Notes under the pieces: generated by a model
What the model saw: the letters and a program-made list of their open reading frames with translations, nothing else
Database searches by the model: none
Told to the model about the DNA's origin: nothing
Shown here: in pieces, positions 1 to 64,000 of the stretch
Numbering within the stretch: position 1 is the first letter of the stretch
How the letters are laid out: each line of letters begins with the position of its first letter
Assembly: GCF_026210795.1 (NCBI RefSeq)
Contig: NC_089437.1
Location: 3,410,001-3,474,000, forward strand
Source of the DNA: Rhizophagus irregularis
Taxonomy: Eukaryota; Glomeromycota; Glomeromycetes; Glomerales; Glomeraceae
DNA: 64,000 nucleotides
Direction: 5' to 3'
Translations under genes and position numbers: made by a program

Positions 1-1859
1 GTTTGTGATGCTTGTAGAGTGTTAATGAGCGTTTGCATCTGGGTCATTAAGGTTTTATGTTGATTTTCAAGACTATCTTGTCTATGTGTAAGCAACGCTA
101 TGTTAGTGTCAATTGTGGTTAATTGTTGATGATGTGAAGAGTATTGTTCCGTGAATGTTTGGTGGGAACCTTGTAATACGCTAACGTGATTTGTTAAGGT
201 AGTAATTTGTTGTTCCATATGCGCAATTTTGTCTAAGATTTCTTGAGGGAGTTGTTGTTGGGACCAGGACGACGTAGACTTCTGATGCGTCCTATCCGGG
301 TGACTCGGAGTGTTGTTATAAGTTTGTTTTTGTTTGCCTCGTGTGGTCAGTTGAGGGCGAGATTGTACAGTTGAATTACCAGGATTGTCTTTGGAGAGTC
401 TTATGACGTGATTATAATTTTGTCTGGTTGTTTCGTTGATAAGAATACGTTCTTTGTTACGTGTGATGAAACGTCTTTTGAAAATTTTACGTTCATTTTT
501 GTCTAGGGTGAAATCGGTACTAGTGCAATTTTTATATTCGTGTGTATGATTTCCACATGCATTGCAAGTTTTTTTGGTATTGGTATGGGGGAAGATGAAA
601 ATTGTATGTTGTCCAAATTTTGTACCCGTAATTGTGGTATAATCCTTTTTAACGTCATTCGGGTGAACATATATGAATGCGTTTTTGAAAAATGATGAGC
701 GTGAGGTTTGGGTAAATGTACACGTACGTCCCTTTAGATGTTCAACTAAAGGGCTTAAATCTTTTGCGTTCGTGTTTAAAGGTAGACCAGTGATTTTATA
801 GAAAGCTGACGTTCGTTGTGTGTATATCGGATGTTTTGGATTGCCTGGTAAGATTCTGGCTACTGAGTCCTCAATGGCTAAGCACCAGTCTTGTTCTAAC
901 AAGTAATCTGCCGCAGCTTTGTCCTCAAAGCTGATTATTAATTGTTTATAAATTGGTTTGATAAAAATTGGTTTATCATTTTTGTTGCGGTTTTGGATTC
1001 TTTGAGGTGGTTTCTTGGTTTCTTTGTAAGTTGTGATTCGTTTTCCCGTTGCATCAGTTATTTGTTTTATTAATAACGTGACATCGTAATTGACAGGGAT
1101 ATCTAATATTTTGATGATGGTGTCATCTTGTAATTGAAGTTTTCGTTCAATTAGGGTATCTATATTGTGTTGTGTATATTCATAAATTTTAACGTTAGGA
1201 AGGGTTGGAGGTGATGTTTTGATAAGGTGTGACAATTTCTCCTTAGTCGACACAGATATCATGTAAAATTTGAACGTCATCTTTTTAAGAGATCTGACTT
1301 TGATAAATTCTTTGTCTCCGATAAAGATGGTATTGAGTTTTTGTAAAATTTCTTTGTCTGTAAGTTTTGGTGGAAAACTATCTCGTGGGATAAACCCTTC
1401 AAAAGAAGTTTGTGTTTGTGTATTTGAGGCTGAAAATATGTTGTCGATCATGGGAATTTCCTCCATTGGTGGTGGATTGCCATTAATGGATGTAGATCCT
1501 TCTGAAAGTTGTTGTGTTTCATTATTATTGGTAACTTCTATTTCCATTTCATCAACCGTTTCAACGATTGGTGCATTTGGTAAATGGGGAGTGGAGTCAC
1601 GTGTTATTAAAGAATTATTCCCAGGGACTTGCTCCACGGAGGAGGAAGTTTGAGAAAGTGAAGTCAAAGCAGGCTCGGCTGTCTTATGACTATTATTGTT
1701 GTTAGTTGTGGGTATATTCGACATTTTTCTATTTCTGTTATTATTAACGTTAGGAGCGAAAGTTCTATATATGTCTTCTTTGTCGGTAGTAGAATGATAT
1801 GTTTTTTCAATATTTTTTAGAATTTTTTGAGAAAACTTGGAACGAGTGTTTCTACTCAT
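1..1859 (-). CDS. LINE-like ORF1 protein with zinc knuckle, 3' part beyond the window
   Basis: A single open frame of about 619 residues runs from an ATG at 1859 down to the left edge. The ATG is the first after an in-frame TGA upstream. A polar, Asn/Thr-rich N-terminus is followed by an RRM-like nucleic-acid-binding stretch. A zinc knuckle (CNACGNHTHEYKNC, minus strand of about 526-567) and a Gln/His-rich coiled-coil-like tail (minus strand of about 1-300) come next. This order is typical of the first ORF of non-LTR retrotransposons, where the protein binds element RNA. The reverse transcriptase ORF would lie to the left and is not in view, so the LINE label is inference. A host zinc-knuckle protein is the alternative. 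The uninterrupted frame suggests a young copy. Confidence 0.6.
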   Translation of the reverse strand, partial: MSRNTRSKFSQKILKNIEKTYHSTTDKEDIYRTFAPNVNNNRNRKMSNIPTTNNNNSHKTAEPALTSLSQTSSSVEQVPGNNSLITRDSTPHLPNAPIVETVDEMEIEVTNNNETQQLSEGSTSINGNPPPMEEIPMIDNIFSASNTQTQTSFEGFIPRDSFPPKLTDKEILQKLNTIFIGDKEFIKVRSLKKMTFKFYMISVSTKEKLSHLIKTSPPTLPNVKIYEYTQHNIDTLIERKLQLQDDTIIKILDIPVNYDVTLLIKQITDATGKRITTYKETKKPPQRIQNRNKNDKPIFIKPIYKQLIISFEDKAAADYLLEQDWCLAIEDSVARILPGNPKHPIYTQRTSAFYKITGLPLNTNAKDLSPLVEHLKGRTCTFTQTSRSSFFKNAFIYVHPNDVKKDYTTITGTKFGQHTIFIFPHTNTKKTCNACGNHTHEYKNCTSTDFTLDKNERKIFKRRFITRNKERILINETTRQNYNHVIRLSKDNPGNSTVQSRPQLTTRGKQKQTYNNTPSHPDRTHQKSTSSWSQQQLPQEILDKIAHMEQQITTLTNHVSVLQGSHQTFTEQYSSHHQQLTTIDTNIALLTHRQDSLENQHKTLMTQMQTLINTLQASQ

Positions 1860-2042
1860 GTAAATAATGTAAACAAGAGTGTAGAGTCCGAAAAATCACG
1901 ATTTAGACCAGGTTTATATGTAGGAAAAGTAGTTTCTATAGTATGTTTCTTTAGCAAAAAAAATGGTCAGAGTGATCGTCCGAAAAAGTTCCTCTTCAAA
2001 AAAAAAAAAAAAAAGGAAAAAGAATCAAGTGAATGTCTAAAG

Positions 2043-2553
2043 CCGTGTGCGATCACGTGATGTATACGTAAACTATGAATAGACAGACATTATGATTGGC
2101 TTATGATCACGGGAACGAACATGGCTGCTATCCTTTAAATGGTTAATGCCAGATCATTCATTAAACAACATATTGTTTGGCGTTAAATACAAACCATTTT
2201 GCATTAATTGTAATGTGTTTATCATTAAATGCAAATCCTTTTAATTTGAAAAATAATTTTCCTAAAAAGGAAACATACCTCCTTTTTGGAATTTCAAAAA
2301 AGAGAATTTCTTTATAGAATTACTTTAAATTTACACAATTTGAATTTTAACTAAATAAGGGAAATTATTTCCACTTCGTAAAACTGTTTGAGGCAAAGGG
2401 TTTGACTGTAAAGTTAAACTGTTTCAAAGGATTTGACCATTGTTTGACAATAACAGCAAATCATTTGAATTTCACAGTAACCTTAAATGTCAAACAACTT
2501 AACTCTCAAACGTTAAAGGAAGACTACCGTGTGCGATCACGTGATGTATACGT
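2043..2553. repeat. Direct repeat of a CACGTG-bearing block flanking a possible small insertion
   Basis: A perfect 27-bp repeat lies at 2043-2069 and 2527-2553. It contains the palindrome ATCACGTGAT. Similar words (GACATTATGA) follow both copies. The 460 bp between them begin near 2134 with TCCTTTAA and end near 2517 with its inverse TTAAAGGA, so a small non-autonomous element may have inserted between duplicated promoter-like blocks. The region lies upstream of the LINE-like ORF and may be its 5' untranslated promoter region. Confidence 0.4.
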
Positions 2554-2777
2554 CCCTTGATTGGTCACTATAATTTGCCAGACATTATGAGATTCGACTT
2601 CGTGGATTAAAAACTCCGGACCGCCTAAATTCTGATTGTAAATTTACTGAATAATAAATTACGTCAAAAAGTTATTTTTAGTAAAGCTCATACAGTCATT
2701 ACAATAACAAACAATTAATAATTGTAATTTGTAATTTATTAGGTGATATTCAAGAAATTTTATGCCGCAGTAATAAT

Positions 2778-3932
2778 CTAGACTTTATCATCAACATTAT
2801 TTTCTTCTATTAATAAATTCAAAAAATTCGTATCAAGATAATATTCTTCAAGCAAATTTTCCATACTTTGAATACGCTCTTCTAAAGTAAAATTTTTAGT
2901 TCTTCCACTAATGAATGGAATTGGTTCGTATTTACTTTTAAGCTTCTTTGCAAGTTTTCTTTGATATCTTATACATAGGCAATTAAATACATATATTTGC
3001 AAAAATCCCCTATCGAAATAAATAAATTATTATAAATTCTGTGTATTTACGAATTATATATAATGATTTAACTCACCATGGTGCTAATTTAGATGCTCCA
3101 AATAAAAATACAAAGATTCCAGATAAGGAACTGAAGAATCCACCAATACTCGATATAATCGAACCAACTAAAAAAGTGATAAATATTTTTATTAATATTT
3201 TAAAATTAAAATAATTTTCTCTAAAAAATTAAAAAATAATTTGATAATTACGATCATAATAAGTTTCTTCTTGATAATAAATATTCATTGATATTGGTCT
3301 TAATACAAACGTTGTTACATTTGGAGTGATTAAAGGTGTCATATCCGTATGTACATTAAAATCAACATATTCTTTGCTCTTTCCACCCGCAAGACCATAT
3401 ACATACTTATCAGATATTTGTTTTATAATTGTAGGTGAATAATATATGGTCGTAGTTGTATTGTTTATAAAAAATAAAGGACTACTAGATATAGCATAAT
3501 AATATTGGTCTATTCAAGTCCATCTAAATGAACCGCAGTGATAGGAGGTACTTCTATATTTATACGTTCTTGATAGTCAAAAGAATAACGAAAACAATCA
3601 GGAACACTAACATTATCACTTAAAACTTCAAATGGAACTTCATTAGCTGCTACACATTTTTTCCAATCGGTATTGTTATTATTGTAAGTATAAGTACAAT
3701 TATCGGTACCACAAATTTCTATAGTAATATTGATGTTTTTGGCGGTATTTAATATTTCTCTTACATGTTGTTTACGGAAAATAAGATTTGGTTTAGAAAT
3801 TGAATTAGAAAATTGTGAAAACTGATCATAAGTATAGTAAATAAGTATAATTATAAATGAAAAAGAGCATAATTTCTTTAAAAAAATAAAAGAATAAGGC
3901 TCAGTTGATTGTTTATTTTCCGCGAATACCAT
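2778..3932 (-). CDS. Orphan membrane protein, three exons, one apparent single-base frame break
   Basis: Exons read 3932-3252, 3167-3077 and 3009-2778, with GT-AG introns that keep the frame. The product of about 330 residues has a short cytosolic-looking N-terminus and a transmembrane segment near residues 23-35. A long Asn/Thr-rich, presumably extracytoplasmic region with N-glycosylation sequons follows. A second hydrophobic segment lies in exon 2, and the tail is basic then acidic (ends NNVDDKV). Near 3511 the frame ends at LDGLE but resumes one base off with IDQYYYAISSS and stays open for about 85 codons. One base therefore seems missing next to a short A run. I do not recognise the family. 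The short divergent spacer to the next gene suggests a shared promoter region, with a TATA-like TATATAAATA near 3970. Confidence 0.6.
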
Positions 3933-4084
3933 TTTGAATAAACAAACTTCGTCTGCTGATAAGTTGCTATATAAATACTGTAAAAATTATGTGATATGTG
4001 ATATGTGATATCGTCGAGTTTTTTAGTAATCGTACATATTATAAATTAGATAATACAATTCTTTGAGGCACTACAATTTTAAAC

Positions 4085-5461
4085 ATGTTGAACGTTAAAA
4101 GAAGATTAAATTTTATATTTAATCTTATAATTATTTTCGAAATTATTTTTCTTTTTATTTACTCTTTTTTTCTTGTAAACTCTAAATTCTCATTATGGTC
4201 CACACTTCCATTCGTTTTTTTAAGTGGCTTCTCTGCGGTCTTTCATAGAACCATAATACATGTTATATCATTTTTAATCATAAACCTTGCTCCATTTATA
4301 TTAATACTTTGTAATATCTTTAAATTTGATTATTACTATGGTAAATATTTTTAACAGTTGCATAAATATTAATTTTGAATGAAAAAAATGGGTTATTAAT
4401 TTTGTGTCTTTTTACTACATGATAAGCTATTGCTGATAGTGATTTAAGCAAATTAAGCGATGGAACAAATAATGAGAATTTAAGAAAAATATTTGACTAT
4501 GATAATAATAAAAACGAAATTATAAATGAAATAAATGAAAATACATCAAAGTATTATATACCAAAATTTATACCCGTGATAATAACTTTGGGAATTTTTC
4601 AATTTATTTTTATAGTATTTTGTATTTTATTAATGATTGGGTAATTTTTTTTATATTTATTTAAAAAAAAAATAAGTGGTGATTTATAACTAAAATTATC
4701 GATAATTTTTATTAGGTCTTGGGAATGGTTCGGGGAGCGTAAGCCTAAATTGAAGAAAAGTATGTTATTTTATAATTAAGTCCTTTTTTAATTCTATTAA
4801 TTCTATCATTATATTAATTTATTTCTATTCTGGATGTAGGCACCTATATTATTTATCGACTTGAGAGGATTTTACTTCTAATTACGACTTCATTTCTTGG
4901 AATTTGGATATTGATATCAGAAATATCAGAGATTTTTCAAAGGGAATTAACAGTAACATATTATTATAAGAAAGATTCATTTGAAAATACAATTGAAATA
5001 TTTTATAATATATTTGGCATTATTACAATTATTCCAATTTCAATTGTTTTCGTAGCAATACGAAAACGTTCAAAAAGTCTATACGCTTTATTTTATTTTG
5101 CAAGCTTAATTGAAGCACTAATTATACTTTGCAGGCTACTATTTAGTTTTCACAAAGAATATATTAGTTACTGTAGAATATTTCGTCTTCATAATTTTTA
5201 TCCTTATGATGGTAATTAAATTCAATGAATTTAAATATTTAAATATGTTAATTATATATTAATAAATATCTTTCTAGGTAAAGGATACTATCCAAACGTT
5301 AAACTCAACATTGATAATAATATCACATATAGAGTGAGGTTTTTTATTGGTAAGTACTGTATATAAATTCTTACTAAATTTTTTGTAAAAAATTAATATA
5401 ATGTATTGACTTATTATCAATATATACAGATCACGATACAAAGTTGTTAGCAATCAGATGA
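4085..5461 (+). CDS. Orphan multi-pass membrane protein, six exons
   Basis: Exons are 4085-4340, 4427-4640, 4716-4759, 4840-5211, 5278-5349 and 5430-5461. All introns are GT-AG and the phases join without a break, giving about 329 residues. Hydrophobic segments occur in exon 1 (three or so, e.g. FIFNLIIIFEIIFLFIYSFF), at the end of exon 2 (IITLGIFQFIFIVFCILLM) and in exon 4 (three, e.g. ILLLITTSFLGIWILI). An acidic Asn-rich loop separates the first two groups. I know no family for it. The gene is divergent from the membrane-protein gene at 2778-3932, whose start is 152 bp away. The second exon's acceptor (4426) was chosen because the alternatives bring a stop. Confidence 0.65.
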
Positions 5462-6902
5462 TCTAAATTTCATAGTGTTGTTTATTGTGATTGGCCGTTG
5501 TAATAATAAGTTGTATTCCAAAAAAGGAAGGAAGTAGGTCCTAATTTGGTTAGCAAATATGGCAAAACAGGGTCCGTTTTTATATAAAATATATATAAAC
5601 ATAATTGAAATTTCGTTTCATTGCAATGAATTTCAATTTCAATTTCAATTTCAATATATCAATTGATTGTTTTTTGGACAGCAGTTGTTTAAATAAATTT
5701 CGTGAATTGAAGTTGATCATCATTTACGTCACAGTAAGTAAAAATAATCTAAAATTGGATTCACATGTTATAAAAATTGAAACTTGTATATAGTAACTAT
5801 AAATAAATTAGTTATAATGAAGGTACTTTTTTTATTAATAAAATTGTATTTTTTTATTTGTTTGTTAATTAAATTAAAAATTGTGATTTTTCCCATAAAT
5901 TACACATTTTTTTAATTAATAATAAAAAAAAAATAAATAAATTTACAAATTGAAAATCGAAAGATGATCATCATTTACATCACAATGAAAATAATCTACA
6001 ATTAAATTCACATGTTAATATTAGTTAAAAGAACTAAAGCCCGCAATTAATGACTATAAATAAATTAGTTATAATGAAACCACCCTTTTTTTATAGCTAT
6101 AATTATAAAAGTGTGGTTTTTTTCAACAGATTATTACACTTTTTTAATAATAAAAAATAAATAAATTTACAAATTGAAAAATTGAAAGATGATCATCATT
6201 TACGTTACAATGAAAATAAACTAAAATTGAATTCACAGGTTAGAAAATTTAAAGCCGCATATAGTAACTATAAACAAATTAGTTCTAATAAAATTACCCT
6301 TTTTTTTTATCATTTATTTAATTAATAAAGTAATATTTAACAGTTAATGAGATTATGTTATTTCAATCATAAACTATTATATAAATTAATAAATTATATA
6401 AATTGTAATAAATTTTTGATAAAATCAATTTCTTTTTAATGTAAATAAATAATAAAATCGCAATTTTTCAATGAAAACTACTTTTTTTTAAATTTAAATA
6501 AATGTAATAAAATCATCATAATTTTGCAATAAATTGTAATAAAATCGTAATTTTTTCAATAAAATTGCATTTTTTTAATAAATTTGATAAAAATCAAAAT
6601 TTTTCATATATTAATAAATAATAAAATCGTAATTTTTTCAATGAACCACTTTTTTAAGTTTTAAATAAAATGTATCATAATTTTGTAATAAATTGTAATA
6701 AAATCACATTTTTTTAATAATCATAAATCATAAATAATAATAAATAATTGTAATATTATTACTTTTTTTTAAAAAATAAAATATATTATAAATATATTAA
6801 AGTCATAATTTTTTTTATAAATATAAGTAATTCATTTACTTTTTTTTACTTTTATTCATTTTTCATTTTAATAATAATCAGATTCAAAAAAAATTTCGAA
6901 AT
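5462..6902. repeat. AT-rich spacer with three degenerate tandem units
   Basis: No gene is visible. A short (TTTCAA)n tract lies at about 5630-5662. The word GATCATCATTTAC recurs at about 5715, 5965 and 6190. Each copy is followed by an AATCTAAAATTGAATTCACATG-like block, then by ACTATAAATAAATTAGTT. This makes three decayed units of roughly 225-250 bp. From 6420 to 6750 a second, shorter pattern (ATAAAATCGTAATTTTTTCAAT) recurs. The array ends just before the ORF at 6903. Confidence 0.55.
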
Positions 6903-7890
6903 ATGATTGCAAACATTACAACCATCGTGTATATACTCTCTGTGACTGATGAAACTATTAATAATGGTGTCTTGCAGAAAGCCATGGCTATTTCCCGAAT
7001 TGATAATGAAGATGCATTTCAAATATATAAATTTTACAATTATATGACCTTAATAAATAACACAGACCTTGATTCAGATGATGGATCTGAAGTAACTTCG
7101 CCACTTAAGGCAGAAAATGTATACTTAATTACAGGAAAATTTTCAACAACTCAAGATGGTTCAATAAACGTCTCTATTACAACTAATGTACAACTCCTTA
7201 TCGATAAGGAAGATATTCCTATAATAAAACCAACTGTACATCTTCTTGGAAAGACTTTGGGGTATGCAGAATTAACAGAAAGTGGATATACTTTACAAAT
7301 ACAAGTAAAGCCATATTTATATATCTAAGGATCAATTTACTCCATTTACTGTAAATTTAACTCACCCACCAAATGGGCGATTTAAGAACGCGTTAACAAA
7401 AGCCAGAAAAAATTCAACAGTTCATACAACAGGAGTATTTTTTTTTGCAAAAGATCAATTATACTGTGAAATTTTGGAATTTCAGTTTGTATCAGCAAAA
7501 ATAGAATCAGATAACAGTATTGTAGTTCCATGGAAATCAAAATCTGATTCATGTAATGAAGGATCTTCAAAATCTGTTATAGAACAAAGAATTTCTCTCA
7601 TACAACAGAATTCAACAACACAACCATCATTGTCAATGACACCAACTAAAAATAAACGTAAAACAAATATGACTAAAATAGCAGATATTTCAAGATCTTT
7701 GCTATTACAAAATCAACAAAGTGATGAAATTCATGATAGTGAAACTTCTATTACAAATGAAGAAAATGAAGAAAAAATTAATGAAAAGATTGAAGAAAAT
7801 GAAGAGAGAAACGAAAATATTAAAAAAAAAAATAATACACCAAAAATTTCAAATTCAACAAGAGGTAGAAAAAAACAAAAAACTAAATAA
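6903..7890 (+). CDS. Unidentified protein with Lys/Glu-rich tail, one frame break
   Basis: The frame from ATG 6903 runs to a stop at 7326, and a frame one step off resumes at about 7318 and runs to the stop at 7890. The break falls in TATTTATATATC and the coding character is continuous across it, so one lesion or assembly error in a gene of about 328 residues is likely. The first half alternates hydrophobic strands (VYLITGKFS, INVSITTNVQLLI, GVFFFAKDQLYCEILEFQF), which could be an OB-fold-like or other beta-rich domain. The last 100 residues are low-complexity, Glu/Asn/Lys-rich, and end with a basic RGRKKQKTK that resembles a nuclear localisation signal. I do not recognise the family. The flanking repeat arrays raise the possibility that it belongs to a mobile element. 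Confidence 0.45.
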
Positions 7891-8600
7891 TGTTTATGAA
7901 CTAACGTAACCCAGTAATAATCTTTTCTTTAATTTTTTTTATTATTTGTTCTTTATATTTTATATGTAATAAGTGCTATATTTATTTTTTTTAATGAAAT
8001 AAAAAACGTATTTTATTTTTTATGTCAAAGAAAAGTGGTTTAAAAAAAAATTTGAAGTCTACGTAAAATTTAATTGCTGATCATGTTACACATGTCATAG
8101 ATCACCTGACAAATACGAACTGTCTTTAAAATTCTTTTTTTATTATCTATTGTTTTTTATATTTTATATGTAATAAGTACTTTATTTATTTTTCAATGAA
8201 ATAAATGAAATAAAAGAAGTTGCATTTATTTTATTTTTATATCAAAGTATAATTTAGTTCAAAAAAAAAAAAAAATTTGAAGTCAACGAAGTCAACGTAA
8301 AATTTAATTGCTGATCGTACTATTATGCATGTCATAGATCACCTGACAAATACGAACTGTTTTTAAAATTCATTTTTATTATCTGGTATTTTTTATAATA
8401 AACATTATATTTATTTATTTTTTATTAAAAAAAAAAATTGAAGTTATTGTAAAATTTAATTGTTGATCCTTAATAATAATATTACAAATATATGTTATAG
8501 ATCACTGATCATATATATACGAACTATTAAAACTTTCATAATAATTTGATTACTAATAATTTTTTAAATAATTTATTACTAACATTAAATCAATAAAACT
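7891..8600. repeat. AT-rich spacer with three degenerate tandem units
   Basis: The block GTAAAATTTAATTGCTGATC recurs at about 8062, 8297 and 8449. The first two are followed by CATAGATCACCTGACAAATA and CGAACTGT; the third is more decayed. The spacing is about 235 and 150 bp. No gene is visible. Confidence 0.5.
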
Positions 8601-8608
8601 GAATCAGA

Positions 8609-8734
8609 TGTCCTAAATGGGATCAAATTCAAACAATGAATTTAAATAGGGATGCATTCAAAGTAGATCCAAATGTGATTAAAGAATATTCTCGCTTGGA
8701 ACAAGTAGCATCACAACCGCTTCCTATTTCATAA
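8609..8734 (+). CDS. Short terminal-exon-like open frame, unassigned
   Basis: A 41-codon frame follows a possible AG acceptor (AATCAG at about 8607). It starts CPKWDQIQTMNL and ends ASQPLPIS before TAA. Its mixed composition differs from the AT noise around it, which suggests a real last exon or a fragment of a gene. No upstream exon in phase was found, and I do not recognise the product. Confidence 0.3.
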   Translation, partial: CPKWDQIQTMNLNRDAFKVDPNVIKEYSRLEQVASQPLPIS

Positions 8735-8858
8735 ACAAACCTAGATTATCATGTTATCAGTTATCATATAAGTATAATAAAGCAATTAGGGGTTCTTTAA
8801 AAAAAGTGTTTATTTGACTATGCATTTATGCTCATGTTACACCTAATTTTATTTTGAA

Positions 8859-8876
8859 GGCCGCCGCCAGGCGGCC
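8859..8876. repeat. GC-rich hairpin
   Basis: GGCCGCC, a GCCA loop and GGCGGCC form a perfect 7-bp stem of only G and C in surroundings that are almost all A and T. It is followed by ATAGTGGTACAGTTCTAG. It may mark the end of an old mobile element. Confidence 0.5.
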
Positions 8877-8987
8877 ATAGTGGTACAGTTCTAGTTATAT
8901 ATATATATATATACGTATATATATTATTTATTAGCTATACCCACATTAATTTTTCTAACAATTTTATTAATTAATACATACTTATGT

Positions 8988-10031
8988 ATGATTCGAATTG
9001 ATGACGAATTTATTTTACTAAGTAAGTAAAAAAAAAAAAAATCTTATTTTATTATTATACTAACATACTTATTTATTTTAGTATATGGATCAGAAAATAA
9101 ACAGATTCTGCTACAAAATATTAAGGAGTACTTGAAAAAAGTTTTAAAAGACTTTACATTTTTTAGGAAAAAAATCAGAGTCAAATGAACATATAAAAAA
9201 ATTAGGTGTTAATGCATGGAAATTTATACCTGAATCAAGAATTTTATTAAATGAAATCGTAATCGTAAGCGATGAAAATGACAAAAATACTAACAACAAT
9301 ACCTTCAAAAAAGATCATAAGTGTGTTGAAATTGATTTTAATACTAAATTTGATGTAATGATACAAACAAATTATCCTTTACTCAATATTAACAATACAA
9401 ACAATATACCATCGGATACTACTGCTTTAAATATAAGTAAGAATTATTAATATCATTCTTATGACTGTATTTTATTAATTTTATTAACTCATTACCGCCA
9501 TTCCCTAACAGGTACTCTTTCCACCTCATTACCAGCAAAATATTGGTTTTATTACTATGAAATAACAATCCTGTTAAATGAGAATAATGATAAAACAATA
9601 ATTGCTATTGGTCTCGCTTCAAAAAATTATTCAACTAACAGGTACGTGTTTTCTATATGATGATTTCATTTTTATCTGAATGACTACTAATTTTGTTTTA
9701 TTTAAGATTACCCGGGTGCAATATTCATTCAGTTGGATTTCATTCAGATGAGGGTAGAATATTCCACAATGAAAAGTATACTGGATCAAAGTATGCTGAA
9801 AAATGGGGTGAAGTAAATGATGTGATAGGTTGTGGTTATTATCCAAATACTGGTCAAGTTTTCTTTACAATGAATGGTAAAAATTTGGATACCGCTTATA
9901 CTGGTTTATTTCATACTTGGTATCCCACAATTGGTTCTAATGGTACTTGTAAATTAAAAGTTAATTTTGGTCAAGAAGAATTTATGTATAAGGAAGCTAA
10001 TGGTATGAGTGTTGCCGGTATCATTTCTTAA
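8988..10031 (+). CDS. SPRY-domain protein
   Basis: Proposed exons are 8988-9021, 9082-9140, a third ending at 9436, 9512-9641 and 9707-10031. The C-terminal half is a SPRY (B30.2-like) domain. It shows YWFYYYEITIL, IAIGLASK, LPGCNIHSVGFHSDEGRI, DVIGCGYYPNTGQVFFTMNG and YPTIGSNGTCKLKVNFGQ, the usual order in RanBPM- and Ear1/Ssh4-like SPRY proteins, which bind protein partners such as ubiquitin ligases. No transmembrane segment is seen before it, unlike Ear1/Ssh4. The junction between exons 2 and 3 is unclear: the best in-frame choice is a 40-bp intron (9141-9180), very short for this genome. A first exon further upstream is possible. The SPRY call is firm; the N-terminus is not. Confidence 0.7.
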
Positions 10032-10199
10032 TGAATTTATCGATAAATATGAACTTTTAAATCTTTAAATTTTATTATTTTTTTATGTCTCAATTATCCT
10101 TACAAAATTTTATTTTATTTACTTATCAATTGTATTTCTTAGCCTCTAAATAAATATGTTTTATTTCTTCTTATAATCCAATTTTTTTTTTCAAATGTG

Positions 10200-10400
10200 A
10201 TGGATAAAGGATTTAATTTTCTTCTAAGGACCCATCCTCATTTTGCGTAAAGATCTCATGATCTGCAATTCTGGACAGAACTACTGCTGTAGTAATGCCG
10301 GCTTATACTAGTCAGAATTTATGCGTGAGAAATTTTGATGAAAATTGATGAGGAGTCATTTGGGATGATTAGTTAAAATAACTTGATAAAGGTAATTATC
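10200..10400. other. Intergenic block of higher GC, unassigned
   Basis: Between the SPRY gene and the foldback element lies a stretch (about 10220-10375) richer in G and C than its surroundings, with GACAGAACTACTGCTGTAG and GCCGGCTTATACTAGTCAG. It has no open frame or clear terminal repeats. It may be a piece of an old repeat. Confidence 0.25.
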
Positions 10401-10743
10401 TAATGAATCATATTTTTTATTTATTTTTTCTTTGAATACACGATATTACAAGATACTTCAATTGAATTAATTTACTGTGATGTAATAATTCTAGATGTCT
10501 GTAAAAAAAAATGCGTTAAATTTTTTAATTTATTAAAAAAAATAAAAGAAATTAAAAAATGAGAAATAAATACCCGGTTTCTTTTTTGATAATGAAATAA
10601 TAAATATATCTATAATAAAAAAAAAAACTTTTAAACGCAAAAAAAAAGCCTACTATTTCTTTAACATCTTCCCAGTTACTTACATCCCCACCATTTTCAT
10701 TTTCTGAAATCATTATTAATAATAACCTGTAATTACTGTAACT

Positions 10744-10993
10744 TATAAAAAAAAAAATGTTAAGCTAAAATCATCCGGAAAATGTCCGTGCGTCTGGAAA
10801 ACGTCCAGGAAATTGCAATATTCCGGACACTTTCTGAACACTGGGCCTGAACCCTCCTAGACATTTTCTGAATATTTTCTGGAAAATGGAAATTTTTCAA
10901 CGTCCGGAATATTGCAATATTCCGGACATATTCCAGACAAATGAACATTTTCTGGACGTTTTTAGCTACAATTTCCGGACATTCTTTTTTTAT
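10744..10993. mobile_element. Foldback element with repeated TCCGGA words
   Basis: The two ends are roughly inverted copies: AAATGTTAAGCTAAAATCATCCGGAAAATGTCC-like at the left, and the inverse of GTTTTTAGCTACAATTTCCGGACATTC at the right. Inside, CGTCCGGAA, TTCCGGACA and ATTTTCTGGA-like words recur many times. A 26-bp perfect palindrome lies at 10902-10927, centred on TTGCAA. It has no coding capacity. It looks like a MITE or foldback element that grew by inverted duplication. Confidence 0.5.
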
Positions 10994-11399
10994 AGGGTTA
11001 AGAAAGAGAGTATACGGCCAACTCTCCATAAAATGCATCTTCTATAAATGCACCTCAAACGCCCTCTTGATACTTCATTGTATGTAAAAAAATTTCCATA
11101 ATCACCCTTTTTGATGTTGCCTGTGGCTGTGTAAACAAAATCTGAAGATATAATTATCTCATAATATACACAAGCCACAGTTCGACTTATATGATTCATA
11201 TTTAAACAGACGAATGAAATTCTTTCGTTAAAAATTTTATTAATTACGTTCTTGACAATAATAAATACTGTACATAAAAAGTACGTAATTGTTTAATAAA
11301 TAAATATAAAGGAATGTAATTGGTTAAAATATTCATCTACGGAACTATACAACATACATTTAGTCATCTACAAATAAATAAATAAATAAATAATTTATC

Positions 11400-12082
11400 T
11401 TATATTTGGGTACAAATTCCAAGTTTTCCAGGTGGTGGAGCAGGAGTAGCAGTAGGTGGTTTGTCAGGTGGTGGAGGATTATTCGCAGGAGTACCTAATA
11501 GGCCTAGTTCCGGTGCTGCAGGTCCATCGCCACCCTCTGTTACTGTGAAGACTGAAGACTGGGCCGATACCTTTAATTGTAGGATCAGACTTAAGACCGA
11601 CTTCAGTTACATAATTAGTTCCAGGTATATATTTATCGTCGATTGGTATTGGTATGCTTCCATTATTATGAGTGGACTAATTTTTTATGTGAACAGAAAT
11701 TTTATTAAAATGTAAATAAATTACTTGAACACAAATTGGATTTAAAGCATTACATACGTCTGCGCTAAAGATTGGTGTGGTACTACCTTGTGTATGAGTA
11801 GTGACAATTACTGGCTCTAAATATCAAAATATTTGTTTAAAACAAAGAAATATGATAATTTGATATATAAGAATATTTTCTTTATTTTACTAACGATCAG
11901 AATCAAATCCTGTCGAACACAAAGTAGCAACTAGCTGAGATCCAACAGACCAAGGACCTGCACCAGGTCCAACTATGACAATTTTTTTCTCTCCACCAGC
12001 AGGAGGAGGAGCTGGATGAGCTTGTGGTAGAACAAGAGCAATTAACACTGCAAAGACTAAAGTAAAAATAGCAGGTTTTCAT
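11400..12082 (-). CDS. Small secreted protein, possible Kre9/KNH-like fold, two single-base frame breaks
   Basis: Exons read 12082-11895, 11816-11725 and 11676-11400. A signal peptide (KPAIFTLVFAVLIALVLPQAHP) is followed by a beta-rich domain of about 110 residues: IVIVGPGAGPWSVGSQL, VIVTTHTQG, YIPGTNYVTEVGLKSDPTI, SSVFTVTEGG. A Pro-rich tail (NPPPPDKPPTATPAPPPGK) follows. The WxxGS start and the ending S-VFTV resemble the Ser/Thr-rich GPI-anchored (Kre9/KNH) domain of fungal wall proteins; that is inference. Two single-base problems are seen: four As after the ATG put the start out of frame, and an extra base lies near 11543. No GPI attachment signal is seen. It is probably a secreted or wall protein, about 185 residues when read through. 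Confidence 0.55.
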
Positions 12083-13425
12083 TCTTTTGCTTTTTTACTA
12101 ATTTTTTACTCGATATATTTATGAAAAGGAAAGAAGAGAAAAATAGCGTGCCTATATATATCTTTTTGTTTTTTTTTGTTTCTCAAGTATTTTGATCGCT
12201 TTTTTTTATCATCTTTCGTACAAGATTAATATAATGAATTCATATTGCTGTATCTACTGTAATGTGGTTTTTCCGAAAAAAAGCCATGAATTTTATTATC
12301 ATATTGTAAGATTGATCAAAATAAAAAAAAACCTAGCCTTTACAAAAAGTAAATTTAAAACTAAATGATGGCTTAGTTCCGTATATTTTTTTCTAACAAT
12401 CAAAGATTTTTTTTTTTTTGATTATATTCCTGAGCTAAAAAAGTATGGCTTATAAATATTTAATTTTTTTCCTTTTTAGGAATATTTTGATCTTAATATT
12501 ATGGGCTTATGGCTTAGTAGATGTATATGGCTAATGTAATAAATTTGGCTAATGAATTTAATCAAAACACCCTGACTAACCGTTGTTTGGCCAATTGCTT
12601 AAAACATGATCATTCGAATGAAGAATTTTTTTTAAAAAAAATCAAAATAATTTTTTTTTAAACACATTAGTTTTTTAAATAATATTTTTATTAAAAAGAA
12701 AATAATTTTTTCAGGACACTCGGCAAATTTTCCAGCTTTAGGCCATAGCAATGATAGTTTTGGCCGAACTGACAGATTTTGACTTGTCATGCAGTTGGCG
12801 GCACGTACTCGGCAACAAAATTTACCGAGTGTCTCGTGACTTATGAAAAACAGCTGTAACATGATCGGTCAAACGGTCGGTCAGAATCTTTTGACCGAAA
12901 GACATCGGTCACGGTCATGACTCATGTATGACCGGTCATAACAGGTTATAACGCCATCTCTAAATACAAATTACAAAACTAAATGAAGTTTCTGCGTTTA
13001 TGGTCAATTTTATTTTCATTCAACCAAATAAAGATCTATATTTCACAGGAAATTTTCCAATTATTAACTTGGTTAAATGCTAAATTTAAGGATAACATTA
13101 TTTGGCGACCCATCGCCATGGTGACCCTAAAAAATATTTTATAAATTTGTGATACATGAATTTACATTATGCGGTTCAAAATTTTTTTGAAATAGTATGT
13201 TGTACCACAGGTTCAAAAATCCAATTTGCGGTATAGTTTGTTTCCAATTTACAAAATCACAATAGTCATTTTAATCTTGATACTTCTTTTCTAATGCATC
13301 ATATCCCAAAAATGTCATTAAGTAAATTCAATACATATCCATTTTATGTATAATGCAAAATTAATGCTAAATATTCCTATACCCTACATCATTAAGTTAT
13401 TATATTGCTAATTTAGTACCCCTCC
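12083..13425. other. Gene-free spacer with foldback fragments
   Basis: No gene is visible. T-rich and A-rich runs dominate. Two foldback or MITE-like stretches lie at 12715-12833 and about 12860-12965. The latter is rich in ACCGGTCAT and GGTCA words and ends in CCATCTCTA, which resembles the TAGGGATG end of the element at 58258. Confidence 0.4.
12715..12833. mobile_element. Short MITE-like element
   Basis: GACACTCGGCAAATTTT at 12715-12731 is repeated inverted at 12817-12833 with one mismatch. The 119-bp element lies in AT-rich sequence and is itself of balanced composition. No clear target duplication was found. Confidence 0.5.
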
Positions 13426-13429
13426 ATTG

Positions 13430-14470
13430 CTAATTTAATTACACCAACTGAAAATAATTTATCTGTATAGTCGTTACTTTTAAAAATATCAGGAATTATT
13501 TCTTTTTCAAATAAGTTTTTGCCATTATTGTTCTTTCTTTCATGAAATTTTTTGCTGCAGCAACTTTTTTGTCTTTACACCATTCTTTAATATTATTAGA
13601 GGCAATGCATGGTAAATCCAAATTTTACAAATAGCCAATAAACTATTTTGTGCAATGTAACCTCACTGATCTTGGAACTATTTTTAATGACTATAAATTA
13701 TTATAATAATCAATTAATTATTTTTAATAAATTACATAAATAATAATATAATATTATTACTATACAGTACCTCACTTTGTACTTGTGACCAGAATGCATT
13801 TTTTGTTTTTTACTCTTGATTCATTGAAATTCGCTCAGTACACCCTCCTTAAGTTCTTTTAAACTCGGATACTTGCTATGGGCACAAATACTAAGCACAA
13901 CACTTTGAAATATTGACTTATATAACAGAAAAACGTTATTGTAATTATAATAAACAAGTCACATAATTACATATATTCTACTTACTTTATACCAATAACC
14001 TTTCCAATAACATTTGTTAGTCTTGTATCAAATTCTTTATATTTATGTTGAATATTTAATAGTTGTTGATGAATTACTCATTGGTTTTAGAGTATATATT
14101 GTAGCCATCCAAAGTTTAACAGAAGCATTCCATTGATGTGAATCAAGGTTTTTGCCTAAAAATTAAAAAACTTTTTATACCAACTCCTGATAACCTCCTA
14201 TATTAGCAATGAATTCTGCCAGTTATAATTAAATGAGATTATACCTTCTTTAATTTCAAGCTGATTAATATCATCTTTGCTAATATTTGTAAAACATTCC
14301 AAGTTTGATAGTTGATTATTAGTAACTTCTTCAACATTTTCATCACTAAATATCTAGAAAAATCTTCACTTTCTTCACTCTCTCCAATTTCTTCATTGTT
14401 TTCAATATTCAAATTATTATTATCTTCTTCTTGTATAATTATAGTACTTCTAGAATATTTCAATAATAAT
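13430..14470 (-). pseudogene. Decayed multi-exon gene of unknown family
   Basis: Read on the minus strand, several blocks look like coding sequence in changing frames. In order they are an acidic start (EEDNNNLNIENNEEIGESEE), then LECFTNISKDDINQLEIKE, QWNASVKLWMATIYTLKPMS, KEFDTRLTNVIGKVIGIK, IFQSVVLSICAHSKYPSLK and NNIKEWCKDKKVAAAKNFM. Likely intron borders (GT..AG) separate some of them, and stops or frame shifts interrupt others. I do not recognise the family. It could be a host gene or a gene carried by a mobile element, now inactive. Confidence 0.4.
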
Positions 14471-14557
14471 CATCTGTTACAAAAAGTTTTTTGTTATTGA
14501 AAAAAGGTAAGTTTGCCTCAAAATAATTTTATTCTAATAAATTGTTTTCAGTTTATT

Positions 14558-15042
14558 TAGTTTTTTTTTTAAAAAAAAAAATTAGCATCGCATTTTATTT
14601 GTTATTTTATACATAAGTACAGGACTAAATAAAATACATAGGACAACGAAAACCCTATAGCTAACAAGTCTATCTAATATAAATAATATAAAAACTACAC
14701 TACAAAACACCAGACGCCATCTGATAATATCTATCTATATGAAAAAAAAAAACTAATCTGTCACTAAATCCAAAAAAAAACAAGTTACCCACTCTCTGCT
14801 CTTCCTACCCCTCGTTAACTATCTAGGGAATTTCTACGGCTTTCGCTACGCGTGCAATGGTACGCCCATACCGACCATACCCTCCTACAAAACCTAGAGA
14901 CTAAGTAACTTGTGCACTGAAGCCAAACCCCGAGGCTGATTCACGTTCGAACACCCAAGGATGTTGGCGATCCATTAATCTACGAGTAGACCATACGATG
15001 ACATCATCTTTTGTGCGATCGTTATGTAGTTGCGAATCCACG
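14558..15042 (-). mobile_element. 5'-truncated LINE 3' end
   Basis: On the minus strand an open frame enters at about 15038 and ends at the TAG at 14901-14903. It encodes 45 residues including VIVWSTRRLMDRQHPWVFER. A 3' untranslated stretch of about 330 bp follows and finishes in a T-then-A run near 14558-14580. Composition is much richer in GC than the surroundings. A terminal coding piece plus 3' UTR plus poly-A, cut at its 5' side, is what incomplete reverse transcription of a LINE leaves. The link to the ORF1-like gene at the left edge is not shown. Confidence 0.45.
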
Positions 15043-15302
15043 TGACTGATCGATTGCGCCATTATGTTGAAAATGATTGGTGCCGACGAGAATCCAAAAC
15101 TTCCTAGTTTGTTGTTCCATACACGTGTAAAATTTTGTATTAGTTAGTATTAAGTATTTTACAAATTGAGATAAGCAAGTAATGTCGTACGATACAATTA
15201 AACACATGATTTATGCAACTCTCCGGTAATAAAAACTCCGTTGCAGATCTTATTTATTTAATGAACTCATTCACTTGTTTAAAGAAAAATAAAATTTTTG
15301 TT

Positions 15303-17302
15303 ATGGCTTCTATTCGAGAAGAAAATAGTTTTTGCTGCGTATCATAGAGCATATGCATTAACAGATCATAATATTCAAAATACTCTATACAAACGATTTG
15401 AATTTAGGAAACGAACTATTCTTGCTGACAAATCTCTTACTAAAGATGAAAAATCATATGTAGTAAAATTATTAAATAAAGATTTTGACAAATTTAAGAT
15501 TCTTGATAATGAAGGAACAAAAAGAATTTGTAAAAATTGTCATGATGAATGTTTAGCTACATTATATTGTGAACATTGTGTTCGAAATCATTTAAAATCA
15601 AATTTTTCAAATTGGACGTCTGGAAATAATGATATTGATAATTTAATACAACAATGTCAAATGGAAACATTTAGACCAGATAGAATAATAGAATGGATTC
15701 CATATAATAAATTACAAGATATTAAATATTTAACTAAAGGTGGATGTTCTGAAATTTATACAGCAGATTGGATTGATGGACGCTATGATGAATGGGATTC
15801 AAAAGAAAAACAATTAAAAAGAACTGGAGGACATCAAGTAATACTCAAAAAATTAGAAAATGTTGAAAGTGCTAATAGAAACTGGTTTGAAGAGGTATAT
15901 AACTAAAAAATATTTTAATTAGTTATTCATAAAAATTATTTAATAATTCCTTTATTTATTGTAGAGTAAATTTCATCTAACCATAAGTAACAAATGGGTA
16001 CAGGTTGTTCCATGCTACGGCTTAACAAAGGATCCGTCAGATTGCTCAGATGGAAATTACATGCTTGTAATGTTTAAATTGCATAATAATTTAAGAGAAT
16101 ATTTACAACAAAATCATAATAATCTTACATGGAAAAGAAGATTTCAAATCATTGATAATATTGTTGATGGAATTCGTAAAATTCACGGAGAAAATGCAAT
16201 TCACAGAGATTTGCATTCTGGAAATATATTATTATTTAATGATACAATTATTCGCATAAGTGATCTTGGATTTTGTGGACCACCTGATAAACCATTAAAT
16301 AGTTTATATGGAAATCTTCCTTATATTGCACCCGAAGTTATTTCTGGAAAAGAAACTCCTTTTGCATCTGATGTTTATAGTATTGGAATGCTCATGTGGG
16401 AAATTTCATCTGGGAAACCACCTTTCATTAATTGTGAACATGATTATGAACTTGCACTAAAAATAATTAATGGAATGAGACCAAAAATAATACCAGGAAC
16501 TCCTTTAGAATATAAAGAATTAATAGAACAATGTTGGAATGCTTATCCAGAAAAAAGACCTGATATTAATACTCTTGTTAATAAAATAAGTGAAATTAAT
16601 AGATTAAATTATCAAAATGAATCAAATGAAAACCAAAGTATATTTAGAAAATTATTTGTAAAAATTAAATTATCTAAACCAAAAGCAAATATTATTTCAA
16701 AAATAAATGATACGAACAGTTCAGATACAAGTACAAGTAGATTATTTACAAGTAAAGTTCATCAATATAGAAATCTTCCTGAACCAAAAAATGCAACTGA
16801 AGGTCGGTATAATTATATTTTTATATTTAACAAAAAAAATGTATATCATACAACGCATTACTAACATATATAATTTTTTAAATAACCATTTATATAAAAT
16901 TTAATAGAAGAACAAGAAGGTATATACGTATATAAATTTCATCGTCATTATTATTTTTTTATATTTGATGTATTATTATTTAACTAATTAAATTAATCTT
17001 AAGCATTTCATAGTAACCCTTATGGCTTTAGCATTCCCTATAATAGTAAGTATTAACTAAAGTTATACAATAAATTAAACAATAATCTTACTAAATTTTT
17101 ATTTTTTTAGTTGAAGATTTTGATAATAAAAGTAATAATAATATATCAAAATCAAGTAATTTATTTAAAGGTAAATAATTATTAAAATTTATATACTTAT
17201 TTTTTGAAATAAAATATACAAATAATTCTCTTGGTTTAAAAATTAGGTGCTAGCAAAAAACTGTTTAAAGTATTTGAGAATAATGCAAATAAATTCAAGT
17301 AA
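15303..17302 (+). CDS. TKL-like protein kinase, six exons, single-base break near the start
   Basis: Exons are 15303-15894, 15965-16802, 16908-16919, 17004-17045, 17111-17170 and 17247-17302. The N-terminus carries a Cys-rich motif (CKNCHDECLATLYCEHC). The kinase domain shows GGCSEIYTADW (glycine loop), VILKKLE (ATP lysine), IHRDLHSGNIL (catalytic loop), ISDLGFCG (DLG in place of DFG), YIAPEV and SDVYSIGMLMWE. Such TKL-like kinases are strongly amplified in Rhizophagus; their substrates are unknown. The annotated ATG (MASIREE) is one base out of frame with IVFAAYHRAYALTD, because GAAGAAAATAG has one A too many; a TTG at 15298 is in frame. The 12-bp third exon is needed to keep the phase. Further exon-like pieces lie at about 17366-17450 in another frame, so the C-terminus may be shortened. 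This is the best-preserved kinase in the window. Confidence 0.7.
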
Positions 17303-19728
17303 TGGTGAGTTCAATTATAATTCTAATAAATCATAATTTATAATAATAATAATTTTTTTTTATAGATAATCAAGATAATTATAAAGAAGAAACTATACAA
17401 GTCAAAAAAGTATAATATTGATGATATTAACGGTTACAGTTTGCCAAATTTTATTTTAATACTAAATTTATGAATTAAATTTTTAATTTCATCTTTTTTT
17501 TTATTAGATAATGATGTAATAATCCCGATGGTAATTAAAAAAACTCAATATATATTTTTGAAATTTACTTGACTTTTTATAACCATTTTTTTTTGTTTAA
17601 ATACAGATTGATTTTAAACTATCTAAATTTAGAAAAAAGTAATTTATCGACCGGTCAATGTATCGATCACTTTCAAAAATTACTGAGGACTCTCGTTTGC
17701 CACGTTATTTGTCACGTGGCTTAATTTCTTAATGCCGTAATGCAAATCGGGTATTGGTATATCGTCTATATCGACCTCTTCAAGTGTTGACACATCTGTA
17801 AGCTCACGAATGGTCAATAAATTACAAATCCTTAAATTTATACTTGCTATTATTTCTCATATTTGTTTCTTATATACATATTTGTACTTTTTTTTATTTA
17901 GAATTATTTAAACACCAAAAATATAGTAGCAACTAGTAAATCTTTTTAGTTTTGTAATTTGAATAATTCATTTTTATTATACAATTGATTATTCGTAAAA
18001 ATTTATTGTTGACTATATAACTTCTATACTAAAATGTCTGTTTGCATATCGGTCATATGAATGAAAGTTACTAACGCGAAAAAATTACTCATGCAAATAA
18101 ACACATAATCTTGATATGGGTTTTGCCATAAATCTAATAACCATACGTTGGCGCCCTTTATTTTACTTTTTGTTGTAAAAAAAATATTATTGGATGCGCA
18201 TGAGTATATAATTTAAATGGTCTTCTTTAACTTTTTATCAAGTCTATTTTCTCTATGTCTAGGTTTCTTTACGTATGTTGGTTGTTGTGTGTAGGTTTGT
18301 GTGTGGGTGGTGTATGTTTGTATATTTCCTTGCTCTTTCCCCTTCCTCCTCTCTCGCTTTTTTCTTTCCCTTTCGTCTCCTCTTTCCCTTCGTCTTCCCT
18401 TTCCCTTTCGTTTTTCCTTTCCCCCGACCAATGTTGCTCACCTCAACGTGGTGATCAGGTGACAACAAGTTTTTAAAAGACTTGGCTAAGTCAGCAACAA
18501 ATAATAATTACATATTACAATATTACATACAGTAAGTCATATATTTCATATAAACATAACTAAATAAATAATTTGATATATCTAATTTTTTAAGACTATT
18601 TGGCTTTGAATTATTGTGCAAAGTTTTTCCATAATAACATTCTTAGGATTCAAGTAAAATTACAAAAAAAGAAACCAATTTCCTAAAAAAAAAGGAATGT
18701 TTACATCATGCAAAGATTTTAATAAATAAAAAAAAATAAAATAATACCACATAATTCAAATAATCTTGAATAAGCACGTTGAAGAAATTTTTAGCATTCA
18801 AATTTAAACAATATGTTTTAAAAAATCCTTTCAATAATATTCTTTTTTTTTTTGTAACACTGATAATTTGCTATCTTTCGTAATCAATTTTTTTGTTTAA
18901 TGTTGTAATAAGAAAAAAGATCCTGAGTAAATAAACGTGACGGTTACTGTTTTCCTAGTTGTATCACAAGATAGCTTATCAAAATTATGATTATTAATTT
19001 TTTTTGAAAGGACATTATTTTTTATGATATATTTTTTTTAATTCTTTTCACATTTTTTTTAAAAAAATCAAGTCGAAAGGAAGTTCAAAGTGGAGATTTT
19101 TTTTGAGATGTATGATAATTTAATGAAATTTTTTCTTGTAGCATTTATTAATTATATATTTTTGCATGGTCTTATAAATCTAGATTTTTCATATTAACAA
19201 TAGTAAAAATTAGTCCACTTATAATAGGGTTTGATATATTTTTATAATTTAATCGGCTTAATAATTGGATCTTTTTATTTTTCCCTTCAAATTCTGCAAA
19301 CAAATTCTAAAAAAAAAAAATGTTTCTCCCATTCTGTTATGCATTTGTTTAATTATTAAACTTATGGTATTATTTATTTATTTACAGTATTAATAAGAAA
19401 AAAGTCAAATTCTCGGTCGTGATTTATTACATTACGTATTTTTTTGTATCATGTATATATAATAAATATATTAAAAATTACCGTATCACGATTGGTCACA
19501 TGAGTTAATTTTTGGAATAAAAAATTTTGAATGCCGCTTATACTTTAAAAATTATTTGTCCAATCCCGCTCGACTCGCTCCATTTGACACGTGATTTAGA
19601 AATTCAATAACGTCGTCGTCGCGACGACTTTCATTGCTTAAGAAAGTTTGTGAAACAATTCCGTAAATTCATTCTTTTATCAGAAAGTTAAAAAAATATA
19701 TATAGTATATATATATTGTTTTTACATT
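17303..19728. other. Spacer with residual kinase 3' pieces and a polypyrimidine tract
   Basis: The first 150 bp hold exon-like remains of a longer kinase C-terminus (NQDNYKEETIQVKK at 17366-17415). After that no gene is seen. A pyrimidine-rich tract lies at about 18325-18425. At about 19485-19625 there is a block (CGATTGGTCACATGAG, then GACACGTGATTTAGAAATTC) that recurs upstream of other kinase remnants (about 34385, 40260, 44270), so it is probably an old kinase promoter. Confidence 0.4.
18325..18425. repeat. Polypyrimidine tract
   Basis: About 100 bp of almost pure C and T on the plus strand, made of CTTTCCC- and CTTCGTC-like words. It is preceded by a GT-rich stretch (18285-18320). It stands out from the A+T background. 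Confidence 0.6.
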
Positions 19729-20385
19729 ATGACTACTATACTACTATTCAAAAAGACTTAGTTTATTATTAAAGAAACCCCAGACAAACGATTCAGATTT
19801 AGTAATGAACTAATGCAGACAGGCTCGATAAACGAGATTCATCGTCCATTAAAAAATCAGATATATCAAGGAATCCGACATATCGAAAATAAATTTATTA
19901 TTTCATTATAATAATCCGTTCCAGACCCAATTCCAGGTTCCTTTGTATTTTTTCTGATAAATCTCTTATTATAAAAGATGGAAACCATATGCAGTAAAAT
20001 TATTATTAATTATTATTAAATTTTTTAAAATTCTTTTAAATATAGAAACAAAAAAACCTACCATGATGAATGTTTAGCTCCATTATACCGAACAATGTGC
20101 TCTAAATAATTAAAATCAAATTTTTCAAACTGTACATCTGGATACTTGAATATAAAAATGTCAAATGGAAACACTTAAACCAAATATAATATCATAAATC
20201 TATCAATCAAAATTTCAGAGTGTTTATCTTTAGTTAATTATTTTTCTTTCATTAGTGGATGGATCCTTATATAATTACAAAATATTGAATATTTAAAAAG
20301 AAATGGAGAACATCATGGTACTCAAAAAGTTAGAAAATATTGAAAGTGGAAACAGAAAGAAAAGTGTTTGAAATGATTATTCGTA
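19729..20385 (+). pseudogene. TKL-like kinase remnant 1
   Basis: The stretch aligns by eye with the first exon of the kinase at 15303. It has ATGACTACTATACTACTATTC (start), GACAAATCTCTTAC-like, CATGATGAATGTTTAGCTC (Cys motif), TCAAATTTTTCAAAC and CATGGTACTCAAAAAGTTAG (ATP lysine region). Many stops and shifts break it and the catalytic half is missing. Between 19850 and 19945 a CGATATATC/AATCCGTTCCAGACC-type sequence like the MITE at 60402 has been inserted. Confidence 0.6.
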
Positions 20386-20842
20386 AAATTATTTAAAATA
20401 ATCTAAAATTTCATTTATTATAAATAAAATGTTGTTTAACACTATGGTTTAACAAATTACTTTTAGATATATATTGTTTAAATTATATATATTATTTTTT
20501 TAGATTTCATTTATAAAAATTTATAACGTTATTTTTACCGACTATTATAGGGATAAATAAAATTTTACTTCGGAGTCGGAAACATGATCGGTCCATCATT
20601 TATCCGATTCTAGTAAAATTTTACTATTCCAGCAAAGGTAATTATTATAATATATAAAAATCCATAAAAAAAATTTTTTTTTTCCATTAAAAATCAACCT
20701 ATTCTATCTATTACCATATTAGGTTAGGATAAAATTCTATTTCGGATAAATCGGTAACCGTATCGTGTTACACTAACTAATGAGTTTACTAAATTTAAAT
20801 GACTCGGGGAACTCCTTAATAGAATGACTTTCACATTGTTAG

Positions 20843-20858
20843 CGGATAAAATTCGGCC
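20843..20858 (+). promoter_or_regulatory. Conserved promoter box of monooxygenase copy 1
   Basis: CGGATAAAATTCGGCC, 100 bp before the ATG. It is identical upstream of copies 2, 3 and 6 and is followed by a TATA-rich stretch (ATATATAAATATAATATATA). Identity between duplicated units could be inheritance rather than function. Confidence 0.5.
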
Positions 20859-20957
20859 TACGTTAAATATATAAATATAATATATATAGCTATACAGTAT
20901 GTATTCTATTATTTTTTCAAATGTCAAATGACAATTTATAATTTTTTTTTTTAAAAA

Positions 20958-22514
20958 ATGCAACAAAAAGTTCCAACTGTAATTATTATTGGTGCAGGTC
21001 TAGGAGGCCTTACTTTTTATCACGCTTTGATAAAGAATAAAGATAAAAAAGAATTCAAGGTAAAGATCTTTGAACGAGAATCTGGTCCTCAAGGTATACG
21101 TATAAATATACTGTGTAATCATTCTCTTAACATTTTTTGAAGAATTTACATAAACATTTGTTTACTTCTATGGTAAACTGAAAGATCGATGGCAAGGATA
21201 TCATATAGGAATAAACAATTATGGAGCTCGATCTCTTATAAATTGTATTCCTTCTTCGATCGCTTCAAACCTTCCAAAAGCGACACCAAATCCAATTCCT
21301 AATCTAGAATATCATGGATTTTCACTTGCCGATCATACGGGAAGTCTACTATTAAGACCTCCATCTAAACAAGTTAAAGATATTTACGAAGTCGCAAATT
21401 TAACCACTAGTTTTTCGATAATTATCACTTATCGTAATAGGCTTAGAGATGTTCTATTAGAAAATGTACCAGTTCAATGGGGTAAAAAATGTATTGGATA
21501 TGAGGAAACTGATGTTGGTGTTTGGGTACTTTTTGAAGATGGTTCGAAAGAATTTTGTGACATATTAGTTGGTGCAGATGGCGTCAATTCTCCGGGTAAG
21601 AAATTAATTAATAATAAAATAAATAAATAAAATATTTATCATTTAATAATTAATCTTAACTCTTTTATCTTTTTTTTAGTTCGAAAACAAAAATTACCAG
21701 AATTGCAAATTTTTGATTATGGAGTAACTATGATTATTACAGATGTAGCTGCACCTAAAAATCTCTTAGACAGATTGATTAAACTCAATGGAAACGGTAC
21801 ATTTCAAGAAACTGTTGGATTTAATGGAGATACTACGTTTATTATTTTCGTCGTATACCAATAGAACAAGAAAATTTTGAGAATAAAAATGAAACCTATT
21901 ATAGGGCGACAATAGCTTATGTATATCCAACTAAATTAGATGATAAACACGATGAACACAAAGTTGATGATGAAGATCTTGCATCTATCGTTAATCATGT
22001 AAAATATTATATTCGAAAATTAAGACCAGAATGCGAAATGACTAACATCGTATTGGAATTATGGGACTTAGTTCCTAAAATGACTCCTGATTCAAAAAAA
22101 TATCCATTTAAAACTTACAATCCTTTACGAAGAAGAAAGATGCGAGATATTGATCCGTTATCTATTAATACGTGGACGAATAGTAGAGTTACATTATTAG
22201 GAGATGCCGCTCATGCTACGAGTCCTGTATTAGGAATAGGAGCGAACAATGCTATTGAAGATGCTGAAACTCTTTCTAAAGCATTACTTAATTATTCTCC
22301 AGAGAATTATATTTCTTGTATTAAAGAATATGAAAATGAAATGTTAAAACGAAATTCCGCGGACGTGTTACGTTCTAGATTTATCGCATTAGGACAAGCT
22401 TCTCAAGTTGGATATATTAGTTCTATTTTTAGAAATAATTTTATTAGAATTATAAATTTTATCATGAATTTCTTTGATCTTAATTTTCTTTTTAGGAATG
22501 TTAGGAAGAACTAA
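20958..22514 (+). pseudogene. FAD-dependent monooxygenase copy 1, broken by one base
   Basis: Exons are 20958-21093, 21185-21595 and 21680-22514, as in the other copies. All three flavin motifs are present: GAGLGG near the start, GADGVNSP at the end of exon 2 and LLGDAAHATSP in exon 3. The frame breaks at about 21843-21848, where copy 2 has TTATTTTTCG and this copy TTATTTTCG; one T is missing and a stop follows within a few codons. Beyond it the frame reopens and is almost identical to copy 2. Either a young pseudogene or a homopolymer error in the assembly. Reading through, it would be a class A flavoprotein monooxygenase (PF01494 type) using NAD(P)H, FAD and O2. Confidence 0.75.
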
Positions 22515-23524
22515 TAGCCAAATATTTGCTTTATACGTGTTTTTTGTTCGCTTATCTTTATATCATGTACTGAATGTACTGAATTTACTATAGCTTTTTT
22601 ATAAAAAATGTATATATCTTTTTTTTACTTGAATGGAACATTTTAAATTAAGTATTGTGTTGTCGGTACAATTTATTAATATAGTCCCGTTATTGAACCA
22701 ATAATGTTTAAATCTCGAAAAATGAATAACTTTACTTCTCACATAAAAAAAAAAAAATTAGAATCCGTAACGTTTATTATTATTACTATTAATTTACTAT
22801 AATAAATAATAATTTTCTCGTTATAATATTTCAAATAGTTACTTCAAACCAAATCCTTGACAAAATAATAAAAAAATAAAATAAATAAAATCATTAAATT
22901 AATAATGTTTTTATTTTTTCCTCTCTAAGAAAAGGATCAAATCCACTACCATCAGTTTACTTGGTACTTCAATATTTTGTGGTATTACAACTTTTTCTAA
23001 TTTAAATTTTTTTTAGTTTATTCAGTTGTTTATTGTAGTTAAACAAAATCTGACCACGAAAAAAATGTAAATACTTGTACAATGCGCCATAGTAGGTTCA
23101 TCAGATATCCGTCGCGTCACAAGTTGATCTTTTTTTCAATTTGAAATTAGTTAAAACTCTAATGATGATGATAACTTCTAATTTGCGTGATGACTGAGCT
23201 TTATCAATTCCGTCAAGCGGTTGTGGTTAGATAAAAAAAAATGCTCTTTATTATTAACCGATTTTTGAAGTATGTCTTTTCACGCGAATGAACGATAATA
23301 TACAATATCATGGATAAAATTTTCTAGTTTAATTTTTAACTATTGAATAATTTTTTTTATCTGTATTTCTTTTTAAAAAAAATCATATTAATAATAATTT
23401 TCAGTTTATTCAATTATTAAACACTATCAAATCGACAAAGGAATGCGCGCTTACTAACAAAAGCACAATTAAATGTGTTAAACGTATGATTTGTGCAACT
23501 CGTAATAACGATATCTTTATTATT

Positions 23525-23905
23525 ATGGTTTCTATTCGATAAGACAGTTTTGTTGCAATTCATATATAGAAGAGCATCATATGCATTAACAAATTTTAAT
23601 ATACAAGATATTATAGACAAACATTTTACATTTTGAATTTATACATCAAACTATTATTGATGACAAATCTCTTACAACAGATAAAAAGTCATATCGATAT
23701 TGCAGTAAGAATATTAAATAAATATTTTGACAATTATAGTAAAATTCTTTTAAATAAAGGAACAAAAAAAAATTTTTTTGTGAAAATTGTCATGGTGAAT
23801 ATTTAATTAACTATTATACCGAATATTGCGTTCTAAATAATTAAATCAAATTTTCAAACCGGGCATCTAAGTAATTGAGTATAACAATGTCAAGTACTAT
23901 ATCAT
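23525..23905 (+). pseudogene. TKL-like kinase remnant 2
   Basis: The start ATGGTTTCTATTCG is followed by AGAGCATCATATGCATTAAC, GACAAATCTCTTACAACAG and GAAAATTGTCATGGTGAATA, matching exon 1 of the kinase at 15303 with many breaks. The sequence before it (GATTTGTGCAACTCG) matches the upstream of the intact kinase. The catalytic half is lost and replaced by the element at about 23920-24290. Confidence 0.6.
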
Positions 23906-23919
23906 CTAGCAGTCCACTA

Positions 23920-24290
23920 TATTTAGAAATTTGCTGTAATCGGTTAAATTAACCGGTTAAAATGCTGAAAATGTTTGTAATTCTGGCCAAATTTACAGTG
24001 CCGGCCAGAATTATAAATCACGGGACTTCGGATGCCAATGGTAGAATTTTTTGTGATATATAAAATTCATAATGCGGGCCGAAATTCATAGTGCAGGCAG
24101 ACAACTTTGGCCTGAATTTCGTCTTTCAGCTAGAGTTTCGTTTCGAATAGTTAGAGTTTTGAAAGTCTGGCCTAATTTTGGCCGGGATTAAAAATATATT
24201 TGATGCTAATCCCGGCCGAATTTTAATGCTGACTAGAATTGAGTTTTAACCAGTTAAGACTTTTTGGACCGGTTCCAACCTCTAGATTTG
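23920..24290. mobile_element. CCGG-rich foldback-like element
   Basis: TTAACCGGTTAAAATGCTGAA near the left and the inverse AACTGGTTAAAAC..GTCAGCAT-like near the right form imperfect inverted ends. The interior repeats TGGCC and CGGCC words (TTCTGGCCAAATTT, TTTGGCCGGGATT, ATCCCGGCCGAATTTT). The right end reads ACCGGTTCCAACCTCTAG. It is found only in this unit of the tandem array, so it is a later insertion. Confidence 0.4.
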
Positions 24291-24525
24291 ATAACCATGA
24301 TATTTCAAAACCAATGGTTAAAAAAAAAAATAGTTTCATTCAAATCGAAAAATACTGCGAAATATTCTTTTATTAGATTAAAAACCTCTTTGTTATGATC
24401 TATTTTTTTTTTGTCAGCATTTTCGGATAAATACGGTATGTGTTACATTAATTATGAGTTTCACTAACCTTAGAATTTCCTAAATAGAGTAAATTGCATG
24501 TCCATCACATTGGTAATCAGAATAT

Positions 24526-24541
24526 CGGATAAAATTCGGCC
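24526..24541 (+). promoter_or_regulatory. Conserved promoter box of monooxygenase copy 2
   Basis: CGGATAAAATTCGGCC 91 bp before the ATG, then GATATATATATTCTATCACTT and CGTCCCC, the most complete form of the shared module. Confidence 0.5.
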
Positions 24542-24616
24542 ATTTTAAGTTGATATATATATTCTATCACTTCGTCCCCTTTTAATCATATCATATTATA
24601 ATTTTTTTAAAAAAAA

Positions 24617-26333
24617 ATGCAAGAAAAAATTCCAACTGTAATTATTATTGGCGCAGGTCTAGGAGGCCTTACTTTTTATCACGCTTTGATAAAGAATAAA
24701 GATAAAAAAGAATTCTATGTAAAAATCTTTGAACGAGAATCTGGTCCTCAAGGTATACGTATAAATATACTGTGCACGGGCAGTGACATATATTAGTTAA
24801 TATTAGATCTTTTTAACCAATAATATTCAATTATACGTATAATACTAATTTTAACGATAGAAATGTTTAATTTTGTATTATGTAATATTTTGCTTAACCC
24901 CATACCCTAAAATATTAGCTAATATATGTCATGGCCCTAATCATTCTCTTAACATTTTTTAAGAATTTCATTTTTAAACACTTGTTTCTATGGTAAAACT
25001 GAAAGATCGATGGCAAGGATATCATATAGGGATAAACAATTATGGAGCTCGTTCTCTTATAAATTGTATTCCTTCTTCGATCGCTTCAAACCTTCCAAAA
25101 GCGACACCAAATCCAATTCCTAATCTAGAATATCATGGATTTTCACTCGCCGATCATACGGGAAGTCTACTGTTAAGACCTCCAACTAAACAAGTTAAAG
25201 ATATTTACGAAGTCGCAAATTCAAACTTTTCAATAATTATCGCTTATCGTGATAGGCTTAGAGATGTTCTATTAGAAAATGTACCAGTTCAATGGGGTAA
25301 AAAATGTATTGGATATGAAGAAACTGATTATGGTGTTTGGGTACTTTTTGAAGATGGTTCAAAAGAATTTTGTGACATATTAGTTGGTGCAGATGGCGTC
25401 AATTCTCCAGGTAAAAAATTAATAATTATAAAAAAATAAATAAAATACTTATTATTTAATAATTAATCTTATCTCTTTTATCTTTTTTTCTTAGTTCGAA
25501 AACAAAAATTACCAGAATTGCAAATTTTTGATTACGGAATAACTATGATTATTACAGATGTAGCCGTACCTAAAAATCTCTTAGACAGATTGATTAAACT
25601 CAATGGAAACGGTACATTTCAGGAAACTGTTGGGTTTAATGGAGATACTACGTTTATTATTTTTCGTCGTATTCCAATAGAACAAGAAAACTATGAGAAT
25701 AAAAATGAAACCTATTATAGGGCGACAATAGTTTATGGATATCCAACTAAATTAGATGATGAACATGATGAACACAAAGTTGATGATGAAGATCCTGCAT
25801 CTATCGTTAATCATATAAAATATTATATTCGAAAATTAAGACCAGAATGCGAAATGACTAACATCGTATTGGAATTATGGGACTTGGTTCCCAAAACGAC
25901 TCCTGATTCAAAAAAATATCCATTTAAAACTTACAATCCTTTACGAAGAAGAAAGATGCGGGATATTGATCCGTTATCTATTAATACATGGACGAGTAAT
26001 AGAGTTACATTATTAGGAGATGCCGCTCATGCTACAAGTCCTGTATTAGGAATAGGAGCGAACAATGCTATTGAAGATGCTGAAGTTCTTTCTAAAGCAT
26101 TACTTAATTATTCTCCAGAGAATTATATTTCTTGTATTAAAGAATATGAAAATGAAATGTTAAAACGAAATTCCGCGGACGTGCTACGTTCTAGGTCTAT
26201 CGCATTAAGACAAGCTTCTCAAGTTGGATATATTAGTTCTATTTTTAGAAATAATTTTCTTAGAATTTTAAATTTTATACTGAATTTCTTTGATCTTACT
26301 TTTCTTTTTAGGAATGTTAGGAAGAAGAACTAA
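24617..26333 (+). CDS. FAD-dependent monooxygenase copy 2, intact
   Basis: Exons are 24617-24752, 25006-25410 and 25495-26333, giving 459 residues. FAD-binding features of the class A monooxygenases are complete: GAGLGG at 12-17, the acidic residue of FERE near 39 that would hold the ribose, the DG motif (LVGADGVNSP near 175) and the GD motif (LLGDAAHATSP near 355). The C-terminus is a hydrophobic or amphipathic stretch (NNFLRILNFILNFFDLTFLF) that may bind a membrane. Such enzymes hydroxylate or epoxidise small, often aromatic, compounds; the substrate here is unknown. The first intron is 253 bp against 91-94 bp in copies 1 and 3, because of a MITE. The second acceptor (GAAAG before the ATCGATGG) is conserved in all copies and decides the reading. 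Confidence 0.85.
24778..24937. mobile_element. MITE inside intron 1 of monooxygenase copy 2
   Basis: About 160 bp absent from the matching introns of the other five copies. The ends are inverted repeats: GGGCAGTGACATATATTAGT on the left and, read inverted, GGGCCATGACATATATTAGC on the right, followed by TAATATT on both. There is no coding capacity. The exact target duplication is not clear; the empty site in copy 1 reads CTGTGTAATCATT. Confidence 0.75.
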
Positions 26334-27398
26334 TAGCCAAATATTTACTTTTATACATGTTTTTGTTCGCTTATCTTTATATGTACTGAATGTACTGAAT
26401 TTACTATATATATTTTATTATATTTTATATATTTTTAGCTTTTTATAAAAAAACATATATATATATATTTTTTACTTGAATGGAACATTTAAATTAAGTT
26501 TTGTGTTATCGTTACAATTTATTAATAAAATCCCGCTATTGAATCTAATAATTTTTAAATCTTGAAAAATGAATAACTTATAAAAAAAAAACAAATTAGA
26601 ATCCGTAACATTTTTTATTATTACTATAATAAATAATAATTTTCTCGTTATAATATTTCAAATAGTTTACTTCAAACCGAATCCTAGACAAAATAATAAA
26701 TAAATAAATAAATAAAATCATTAAATTATCTCTAATGTTTTACTTTTTCATCTCGCTCTAAGAAAAGGATCAAATCCACCACCATCAGTTCCAATGATAG
26801 ATAATTTGCTTGGAACTTCAATATTTTTGTGGTATTACAATTTTTCTCTAATAACTTAATTTTAAATTTTTTTTTTGTTTATTGTTTATTGTAGTTGGCC
26901 ACGAAAAAAGTTTCAAGATTCATCAGATATTCGCTGATCTTCCTTATTATTTTTTCAATTTTGAAATTAGTTAAAACTCCAATGATGATAATAACTTTTA
27001 ATTTGCGTGATGACTGAGCTTTATCAATTCCGTCAAGCGGTTGTGGTTAGATAAAAAAATGTTCTTTATTATTAACCGATTTTTGAAGTTTGTCTTTCCC
27101 CGATAATATACAATATGGAAAAAATTTTCTTGTTTAATTTTTAACTATTGAATGATTTTTTATCTGTATTTCTTTTTAAAAAAAAGCTTATACTAATAAT
27201 AATTTTCAGTTTATTCAATTATTAAACACTATCAAATCGATAAAGGAATGTGCCTTACTAACAAAAAAAAATAAATATTATCAAATCTTTTTACGATTGA
27301 GAATTGAGATGATCCAAATTCATGCAAAGAAGGTCGCACAATTAAATGTGTTAAACGTATGGTTTCGTAAAATATTTATCCAAAATTGAATTATTATT

Positions 27399-28085
27399 AT
27401 GGTTTCTATTCGAGAAGACAGCTTTTATTGCAATTCATATATAGAAGAGCATCATATGCATTAACAAATTTAATATACAAGATATTATAGACAAACATTT
27501 TGAATTTAGACATCGAACTATTATTGCTGACAAGTCTCTTACAAAAGATAAAAAGTCATATCGATATGCAGCAAAAATATTAAATAAAGATTTTGACAAT
27601 TATAATTTTTTGTGAAAATTGTCATGGTGAATATTTAACTATATTTACCGAACATTGTGTTCTAAATAATTAAACCAAATTTTCAAGCCGGGCAACTAGA
27701 TAATTGAGTATAACAATGTCAAATGGGAACATATAAATTGATTAGAATATTATCTATCAGTTCAAATTTCAGAACATCTATCGACCCATATAATTACAAA
27801 ATATTAAATATTTAAAAAGATATGGAGGGCATCATCAGTGGTACTCATAAGTATACATTGATATTATTTTTTTTTTTTTGATTTTTAAATTTTAGAATTT
27901 ATCTATATTTGTATAGTATTATTTTTATTGATTATTAATTAAAAGTATTTTGTATGAATTCCTATAAAAAGTAAGCACTTATTAAATAAAATTAATATAA
28001 TTTTAATAACACATTCATTATTTTATTACTTCTACTAGTTGAAGATTTGATAACAAAGATAATCATAATATTTCAAAATCAAAGT
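27399..28085 (+). pseudogene. TKL-like kinase remnant 3
   Basis: ATGGTTTCTATTCGAGAAGA starts a decayed copy of the kinase first exon (GAATTTAGACATCGAACTATT, GACAAGTCTCTTAC, GAAAATTGTCATGGTGAATA, ATAATTACAAAATATTAAAT). After a gap, 28040-28085 matches the fifth exon of the intact kinase (GTTGAAGATTTGATAACAAAG, ATATTTCAAAATCAAAG). The whole catalytic core between them has been lost. Confidence 0.65.
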
Positions 28086-28263
28086 ATTAGTGCGCAAATG
28101 GTTAAAAAGAAATAAATCGAAAAATACTGCGAAATATTATTCTATTATTATTTTTTTTTGTCAGTATTTTCGGATAAATACAGTATGTGTTACATTAATT
28201 AATGAGTTTCACTGACTAAGAATTTCCTTAAGTAGAAGTAAATCGTATGACCATCACAAATAT

Positions 28264-28279
28264 CGGATAAAATTCGGCC
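28264..28279 (+). promoter_or_regulatory. Conserved promoter box of monooxygenase copy 3
   Basis: CGGATAAAATTCGGCC, then GAGTTGATATATAATTCTCTC and ACTTCGTCTCC. The ATG is farther away than in copy 2 because about 60 bp of AT-rich leader (with a repeat of AATCAAATTATAATTTTT) are inserted before it. Confidence 0.5.
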
Positions 28280-28410
28280 ATTTTGAGTTGATATATAATT
28301 CTCTCACTTCGTCTCCTTTAATTTTGATATCAAATTATAATTTTTTAAAAAATACCAAGTAAAAAATTAATAAAAAAGCAAAAGAATCAAATTATAATTT
28401 TTAAAAAAAA

Positions 28411-29952
28411 ATGCAACAAAAAATTCCAACTGTAATTATTATTGGTGCAGGTCTAGGAGGCCTTACTTTTTATCACGCTTTGATAAAGAATAAAGATAAA
28501 AAAGAATTCGACGTAAAAATCTTCGAACGAGAATCTGGTCCTCAAGGTATACGTATAAATATACTGTGTATTCATTCTCATAACATTTTTTTGAAGAATT
28601 TCACATAAACACTTGTTTACTTCTATGGTAAACCTAAAAGACCGATGGCAAGGATATCATATAGGCATAAACAATTATGGAGCTCGATCTCTTATAAATT
28701 GTATTTCCCCATCGATCGCTTTAAACCTTCCAAAAGCAATGCCAAATCCAATTCCTAATCTAGAATATCATGGATTTTCACTTGCCGATCATACAGGAAG
28801 TCTACTATTAAAACCTCCAACTAAACAAGTTAAAGATGTTTACGAAGTCGCAAATACAACCAATAGTTTATCGACAATTATTACTTATCGTGATAGGCTT
28901 AGAGATATTCTATTAGAAAATGTACCAGTTCAATGGGGTAAAAAATGTATTGGATATGAGGAAACTGATGATGGTGTTTGGGTACTTTTTGAAGATGGAT
29001 CGAAAGAATTTTGTGACATATTAGTTGGTGCAGATGGCGTCAATTCTCCAGGTAAAATAATAATAATAATAAAATAAATAAATAAAATACTTATCATTTA
29101 ATACTCTTTTATCTTTTTTTAGTTCGAAAACAAAAATTACCAGAATTGCAAATTTTTGATTACGGAATAACTATGATTATTGCGGATGTAGCCGCACCTA
29201 AAAACCTTTTAGACAGATTGATCAAACTCAATGGAAACGGTACATTTCAAGAAACTGTTGGATTTTATGGAGATACTACGTTTATTTTTTTTCGTCATAT
29301 TCCAATAGAACAAGAAAATTTTGAGAATAAAAATGAAACCTATTATAGAGCGACAATACTTTATGGATATCCAACTAAATTAGATGATGAACATGATGAA
29401 CACAAAGTTGATGATGAAGATTCTGCATCTGTCGTTAATCATGTAAAATATTATATTCGAAAATTAAGACCAAAATGCGAAATGACTAACATCGTATTGG
29501 AATTATGGGACTTGGTTCCCAAAACGACTCCTGATTCAAAAAAATATCCATTCAAAACTTATAATCCTGTACGAAGAAGAAAGATGCGAGATATTGATCC
29601 GTTATCTATTAATACATGGACGAGTAGTAGAGTTACATTATTAGGAGATGCCGCTCATGCTACAAGTCCTGTATTAGGAATAGGAGCGAACAATGCTATT
29701 GAAGATGCTGAAGTTCTTTCTAAAGCACTACTTAATTATTCTCCAGAGAATTATATTTCTTGTATTAAAGAATATGAAAATGAAATGTTAAAACGAAATT
29801 CCACGGATGTGCTACATTCTAGATCTATCGCATTAAGACAAGCTTCTCAAGTTGGATATATTGGTTCTATTTTTAGAAATAATTTTATGAGAATTGTAAA
29901 TTTTTTCATAAATTTCTTTGATCTTAATTTTCTTGTTAGAAAAACTAGCTAA
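28411..29952 (+). CDS. FAD-dependent monooxygenase copy 3, intact
   Basis: Exons are 28411-28546, 28641-29051 and 29123-29952, giving 458 residues. It is very close to copy 2 over all exons, with GAGLGG, GADGVNSP and LLGDAAHATSPVLGIG unchanged. Differences include TNSLSTIITY against NFSIIIAY in exon 2, NGDTTFIIFRR changed to YGDTTFIFFRH, and a shorter C-terminus (FFDLNFLVRKTS). With copies 1 and 2 it forms the subfamily that has the PDSKKYPFKTYNP insert before the RRRKM motif. It should have the same kind of activity as copy 2. Confidence 0.85.
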
Positions 29953-30389
29953 ATGTTTATTTTTATACACGTTTTTTGTTCGCTTATCTTTATATATATG
30001 CTCAATATAAAATATATATTTATTATATTTTTAGTTTTTCATATTAATAAGAATTTTTTCTTTTACTAAATGTATCATTTTGATGTTAAATTGATAAATT
30101 AATAAATATCGTGCTGCTGTTACAATACTCGGCGAATATTTAGTAATCTTGTAGCAAAAAATTTAAGTATGATTGCTCGGCGCAATGGCGCATGATACTG
30201 GTACTAGCATTTCTGATATGATTCAAACTTTTTTGTGGTCAGATCTTGTGCAACTGATTGTCTAAATGTTGACTCTTTCTTTCTTTGGCTCACTACTTTA
30301 TTTGAAACGTGATTTAGGGATAAAACACGATGTTATTTATGATAACTTATCTCATTTTGACTTTTAATGGACAAGTTTACGATGAGATA

Positions 30390-30570
30390 TTCTTGATGAA
30401 AAATCATATGCTATATGTATAATTTTTAATGCTATTATAAGATACTCTTAAATAAGTAACAAAAAAATTTGTATAAATTGTCATGATGAATGTTTATCTA
30501 CATTATACTGTGAACAAAATTATTTAATGGCAAATTTTTCAAACTCGGACATTTAACAACTGAGGTAGTT
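30390..30570 (+). pseudogene. TKL-like kinase remnant 4
   Basis: Only a short piece is left: GATGAAAAATCATATGC, TAAATTGTCATGATGAATGT and ACATTATACTGTGAAC (Cys motif region), then GGCAAATTTTTCAAACTCGG. The old promoter block (GAAACGTGATTTAGGGAT) lies about 70 bp before it. Confidence 0.5.
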
Positions 30571-32541
30571 TTAGCAATCTACGCTTTACAAATTTGCATA
30601 AATAAATGATTTTGCATAACCCACGCGAAATGTAACTTATAATCTACACAAAAAAAAATTATATAAATACATTTTTATTCTAAGTAAATTTTACGCGACG
30701 TTTTTAAATACAAAATTATTCAAAATAATATGAAATATAATACTAATAATTAATTAATTTTATTATATTATATTAAACAGATAAAATTAACCAATTATTT
30801 GTATTTTTAAATGATTTATAGTCTTTTTTTAAGTGATATCTGATATCATGATGCATTCAACAAAATTGTTCTTTATTTTATTTTAGATTTATTTAAAAAA
30901 AAAGAACAAATAGTGTAGTGGTCGGATAATGAGACTTAATATATTAATAGTTTATCTTGAGATAGTACTATTCAATTCGATTCTTAGTGTAAGTAAAAAA
31001 AAATAATAAATAAAATGTCAGTGTAAGTAAAAAAATAATAAAATGCATTCAGTTCGACTCTTAGTGTAAGTAAAAAAAAATACTGTTAAGGTAACTACAT
31101 TATTTTTTACCATTAAAAAAACTACGTCATTTTTAAAAATACACCTTTTTATACTATTGAAAATTCCTCTAAATTTTTCACACTCGTATATCGTCGCGAG
31201 TGGTGCAGATTTGCGTAGTTTTTTCACACATGTATTATTTTGCAGAGATTCTACGCTTATTTTATTCTCCTGATACAGAATTATGAAACTTTTTAAGATA
31301 CAAAATCAACAAAATATTTTTTAAACTGTTTTTATGTGTAAATTACTTAAATCATATATTCAAGAATTTATTTCAAGATATAAAACTTTGAAAATACCTA
31401 TTCATAAAAATTTTATGACACTTTTTAAGATACGCTTATTAATAACTATGTTTTAATCATAAATTATGCAAAATTGTATATTTATAGATTTTTACGGAGT
31501 ATAAATTTCTAGGGATTATACATATTTGATAACTTTACGCTAATATTCGGCTCATACAATCTCCTGATGAATTTTTAGGATTCTATTTACTTAATATAAA
31601 ATAAAAATTGAAAATATGAACAAAATCACCAAAAAACGAGATAAATTAATTAATTACAATTAGGCCAAATGAAAATATATAAATATATAATAATAAGTTG
31701 GCGTATTACTTTTTTTTTTGATCCTTTACAATAATTAATTGATAAATAATAATGGTATAAATATACGTATTATACGCATTCTATATTAAAGAAATTGTGA
31801 TAACGTAAGTTTAAAATACGGTCAGGTGTAGGCCTATTACGCAACAGGAACAATTACGGCAAAGTAACAAGGACAGATAAGTTTTTTATATTATTTCAAG
31901 TTTATAAAAAGGCTTTACGACAGAAATAAACAAAAATATGAAACAAATAATTATCCCATTTAGTTCAATTACAAATTCTGATACTCTATTTATTATTAGT
32001 AAATAAAAAATACAAATAAACAATGTCGTTAATTAGCGTGAGAAAGTTTAACTTTATATGTAACCTTTACTACTTTTATACGAAAATCATACTGTGACCA
32101 ATACAGTATGATTTATTGATTATGTCCGTTATTCATCATTCATATGAAACATTGCCGCAGAAGCCCTTGTTTTTCAAATTTATATTTTTATTATTTTCTA
32201 GATTTATTTTTTAGTACTATTTTTACTTTTATTTTTTCGATAAAAAGAGCCTACATAATCAACTTGTTCGATCCTTTTTAGGATTTACTATATCATCTAT
32301 GAATTTCTCAAAAAGGAAGCTTTTGTTCTTAAATAATTTTCATTAAAAAATATCATTATTATAATAATACTTATTTAAAATGTCATTGTAAATGAGTCAT
32401 TGTATCCATTGTATTGCATTCTTCTTTTTTTTTTCTATTTCAATGTTACACTAACAATTCGGCAAAATTTTACGTTGAAATATATATAACTCAATTGACA
32501 TCAATTTGTCCATTATAAAAAAAAAAAAAATTCTTTAAAAA
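30571..32541. other. Gene-free AT-rich spacer before copy 4
   Basis: No gene is visible. It holds a tRNA-like stretch with repeated tail (30904-31080). Near 32285 it has CTATATCATCTATGAATTTC and TCAAAAAGGAA, a block also present before copies 5 (about 38050) and 6 (about 41935), which marks the shared upstream part of these units. Confidence 0.4.
30904..31080 (+). repeat. tRNA-like, SINE-like sequence with repeated tail
   Basis: TAGTGTAGTGGTC at 30911 resembles a tRNA A box. AATTCGATTCT at 30974 resembles a B box, 63 bp later. The following TTAGTGTAAGTAAAAAAA occurs again near 31020 and, with a better B box (GTTCGACTC), at about 31052. No foldable cloverleaf could be confirmed by eye. A decayed tRNA-derived SINE is the likeliest reading. 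Confidence 0.35.
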
Positions 32542-34062
32542 ATGCAACAAAAAATTCCGACTATAATTATTGTTGGTGCAGGTCTAGGAGGCCTTACCCT
32601 TTATCACGCTTTGATAAAGAATAAAGATAAAAAAGAATTCAATGTAAAAATCTTTGATCGAGAATCCAGTCCTCAAGGTATACTGTATAATCATTTTCAT
32701 AATATTTTTTAAAAAATCACTCGACTAATTCGATCACTGATTTCTATATTAAAAACTAAAAGAACGATGGCAAGGATATCATATAGGCATAAACAATTAT
32801 GGTGCTCGATCTCTTATAAATTGTGTTCCTTCATCGATCGCTTTAAACCTTCCAAAAGCAATTCCAAATTCAGTTCCTAATATAGAATATCATGGATTTT
32901 CACTCTCCGACCATATGGGAAACCTGCTATTAAGACCTCCAACTAAACAAGCTAAAGATGTTTATGAAGTTGCAAATATATCCGTTGGTTATTCAATAAT
33001 TGTAACTTACCGTGATAAACTTAGACATGTTTTATTAGAAAATGTGCCAGTTCAATGGGGTAAAAAATGTATTAGATATGAAGAAACTGATGATGGTGTT
33101 TGGGTACTTTTTGAAGATGGTTCGAAAGAATTTTGTGATATTTTAGTTGGTGCAGATGGTATCAATTCTCCAGGTAATATATATATATACATATATATAC
33201 GCAACATTTGATTTTTTAATAATTAATTGTATTTCTTTTTCTTTTTCTTTTAGTTCGAAAACAAAAATTACCCGAATTACAAATTTTTGATTATGGAATA
33301 ACCATGATTGTTACAGATGTGGCCGTACCTAAAAATCTTATAGACAGATTAACTAAACTAAATGGAAACGGTACATTTCGGGGAACTCTTGGATTAAATG
33401 GAGAAGCTTCGGCTACTATTCTTCGTTTTATTCCAATAGAACAAAAAAATTATGAGGATAAAAGTGAACCTTATTATAGGACAACAATATTTTTTGAATA
33501 TCCATCTAAATTAGATGATGTTGAACATGATAAAATTAAAGTTGATGATAATGATCCTGCATCTGTTGTTGATCATGTTAAATATATGATTCGAAAATTA
33601 AGACCAGAATGTGAAATGACTGACATTTTGTTGGAACTATGGAATTTGGTTCCTAAAACGACTTCTAAAACTTACAATCCTGTACGAAGAAGAAAGATGC
33701 AAGATATTGATCCATTATCTGTTAATGCATGGACGAGTAATAGGATTACATTATTAGGAGATGCCGTTCATGCTACGAGTCCTGTATTATCATCAGGAGC
33801 AAATAATGCTATTCAAGATGCTGAAGTTCTTTCTAATGCATTACTTAATTATTCCCCAGAAAATTATATTTCTTGTATTAAAGAATATGAAAATGAAATG
33901 AAAAAACGAAGTTCCGCTGAAGTACTAAAATCTAGACATGTAGAATTAAAACAAACTTCTCCGGTTGGATATATTGGTTCTATTTTTAGAAATAATTCTA
34001 TAAGAGTTTCAAATTTTATCATGAATTTATTTGATTATAATTTTCTTGCTAGGAAGAATTAA
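32542..34062 (+). CDS. FAD-dependent monooxygenase copy 4, divergent active-site region
   Basis: Exons are 32542-32677, 32763-33173 and 33254-34062, giving 451 residues. GAGLGG and GADGINSP are intact. The GD motif is changed: LLGDAVHATSPVLSSGANNAIQDAE, where the other copies have GDAAHATSPVLG(I/L)GANNAIEDAE. This region contacts FAD, so activity or substrate may differ, though the key Gly-Asp stays. It belongs with copies 5 and 6 (SKLDDVEHDKIKVDDNDPAS in exon 3, no KKYPF insert). The upstream promoter module is more decayed than in copies 1-3 (AATTCGGCAAAATTTTACG near 32456). No breaks are seen. Confidence 0.8.
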
Positions 34063-34624
34063 ATTTTTACAATGTTATATATATATATATATTTATTTAT
34101 TTATTGTACTTTTAGCTTTTCCATATCATGAATAGAATAAAAAAAAAAAATTTTTTTTTTTCAAATGGATTATGATTTGATAACTTTGATACTAAATTAA
34201 TATATTAAAATATTATTTTTACAATCTATTAATAAATTTCGGCTGAGACACGGCGAATGTTTTAAATTAATTCAGATTAAGTGTGATTCTTTGTCTAAAC
34301 TTTTTTCGTGGTAAGATTTTATGTAAATTTTTTTTAATTTATTGCTCATGTGTGCATATATGTTAATTTTTTTGTATTATATCACGATCGTTCATAAGTT
34401 TTCTTTCATGTCAAACTCGCAGTTCTACAGTGACATTTGAAACGTGATTTAGGGAATCAAATAACACATGATGTTATGATAGTCGAATTTAAATTGTTTT
34501 TACTAAAATTTTGTGAAACAAACTTCGGAATTAAATTTTAAAATTCTAAAATTCTTAAAAATTTTCTTAATCGAGTTTCACGCTTAAATTTCATTTTTAA
34601 CAAAAAATTATATTTCACACATTA

Positions 34625-35230
34625 CGACTACTATTCGGGAAGACTTTGTAGTATTTATTGCAATGGATCGATTAACAGACTATAATATTGAAAATACTAC
34701 CTAAATTTTCAACTTCAAAATTTTTTCATCATTTTAGATTAGACGTTGCATATTGCACTACTTGCAAACTTCTTTTTCGAATTTTTCTTCACAACCTCTT
34801 CTGAAATGTTCGCGATGAATTTATAAAACGAAATATTCTTGCGACAAATCTCTTACAAAAGATGAAAATCTTATGAATAAAACATTAAATTAAAATTTTA
34901 ATAAAGAATATGATAAAAATTGTCATGATGAAATGTTTAGCTACATTAGATCAAATTTTTCAAATTGGACATCTGGAAATAATGATTTTGATAATTAATG
35001 CAAAAATGTTAAATAAAATCACTACTGTAAGAATAGTAGAATTGATCCAAAACAATAATTGATAAAATAGGACCTCGAGCAATAGAAACTAACTTATTAG
35101 CTCTACGTTCCAGGGCAAGAATTGCGTAATGCCGCCCGGAATTATCCCAAAAAGGAATGATCTACACACATATAGGTCCTTACAAAATATTAAACACTTA
35201 ACTAAAGGTAGACATTTTATATCTGTAAAG
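34625..35230 (+). pseudogene. TKL-like kinase remnant 5
   Basis: It contains CGACTACTATTCGGGAAGAC (start, ATG lost), GACAAATCTCTTACAAAAG, AATTGTCATGATGAAATG, TTTTTCAAATTGGACATC and TGGAAATAATGATTTTGATA, matching kinase exon 1, then CTTAACTAAAGGTAG from the glycine-loop region. It is heavily broken and includes a foreign stretch at about 34700-34800. Confidence 0.55.
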
Positions 35231-35337
35231 TAACCAACGTGTTAAACCAATTATATTAGAAGCCAATCACGTATATTAGAACAATTCCGATATATCTCCG
35301 ATATATCGAAGTTTATTACATAAAATTCATATCATTA

Positions 35338-35575
35338 TCCCATCGGTATTATGTATACACCGATGGATTTTTTTGTAAATTATTCCACCGGTATAAAAAA
35401 GTATAAAAAAGTATAAAATCCATCGGTGTATACGCCATACACAATGAGATAAACCTGTTATTCCATGGGTATCTAATAAATACTCCATATACACCGATGC
35501 TCCCCTCCCTTCGGGGGGGCCCCCAAGACATCGGTGAATATTTCAGTTATTCATTGATACCCATGGAATAACAAG
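35338..35575. repeat. Foldback element with 17-bp perfect inverted repeat
   Basis: GTTATTCCATGGGTATC at 35457-35473 is repeated exactly inverted at 35556-35572. ATCGGTG- or CACCGAT-type words with TGTATAC occur at least five times between 35340 and 35536. A C-run/G-run hairpin (CCCTCCCTTCGGGGGGG) sits near the centre of the right half. The region looks like a compact, strongly self-complementary non-coding element. Confidence 0.55.
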
Positions 35576-35901
35576 TATATATTTGAATATATTTGAATTA
35601 AATAAATTAAAGGTCATGGTTAGTCCTCAAATATCATATGATTAGTGAATTTATCATGTGATTTTATTAGTCAATAAATTGTACAAATTAATTGTTTCGT
35701 ATTCTATTAATACATTTCTCATTAATACATTATCCTACTCTATTAATACATTCGTTTTATCCATACATTCTAATTAATATCTCCAAGCCCCAACCAATTA
35801 TTCCAAACCAAAGTTAAATATTTTGTTCCTAGTTAAAGTAATAAAGTTCGTTAATATAAAAAATAACAGGGTATGTAAAACAGATACAACAATTACTACC
35901 T

Positions 35902-36410
35902 TCAATTTTTCTGATAGTGCCCGACTTTCCCACATTTTTTGCAATGTCGTTGATTCATGATTTAGGTTTACAAGCTTTAGTAGATGACTTAAATCTTTTA
36001 GTTCCTAACGGTCATCTTTTATCACATTTTTTTTCGGATTTTCGTGACATTTGGTACCAAAGGGTCAATATGAGTTTATCATTTATTTCATCTTCTTGAT
36101 TAATTTCATTCAATTCTTCTGAATCTGATTTCCCAACTTCTGTAAATTCTTGTAACAATTCAATAAGCTGTTCCGAGTTAGAATTAGATCGTAAAGCTTT
36201 GTTAGTTTGTTACTGTGAGAACAGATATACGTATGACGACGGACAATGTCCTTCTCGCGACTTACACGATCTTTAATGATCTGAAACCCTTGTTGTTTAG
36301 CCTAACCATCTATAAAGACTTTGCAACCTTCACATAATTGAAATTTCTTTCCTGAATATAATAGTACATGTTCGTCCTTATTAGACAAGATCGATTCGTC
36401 ACAATCATCT
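35902..36410 (-). mobile_element. MULE (FAR1-type) transposon remnant with internal deletion
   Basis: On the minus strand the 5' part reads as a FAR1-like DNA-binding domain: FQLCEGCKVFIDG, then AKQQGFQIIKDRVSREKD and IVRRHTYICSH. The 3' part reads as the usual C-terminus of these transposases, a basic stretch (TKRFKSSTKACKPKS) and a zinc knuckle CKKCGKVGHYQKN whose last Cys is a stop codon. The catalytic MULE domain that should lie between is missing, and stops interrupt the rest. So this is a dead, internally deleted copy of a plain DNA transposon, inserted upstream of monooxygenase copy 5. It helps to explain the longer spacing of that unit. Confidence 0.6.
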
Positions 36411-38380
36411 AAAAAGGTAAAATAAATAAAATAAAATAAAAAGAAGGGTTAGAAATGATAACCCAAAAGCATCTAGTATTCTAATCCTTCACCCTCCTTA
36501 CCCTAACCTCCCAACCCTAACCTAATCCTCCAGACCAACACCACTCTAGAGACAACGCACCTAACCTAAACCAATTCCCATTATCCTGACCCTAAGCTAT
36601 TCCAAAGCCAATACCACTATAAAAGCCAACGTTACTTTAAAGCCAACATTACTTTACCTAATTACATATCATGAGCAAATCCCAAAAGATGAATATTTTC
36701 GAATTCTTCTTACATAAGGTAGGTTTACGTTAAAGGGAAAAAAATAAATGAAAATAGGTATTGTTTATTAAAGAAAGTAAAAGTAAAAATAATGAGAGAG
36801 AAAGTAAACGTGGGAACGTGGTCGACTTGATAATCGAAAAGTCTAAATCTCATGACTACTACGTAAATCATGTGATAAATAATAGGGACTAGCGACAAAT
36901 CGCATCCGCGATAAATAAATAATTTTAATAATTTTCTAAATTAAATAAAAATTTTCATATATTAAAGTTTTGATTTATATAATAATTAGATTTTTAAAAT
37001 AAATTCTCTAATAAAATTCAAAATTTTATAATTTAGATATTTTTTAAAAAATGACTAAGGAGATTTTCTATTAAAAATTTGAAATTAAATGTCATTGATA
37101 AATATTTATTAAGTTGTTGAGTAGCATAAAAAAAATTTACGTTTAATACTATGTAAAATGTAAACAATAATGAACTGAGACATATAAAAGTTAAATCAAT
37201 AATGAATTAAAAATTTTTTTTTTATTTAAAAGCATCTGACGTAGAGAATGAAATTAAATTTCGATAGGAATCATCGCGTTTGTGGCAGTTTATTGTATAT
37301 GTGTATATTTTCATACGTATGTGTCGTTGAGTCAAATTTTTTATGTATGCTCGATGTGTTCAATAAAAATAAAAAAAAATTTTTTTTTTTAATTATTAAC
37401 CCTATAGAAAATTTTCTGTGAAAACCCGATAAACGATCATTTTCTAATTTTTATCTCAAAAAAAACTCCATGTGATCAATTCTCTAAATAATTTTTATAG
37501 GTAAGATAATTTTTTGATGGTGCAATTTAATATAGGTATTAAAAATCAATCAGTAAAGTTCATAATTATTCTGGCTTGCGTTATAATAATTTTGGCCAGT
37601 ACATTTTATTTATCACCTCAGTATGTTACATAGGATTCAACACTTCTCTATGAAAGCAGATCGTGAACCCATTTTTCCAAAATATCCAATCGTCATCGTT
37701 CAGCCCAATAGGATCATGCAGATTTTCATAGACCGATATTTTTATTAGGTATGGGCGTATGGCAATAACACATGATTGATATAATAAAGTGGAGTAAAGA
37801 AATATGGTGTAAATGAATATTTTCTAGGAAAAGTTTAAATAAAGCTTATAAAGTGGATTAAAAAAATAGCATTTATAGAAAGCTTATGATCAAAACGTCA
37901 GAACAATAAATGTGTAGCTATATCGGTCACAGGGACCTTCATTGATTGGTGAAAATGCCACTACGTGACCCATTTTCATCCAATAATTTGGTCCTGTGCT
38001 ACTCCCTCATCCAATTATAATTTTTTATTTTAGTACTATTTAAATTAATTATATCACGTATAAATTTCTCAAAAAGGAAATCCATTATTTCATTTTTGGA
38101 TATTAAATTACTATTAAGATATCGATCAAAAATAAAATTTAAATATTATTAAGCAATAAATACATCACAATTTTTTTTTTCATTTAAAATTGAAAAGTAC
38201 TAGTACGCTATATTCTATTGACCCATTTCGGATAAAATTTTCCAGTAACGTATAAACTGATTAATGGGCGTGACAATCATGTCCAAAAGGCCAATATTTT
38301 GCGTTGAATATATATATATTCTATCATTTCGTCTCATTTAAGCTCCAATTTTTTTATCTGATATCAAATAATTTTTAAAA
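36411..38380. other. Gene-free spacer before copy 5
   Basis: No gene is visible. At 36478-36620 the plus strand is C-rich with CCTTACCCTAACCTCC and CCAACCCTAACCTAAT, words that recall telomere repeats but are not regular. From 36930 to 38140 the sequence matches, with decay, 41100-42000 before copy 6 (for example AAAATTCAAAATTTTATAAT, AAAGCATCTGACGTA, CTATGAAAGCAGATCGT), so both are upstream parts of a duplicated unit. Confidence 0.45.
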
Positions 38381-39913
38381 ATGCAGCAACAAAAAGTTCC
38401 AACTGTAATTATTATTGGTGCAGGTCTAGGAGGCCTTACTCTTTATCACGCTTTGATTAAGAATAAAGATAAAAAAGAATTCAATGTAAAAATCTTTGAT
38501 CGAGAATTCAGCCCTCAAGGTATACATAAGTATGCAGTACGTTTTCATAATGTTTTTTAAAGAATCACTCGACTAACTCGAACACTTTTTTCTATGCAAA
38601 AACTGAAAGCTCGATGGCAAGGATATCATATAGCCATAAACAATTTTGGAGCTCGATCTCTTATAAATTGTATTCCTTCATCTATCGCTTTAAACCTTTC
38701 AAAAGCAATACCAAATCCAGTTCTTAATGTGGAATATCATGGACTTTCACTCACCGATCATACAGGAAATCTATTATTAAGACCTCCAGATAAACAAGTT
38801 AAAGATGTTTTCGAAGCTGCAAATTTATCTGTCGGTTCTTCAATAATTATAACTTACCGTGATAAACTTAGACATGTTCTATTAGAAAATGTACCAGTTC
38901 AATGGGGTAAAAAATGCATTAGTTATGAAGAAACTGATGATGGTGTTTGGATACTTTTTGAAGATGGTTCGAAAGAATTTTGTGATATTTTAGTCGGTGC
39001 AGATGGTATCAATTCTCCAGGTAAAAAAGTAAATAAATTAATATCATTTATTTCAATTAATAATTAGTTTATTTCTTTACTATCTCTTTTAGTTCGAAAA
39101 CAAAAATTACCAAAATTGCAAATTTTTGATTATGGAATAACCATAATTGTTACAGATGTGGCCGCACCTAAAAATCTTTTAGACAGATTAATTACTAAAT
39201 TCAATGGAAAAGGTGTAACTCAATCTGTTGGATTAAATGGAGAAACTTCGGTTACTATTTTTCGTCTTATTCCAATAGAGCAAGAAAATTATGAGAATAA
39301 AAATGAATCTTATTATAGAACAACAATATTTTTTGAATATCCATCTAAATTAGATGATGTTGAACATGATAAAATTAAAGTTGATGATAATGATCCTGCA
39401 TCTGTTGTCGATCATGTTAAATATATGATTCGAAAATTAAGACCAGAATGTGAGTTAACTAACGTTATATTGGAATTATGGGACTTAGCCGTTCCTAAAA
39501 CGACTTCTGATCCATCTAAAACTTACAATCCTATACGAAGAAGAAAGATGCAAGATATTGATCCATTATCTGTTAATACATGGACGAGTAATAGAATTAC
39601 ATTATTAGGAGATGCCGCTCATACTACGAGTCCTGTATTAGGATTAGGAGCGAATAATGCTATTGAAGATGCTGAAGTTCTTTCTCGAGCATTACTTAAT
39701 TATTCTTCAGAAAATTATATTTCTTGTATTAAAGAATATGAAAATGAAATGAGAAAACGAAATTCCACCGAAGTACTAAAATCTAGATTTGTCGAGATAA
39801 GAAACACTACTCCAGTTGGATATATTGGTTGTCTTTTTAGAAATAATTTGTTGAGAATTATAAATACTATTATGAATTTCTTTAATTATAACTTACTTGC
39901 TAGGAATGGTTAA
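38381..39913 (+). CDS. FAD-dependent monooxygenase copy 5, intact
   Basis: Exons are 38381-38519, 38610-39020 and 39093-39913, giving 456 residues. One extra Gln codon follows the start (MQQQKVP). GAGLGG, GADGINSP and LLGDAAHTTSPVLGLG are present, with Thr in place of Ala after the His. It is nearest to copy 6 (KFNGKGVTQSVGLNGETS, RNTTPVGYIGCLFRNN). Exon 3 has a Val-Pro insertion at LWDLAVPKTT. The upstream region keeps TTGAATATATATATATTC and TATCATTTCGTCTC, but the CGGATAAAATTCGGCC box is decayed. A (TA)n run of about 30 bp follows the gene at 39964. Confidence 0.85.
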
Positions 39914-39954
39914 ATATTTACAATTAAATTTATTATGCATATTTTATCATTTCT

Positions 39955-39962
39955 TTAATATA

Positions 39963-39998
<36 letters not shown>

Positions 39999-40060
39999 TA
40001 TTTATTTATTTATTTATTGTATAATATATATTTTTTTTTTTTTAAAAAAAAATATTTTTT
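39955..40060. repeat. TA dinucleotide run and T/A homopolymers
   Basis: About 30 bp of TA repeats, then TTTATTTATTTATTTATT and runs of T and A, in the 3' flank of monooxygenase copy 5. Similar tracts follow copies 2, 4 and 6. Confidence 0.7.
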
Positions 40061-40449
40061 TCGATTATATTTCATTTTGATATTAAATAAATACATTAAA
40101 TTTCAATTTATTAATAAATTCCAAATTCCAATCCAAAGATGCGACGAAGTTTGATGATGTAGTGAGAGAGGATGCTTGACGGGTACATATTCCTTAAAAT
40201 TTTTGTTTAATTTATTATTTATACGTGCATATACAGTATGTTGGCTATTAGTTATCATATCACGATTGGTCATACGAGTTTTTTTTACGCCAATTTGCTG
40301 CTTTACAGTTTTGAATATTTTTCAAAGTACTCCTCAATTTGACACGTGATTTAGGATTCAATAACACGTGATATTGTGAAACAAGTCCAGACTCCAGAGT
40401 TAATTATTTTCTATATTTAAAATTTAATTCAATAAATTTTTATAACATC

Positions 40450-40930
40450 ATGACTAGCTACTTACTATTCGAAAAGATTTAATTACAGCTGCACTTGATA
40501 GAGCATATGCATTAACATATTATAATATTCAGGATATCTTAGAGGCTTAGACAACCGATTTGAATTTAGACAACGAACAGTCAACGAACTATTCTTGCTC
40601 TTACAAAAGATGAAAAAATCATATGAAGTAAAATTATTAAATAAGATTTTGACGATTATAAACTTTTTTTTTAATGAAAAACAAAAAGAATATGATAAAT
40701 TTTCATGATGAATATTTAGCTAGAGATCAATAAAAATCAAATTTTTCAAACTGGATAAACACTAAGAATAGTAGGGTGGCCCCTAATTTGCAAACATTTA
40801 CACATAACTAAAGGTAGAGGTTCCGAAATTTATGCATGATGTTATTCATAAAATTATTTAATAATAAATTCTTCTTTAATTTTGTAGACTAAATCTCGTT
40901 TATCTATAATAAGTAACAAACGAGGACAAG
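40450..40930 (+). pseudogene. TKL-like kinase remnant 6
   Basis: ATGACTAGC, CTATTCGAAAAGATTTAAT, TAGAGCATATGCATTAACA, GAATTTAGACAACGAAC and TTTCATGATGAATATTTAG match exon 1 of the intact kinase. CTAAATCTCGTTTATCTATA, near 40890, matches the start of its second exon. It is heavily broken. The promoter block with GACACGTGATTTAGGATTC lies about 100 bp upstream. Confidence 0.6.
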
Positions 40931-42407
40931 TTATTAAATGTTATAGTTAAACAAAAAAACCCATTGGTTGTAATATACAATGAAATTCGATAAATCGGAT
41001 CCTCTGAGATTGGGCCTAAACAGGACATTTTTTTTTCACGTATATTGGAACAATTTCGATATATCGAAGTTTATTATATAAAATTCATATCAATATTTGT
41101 AAATATTTACATACAATAAAGTTTTTGATTATATGATATAACCAAGATTAAAGTTTTGATCTGATTTTCGATTTTCAAATTTAACGTCCTTCGACGACGT
41201 TGTCAAAGAACGAAAACCAGACATATAAAATTAGATTTCAAATTTTTTTGATAATTGATATATTCGGATTTAAAAATAGATTCTCTAATTAAAATTCAAA
41301 ATTTTATAATTTAGATGAGTCACCTGCATCAAAAGTTGGGAATGATCGATTTAATAGCTAATACTAATTTAATATGATATATAACTAATATAAATCGGTG
41401 TGTTTAATTCGATATGTCAATATTATGATTAATATATAGATTTTTAAAGAAACAGGAGACTTTTATCTTAAAAATTGAATGTCAGTATGTACTCAATTTC
41501 ATTTTAATACCAGTAAACCTGAACCAGAATAGTAAAAGATAAAAAGAATCAAAATAAAAAAGTTAAATCAATAATAAAGTTAAAAATTAAAAATCGAAAT
41601 TTTTTATTTAAGAGCATCAGACGTAAAGAATGAATATAAATTTTTTTTTTTAGTTTCTTATAATTATTAATTGATAAATAAAATAATTATTATAACGCGA
41701 GCAGAATTATTTATCACTCGACTGGCCGTACACCATTTTATCATGCTCATCGTCCCCGTATCACTATGAAAGCAGATCGTAATCAGTAATCACCAGTTTG
41801 TTAATAATAATATTGAATTTTTATTTAGTACATTTTTTTTTCGACAAAAAAGCTCACGCAAATGTATGTTATGCGGTATAAAATAGTATGGTGACACGGT
41901 ATTAGAAGATAGTATTTGCGTCAAAGACTTACTATATCACGTATGATTTTCTCAAAAAGGAAATCCGCTACTTCTTTTTGGCTATTAAATTACCTATCAA
42001 CAGTACACAATTGTTTTTTTATTTGAATATAAAAAACCTAATCCAAATCAATTTCATTCAATAAATATGCACCAACGTTTTTTGGAAAAACTTTCTTTTT
42101 TTAAGCTTGCAATAGTGGTTTTGACTTTACATATTTTAAATAAAATACATGCAGTATAATGAACTACTTTATAAATTACTGGTTTCAGGTCTATTCAAAT
42201 AATGAAAAAAAAATCCTCTACAATGGCTTAAAATTATTAATTATTTTTATTTTTCGGTTAAAATTGAAAAAATACTGCGTTATATTCTATTATTAGGTAT
42301 TTTGACCCACTTCGGATAAAATTTTCCGGTAGCTTATGTTCAAATTAATGAACGGAATTTCTTAACAGAAAATATGTTGCATGACAATAATGCCAAAGGA
42401 AAAATAC
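40931..42407. other. Gene-free spacer before copy 6
   Basis: No gene is visible. TTTCGATATATCGAAG near 41050 is like one near 35285. The rest corresponds to the spacer before copy 5 (see 36411-38380), in decayed form. Confidence 0.4.
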
Positions 42408-42423
42408 CGGATAAAATTCGGCC
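42408..42423 (+). promoter_or_regulatory. Conserved promoter box of monooxygenase copy 6
   Basis: CGGATAAAATTCGGCC 107 bp before the ATG, then AAATATATATATTTTATCAC and TTCGTCTCC. It is the same as in copies 1-3 although the coding part belongs to the other subfamily. Confidence 0.5.
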
Positions 42424-42514
42424 AATATATTACGTCAAATATATATATTTTATCACTTCGTCTCCAATTCATCTTGTCTGATATCAAATTGTAATTAAAA
42501 TAATTTTTTTAAAA

Positions 42515-44046
42515 ATGCAACAAAAAATTCCAACTGTAATTATTATCGGTGCAGGTCTAGGAGGCCTTACTCTTTATCATGCTTTGATTAAGAATAAAGA
42601 TAAAAAAGAATTCAACGTGAAAATCTTCGAACGAGAATCCGGCCCTCAAGGTATACACATAAGTATACTATATAATTTTTTCATAATATTTTTTAACAAC
42701 TAACTTGAATACTTCTTCCATGTAAAAATTGAAAGCTCGATGGCAAGGATATCATATAGGCATAAACAAATTTGGAGCTCGATCTCTTATAAATTGTATT
42801 CCTTCATCGATCGCTTTAAACCTTCCAAAAGCAATGCCAAATCCAGTTTTTAATGTAGAATATCATGGATTTTCACTCACCGATCATACAGGAAATCTAC
42901 TATTAAGACCTCCAACTAAACAAGTTAAAGATGTTTACGAAGTTGCAAATTTATCTGTCGGTTCTTCAATAATTATAACTTGTCGTGATAAACTTAGAGA
43001 TGTTCTATTAGAAAATGTACCAGTTCAATGGGGTAAAAAATGTATTAGATATGAAGAAACTGATGATGGTGTTTGGGTACTTTTTGAAGATGGTTCAAAA
43101 GAATTTTGTGATATATTAGTTGGTGCAGATGGTATCAATTCTCCAGGTAAAAAAATAATAAATTAATATCATTTATTTCTTTTAATTTCAATTAATAATT
43201 ATTTTATTTCTTTTACTATCTCTTTTAGTTCGAAAACAAAAATTACCAGAATTGCAAATTTTTGATTATGGATCAACCATGGTAATTGCAAATGTGGATG
43301 CACCTAAAAATCTTTTAGACAGATTAATTACTAAATTCAATGGAAAAGGTATAATTCAATCTGTTGGATTAAATGGAGAAACTACGGTCACTCTTTTTCG
43401 TCTTATTCCAATAGAGAAAGAAAATTATAAGAATAAAAATGAATCTTATTATAGAGCAACAATATTTTTTGAATATCCATCTAAATTAGATGATGTTGAA
43501 CATGATAAAATTAAAGTTGATGATAATGATCCTGCATCTGTTGTCGATCATGTTAAATATATGATTCGAAAATTAAGACCAGAATGTGAGTTAACTAACG
43601 TTATATTGGAACTATGGGACTTAGTTCCTAAAACGACTTCTGATCCATCTAAAACTTACAATCCTATACGAAGAAGAAAGATGCAAGATATTGACCCATT
43701 ATCTGTTAATACATGGACGAGTAATAGAATTACATTATTGGGAGATGCCGCTCATGCTATGAGTCCTGTATTAGGATTAGGAGCGAATAATGCTATTGAA
43801 GATGCTGAAGTTCTTTCTCGAGCATTACTTAATTATTCTTCAGAAAATTATATTTCTTGTATTAAAGAATATGAAAATGATATGTTAAAACGAAGTTCCG
43901 CTGACGTACTAAAATCTCGATTTGTTGAGATAAGAAACACTACTCCAGTTGGATATATTGGTTGTTTTTTTAGAAATAATATGTTGAGAATTACAAATGC
44001 TATTATGAAATTTTTCGATTATAACTTACTTGACAGAAAGGATTAA
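42515..44046 (+). CDS. FAD-dependent monooxygenase copy 6, intact
   Basis: Exons are 42515-42650, 42736-43146 and 43229-44046, giving 454 residues. GAGLGG, GADGINSP and LLGDAAHAMSPVLGLG are present. It differs from copy 5 at the start of exon 3 (FDYGSTMVIANVDAPK against FDYGITIIVTDVAAPK), a segment that in this family lies near the substrate pocket. The C-terminus (MLRITNAIMKFFDYNLL) keeps the amphipathic character. It is the last copy of the array; a chimeric kinase remnant follows. Confidence 0.85.
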
Positions 44047-44355
44047 ATATATAATGTAAATTTATTATACATATTTATAATATATAGTATTTATTTATTT
44101 ATTATATATATAATATATTGCTTTTTCATAATACATCAAATCTTGCTGTTACAATCTATTAATAAATTCTGACCTGAGATGCGACTAATGTTTGAATCTT
44201 TAATTTATTATTTATACGTGCACATACGGTATGTTGGTTAATCCCGACGAGTTTTTTACGCTGAAAAAAATTAACACGTGATTTAGGAATTCAATAACAC
44301 ATGACGAAAACAGTAAATTTTTAAATCCTTAAAATTTAATTTATTATTTTTTTTT

Positions 44356-44690
44356 GTCTGACTATTCGAAAAGATTTAATTTTGTTTGCAATGGATAGAG
44401 TATATGTGGAGAACTTTCCTTATATTTATTTCACTGAAGTTATTTCTGGAAAAGGAATTTCTTTTGTATCCGATATTTATAATATTGGCATACTTATGTG
44501 GGAAATTTCATCTGGACATCCACCATTTATTAATAAACATAATTATGATCTGCGATAAGAATAATAAGACCAAAAATAATACCCAATGTTTTGGGTGCAG
44601 ATCGCTGGTATTGTAATCTTTCCGGAAGAATAAATGATTGCCAAAAAGAAAATAATGAACAGATAAATTCCATTATAAATCCTTTCGTTT
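44356..44690 (+). pseudogene. TKL-like kinase remnant 7, N-terminus joined to C-lobe
   Basis: It starts like the kinase first exon (CTATTCGAAAAGATTTAAT, GCAATGGATAGAG). Within 40 bp it jumps to the C-lobe: a decayed PYIAPEV-like stretch, then EVISGKGIS, ISSGHPPFINKHNYD and RPKIIPNVLGAD in two frames. So the whole N-lobe and catalytic loop were lost by one internal deletion. An open stretch of 76 codons from 44386 is not in the kinase frame. The old promoter block is seen at about 44275. Confidence 0.6.
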
Positions 44691-44699
44691 TTAAGAACT

Positions 44700-46180
44700 T
44701 AGTGTATGATCTAGAAATTCCTTTTTTGGGAATTTAGTCAGTCAAGTATATGTATTTTAACCTGGACCAGAAATGTAATAAAAGGACAAAAGGTAAATAT
44801 TACTATTTTCTACTATATCAGATATGAATTGATTTTATTATAAACAATTCATATTTTTATTATATTTGTATACATAATTAATATGTTTTATACTATAATA
44901 TATTAATATGCAACTTACCGTAGCTTTGATTTATAAGAGGATAAATTGATAATTATTTGGCATGATCAAAAATTCATACATGAATGATCTTTGAATTTCT
45001 AAAATATGTAATATAAATAGCTAATATTTAATTTTATATAATTATATAGATAATAAAGCAAAGAATAAAACTAAAAGACTTAATTTTAAGTGGCAGTAAA
45101 GCAATTTTGTAATAATTAATTATTAATGAACAAAATGATGACTGATAAGTTATTTTTTTTTTTAATAAAAATGAAATAAGATATACCGTAGTATTTTATA
45201 AAGATTTCTCAAAAGTCAGAAACGAACGCGTACTGACTTATAATCAATTTATAATTTTTTTATTTTAAAAAATATATGTATAATGTAGAATAATAAGAAA
45301 GATATCAATTGGTTTATATTTATTTTTAATCAAGTTTATAATAACGTAATATTTATCTTAAGTAGAAATTTATGATTCAAATCTTCAAACGAAAATATTT
45401 TTGATGATAAAATTTCATGATGCGGCAATAATGTTAATATTAATATTATGGTGGATTGTTGTCATGTGCCACGCAGTAGCAACAATTGACAGCCAATTAT
45501 TCAACACCCACCGTAATATTGAATCCTCCGTGCCTAATAGCTCTATAATATTAAACTTTACAATAAGACTTTGAAAAATGACGCTCAATCCCGCTTGTTC
45601 GATGTTTTACGTGTTACTGTTTGATAATTTTCTTCAAAATAAATAATTAATTAGTAAGATATTTTAGAATTTACAGTATAAAGCTGCAATATCTTTACTA
45701 ACAGGTTAATCATCGCCTATATATTTAACATAAAAACAGTAATACATAAGTTATTTGATTTAACAGCAATTTATTTAAAATAAACTATCCTAAAACTATT
45801 CGAAAAATTTAATTAGCCTTAATATTGAAATTTTGTGTGTATATTGACGCATTATCATATCGCACTTTTAATATTTACATAAAGAAATAAGTACACAAAG
45901 TCAGGCGTATGTCACAAACTCACAATTACTTAAAATAATCATGTCGGACATAAAATTATACTATTTTAATCACAAAGCCACTTTTGAGTATAATACACTA
46001 ATGGCTAAAGGCGCGATTAACATCACATCATCAATTATGTTAACCATCATTTTTTTACTCATAAGTCACGACTCACGAGTCTCGATTTTATAAACTATAT
46101 ATGTTCTCAATATATAAATATACCATCAGTTTTCTCCAAAAAAAAACACTCCCTTTTTTTCAGAACGGTCTTGAGTTATG
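44700..46180. other. Gene-free spacer after the array
   Basis: No gene is visible. At 45442-45454 and 45508-45520 AATATTATGGTGG and its near-perfect inverse form a 13-bp stem around a more GC-rich loop, perhaps a small foldback element. Confidence 0.3.
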
Positions 46181-46188
46181 GCTTCCAA

Positions 46189-46465
46189 GCTATCTAGTTG
46201 TAATCCTAGTTGTAATGTACAATAGTAGGAAATAGTAGGAGCAATAAAACGTACTCCAGTTGGCCAACGTTCTCAACCACCTACCACTCACCTACCCCAA
46301 CATTTCCTCTGAAAAGCAATAGTGATAATAGTCAACAGACTCTGGAAACTCATTCCTTCTGCAAGAAAGAAAGGCGTGAAAGATTTTGAATTAGGTAAAA
46401 CCCTTGGTGAAGGTTCATACTCTATGGTATTATTAGAGATACGCTCATTCAAAATTTTGAGATAA
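46189..46465 (+). pseudogene. PDK1-like (AGC) kinase N-terminal fragment
   Basis: A frame from about 46361 to 46465 encodes ARKKGVKDFELGKTLGEGSY followed by SMVLLEI. This is the entry to a protein kinase domain with its glycine loop; the wording DF-LGK-LGEGSYS-V is most like PDK1/Pkh kinases. Before it, RTPVGQRSQPPTTHLPQH at about 46237-46290 may be part of the same N-terminus in another frame. Nothing of the rest of the kinase follows. This kinase type differs from the TKL-like remnants of the array. Confidence 0.45.
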
Positions 46466-46732
46466 TTTTCTCTGGATAGCGGAAATTATTTTCTATTTTG
46501 TCAAAACTAGACAGCCTCTTTGAATACGGATTTTGGCAAGTAAAAAATAAGATTTTTTTTCTTTCTTTTTTAACGAACTTTATTAACAGTTGTGTCTTTG
46601 GATACGTGAGATAAGATCTTTATGAGAAGGGATTTTACGAAATGGTTGAAAATGTTTTGATTTTTCTTTTTAGACAGTTAATAATATTGGTTTTTCTAGC
46701 GTAATATCACTGCCGCAGTACTGCTTATGGAG

Positions 46733-48075
46733 TTCTTGAAAAGAGTACATATCAAGTATTAAAAACACGAAAAAAAAACTTATGTTTATATTTGTTATCT
46801 GATCTCTTATCATTGTATCATTGGATGTATTTATTCCTTTTTTTTATTTACCAGTTACAGCACTATTTTGTATTGAAACACTAGACAACAGATGAAAGCT
46901 CTCTGAATGGAGTATTACCAGTTTTCTAGATGTGTGTAAAATGGCTCAGGAGACTTTAAAAGAGGTGTGTATTTTTTTATTTGCAAAGTGAGTAACTTCC
47001 TAAGCTAAAATTAGAACGGATAACTCATTGAGTCGGGGAGTTCACAAATTTTACTTAGGAGGGTACTGGATTTATTTGCTTGGGTTGGGTAAGGGTGAGC
47101 AAAGTGGGTAATTCCTATGAAATTACCTGCTTTTATTTTCTTTTTTATTTTATTTTATTTTTATTTTTATTTTTTTATTCCCTTTTTTTCTTTTTTTTTT
47201 TTATTTTTTTTTATTTCTCTTGTTCACTTGATAACCAACTCAAGCAAATAACATCCTACTTTGTTATTGATAAAGTCTGCTAATTCTAAAGGAGGAATTG
47301 GCTATGTCTTCTTTACCATTAAATAAAAATTTAGCACACTATTAATAATTTTTCTTTCTCATAATAGGTAAATGCAGAGATTTACAATCATTGGTAGAAT
47401 GAAGAAATTTCTTAAAGAGTTTTTGAAAAAGAGTGTGTATTAAATATTAAAAATGTGAAATTTTTTTTTTGATATTTATACTTTATATTTGTTATCTGAT
47501 TTCTTATTATTGGATTGTATTTATTCCTTTTTTTTATTTATTAGTTACAGCACTATTTTGTATTGAAATACTGGACAACAGATGAAAGTTCTCTGAATTT
47601 TGAGCATTACTGATTTTCTAGATGAGTGTAAATGGCTCAAGAGACTTTAAAAGAGGTGTGTATTTTTTATTTGCAAAGTGGGTAACTTCCTAAGCTAAAA
47701 TTAGAACGGATAACTCATTGAGTCGGGGAGTTCACAAATTTTACTTAGGAGGGTACTGGATTTATTTGTTTGGGTTGGGTAAAGGTGAGCAAAGTGGGTA
47801 ATTCCTATGAAATTACCTGCTTTTTCTTTTTTATTTTATTTTATTTTTATTTTTATTTTTTTATTCCCATTTTTTCTTTTTTTTTTATTTTTTTTTATTT
47901 CTCTTGTTCACTTGATAACCAACTCAAGCAAATAACATCCTACTTTGTTATTGATAAAGTCTGCTAATTCTAAAGGAGGAATTGGCTATGTCTTCTTTAC
48001 CATTAAATAAAAATTTGGCACATTATTAATAATTTTTTTCTTCTCATAACAGATAATAGGCAAATGTAGAGATTT
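46733..48075. repeat. Tandem duplication of about 0.69 kb
   Basis: 46733-47410 and 47420-48075 are two copies of one sequence. Shared words include ACAGCACTATTTTGTATTGAAA, AACGGATAACTCATTGAGTC, GGGTAATTCCTATGAAATTA and CAACTCAAGCAAATAACATC. They differ by small indels in the long TTTTATTTT tracts and by scattered substitutions. No gene is evident, though GACTTTAAAAGAGGTGTGTA with possible splice sites could be old coding sequence. Confidence 0.7.
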
Positions 48076-48655
48076 ACAATCACTGAGAAATTTCAACTTT
48101 AAAAGGAATAATATATGGTAAATAATTAATTTGAAAAGAATATTATATATTACGCATTTATCTTTTTTCTAGTTAATAGTTCTACTAGAGATACTAATTA
48201 CAAATAAACTGAATCATTTACTGCTGATTAAAAATATTATTAAGATAAGATAGCTTTAGGTGGTGATTCAGGTGTGTAGTGAAGGTCCTATCATTATATC
48301 AATCATTAAAGATAAATTCACTAAAGATATATCAACTAAAATCAAAAGATAACATTTTAATAAAAAATCATTTGTTTATTTTTTTTTAAAAAAAAAAATA
48401 TTATAATGTAAAAATTAAATTCAGACTTAATCTATAAAATCTCTATTTTTATTAATCATAGTCTTTTTACTCAAGATTTGTTGTAGAATTTAATTTGAAA
48501 CTAATCTCCTATTAATAAACATTTAATATTTTGAACCTTTACAAAATGTACGATTCTGTACATAACTGAATCTACTACGTAAATTCCTACATTACGAAAA
48601 AATATATATGTATTAACATTTTATATTAAATCAAAATCATCTTGGATTTGAAAAT
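48076..48655. other. Gene-free AT-rich stretch
   Basis: I see no gene, terminal repeats or tandem structure here. Confidence 0.4.
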
Positions 48656-48659
48656 TAAT

Positions 48660-49830
48660 TACCACCCTGTGAGTTTGCTTAATAAATCATCGCCTAATCC
48701 AATCCTTTTTTCTATCTCTAATTTGTACTAATTGCTTTGTCGGCTTCATCTATTAATGCCAACTCTTACCGCTTCCATTTCATTCCATAGTCTGAAAGAT
48801 GATTTGAAATGATGGTGATGTTGTTGTACCTAAAAGAATAGAAGAAAATTATTTTATAAAAAGATATAAATTACGTGAAGAATCAGTAATTATACAATAT
48901 TACTTACATTCACAATAATCACATAATAGTTCTGTAGCTTCAATGGACGTTGTTGCAAATGGACATCTTTGTCCTGCAGGTCAATTATGTGTTATAAGAT
49001 GCCTAATCAAATAATAAAAAATAAAGTTACATGAGAAATTAATTCTATTTTTTATTAAATATGATAATATTACAATCAGGTATTTTACTTACTTTCGATA
49101 ATCATCAACATCTTTTTCATAAATTTGTGCATATTTTCAAGTTCTAAATATTCGACCTTGATGAATTTCCCATTTTGTGCTTCAGTTGCGAATCCAATTT
49201 TTCGCCATTTACCACCTTCTTCATGCAGATTTGCTTTTGTCCATAATTCTTCCAATATTACTTAATGTGATGGAATATGTAATGATACTTGTGTCCTTTT
49301 CCATCAATATGCTTGTCGTACGAAGAGGGATTGAAATTCTAGCAATTGCTTTTCCATATATGACATTCATTAATAACTAGGATAAATTAAGAATTCAATC
49401 AACGTTAACACAAAGTCATTAAAATAAAAATTTTGATTACTCGTAATACTTCATACATACCATGACAGTTTTTCCTGACTTTAGCTTAATCATCATATCC
49501 GTTATGATTTTGTTTATAATTTTAATCATGTATTACGTCAAAGCAGTACCGAAGTTACTATAGAATTATCTGCTATAGATAATTTAATAATTATGGTCAT
49601 GGCAGGTCTACGAATAATGTTTGCTTCACTAAATGTTATCATCTAAAGAAAATAAACAAAGAAACTTAATTAGATAAATGAATCTTATTGAAGATGAAAA
49701 AATAGAACATATTTGGTTACGTACTTTATTGATAAATGGAATACTACTGTAAACTTTCTCATTCCCACGATCATACATAAGCAAGAATACTCCCCCTAAA
49801 ATTATTTATTATAGTAATAAAAGATTTTAA
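48660..49830 (-). pseudogene. Decayed ELMO/CED-12-like gene
   Basis: On the minus strand, pieces of an ELMO-domain protein appear in the right order but in several frames. They are YDRGNEKVYSSIPFINKV (about 49790-49735), FSEANIIRRPAMTIIIKLS (about 49640-49580), LEELWTKANLHEEGGKWRKI with GFATEAQNGKFIKVEYLELE (about 49255-49125), RCPFATTSIEATELLCDYC (about 48970-48915), then ALIDEADKAI near 48750. The W-x-x-x-GF and CPF-TTSIE-TELLC wording fits animal and fungal ELMO proteins, which with DOCK proteins activate Rac. Stops and shifts interrupt every part, so it is a pseudogene. Intron-like gaps remain, so it did not arise by retrocopying. Confidence 0.5.
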
Positions 49831-51940
49831 ACCATTTCACCTTAAAAACTCACCAGCAAACCTATTTTTTTTAAAAAAATGGAGCATAGATAAATATAAA
49901 AGCTTACCTTGACGTACTTTTTGAAAAGAGATAAATTATTTATTTAATTCCACTATTACTTATTGTTATAATATTTACATATAATACCCTAATTTTTCTA
50001 ATTTTTCGCAAATTTCATCCGCTCAATCAACGGCGGACGAAACTAAATCTTAATCGTCCATTATTTTTTATTTTTGTCAGAGATTTCAAAGCCAAATGTA
50101 AAAAAAAAATTATTTTTTGTTTGATCCATTATCTGCATATATAATTAGTTAACTTAATTAAACATTTGGCTATTCGAACATAAGTCAAATTATTTGATAA
50201 AAGAAAAGTTGATAAAAAATCTCGGTTGCTTAATCATTACATCGTGTAATACACTAAGGATAAACTTTTATATATTATCAATTAAATAATTATAAATCGC
50301 GGAAAACCGGCTTACAAAATTTACTAACATTTGAGTTTCATCAAATGAAAGAAATTTCGAATACAACATTTATAAGAGTATGCATTATGTAAGTTAAATC
50401 GTTGAGAGAAAATTTACGCCATTAAATAACTATAAAAGTGATCAACATTATTTGGTAGCACAAATCAAGTAAATATTTAAAATTTTTACAGTTGGCGACA
50501 CAAAATGATTTTCATATTTGAGATCGGATTTGTTTTTTATTGTGAACTTTAAAATTTAATGGTATTGCAATTTACAGGACAATTAAAAAGATTTGAAGAG
50601 AATGAAGTAATACGTACTCAGAAAATTAGAAATTAGTTTAATTAAATACAGTAATGCATATATATAAAATAATTTATTAATATCTTTAAAGTTTAAATTC
50701 TTTTTAAGCTAAATCTCATTTATCTAGTAAGTAATAATATTCCTCATTAGTAATTTTGGATTGTGTGAGCAAATTTACGTCATATGAAATTTGTGTAAAA
50801 TTTTTTTGCCATCTCTTAAGTACTAATATTATATTATATAATTTTTATTTAAAATAAAATTTAAAATACTGTAGGGGCGTTAAAATTAACTCCGGTTATT
50901 CAGAATCTCCTTCAAGAGACTCTCACAGACTGTTAAAGAAAAATAGCAATAAAGAATTGAACATATAATCATAAAATATAACTTTATAAATTATTTTATT
51001 ACATTATTTCATCCTTTAATGTTTAATAAATTAACGTTTTGACCGTAATCTTTTTAATAATATGAATGAATTTTTATATAACTTTTCTCGATGTATTATA
51101 AATTTTATCTTGTTAAATTTCTTATCAAATAACGATTTCATGTATAGAATTATAATATACTATACCAATAATAACATTTTTGTGGTGCAGTAGGTTAATA
51201 AGATTCTGTCTTAATCTGATCAATCAGTTCAGAACAAGGAAGAATTTAAGAAAAACCCCATTTTTTTACCCGGTCTTTCAACATTTTATCTGATGTTGAT
51301 CTTATAAAGGGTAAGACAACCAAGATCGTAAATTTTCTGAAAACACTCGTAAATTATAATGAGGGTTGACCATTAAATCTTCTCTTACTCTACATAATAG
51401 GATCATAATAAGGATCTACTTTATTGGAGGGTATACCTGCTGATTGGTGGTCCCTAAAAAAAGTGGACGTAGGTTTGAGACTAGTCTATAATTAGTCAAT
51501 TTGCAACACAATTTAATCTCAAAGAAAGAATAAAAGGAGGACTTATTATAAGGTGAGTCCAGAATTATTGAGGAAAGTGCACTAATTGGCTGAAAATATT
51601 TGTAATGAATGCTTTATCCATTTTTCATACTTTTCGCCTTATTTTCTATATTATTTTACTTTATATTTTATTTAGTATTCAATTATATTGAAATTCTTTT
51701 GATTTTTTTTACTTTACTTTTGAAAATATACTGAATTATTTATATAAATTCGTCGATAAATAATAGTGGATATTAAATAATTATCATATATTTTTCAGCA
51801 CAATTACGTCAGAAAATAATTTATTGGTATTCGCAGACAATGTTTCGTAGACAAACATCTCACTGACAAATGAATTTAGGATTAAAGTTAAGGTTATGTA
51901 AGAAAATCAGGGTTGGGATTAGGCTAGGATTAGGTAGGGG
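49831..51940. other. Gene-poor stretch with one kinase trace
   Basis: No complete gene is visible. 50585-50745 resembles the decayed kinases of the array (ATACGTACTCAGAAAATTAG, then AAGCTAAATCTCATTTATCT at the exon 2 start), so an eighth trace lies outside the array. A part of higher GC at about 51255-51560 has no open frame. Confidence 0.35.
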
Positions 51941-51957
51941 TAAGTGATTAGAATTCA

Positions 51958-52058
51958 AAACTGTCGGTGAAATGACTGTCGGTGAAATGATCCTGTCTGT
52001 GAAATGATTGTCGGCTGTCGGCGAGATAATTGTTGAAATGATTGTCGGTAAAATGAGT
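51958..52058. repeat. Short tandem repeat of a GTCGGTGAAATGA word
   Basis: About seven imperfect copies of CTGTCGGTGAAATGA, some shortened, in 100 bp. Related words (CAGACAATGTTTCGTAGACA) precede it at about 51835. Confidence 0.6.
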
Positions 52059-52184
52059 CGGTAGCGTAAGATGGTATCCAGTTAATTTTAATTCCAGGCT
52101 CTATGATGAAAATTGTAACGATAGAAGCGAGCTTAATAATTGCCCGCATGGAACCATAGCTGCAATAAAATATTCAATGCACGT

Positions 52185-52310
52185 TAAGGTGAGTGAAAAT
52201 ACCCATACGCCATAGAAATCTGGTAAGGGTATTAAAAGGGATCGACAGAAAAAAAGGATTAACGGAAGTATTATCTAAATTTATGAGAAAAGTGCAAATC
52301 GATGAGGAAG
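52185..52310 (+). pseudogene. Possible exon remnant, unassigned
   Basis: An open stretch with balanced composition encodes RVLKGIDRKKGLTEVLSKFM, then RKVQIDEEV, and stops at a good donor (GTGGTAAGTGAG at about 52311). No neighbouring exon was found and I do not recognise it. It could be chance. Confidence 0.25.
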
Positions 52311-54004
52311 TGGTAAGTGAGAGACAGTTGTTTTTGAAGAATAGTCATCAGAATGGAAATATTTTTTTTTTATCTAATTAGTATTTCCGTTATCTGTTAT
52401 ATTGATGTAACTCAATTTATTTATTATCCAGTAAATCTGAACATCTTCAGGTGGTTTACATAACAACAAATTACTTTATCATTCTATTATTTCAATGGTG
52501 TATGAAATAATGAACCAATGGCATAATACTATTTTAATGACTTAAAATGGCGATAATCATAATCTGCAATTCATGGTTTAACAATTTTGCATTAAAGAAT
52601 ATTTCTTAAAAGAAAGACTTTCTATTAAATTATTTCTTTTGCCGAAAGCGCCATATAAAAAAAAAAGAAAAATATATATACTGTACATATTCCCGAGATA
52701 AAAACCTGCATATAGATCAAAATACCCGAAACTAATGTATATCATTTGATATGACGCCGAAAAGAAGAAATTATCTACATTATTAGTTGCATATTGAGCG
52801 ACAAGCCTATGTAAATACCCGGTTATAAATCAATTTATCCGATTTTAAAACATTGATTTAGACCCGAGGTATAACTTCTATCCCGTTTGTACTTTTAATA
52901 CTGTATATAGTTGTAAATTATGGTTTTAATTTGATGATTTTTTTGATCCACATATTACATGTCTTGTAGGTATTAATCTTTAGCCAGTAATCTTTAATTG
53001 GTAACTTGACAATAATTCTAGAAAGGTATTACTAAATCGTATGGTCATGTATGCACTGTACGGTTTTTAATCTATAATACAGACTTGTAAAAAATCATAC
53101 GTGCATGGATTTTCAACATACAAATATTTGCTATGCTATTTATTCCGCAATAAATCATAATTTAGTAAAATAATATTACTATTTTATTATATTAATATAA
53201 CAAAAAGAAAATTAATTTTCTAATAACAAGCAAATAATACACGTTTATTCAGCTGATACTTAGATCATTAATCAAATATATTTGCATATTGAATAAGAAA
53301 GATTTAATTAAATGGATAATCAAATTCAGTATTGTAAATCTAAAATTATGTTAATATGAATCATTTATAACTAAGAATCAATTTCCGAATAAGCCTATCA
53401 ACCTAGGTTAATTGTGCATATATTTGGATTTGATGAACAAACTGTTAGATTGTTAGATTGAATTAGTAGATAAACGAATTTTTTTTGAATTGGGTTCACC
53501 ATTTTAAAAGGTTTTTAACCGTTTATTTCTTACAAGAAAATATCTTGCGTACAGTTATTTAATAATTAATATTAAGGAAATTGGAAGAAAATTAAATAAA
53601 CCAATAGAAATATTAATATCAAATTCTTTAAAAGAGACGTTCATGGCCAGTCATTATGTATACGTTGGTGATCAAAAACCTTGTGTAAAAACCATACAAA
53701 CCATACCATACATGTTCATGAATTCCAAAACTCCTATATGCCCGAAACTCCGATATACTTATCAGTTGAATTTAAAAGTAGTAAAATAAAAATAACCAAT
53801 TCTATCTCTATTTGAATCATTTTTATTACATTTATTGCATAAATTACTGTTTCATAAATTCATTGTCTCTTTTGTTTCATATTATTTTATTATAATTGAT
53901 AAGGATCCATCTAAAATCCCGTTTCAGAATAATGCAAGATTGATAATTATAGGACGATTATCGTAATTTTATATGGGTAGCACAATTCTGAATTCTGAAA
54001 ACAG

Positions 54005-54285
54005 CGATAAAATCGGTATAAATAATATTGAAACAATAAGAATTTTAATTAGGAACTTTGATTAAATTAATGATTTTCTAAAATCATGCAATTAATTCGA
54101 TATTATTTTGTCTTACTTCGATCGGAATCGTCATTAATTTATATAGTATATAGGCAATATTCAGTATAAATAATACTGAAATTACTGAAATAATAAGAAT
54201 TTTTAATTAGGAACTTTTGCTAAAATAATAATTTTTTTCTAAAAATCGGACAATTATTTTCGTCTTACTTGATCGTATAATCAAC
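54005..54285. repeat. Decayed tandem pair of about 145 bp
   Basis: Both halves read, with differences, GTATAAATAATA(T/C)TGAAA, AATAAGAATTTTAATTAGGA, ACTTT-G-TAAA, ATTTTCTAAAA, TTTTGTCTTACTTCGATCG. The second half has a small extra duplication (ACTGAAATTACTGAAAT). Confidence 0.6.
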
Positions 54286-55102
54286 TAATCATTTCCAGGA
54301 ATTGTTTCATTTTCCCACATGATTACAATCATTTTAAGTAACTCATTGTTGATACTTTTTTTATATGTCTTAGTGTTAAATACATGAAAATTATCTTGAT
54401 TTCTTTCTTTTTTTATTTCAAAAAAAAATCTAAAAATAAGAATGTCTAAAAAAAAAAATATTAGGTTTCAAAAAAAAAAAAGGATATTTTGATAAAAGTA
54501 AATTACTAAATTAATACAAATTCGAAACTTTAATTTAATGAAATCAGGTTTGTTTACCGGTTCATACATACATGATTTATAGGATAAAATTCTTGGCATA
54601 ATTCATTGGAAACAAAGGGTCAACCAATAAAATTTAGTTTTTGCTTTTTGAATCATGAAATATTCGGTTATTTTTAGACAGGTCGGTTAAATCTTCTTTA
54701 TTTTATCGTAAATAGCCGACTTGCCAAGACATTGGGGGAGTTACTCTAAATAGTGAAGATCGTTAAACCAATTACGTAACTAAAATTAAATAAACAAAAA
54801 CAGTAAAATCAATGAAAATCCAAATCATAACAATTTATTTTATGTAACCAAAGTCACCAAAGTCCACATAATTTAAATGGAATGATTTTGTATAGCGCGG
54901 AATTATCGAGAAAAATCCTTCTTTTAAAGATAGATCAATGTTTCATCAGTGTACAATTTGCGGAGTATTTACTTAATAAAAAGTAAATTAAAATTTGATT
55001 CTCTAACCTTTGAAGTGAATAATGTTAATTTGTCATACAATATACAAATATAAATAATAAAATTATACATATCTTTGATTATACCCTGGTTTTTTTTTTT
55101 AG

Positions 55103-55130
55103 TTGTAACACTTGTAACACTTGTAACACT
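55103..55130. repeat. Threefold TTGTAACAC repeat
   Basis: Three perfect copies of the nine-base word in direct succession, about 190 bp upstream of the glyoxal oxidase ATG. CAACTAATTATA is also repeated just downstream (55146, 55165). Confidence 0.75.
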
Positions 55131-55319
55131 GACGCTAAAAGTCAATCAACTAATTATAGTAAAATCAACTAATTATATTTAAATTTATTTATAACTATTA
55201 AAAGAAAAAAAAAATGAATATAAAATAGCAGTTTTTTTGATAAAGAGAATTTTTTTCCTTCTCTATAAAATTACATTATTATAATATAATAATTGATTTT
55301 TGTTGTGATAAAAAAGAGG

Positions 55320-57350
55320 ATGAATATTAAATTGATTTTATCTGCATTCCTCGTTGGAGGATTAATTTTATTAAATGAACAAGTCAATGTTAATGCTTTT
55401 CCTACATCCCCATTACGAGGTATCAAAAACTAACCATTCTTTACTTTAAATTATACACGTATGAATTTGTATTATATTAAGTTCTCTTAATCCTTCCTTG
55501 TCTATAGCACGCCAAGATCCAGGTGTGGGGGGAACATGGAAAGTTGTTGGAAAGTAAGTGTTTATTTATTTATTTGTAATAAAATTTCTTTACATATGAA
55601 GTTCATAATATTAACAATATTTCTTTTTTGTATTATAGATCCGGTGTCAATGCCATGCATGCCGTCTTAGTGTCTCCAAGAAAAGTTGTATTCATAGACA
55701 AACGTAAGCTTTCAAATTTGTTTACATTTTATTTTGTTTTTACAATTATTTAGTCTTTTCCTTTTTTGCTCTTTTTATTTAAATAGTTGAAGAAAATGCG
55801 TTGAAGAGACCGGATGGTGCTGCTGCAATATCATCAGAATATGATTTAGATACAAATGAGGTTAAACCGCTCGGAATTTACACAAATACGTTTTGTTCGG
55901 CAGGATCATGGTTAGGAAATGGAACTTTAGTTGAAGTGGGGGGTGATGTTGGTGGTGATAATTATCGTATTGGTATACAAACGCTTCGTTTATATGATAC
56001 TGCCGTTGGAGATTGGGTTGAATTAGAAGGAATTGTTCCATCTAATAGATGGTATCCAGCCATGTTGACCTTACCTAACGGTAATGTAATGGTCTTAGGA
56101 GGTTCAACCGCAGGCACAGGTAAAAGTAAACCGGAAATAAATAATCCAACTTACATGATCTATCCACCTCCAAGTGGAACATTGGTAGACGTGCCATTAG
56201 ACTTTTTAACTACCACATTACCATATAATCTTTATCCAATGGTACATATAATTCCAAATGCTGACGGAAAAACGCTTCTTTTCATGTTTGCTAATCAAAT
56301 GGGAATAAGTTATGATCTTGATGCTGGTAAAACTGTTACAAACTATCCAAATATTCCTGGTGGTGTCATTCGCTCATATCCATTAACTGCCAGTTCTGTA
56401 ATGTTACCACTTTCACCTACGGATAATTATAATCCAACGATCATGATTTGTGGTGGTAGTAAAACTTTTGAAATTACAGCACCAGCTGAAGCTTCTTGTG
56501 GAAGGTTAGAATTATCTACTGCGAATGCTGCATGGGAAATGGATAATTTCGGTGGTCAAGGACGTATTATGCCTGATTCTACCATTTTAGTAGATGGATC
56601 CATATTATTCGTCAATGGTGCTGCGACTGGCATGGCTGGTTTTCGCAAAGGTGCAGGCATAACCGCTATATTTGTTAACGAAGATCCCGTCCTTACCCCA
56701 TTTCGTTATGATCCATTTGCTAAAACGTATACTACTCTTGCTCCATCCACTATACCAAGAATGTATCATTCTATTTCTACTTTGGTACCTGATGGTACTG
56801 TGCTTATCGCTGGAAGTAATCCACAACCTAAAGTCGATCTTAATGAAAAATATCCAACTGAGTGAGTTTACCTTTTTTTTTTTATTTTAAAAATCATTTA
56901 AATAAAAAATTCTAACCTTTCTTTCTTTCTTTTAGATACCGCGTTGAAATTTTCTCTCCCCCTTATCTTTTTACACAAAGTTCTCGGCCAGTTATTATTT
57001 CTCTTCAATCTACTCAAATTGATAATAACAGAATTAATGTAAATTATGGACAAGAAGTTACTATGGTAGTACAAATTAAACCTGATGGTACCACTCCAAG
57101 TTTAAAAGCTTCAATTATACATCATGGTTTCATCACACATTCACAAAATTTCAGTCAGCGATATGTTTATCTTGAAATTACAGAAATGGCGGCTGATCAA
57201 ACAACAGCTGATCAATATATTGTAAAACTTAAATTACCTCCAAATCCTACAATAATTGCTCCTGGTCCTTCTTACATATACGTTTTCAATAATGATTCTC
57301 CTCCTCAAACTGGTGTTCCAGTTTTACTTTCTCAAGCAGCAGCAGCTTAA
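55320..57350 (+). CDS. Secreted glyoxal oxidase (copper radical oxidase, AA5-like)
   Basis: Exons are 55320-55419, 55508-55553, 55639-55703, 55787-56861 and 56936-57350, giving 566 residues. A signal peptide (MNIKLILSAFLVGGLILL) is followed by a beta-propeller and a C-terminal DUF1929-type Ig-like domain. The expected copper and radical residues are all there: Cys107 in FCSAG (thioether partner), Tyr160 in NRWYPA, Tyr397-His398 in RMYHS and His497 in THSQNF. Enzymes of this family oxidise aldehydes such as glyoxal or methylglyoxal to acids and release hydrogen peroxide outside the cell. They serve lignin breakdown in wood-rotting fungi, and wall or growth roles in others. In a mycorrhizal fungus a wall or signalling role seems likelier. 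A CTATAAAA box lies at about 55262. No breaks are seen. Confidence 0.88.
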
Positions 57351-58257
57351 AATAAAAAATTAAAAGGATATTTGAAGGAAAAAAGGAATTTTGATCGCAT
57401 AAAAAAGAAGACATTTTTCATATAGATACAAATGCCCATGTTACATGAATTAAATAGCATATAATAGTTATAATGAAATATTATTTTTAGACATAATTTA
57501 ATAAAATATATTAGAGATGTATCAATAATATAAATAAACAACGTTTAATAATACTGTATCACGTTAATTTATATTGCAGACCTGTAATCCGTTTTATATA
57601 TTCCGTCTTTTTTCCGTAAAAGACTCATGTTTCCGGAATTAATAAAAGGCTCATTTTTATAGATAAAATTTTTTATAGGGGCACCTCGCATCATGTATCA
57701 AGTGTGTCGTGTCATGTGCCAACTAATCTACGTCAAGAAATTTTTAGGTAGATCGGCCGTATGCGTAGAATGTTGAAAATACCATGTGTTTCGCCTGTTT
57801 CGCCACATGGTATTTGGAAAATAATGGAACTATCCAGATTTCCACAATATTTGATGGGATTTCCATGTGGATTTTACGTGAAAAAAATTTTCTGATGCAC
57901 AAGTATTAAAATGTACAGTATACTTTATAACCGAGATAACTGAAATCTAACATTAAAAAAGCAATGGATGTTAAGATTAACATAAGGCTCTAATTTATTA
58001 AAACTTTCTCCTAATACTAATAGTGTAGCAACCAGCTGATTAAAAATATTTACAAGTAAAATGATAAATCTGAAATATTTTAACCATATAAAACTAACGT
58101 ATAAGCGCTACTGAACTTTATCATCACGCATAGCCAATCGGAATTTTTTTATAAAAGCCCTAACAAGTAACGTGAAAAGGTAAATTAACCAGTTAAAAAA
58201 CTTTTTTAATTTTATAAGGAGATTTATCAGTTATGCTTGAAAAAAGTGCGTGAGCTC
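57351..58257. other. Spacer with a small hairpin
   Basis: The 3' flank of the glyoxal oxidase has no gene. AAATACCATGTG at 57777-57788 is repeated exactly inverted at 57804-57815, a 12-bp stem with a 15-base loop. Confidence 0.5.
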
Positions 58258-58463
58258 TAGGGATGGAAAAAGTTCGGGTTGAGCGACTTGAGTCGGTTCG
58301 TTCCATTTGGTTTGGTACATCTGTTTTGATAAATTTTGATATGTACTGACTCGGAACTGGACCAAAGTGACAAAAACCGATTACGGAACCGAACCGGTTT
58401 TTCGATTTTTCAATAGTATCGGTTCGGAACCGAACCGAACCGAGCGAGTCGTCCTCATCCCTA
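58258..58463. mobile_element. MITE with TAGGGATG ends
   Basis: TAGGGATG at 58258 is inverted as CATCCCTA at 58463. The interior is full of GGTTCGG and GAACCGAACC words that pair with each other (GGTTCGGAACCGAACCG near 58425). At 206 bp with no coding capacity, it stands out by its GC content. The TSD is unclear. Confidence 0.6.
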
Positions 58464-60400
58464 CAAATCACGTAAAAATCGTAAAAATCATATCGAGTTT
58501 TATTTATCTGTTTAAAATAAATAATTACTTATGTAGAATAGCTTAAATTTTTTTGCGGTCTGTCGTACGACCGAAAAATTTCGTATCTAAAACGGAATAT
58601 TATATTGCATTATTTTATTTAAATTATTATTTTTTTTTTGTTGAAACTTAAAAAAAAAATTTTCATATTTCATAATTAAATTTATTCTCAGAATTTTTAT
58701 TTTATTTTATTTTATTTTGGTCGGAATTTTATTTAAAATTAAAATATACAGTATTATAAATTTTAAATGGCGTAATTTGATCGTTTCTTTATATGAATAA
58801 AAACTTTTTGAAAATCAAAAAGATCATTTTTAAATAGTGATTATTTATAAATAGTAGTGCAATTGTACGAGTACTGCAAATAAACAATTTTTAATATAAA
58901 CATAAATACTAAGTAAAATCATTGATAATCTAAAAAAAAATAGAACCCTATCATTAATTAATATTAAAAAGGAAAGGAATATAATATAAGAGGGCAATTA
59001 GTATTAAAAAGGATAAAGATAATCAAAGAAAATTAAAATCTTAAAAGGATAATCAACTATTATTGTTATATGAACGATGATAATATTTTTTGATGTGAAG
59101 TTTTTATTAATTATGAATTTAAAAAAAATTTTCGTTTTTTATCCATAAAAGATTTAGGAAGTAAAATTCATTGTTAAATAAAATAAACCTCCCATTTAAT
59201 TAAAAATGTTTGGTAAGTTCGAAGGTTGTCATATGATCGCCCAAAATTATCTAGTTAAGCCCATTTATTGACGAATTAGCAAAAAGTATTTCACGTGGAA
59301 TCTAAAAATAAAAAAAAAAATTAGCAAAAAATATTAATCTATAAAAAGGGCGAAACTATTTAGTGCCGTTTTACGATCTAATACCTGAAGGTAAAGAACT
59401 TTAAACTCTAAAAAGATAAACCTTAAACCAGGTCGAACAATCTGAAAACAGAATTAAAGAAATCTCTGTGTGAAACCAGCAATTGCTCAATGAATTAATG
59501 ATAAAGAAGCAATAATTAATAGTCGTAATAAAGAAAAATAACTAAATAACCGATATCACCGATACAGGCATAAATTTTACCGAAAAAGAAAATTAGAAAT
59601 CTTCTTGTTAAAATATTTTACGACATTGCTGAATATTCTTTCGGTCAAGTTGGAGGAAACAAACTATTACGGAATTAAGTTAGCCGTGGCGATTGTCATC
59701 AAAGCCTAATGTATGTTAGCCGTGGCGATTGTGATCAAAGCCTAATTTTTATTTATGTATGTTAACAAAATTGCCTCAATATTCTTACTATTAAATAATA
59801 GTAAAGTGGCTGGTTTATTTCTTCATCAGAGAACTTTTATAGCACCAAAAGTCGTAAAGAGAACGCTTCATAAATCTACTTTGCGATCAAATCCCATCTG
59901 ACATAATATACTTTTACGCTCATGGTATTCTATCTGTGCAGAAACATTGTTTACTTCATCGGCGCCATTGTGAAAATGAATCCATTGGATAAACTATGAG
60001 TATCATCTTTATTACCGGATACGCATTCTTACGCAGGTAAAGAAATAGGAAGGTTATTTTACTTGGTATGACGGTAATAGTAAAATATCCCGATATTATG
60101 AGCAGTGCTATATGGTATAATAATATAAATTCTGTATAGCATTCATCTGGATATTTAAAGTTAATTTCAATTAATCTAGTTATACTTTTAATCATTAAAC
60201 TTACCGTAGAAATCTAAAGAAATTTTAATTTGCTACGAAAAATGGGGTATGGTTGGTATCACTTATTTATTATTGAGAAAAAATTAGAACATATGAAATA
60301 TTTTTATTGAAGCTACTGAAGATAATGAGCTTTAAAAAATTTATGAGAGGAAACGACGTAAGAATTAATTAGAATTTCTTGAAAATTTGAACTCATATAT
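58464..60400. other. Gene-poor stretch with a 36-bp duplication and coding-like debris
   Basis: No intact gene. At 59380-59640 an interrupted coding-like stretch (IPEGKEL, QVEQSENRIKEI, NQQLLNELMIKKQ) suggests an old coiled-coil protein. GTTAGCCGTGGCGATTGT with ATCAAAGCCTAATGTAT is duplicated in tandem at 59679 and 59715 with one difference. Confidence 0.35.
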
Positions 60401-60401
60401 A

Positions 60402-60577
60402 CTGTGAAATTCGATATAATGGAAACATCCGTTCAATTAGTAAAATTTGTCGAAAATCCGTTATTATCAAGAATTTCGTTATATCGAGGGTAAATTAATT
60501 ATACGTTATGATAATCCGTTCCAGACCCCAATTCCGATATATCAAGATTTTACTAATGTATATCGAATTTCACTGTG
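60402..60577. mobile_element. Pogo/Tc1-like MITE
   Basis: CTGTGAAATTCGATATA at the left and its inverse TATATCGAATTTCACTGTG at the right, with TA on both outer sides (60400-60401 and 60578-60579), form a 176-bp element. The ends recall the CAGTGAAACCTCGATAT type of pogo/Fot transposons. The inner word ATAATCCGTTCCAGACCC also occurs at 19910 in kinase remnant 1, so the family is dispersed in this window. Confidence 0.65.
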
Positions 60578-62750
60578 TATTTAAGAAATCAATCATTAGA
60601 TTTGAAAAATTATTGTCACAAAGTGAACATTACATTATTTAACCAGCGCGCTAACGATAATTTCTAATAATATAATAGGAACTTTAGGAAAATCGATTAT
60701 GCTGAATTTTGTATCAAACCCAGACGGGAACAAAAGCAGCAAATTTTACAATTGATTTTAGGATTTTTCAGTCACAGGTTCATTGCATAACACTAGAAGA
60801 TCGTTCAGTAAATCCGAACCAAAAATAATAGAACTGGATCGAATTATCCATTTCTTTATTCGCGTCAAACACTATAAATTTTGGTTCAAATTATTGAATG
60901 GTCTTGTGAATTGTGATGTACTGTACTATATATGAAACCTATCTGTGATTTGTGGCGTGGTGCGTGAATCTTGAAATCAGCTGTAAAGGAATTAGAAAAA
61001 TAACTTTATGGCTTCTTATGCTTTTTCACCCAAAAGCACGCCCACCCTTCCAATACATAAATTGGGCATTATTGCGTACGAATTTCCGTGATAACTCAAA
61101 GACCCTTTCTTACTAATAAGAGATTGTTTAAATAAAATATATCCCAAAGGGCGTCTCCAAAATCAAAATAATTGCTGCCAAAGGAGGAGTTGTCAAAGGA
61201 GGAATAATTTAAATGTCATAAAGATATTTAATATATACTGTCAATCCTGGAGAAAATATCTAAGAAATATAGAATAATGGCTGTTACAAAAATTCTTGCG
61301 TCGTTGCAAAAAAAAGTTCTATCTTATCGATCACATGCTCTTTATTGATTGGTGGAAATGATCATTAGTTCATTATGTACAATCCCTATGACCTCAGACA
61401 TCTCAGACTGGCAAATATACAAAAAATAGAAATTGGTGAACCCCATGTAAAGATAAGGGTTCATAATACTTATTTACGAGAAAAAATGTTTATTGTGAGA
61501 ATTATGGATTTTCATTCGCTTAAAACCAAATATAGAAATAAGTGAAAAAAAAAAATATTGATAAAATAAGGAAAAGATTACTTAGTTTCCAAAATGGGAA
61601 TAATAAGGGAATTGTAAAAAGATAATATGTACCTCGATACACATTTAATATATTATTAATAATTGTGACAAATAATTAATAGATAAGAGGATTAATTGTA
61701 CTATGAATATATAATCACACCTGAATATCAAATGGTTTTCATCTGATAATATAGTACAAGAAAACCATTTAAAAGATAGCGGTAATCATGCTCACATAAT
61801 CACATAATAATGCATGATTCGCTAAATAATCTATTATTAATTAATATTTGTGATACAATACAAATAAGCAAAAAAGGCTGCCACGCAGTAAATGATTGAT
61901 GGATCTGTTAAACGATCAAATCATCACATTAAAATTTTCAAAATTGTCTAAGAAAAATGTTCTTCTTTCTTATTTTAAATCATTCATTAGACCAATTTAT
62001 TATCATTATTTGAAATTGTGGGAATCTGATTGTTAGTTCTTATTGTATGCTTTTAATATTTCCTTACTTGCAAATAGTTCATCACGTTAATCCTCTTTCT
62101 AGAATAAGTAATTCTTCTGGAATCGTTGTTTTAGAAATTGAACAAATTGAATAGAACATTGTTTTGAATATAATACCCTGACAACTTTCACCCTGACAAG
62201 TGACAAGTGACAAGTAACAACTTTCCTCGTTGTTCCTTAGATCTACATTCTTTACATAGTAAGGATCTTTTAATACTTATTTTGTTTATCTCAACAAGGA
62301 ATTCCTGGTTTAACAAATTAAACAAATTAACAGTCGCTTTATTGTCTCTAGCTTCGATCGTCTCCCTTTTAAAAATAAGTTTTTAAAGAATTTCAATTAG
62401 TAACCTATCAAATAACAAAAAAATCGATACTTGCAAATAATCAAAATAATACGTGTTCAAGGAGTGTTGCTTATCAAGAGTATTTGACAAACTTCATCAT
62501 GATTGTCCGAACTTTGATGTAATTACAAAATCTGTTAATTTTATATTAGAATTGAATAAATAAAAGATATTGTGAGATCATTTATGATAATTATACGATA
62601 AGGAAGGGACGAAAAAATTTCGGGATAAAAACATTTTTCCATCATCTTGGCCTGCATTATGAACTTATAAATTCATTAGCATATGATTGTGCATGATTCA
62701 CACGCCGATCCAACTAGTGTTTTTCAGCCGTCTCCCTTTTAAGTCAATTA
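60578..62750. other. Gene-free spacer
   Basis: I see no gene. A GTGACAA word is repeated three times at about 62199-62218. CGTCTCCCTTTTAA occurs twice (62357, 62728). Confidence 0.4.
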
Positions 62751-62755
62751 AAATG

Positions 62756-62757
<2 letters not shown>

Positions 62758-62825
<68 letters not shown>

Positions 62826-62955
62826 CTAAAAAAAAAAAAGAATCCTTATTTAAATGGTGTTTTTCTTCTTTTTTTTTTTTCTTAAAAAAAAAAGAAAGAA
62901 ATTATTAATTGAAAGAAAAAAAAGAAAAAGAAAAAAAAAATTTCTTACTTTAATC
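62758..62955. repeat. Long T tract followed by A/G-rich runs
   Basis: Nearly 50 Ts, then C and about 18 more, then A runs, T runs and AAAGAAAAAGAAAA. It lies directly before the F-box gene, so the proximal promoter of that gene is almost pure homopolymer. The exact length is likely uncertain in any assembly. Confidence 0.8.
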
Positions 62956-63758
62956 ATGGTAAAAGATCTTCCAAGGGAATTGTGGCTCGAAATTTTTAAA
63001 CATTTTATTGTTAGTTTTGGGTAAATAAAATAATTATTATTATTATAAAATATATATATATATATATATCTATATTTAATGTAAAAAATTTAATTTATTA
63101 TAGTGTTATGGAACTTTATAAATATCGTAAAGTTTGTAAAGTTTGGTTTGAACTTATTATCGTTATTTTGATTGATAAATTAACGAGTATGATAACTAAA
63201 ATTAAGGTAAATTAAAAAAAATATTTCAACCACATCTTTTTTTTTTATAAATATTAAAAATTTAATTTTTCAAATTTTTATATTTAATAGTATTATTATC
63301 AAATTATAAGAGGATCAATTAAAGAAGAAATTAAAAGCAATAGTTCACCACCTCCATCACCATCTCCATCATCTCATTCATCCACTCAACAAACAATGAA
63401 TAATTTTATCACATATAATTATAATACAGAATCATTTGAATGTAATTTTATTACGACATTAAATAATGATAAAAGTGAAGAAGGTAAAAAGAAAGAAAAT
63501 ATTAAAAAAAAATATAGTGAATTTTGCATAATATTTCATTTAATTTATGAAATTTTAAATGTTGATTCAATTAAAAGAATAAGAGAATATTTAATACATA
63601 ATTATTGGTTAAATATTGAAGAAGATATTATTGATGATGATTCCAAATATTTTCAAAAAATTATTGTTAGAGGTGATAAATTATTACCATATATTGATTA
63701 TATTGATCAAATTAATGATTTAATCTGTTATTTTAATAATTTAACTACTGCTCAATAA
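62956..63758 (+). CDS. F-box protein
   Basis: Exons are 62956-63020, 63104-63206 and 63291-63758, giving 211 residues. The N-terminus is an F-box: LPRELWLEIFKHF, then LYKYRKVCKVWFELI, with the LP start and the V-C-W signature that bind Skp1 in SCF ubiquitin ligases. The next region is Ser/Pro-rich (SSPPPSPSPSSHSS), and the rest is an Asp/Asn-rich alpha-helical region with no known repeats. The target is unknown. F-box genes are numerous in these fungi. All introns are GT-AG and keep the frame. The gene converges with the one at the right edge. Confidence 0.7.
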
Positions 63759-63763
63759 AAAAA

Positions 63764-63815
63764 AAATACATATATATATATATATATTATATATATATTA
63801 TATATATATATATTC
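63764..63815. repeat. TA dinucleotide repeats
   Basis: Three runs of TA or AT separated by an extra T, in the space between the convergent genes. Confidence 0.8.
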
Positions 63816-63877
63816 CTTGAAAAAGTTCTATAATTATTATATAGTTACTTTAATCTACATAAATAATAAATTTTGAT

Positions 63878-64000
63878 TTACAAATCATCAAAATATGGAT
63901 CACCATAAATAACATAACTAGGGGATTTTCTGAGCTCGACAAAAGTATTATCATCAAATATGTGATAAACTTTTTCCCAAAATATCTTTGCTTTAATCTT
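63878..64000 (-). CDS. 3' end of a gene leaving the window
   Basis: On the minus strand an open frame enters at the right edge and ends with TAA at 63880-63878. The 40 residues visible include IKAKIFWEKVYHIFDDNTF, VELRKSPSYVIYGDPYF and the end DDL. Too little is seen to name it. Confidence 0.5.
   Translation of the reverse strand, partial: KIKAKIFWEKVYHIFDDNTFVELRKSPSYVIYGDPYFDDL

Follow-up and report, generated by a model that had tools for sequence, protein, structure and literature searches.

Kinase expansion and tandem gene arrays in Rhizophagus irregularis DAOM197198 are already in print. Excerpts of one report give PF07714 as the most frequent motif among expanded and species-specific genes (PMC6123716), and excerpts of another describe a kinase repertoire of 2,533 members (PMC10234402). 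In the window analyzed here, a stretch of 64,000 nucleotides of the forward strand of contig NC_089437.1, six three-exon FAD_binding_3 monooxygenase genes (M1 to M6) lay head to tail on the plus strand, and one TKL-like kinase was represented by seven relics on that strand (R0 to R6), located before M1 and after each M gene. The M genes resembled class A flavoprotein monooxygenases (FAD_binding_3) in their PF01494 domain, three usual motifs, and a match to the solved chain 4hb9, while K0, which is longer than any other kinase copy in the window, resembled the expanded R. irregularis TKL-like kinases in its PF07714 domain. In contrast to these kinases, the array copies were broken passengers of another gene family, and in contrast to the tandem arrays of arbuscular mycorrhizal fungi, the unit appeared to comprise two genes, one dead and the other kept. 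Literature searches found no description of the M1-M6/R0-R6 array, which was well supported as an instructive but ordinary case of gene-family growth, of modest surprise.

Layout of the array

Self-BLAST of the window detected same-strand collinear matches among all six M genes, with main pieces of 81.9 to 91.9% over 1.36 to 2.44 kb. Units 1 and 2 were collinear throughout (M gene, spacer, kinase relic, and next 5' flank), which is the order on one strand across more than one unit that marks a two-gene tandem duplicate. The other units were alike in the M gene, short flanks, and relic position, and the spacers after M3, M4, M5, and M6 were alignable in fragments only. An earlier note on this DNA had proposed six head-to-tail FAD monooxygenases and a self-comparison to look for collinear diagonals; the array was real, as judged by these matches and by scripted splicing, and the diagonals were present, completely so in units 1 and 2.

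Relics were searched for with an nhmmer profile built from four kinase copies, and the reversed window was used as a control. Matches were obtained for K0 and at all seven relic positions, all on the plus strand, bearing out the claim that a decayed kinase lies before the first M gene and after each one. No relic was detected on the minus strand of the window, and the reversed window had no match at E values of up to 1. Two matches were marginal: the sole one beyond K0 and the relics, at 50578-50632 (E = 0.0067), and the last piece of R4, at 35169-35216 (E = 0.0066). R6 was made up of two directly adjoining pieces, ∼49 nt from the kinase 5' end and then part of the kinase domain (profile positions 1041 to 1236). 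The left edge of the array fits a two-gene unit less well, as R0 precedes M1 yet has the deletion found in R1 and R2, and a search of the window for M pieces other than the six genes, including before R0, had no match at E values of up to 1.

An assembly artefact underlying part of the array, or the broken M1 gene, was considered, as M1 is one T off in a T-run and the published assembly is nanopore based, with a quality of about Q36 after polishing according to excerpts of PMC10234402. The copies differed by 4 to 14% in exons and had private repeats, unlike repeated assembly of one unit, making this explanation extremely unlikely overall, although an artefact is possible for M1 alone.

Table 1. 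Positions of genes, kinase relics, and repeats in the window
Feature	Position	Strand	Details
K0	15268..16836	+	Longest kinase copy in window; PK_Tyr_Ser-Thr, PF07714, E = 1.5e-33
R0	19948..20358	+	Before M1; profile 169-631; nhmmer E = 1.7e-41; 14-nt deletion as in R1 and R2
M1	20958..22514	+	Exons 20958-21093, 21185-21595, from 21680; exon 3 frame broken; end taken from second open piece
R1	23514..23894	+	After M1; profile 43-411; nhmmer E = 1.7e-49
Dispersed repeat	23937..24284		Between R1 and M2; many matches on other chromosomes
M2	24617..26333	+	Exons 24617-24752, 25006-25410, 25495-26333; 459 aa
Short dispersed repeat	24778..24937		Inverted ends, MITE-like; inside M2 intron 1
R2	27378..27819	+	After M2; profile 33-487; nhmmer E = 2.4e-55
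M3	28411..29952	+	Exons 28411-28546, 28641-29051, 29123-29952; 458 aa
R3	30395..30552	+	After M3; profile 195-369; nhmmer E = 4.7e-19
M4	32542..34062	+	Exons 32542-32677, 32763-33173, 33254-34062; 451 aa
R4	34587..35216	+	After M4; three pieces within profile 12-498; E = 1.8e-4, 1.5e-30, 0.0066
M4-M5 spacer repeat	35335-35584		Many copies
M4-M5 spacer repeat	35621-36934		One long match on C24 plus partial ones
M4-M5 spacer third repeat	37689-38056		Several copies
M5	38381..39913	+	Exons 38381-38519, 38610-39020, 39093-39913; 456 aa
R5	40464..40962	+	After M5; nhmmer, profile 60-514 (E = 3.2e-48) and 670-790 (E = 9.7e-10)
M6	42515..44046	+	Exons 42515-42650, 42736-43146, 43229-44046; 454 aa
R6	44358..44583	+	After M6; nhmmer E = 1.5e-34; 5' piece by blastn

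The monooxygenase genes

Splicing by script gave two phase-1 introns in every M copy; the intron loss of a retrocopy was seen in none of them. Five of the six genes had open frames of 451 to 459 aa. In M1, a T-run in exon 3 was one T shorter than that of M2, which broke the frame; the missing T is perhaps an assembly error. The three-exon design was common to all six genes, as the earlier note had stated, and was also present in all three outside relatives modeled; hence, the array draws no support from it.

Full Pfam scans were performed on two of the six proteins, and PF01494 (FAD_binding_3) was detected in M2 (53.3 bits; E = 3.4e-14) and M6 (59.6 bits; E = 4.2e-16) against a curated cut-off of 22, with the best stretch confined to the C-terminal part of the profile. 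GAGLGG was read in all six translations, as were LVGADG[VI]NSPVR and LLGDA[AV]H (M1 in two pieces); we take GxGxxG, DG, and GD to be the motifs of class A flavoprotein monooxygenases. The nearest solved chain to M2 was 4hb9, 'Similarities with probable monooxygenase' (E = 1.6e-32; aligned in two segments within residues 9 to 404). No NCBIfam family reached its cut-off for M6 among the 25 of 55 rows listed (first row, 106.9 bits versus 365), and therefore no substrate class can be named for this protein from those rows. Our guess is that the enzymes are probably intracellular and oxidize a small molecule in an NAD(P)H- and FAD-dependent reaction; the earlier note's suggestions of a lineage-specific gain and of a part in detoxification or signalling are conjectural. 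In one scan of genome contigs for bacterial relatives, the 587 stretches listed included a single weak match, to a Chryseobacterium record (28% identity), which says nothing about the origin of the M genes.

Codon analysis of eight M-family members yielded a GY omega of 0.210, and dN was lower than dS in all 28 pairs, indicating that the five open M genes are under purifying selection. Diversifying selection at alignment codons 201 to 240 was examined in four independent pairs and rejected, the nonsynonymous/synonymous counts (35:16 versus 190.5:147.5 elsewhere) not differing significantly (p = 0.13).

Probable shared history of the monooxygenase genes and kinase relics

A tree of 19 M sequences (6 from the array and 13 of 20 fetched outside loci) grouped M1 with M2 (98.1/99), M1 to M3 (100/100), M5 with M6 (100/100), and M4 with a gene on chromosome C7 (98.7/100). 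M4 to M6 plus the C7 gene formed a group (93.1/88), as did the array plus the C7 gene (100/100). The relic tree, in which the kinases were represented by K0, L051, L052, and L041 and which did not include R6, paired R1 with R2 and R4 with the C7 relic (both 100/100), whereas support was weak for R0/R3 (33.9/55) and moderate for R5 (96.2/72). R5 and R6 overlapped by 49 nt only, and their pairing was weak. The ages of the two parts agreed: R1 and R2 were 90% identical over 345 columns beside a dS of 0.089 for M1-M2, and R4 and the C7 relic were 84.9% identical over 284 columns beside a dS of 0.134 for M4-C7. A common history of both parts was thus apparent in two pairs, weakly in R5/R6, with low support for R0 and R3 and with R4 standing apart. 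Since the relics pair as the M genes do, the duplicated unit would have been an M gene plus a kinase, in that order; together with the collinearity of units 1 and 2, this upheld the proposal of a two-gene repeated unit.

A 14-nt frame-breaking deletion in identical columns was common to R0, R1, and R2, and a 10-nt insertion was common to R1 and R2. The shared deletion implies that this kinase was dead before the later copies arose, and it thereby orders kinase loss relative to later copying.

The alternative that only the monooxygenase was amplified, with kinase pieces arriving independently from a family found everywhere in the genome, was weighed against these data. The relics did not form one clade: R4 and the C7 relic lay apart, with supports of 0/64 and 89.7/51 around the pair, and in an earlier relic tree R4 joined the other relics at a support of 57 only. 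R4 also had fewer derived states in common with other relics, for example 8 of 22 with R2 and 10 of 31 with R5, compared with 19 of 23 for R0-R2. Furthermore, some kinase was present in the fetched stretch of 5 of 20 unlinked M loci. Independent arrival is nevertheless unlikely given the like strand and place of the relics at all seven positions, the deletion shared across units by R0, R1, and R2, and the R1/R2 and R4/C7 relic pairs that match gene pairs.

The kinase family was very common in this genome, with 4,351 first-look candidates for the N-terminal part, of which the best 150 were scored. Single kinase neighbors therefore mean little.

The copy on chromosome C7

The M4-like gene on chromosome C7 had a kinase relic beside it and was the only one of the 20 unlinked M-family loci with a same-strand kinase relic ≤1.2 kb downstream. 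Similarity between R4 and the C7 relic ended near position 34882, and C7 relic indels to the right of about column 400 were consequently not counted. The two relics also shared a ∼100-nt stretch unlike kinases, whose boundaries depended on the alignment; when the kinases were shortened, it aligned with kinase sequence rather than forming an insertion.

The presence of one unit on another chromosome, and the Mutator-like elements that excerpts of PMC8647823 report near expanded gene families in R. irregularis, raised the possibility that the monooxygenase and a kinase piece were moved by a transposon, e.g., of a Pack-MULE-like kind, whose insertions would be the array units and the C7 copy. No convincing terminal inverted repeats were detected at the two loci searched, those of the M4 unit and of its C7 counterpart, where the pairs were short, AT rich, and 70 to 90% complementary, and the head-to-tail order with neighbors most alike is a better fit to unequal exchange. 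Judged from these two loci and the gene order, carriage by a transposon is very unlikely.

Proposed origin of the array

The array very probably arose by head-to-tail duplication, in rounds, of a block of an M gene and a TKL-like kinase gene, with the kinase lost and the M genes kept by selection. In the starting block, the kinase gene would have lain downstream of the M gene, a gene of the class A flavoprotein monooxygenase type. A first round may have produced two lineages, one leading to M1-M3 and the other to M4-M6, with copying then proceeding within each, and one M4-like unit could have been copied to or from chromosome C7. The kinase frame would have been lost before the later rounds and the dead kinase then copied as a passenger, its upstream flank probably being copied along, as seen in one spacer. 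Repeats and deletions may have eroded the relics further while selection kept the monooxygenase. Unequal crossing over is the presumed mechanism. Read in this way, the array is a legible record of gene-family growth in an arbuscular mycorrhizal fungus, in which a two-gene block was multiplied in rounds and lost one gene, and the five open M genes are good candidates for studies of copy number and expression among isolates and plant hosts. A far-fetched reading is that the monooxygenase and kinase once worked together and that the seven sense relics are still transcribed, feeding small RNAs that quiet the large family of intact kinases, in which case the array would do two jobs.

Kinase K0 and repeats within the array

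The earlier note had placed the better-preserved kinase at 15303 at the head of the series. K0 is disrupted near its start, having ∼20 nt past the ATG at 15303 one more A than two close kinases whose frames are open at this point. At 30 sites at which K0 and two close kinases differ, five of the six relics tested (R0, R1, R2, R3, and R5, but not R4) mostly carried the other state. Furthermore, a search with the 5' part of the M1-R1 spacer, the only spacer so examined, matched the 5' flank of another kinase, which lies 33 kb upstream of K0, and the listed matches did not include K0 itself. K0 was thus not supported as the source of these five relics or as the head of the series, and it is described here as a relative, with R4 leaning toward K0 by its site states (10 versus 7).

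Repeats interrupted several parts of the array (Table 1). The best 40 of 306 candidates were scored for the R1-M2 repeat (query positions 475 to 822), and the best 40 of 749 were scored for the repeats of the M4-M5 spacer.

Array of monooxygenase genes

Self-BLAST of the window detected six copies of an FAD_binding_3 monooxygenase gene (M1 to M6) on one strand, with main pieces that were 81.9 to 91.9% alike, and splicing of these copies yielded two phase-1 introns in each, in agreement with the earlier note's description of six head-to-tail genes with a like exon design. Open codons numbered 459, 458, 451, 456, and 454 in M2 to M6, respectively. A T run in exon 3 of M1 was one T short relative to M2, resulting in an early stop. 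As the matching published assembly is nanopore-based, with a quality of about Q36 (accessible text of PMC10234402), the missing T may be real or a sequence error. The PF01494 cut-off was passed by M2 and M6, the two copies scanned at full length; the best solved-structure match of M2 was chain 4hb9 (E = 1.6e-32), and the usual class motifs were found in the M copies. No NCBIfam cut-off was reached by M6 among the best 25 of 55 rows, and the substrate class was therefore left without assignment. Intron 1 of M2 (253 nt) was lengthened by a short inverted-end repeat, for which 40 of 87 candidate genome places were scored.

Comparison of coding changes detected a dN lower than dS in all 15 pairs of array genes (omega, 0.34 to 0.63) and in 28 of 28 pairs among eight family members, for which a codon model gave an omega of 0.210. 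One stretch richer in amino acid change was nonsignificant (P = 0.13). At the sequence level, these results support conservation of the M genes by selection and hence a function of unspecified kind.

Kinase relics and the duplicated unit

A profile built from four kinase copies matched K0, the longest kinase copy in the window, and all seven positions at which a decayed kinase had been proposed, before the first M gene (R0) and after each copy (R1 to R6). Every match was on the plus strand, and the reversed window gave zero matches with this profile. R0 to R5 comprised pieces from the 5' half of the kinase, with R5 extending beyond, and R6 comprised ∼49 nt of the 5' end adjoining a kinase-domain piece. 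In the five relics checked (R1, R2, R4, R5, and R6), the start motif lay 316 to 1073 nt past the M stop codon; R0 and R3 were without this part. A frame-breaking 14-nt deletion in identical columns was common to R0, R1, and R2, indicating that the kinase was already dead when those copies arose.

The proposal that the repeated unit included both genes was supported by the collinearity of units 1 and 2, which extended from the M gene through the spacer and relic into the 5' flank of the following unit, and by relic pairings that mirrored those of the genes. The M tree, built from the six array copies and 13 of 20 fetched outside loci, had the topology ((M1,M2),M3),((M4,C7),(M5,M6)), where C7 is an M4-like gene with an adjoining relic on another chromosome. 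In relic trees, from which R6 was left out as too short, R1 and R2 and also R4 and the C7 relic were each paired at 100/100. R4 and the C7 relic had 84.9% identity over 284 columns and ∼100 nt in common that were unlike kinases. Relic identities of 0.90 (R1-R2) and 0.849 (R4-C7 relic) stood alongside gene dS values of 0.089 and 0.134, respectively; relic and gene ages agree in both pairs. The relics did not form a single clade: R4 and the C7 relic fell apart from the rest with poor support, fewer derived states were common to R4 and other relics, and the placement of R0 and R3 was weak. The spacers following M3 to M6 were alignable in fragments only, and the window held no M piece besides the six genes, though R0 precedes M1. 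At these points, the case rests on position and strand.

Kinase expansion and occasional tandem arrays as such are already known for Rhizophagus irregularis (accessible text of PMC6123716, PMC8647823, and PMC10234402). No description of this array was found in the accessible portions of the literature searched, including PMC6123716, PMC5982333, PMC11075540, PMC8647823, and PMC10234402.

Relatives elsewhere in the genome

A search of 146,748,485 bases in 32 contigs detected at least 64 exon-level matches to the M family. The better matches outside the array's contig (C9, of which the window spans 3410001-3474000) were single or paired, and a looser cluster on C16 consisted mostly of broken pieces. 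Kinases were present in the fetched stretch at 5 of 20 unlinked M loci, but only the C7 locus was followed within 1.2 kb by a relic on the same strand. The alignment of this locus with the M4 unit extended to either side of the gene. Values of dS were 0.09 to 0.29 among array and C7 copies and 0.34 to 0.49 against C11 and C13. No convincing terminal repeats were detected around the M4 unit or its C7 copy.

The C7 copy was flanked by two distant kinases in opposite orientation. Approximately 17 kb from it, short matches to the M1-R1 spacer and to R5 lay side by side, perhaps a further relic of the unit.

Position of K0

K0 had been suggested to head the series. At 30 sites where K0 was unlike both close kinases (L051 and L052), the ratios of K0 state to other state in the relics scored (R0 to R5) were 3/12 in R0, 3/11 in R1, 3/15 in R2, 2/6 in R3, and 5/11 in R5, that is, mostly non-K0, R4 excepted (10/7). 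The M1-R1 spacer matched the flank immediately before another kinase on C9, and K0 was absent among the matches listed. K0 is a relative, and its role as head was not supported. K0 also carried an extra A ∼20 nt past its ATG relative to L051 and L052.

Locations of features (window coordinates unless a contig is named)
Feature	Location	Detail
K0	15268-16836	plus strand; ATG at 15303
Extra A of K0	15303-15325	
Kinase with flank matching M1-R1 spacer	C9:3392340	
M2 intron 1 repeat	24778-24937	
M4 unit segments aligned with C7	31567-31951, 32537-34274, 34577-34882	
C7 copy (L032)	C7:900900-910400	
Side-by-side spacer and R5 matches	C7:887632-888072	
Looser M cluster	C16, 2.80-2.87 Mb	
Direct repeats left of array	5705-6720, 7934-8434	diverged, 66-79%
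Tandem repeat	46724-48085	two copies of ∼0.68 kb, 88.8% alike
Two reading frames	55783-57350	∼12 kb past array
Palindrome	62747-62954	∼200 nt; 71-73% match to own reverse complement

Spacers and neighboring repeats

Dispersed repeats accounted for much of the long spacer between M4 and M5 and for a portion of that between R1 and M2. The tandem repeat beyond the array also occurred in tandem on other chromosomes, and incomplete copies of it adjoined M-family genes on C4 and C6. The two reading frames farther downstream matched Glyoxal_oxid_N (E = 4.9e-43) and GO-like_E_set (E = 2.6e-18).
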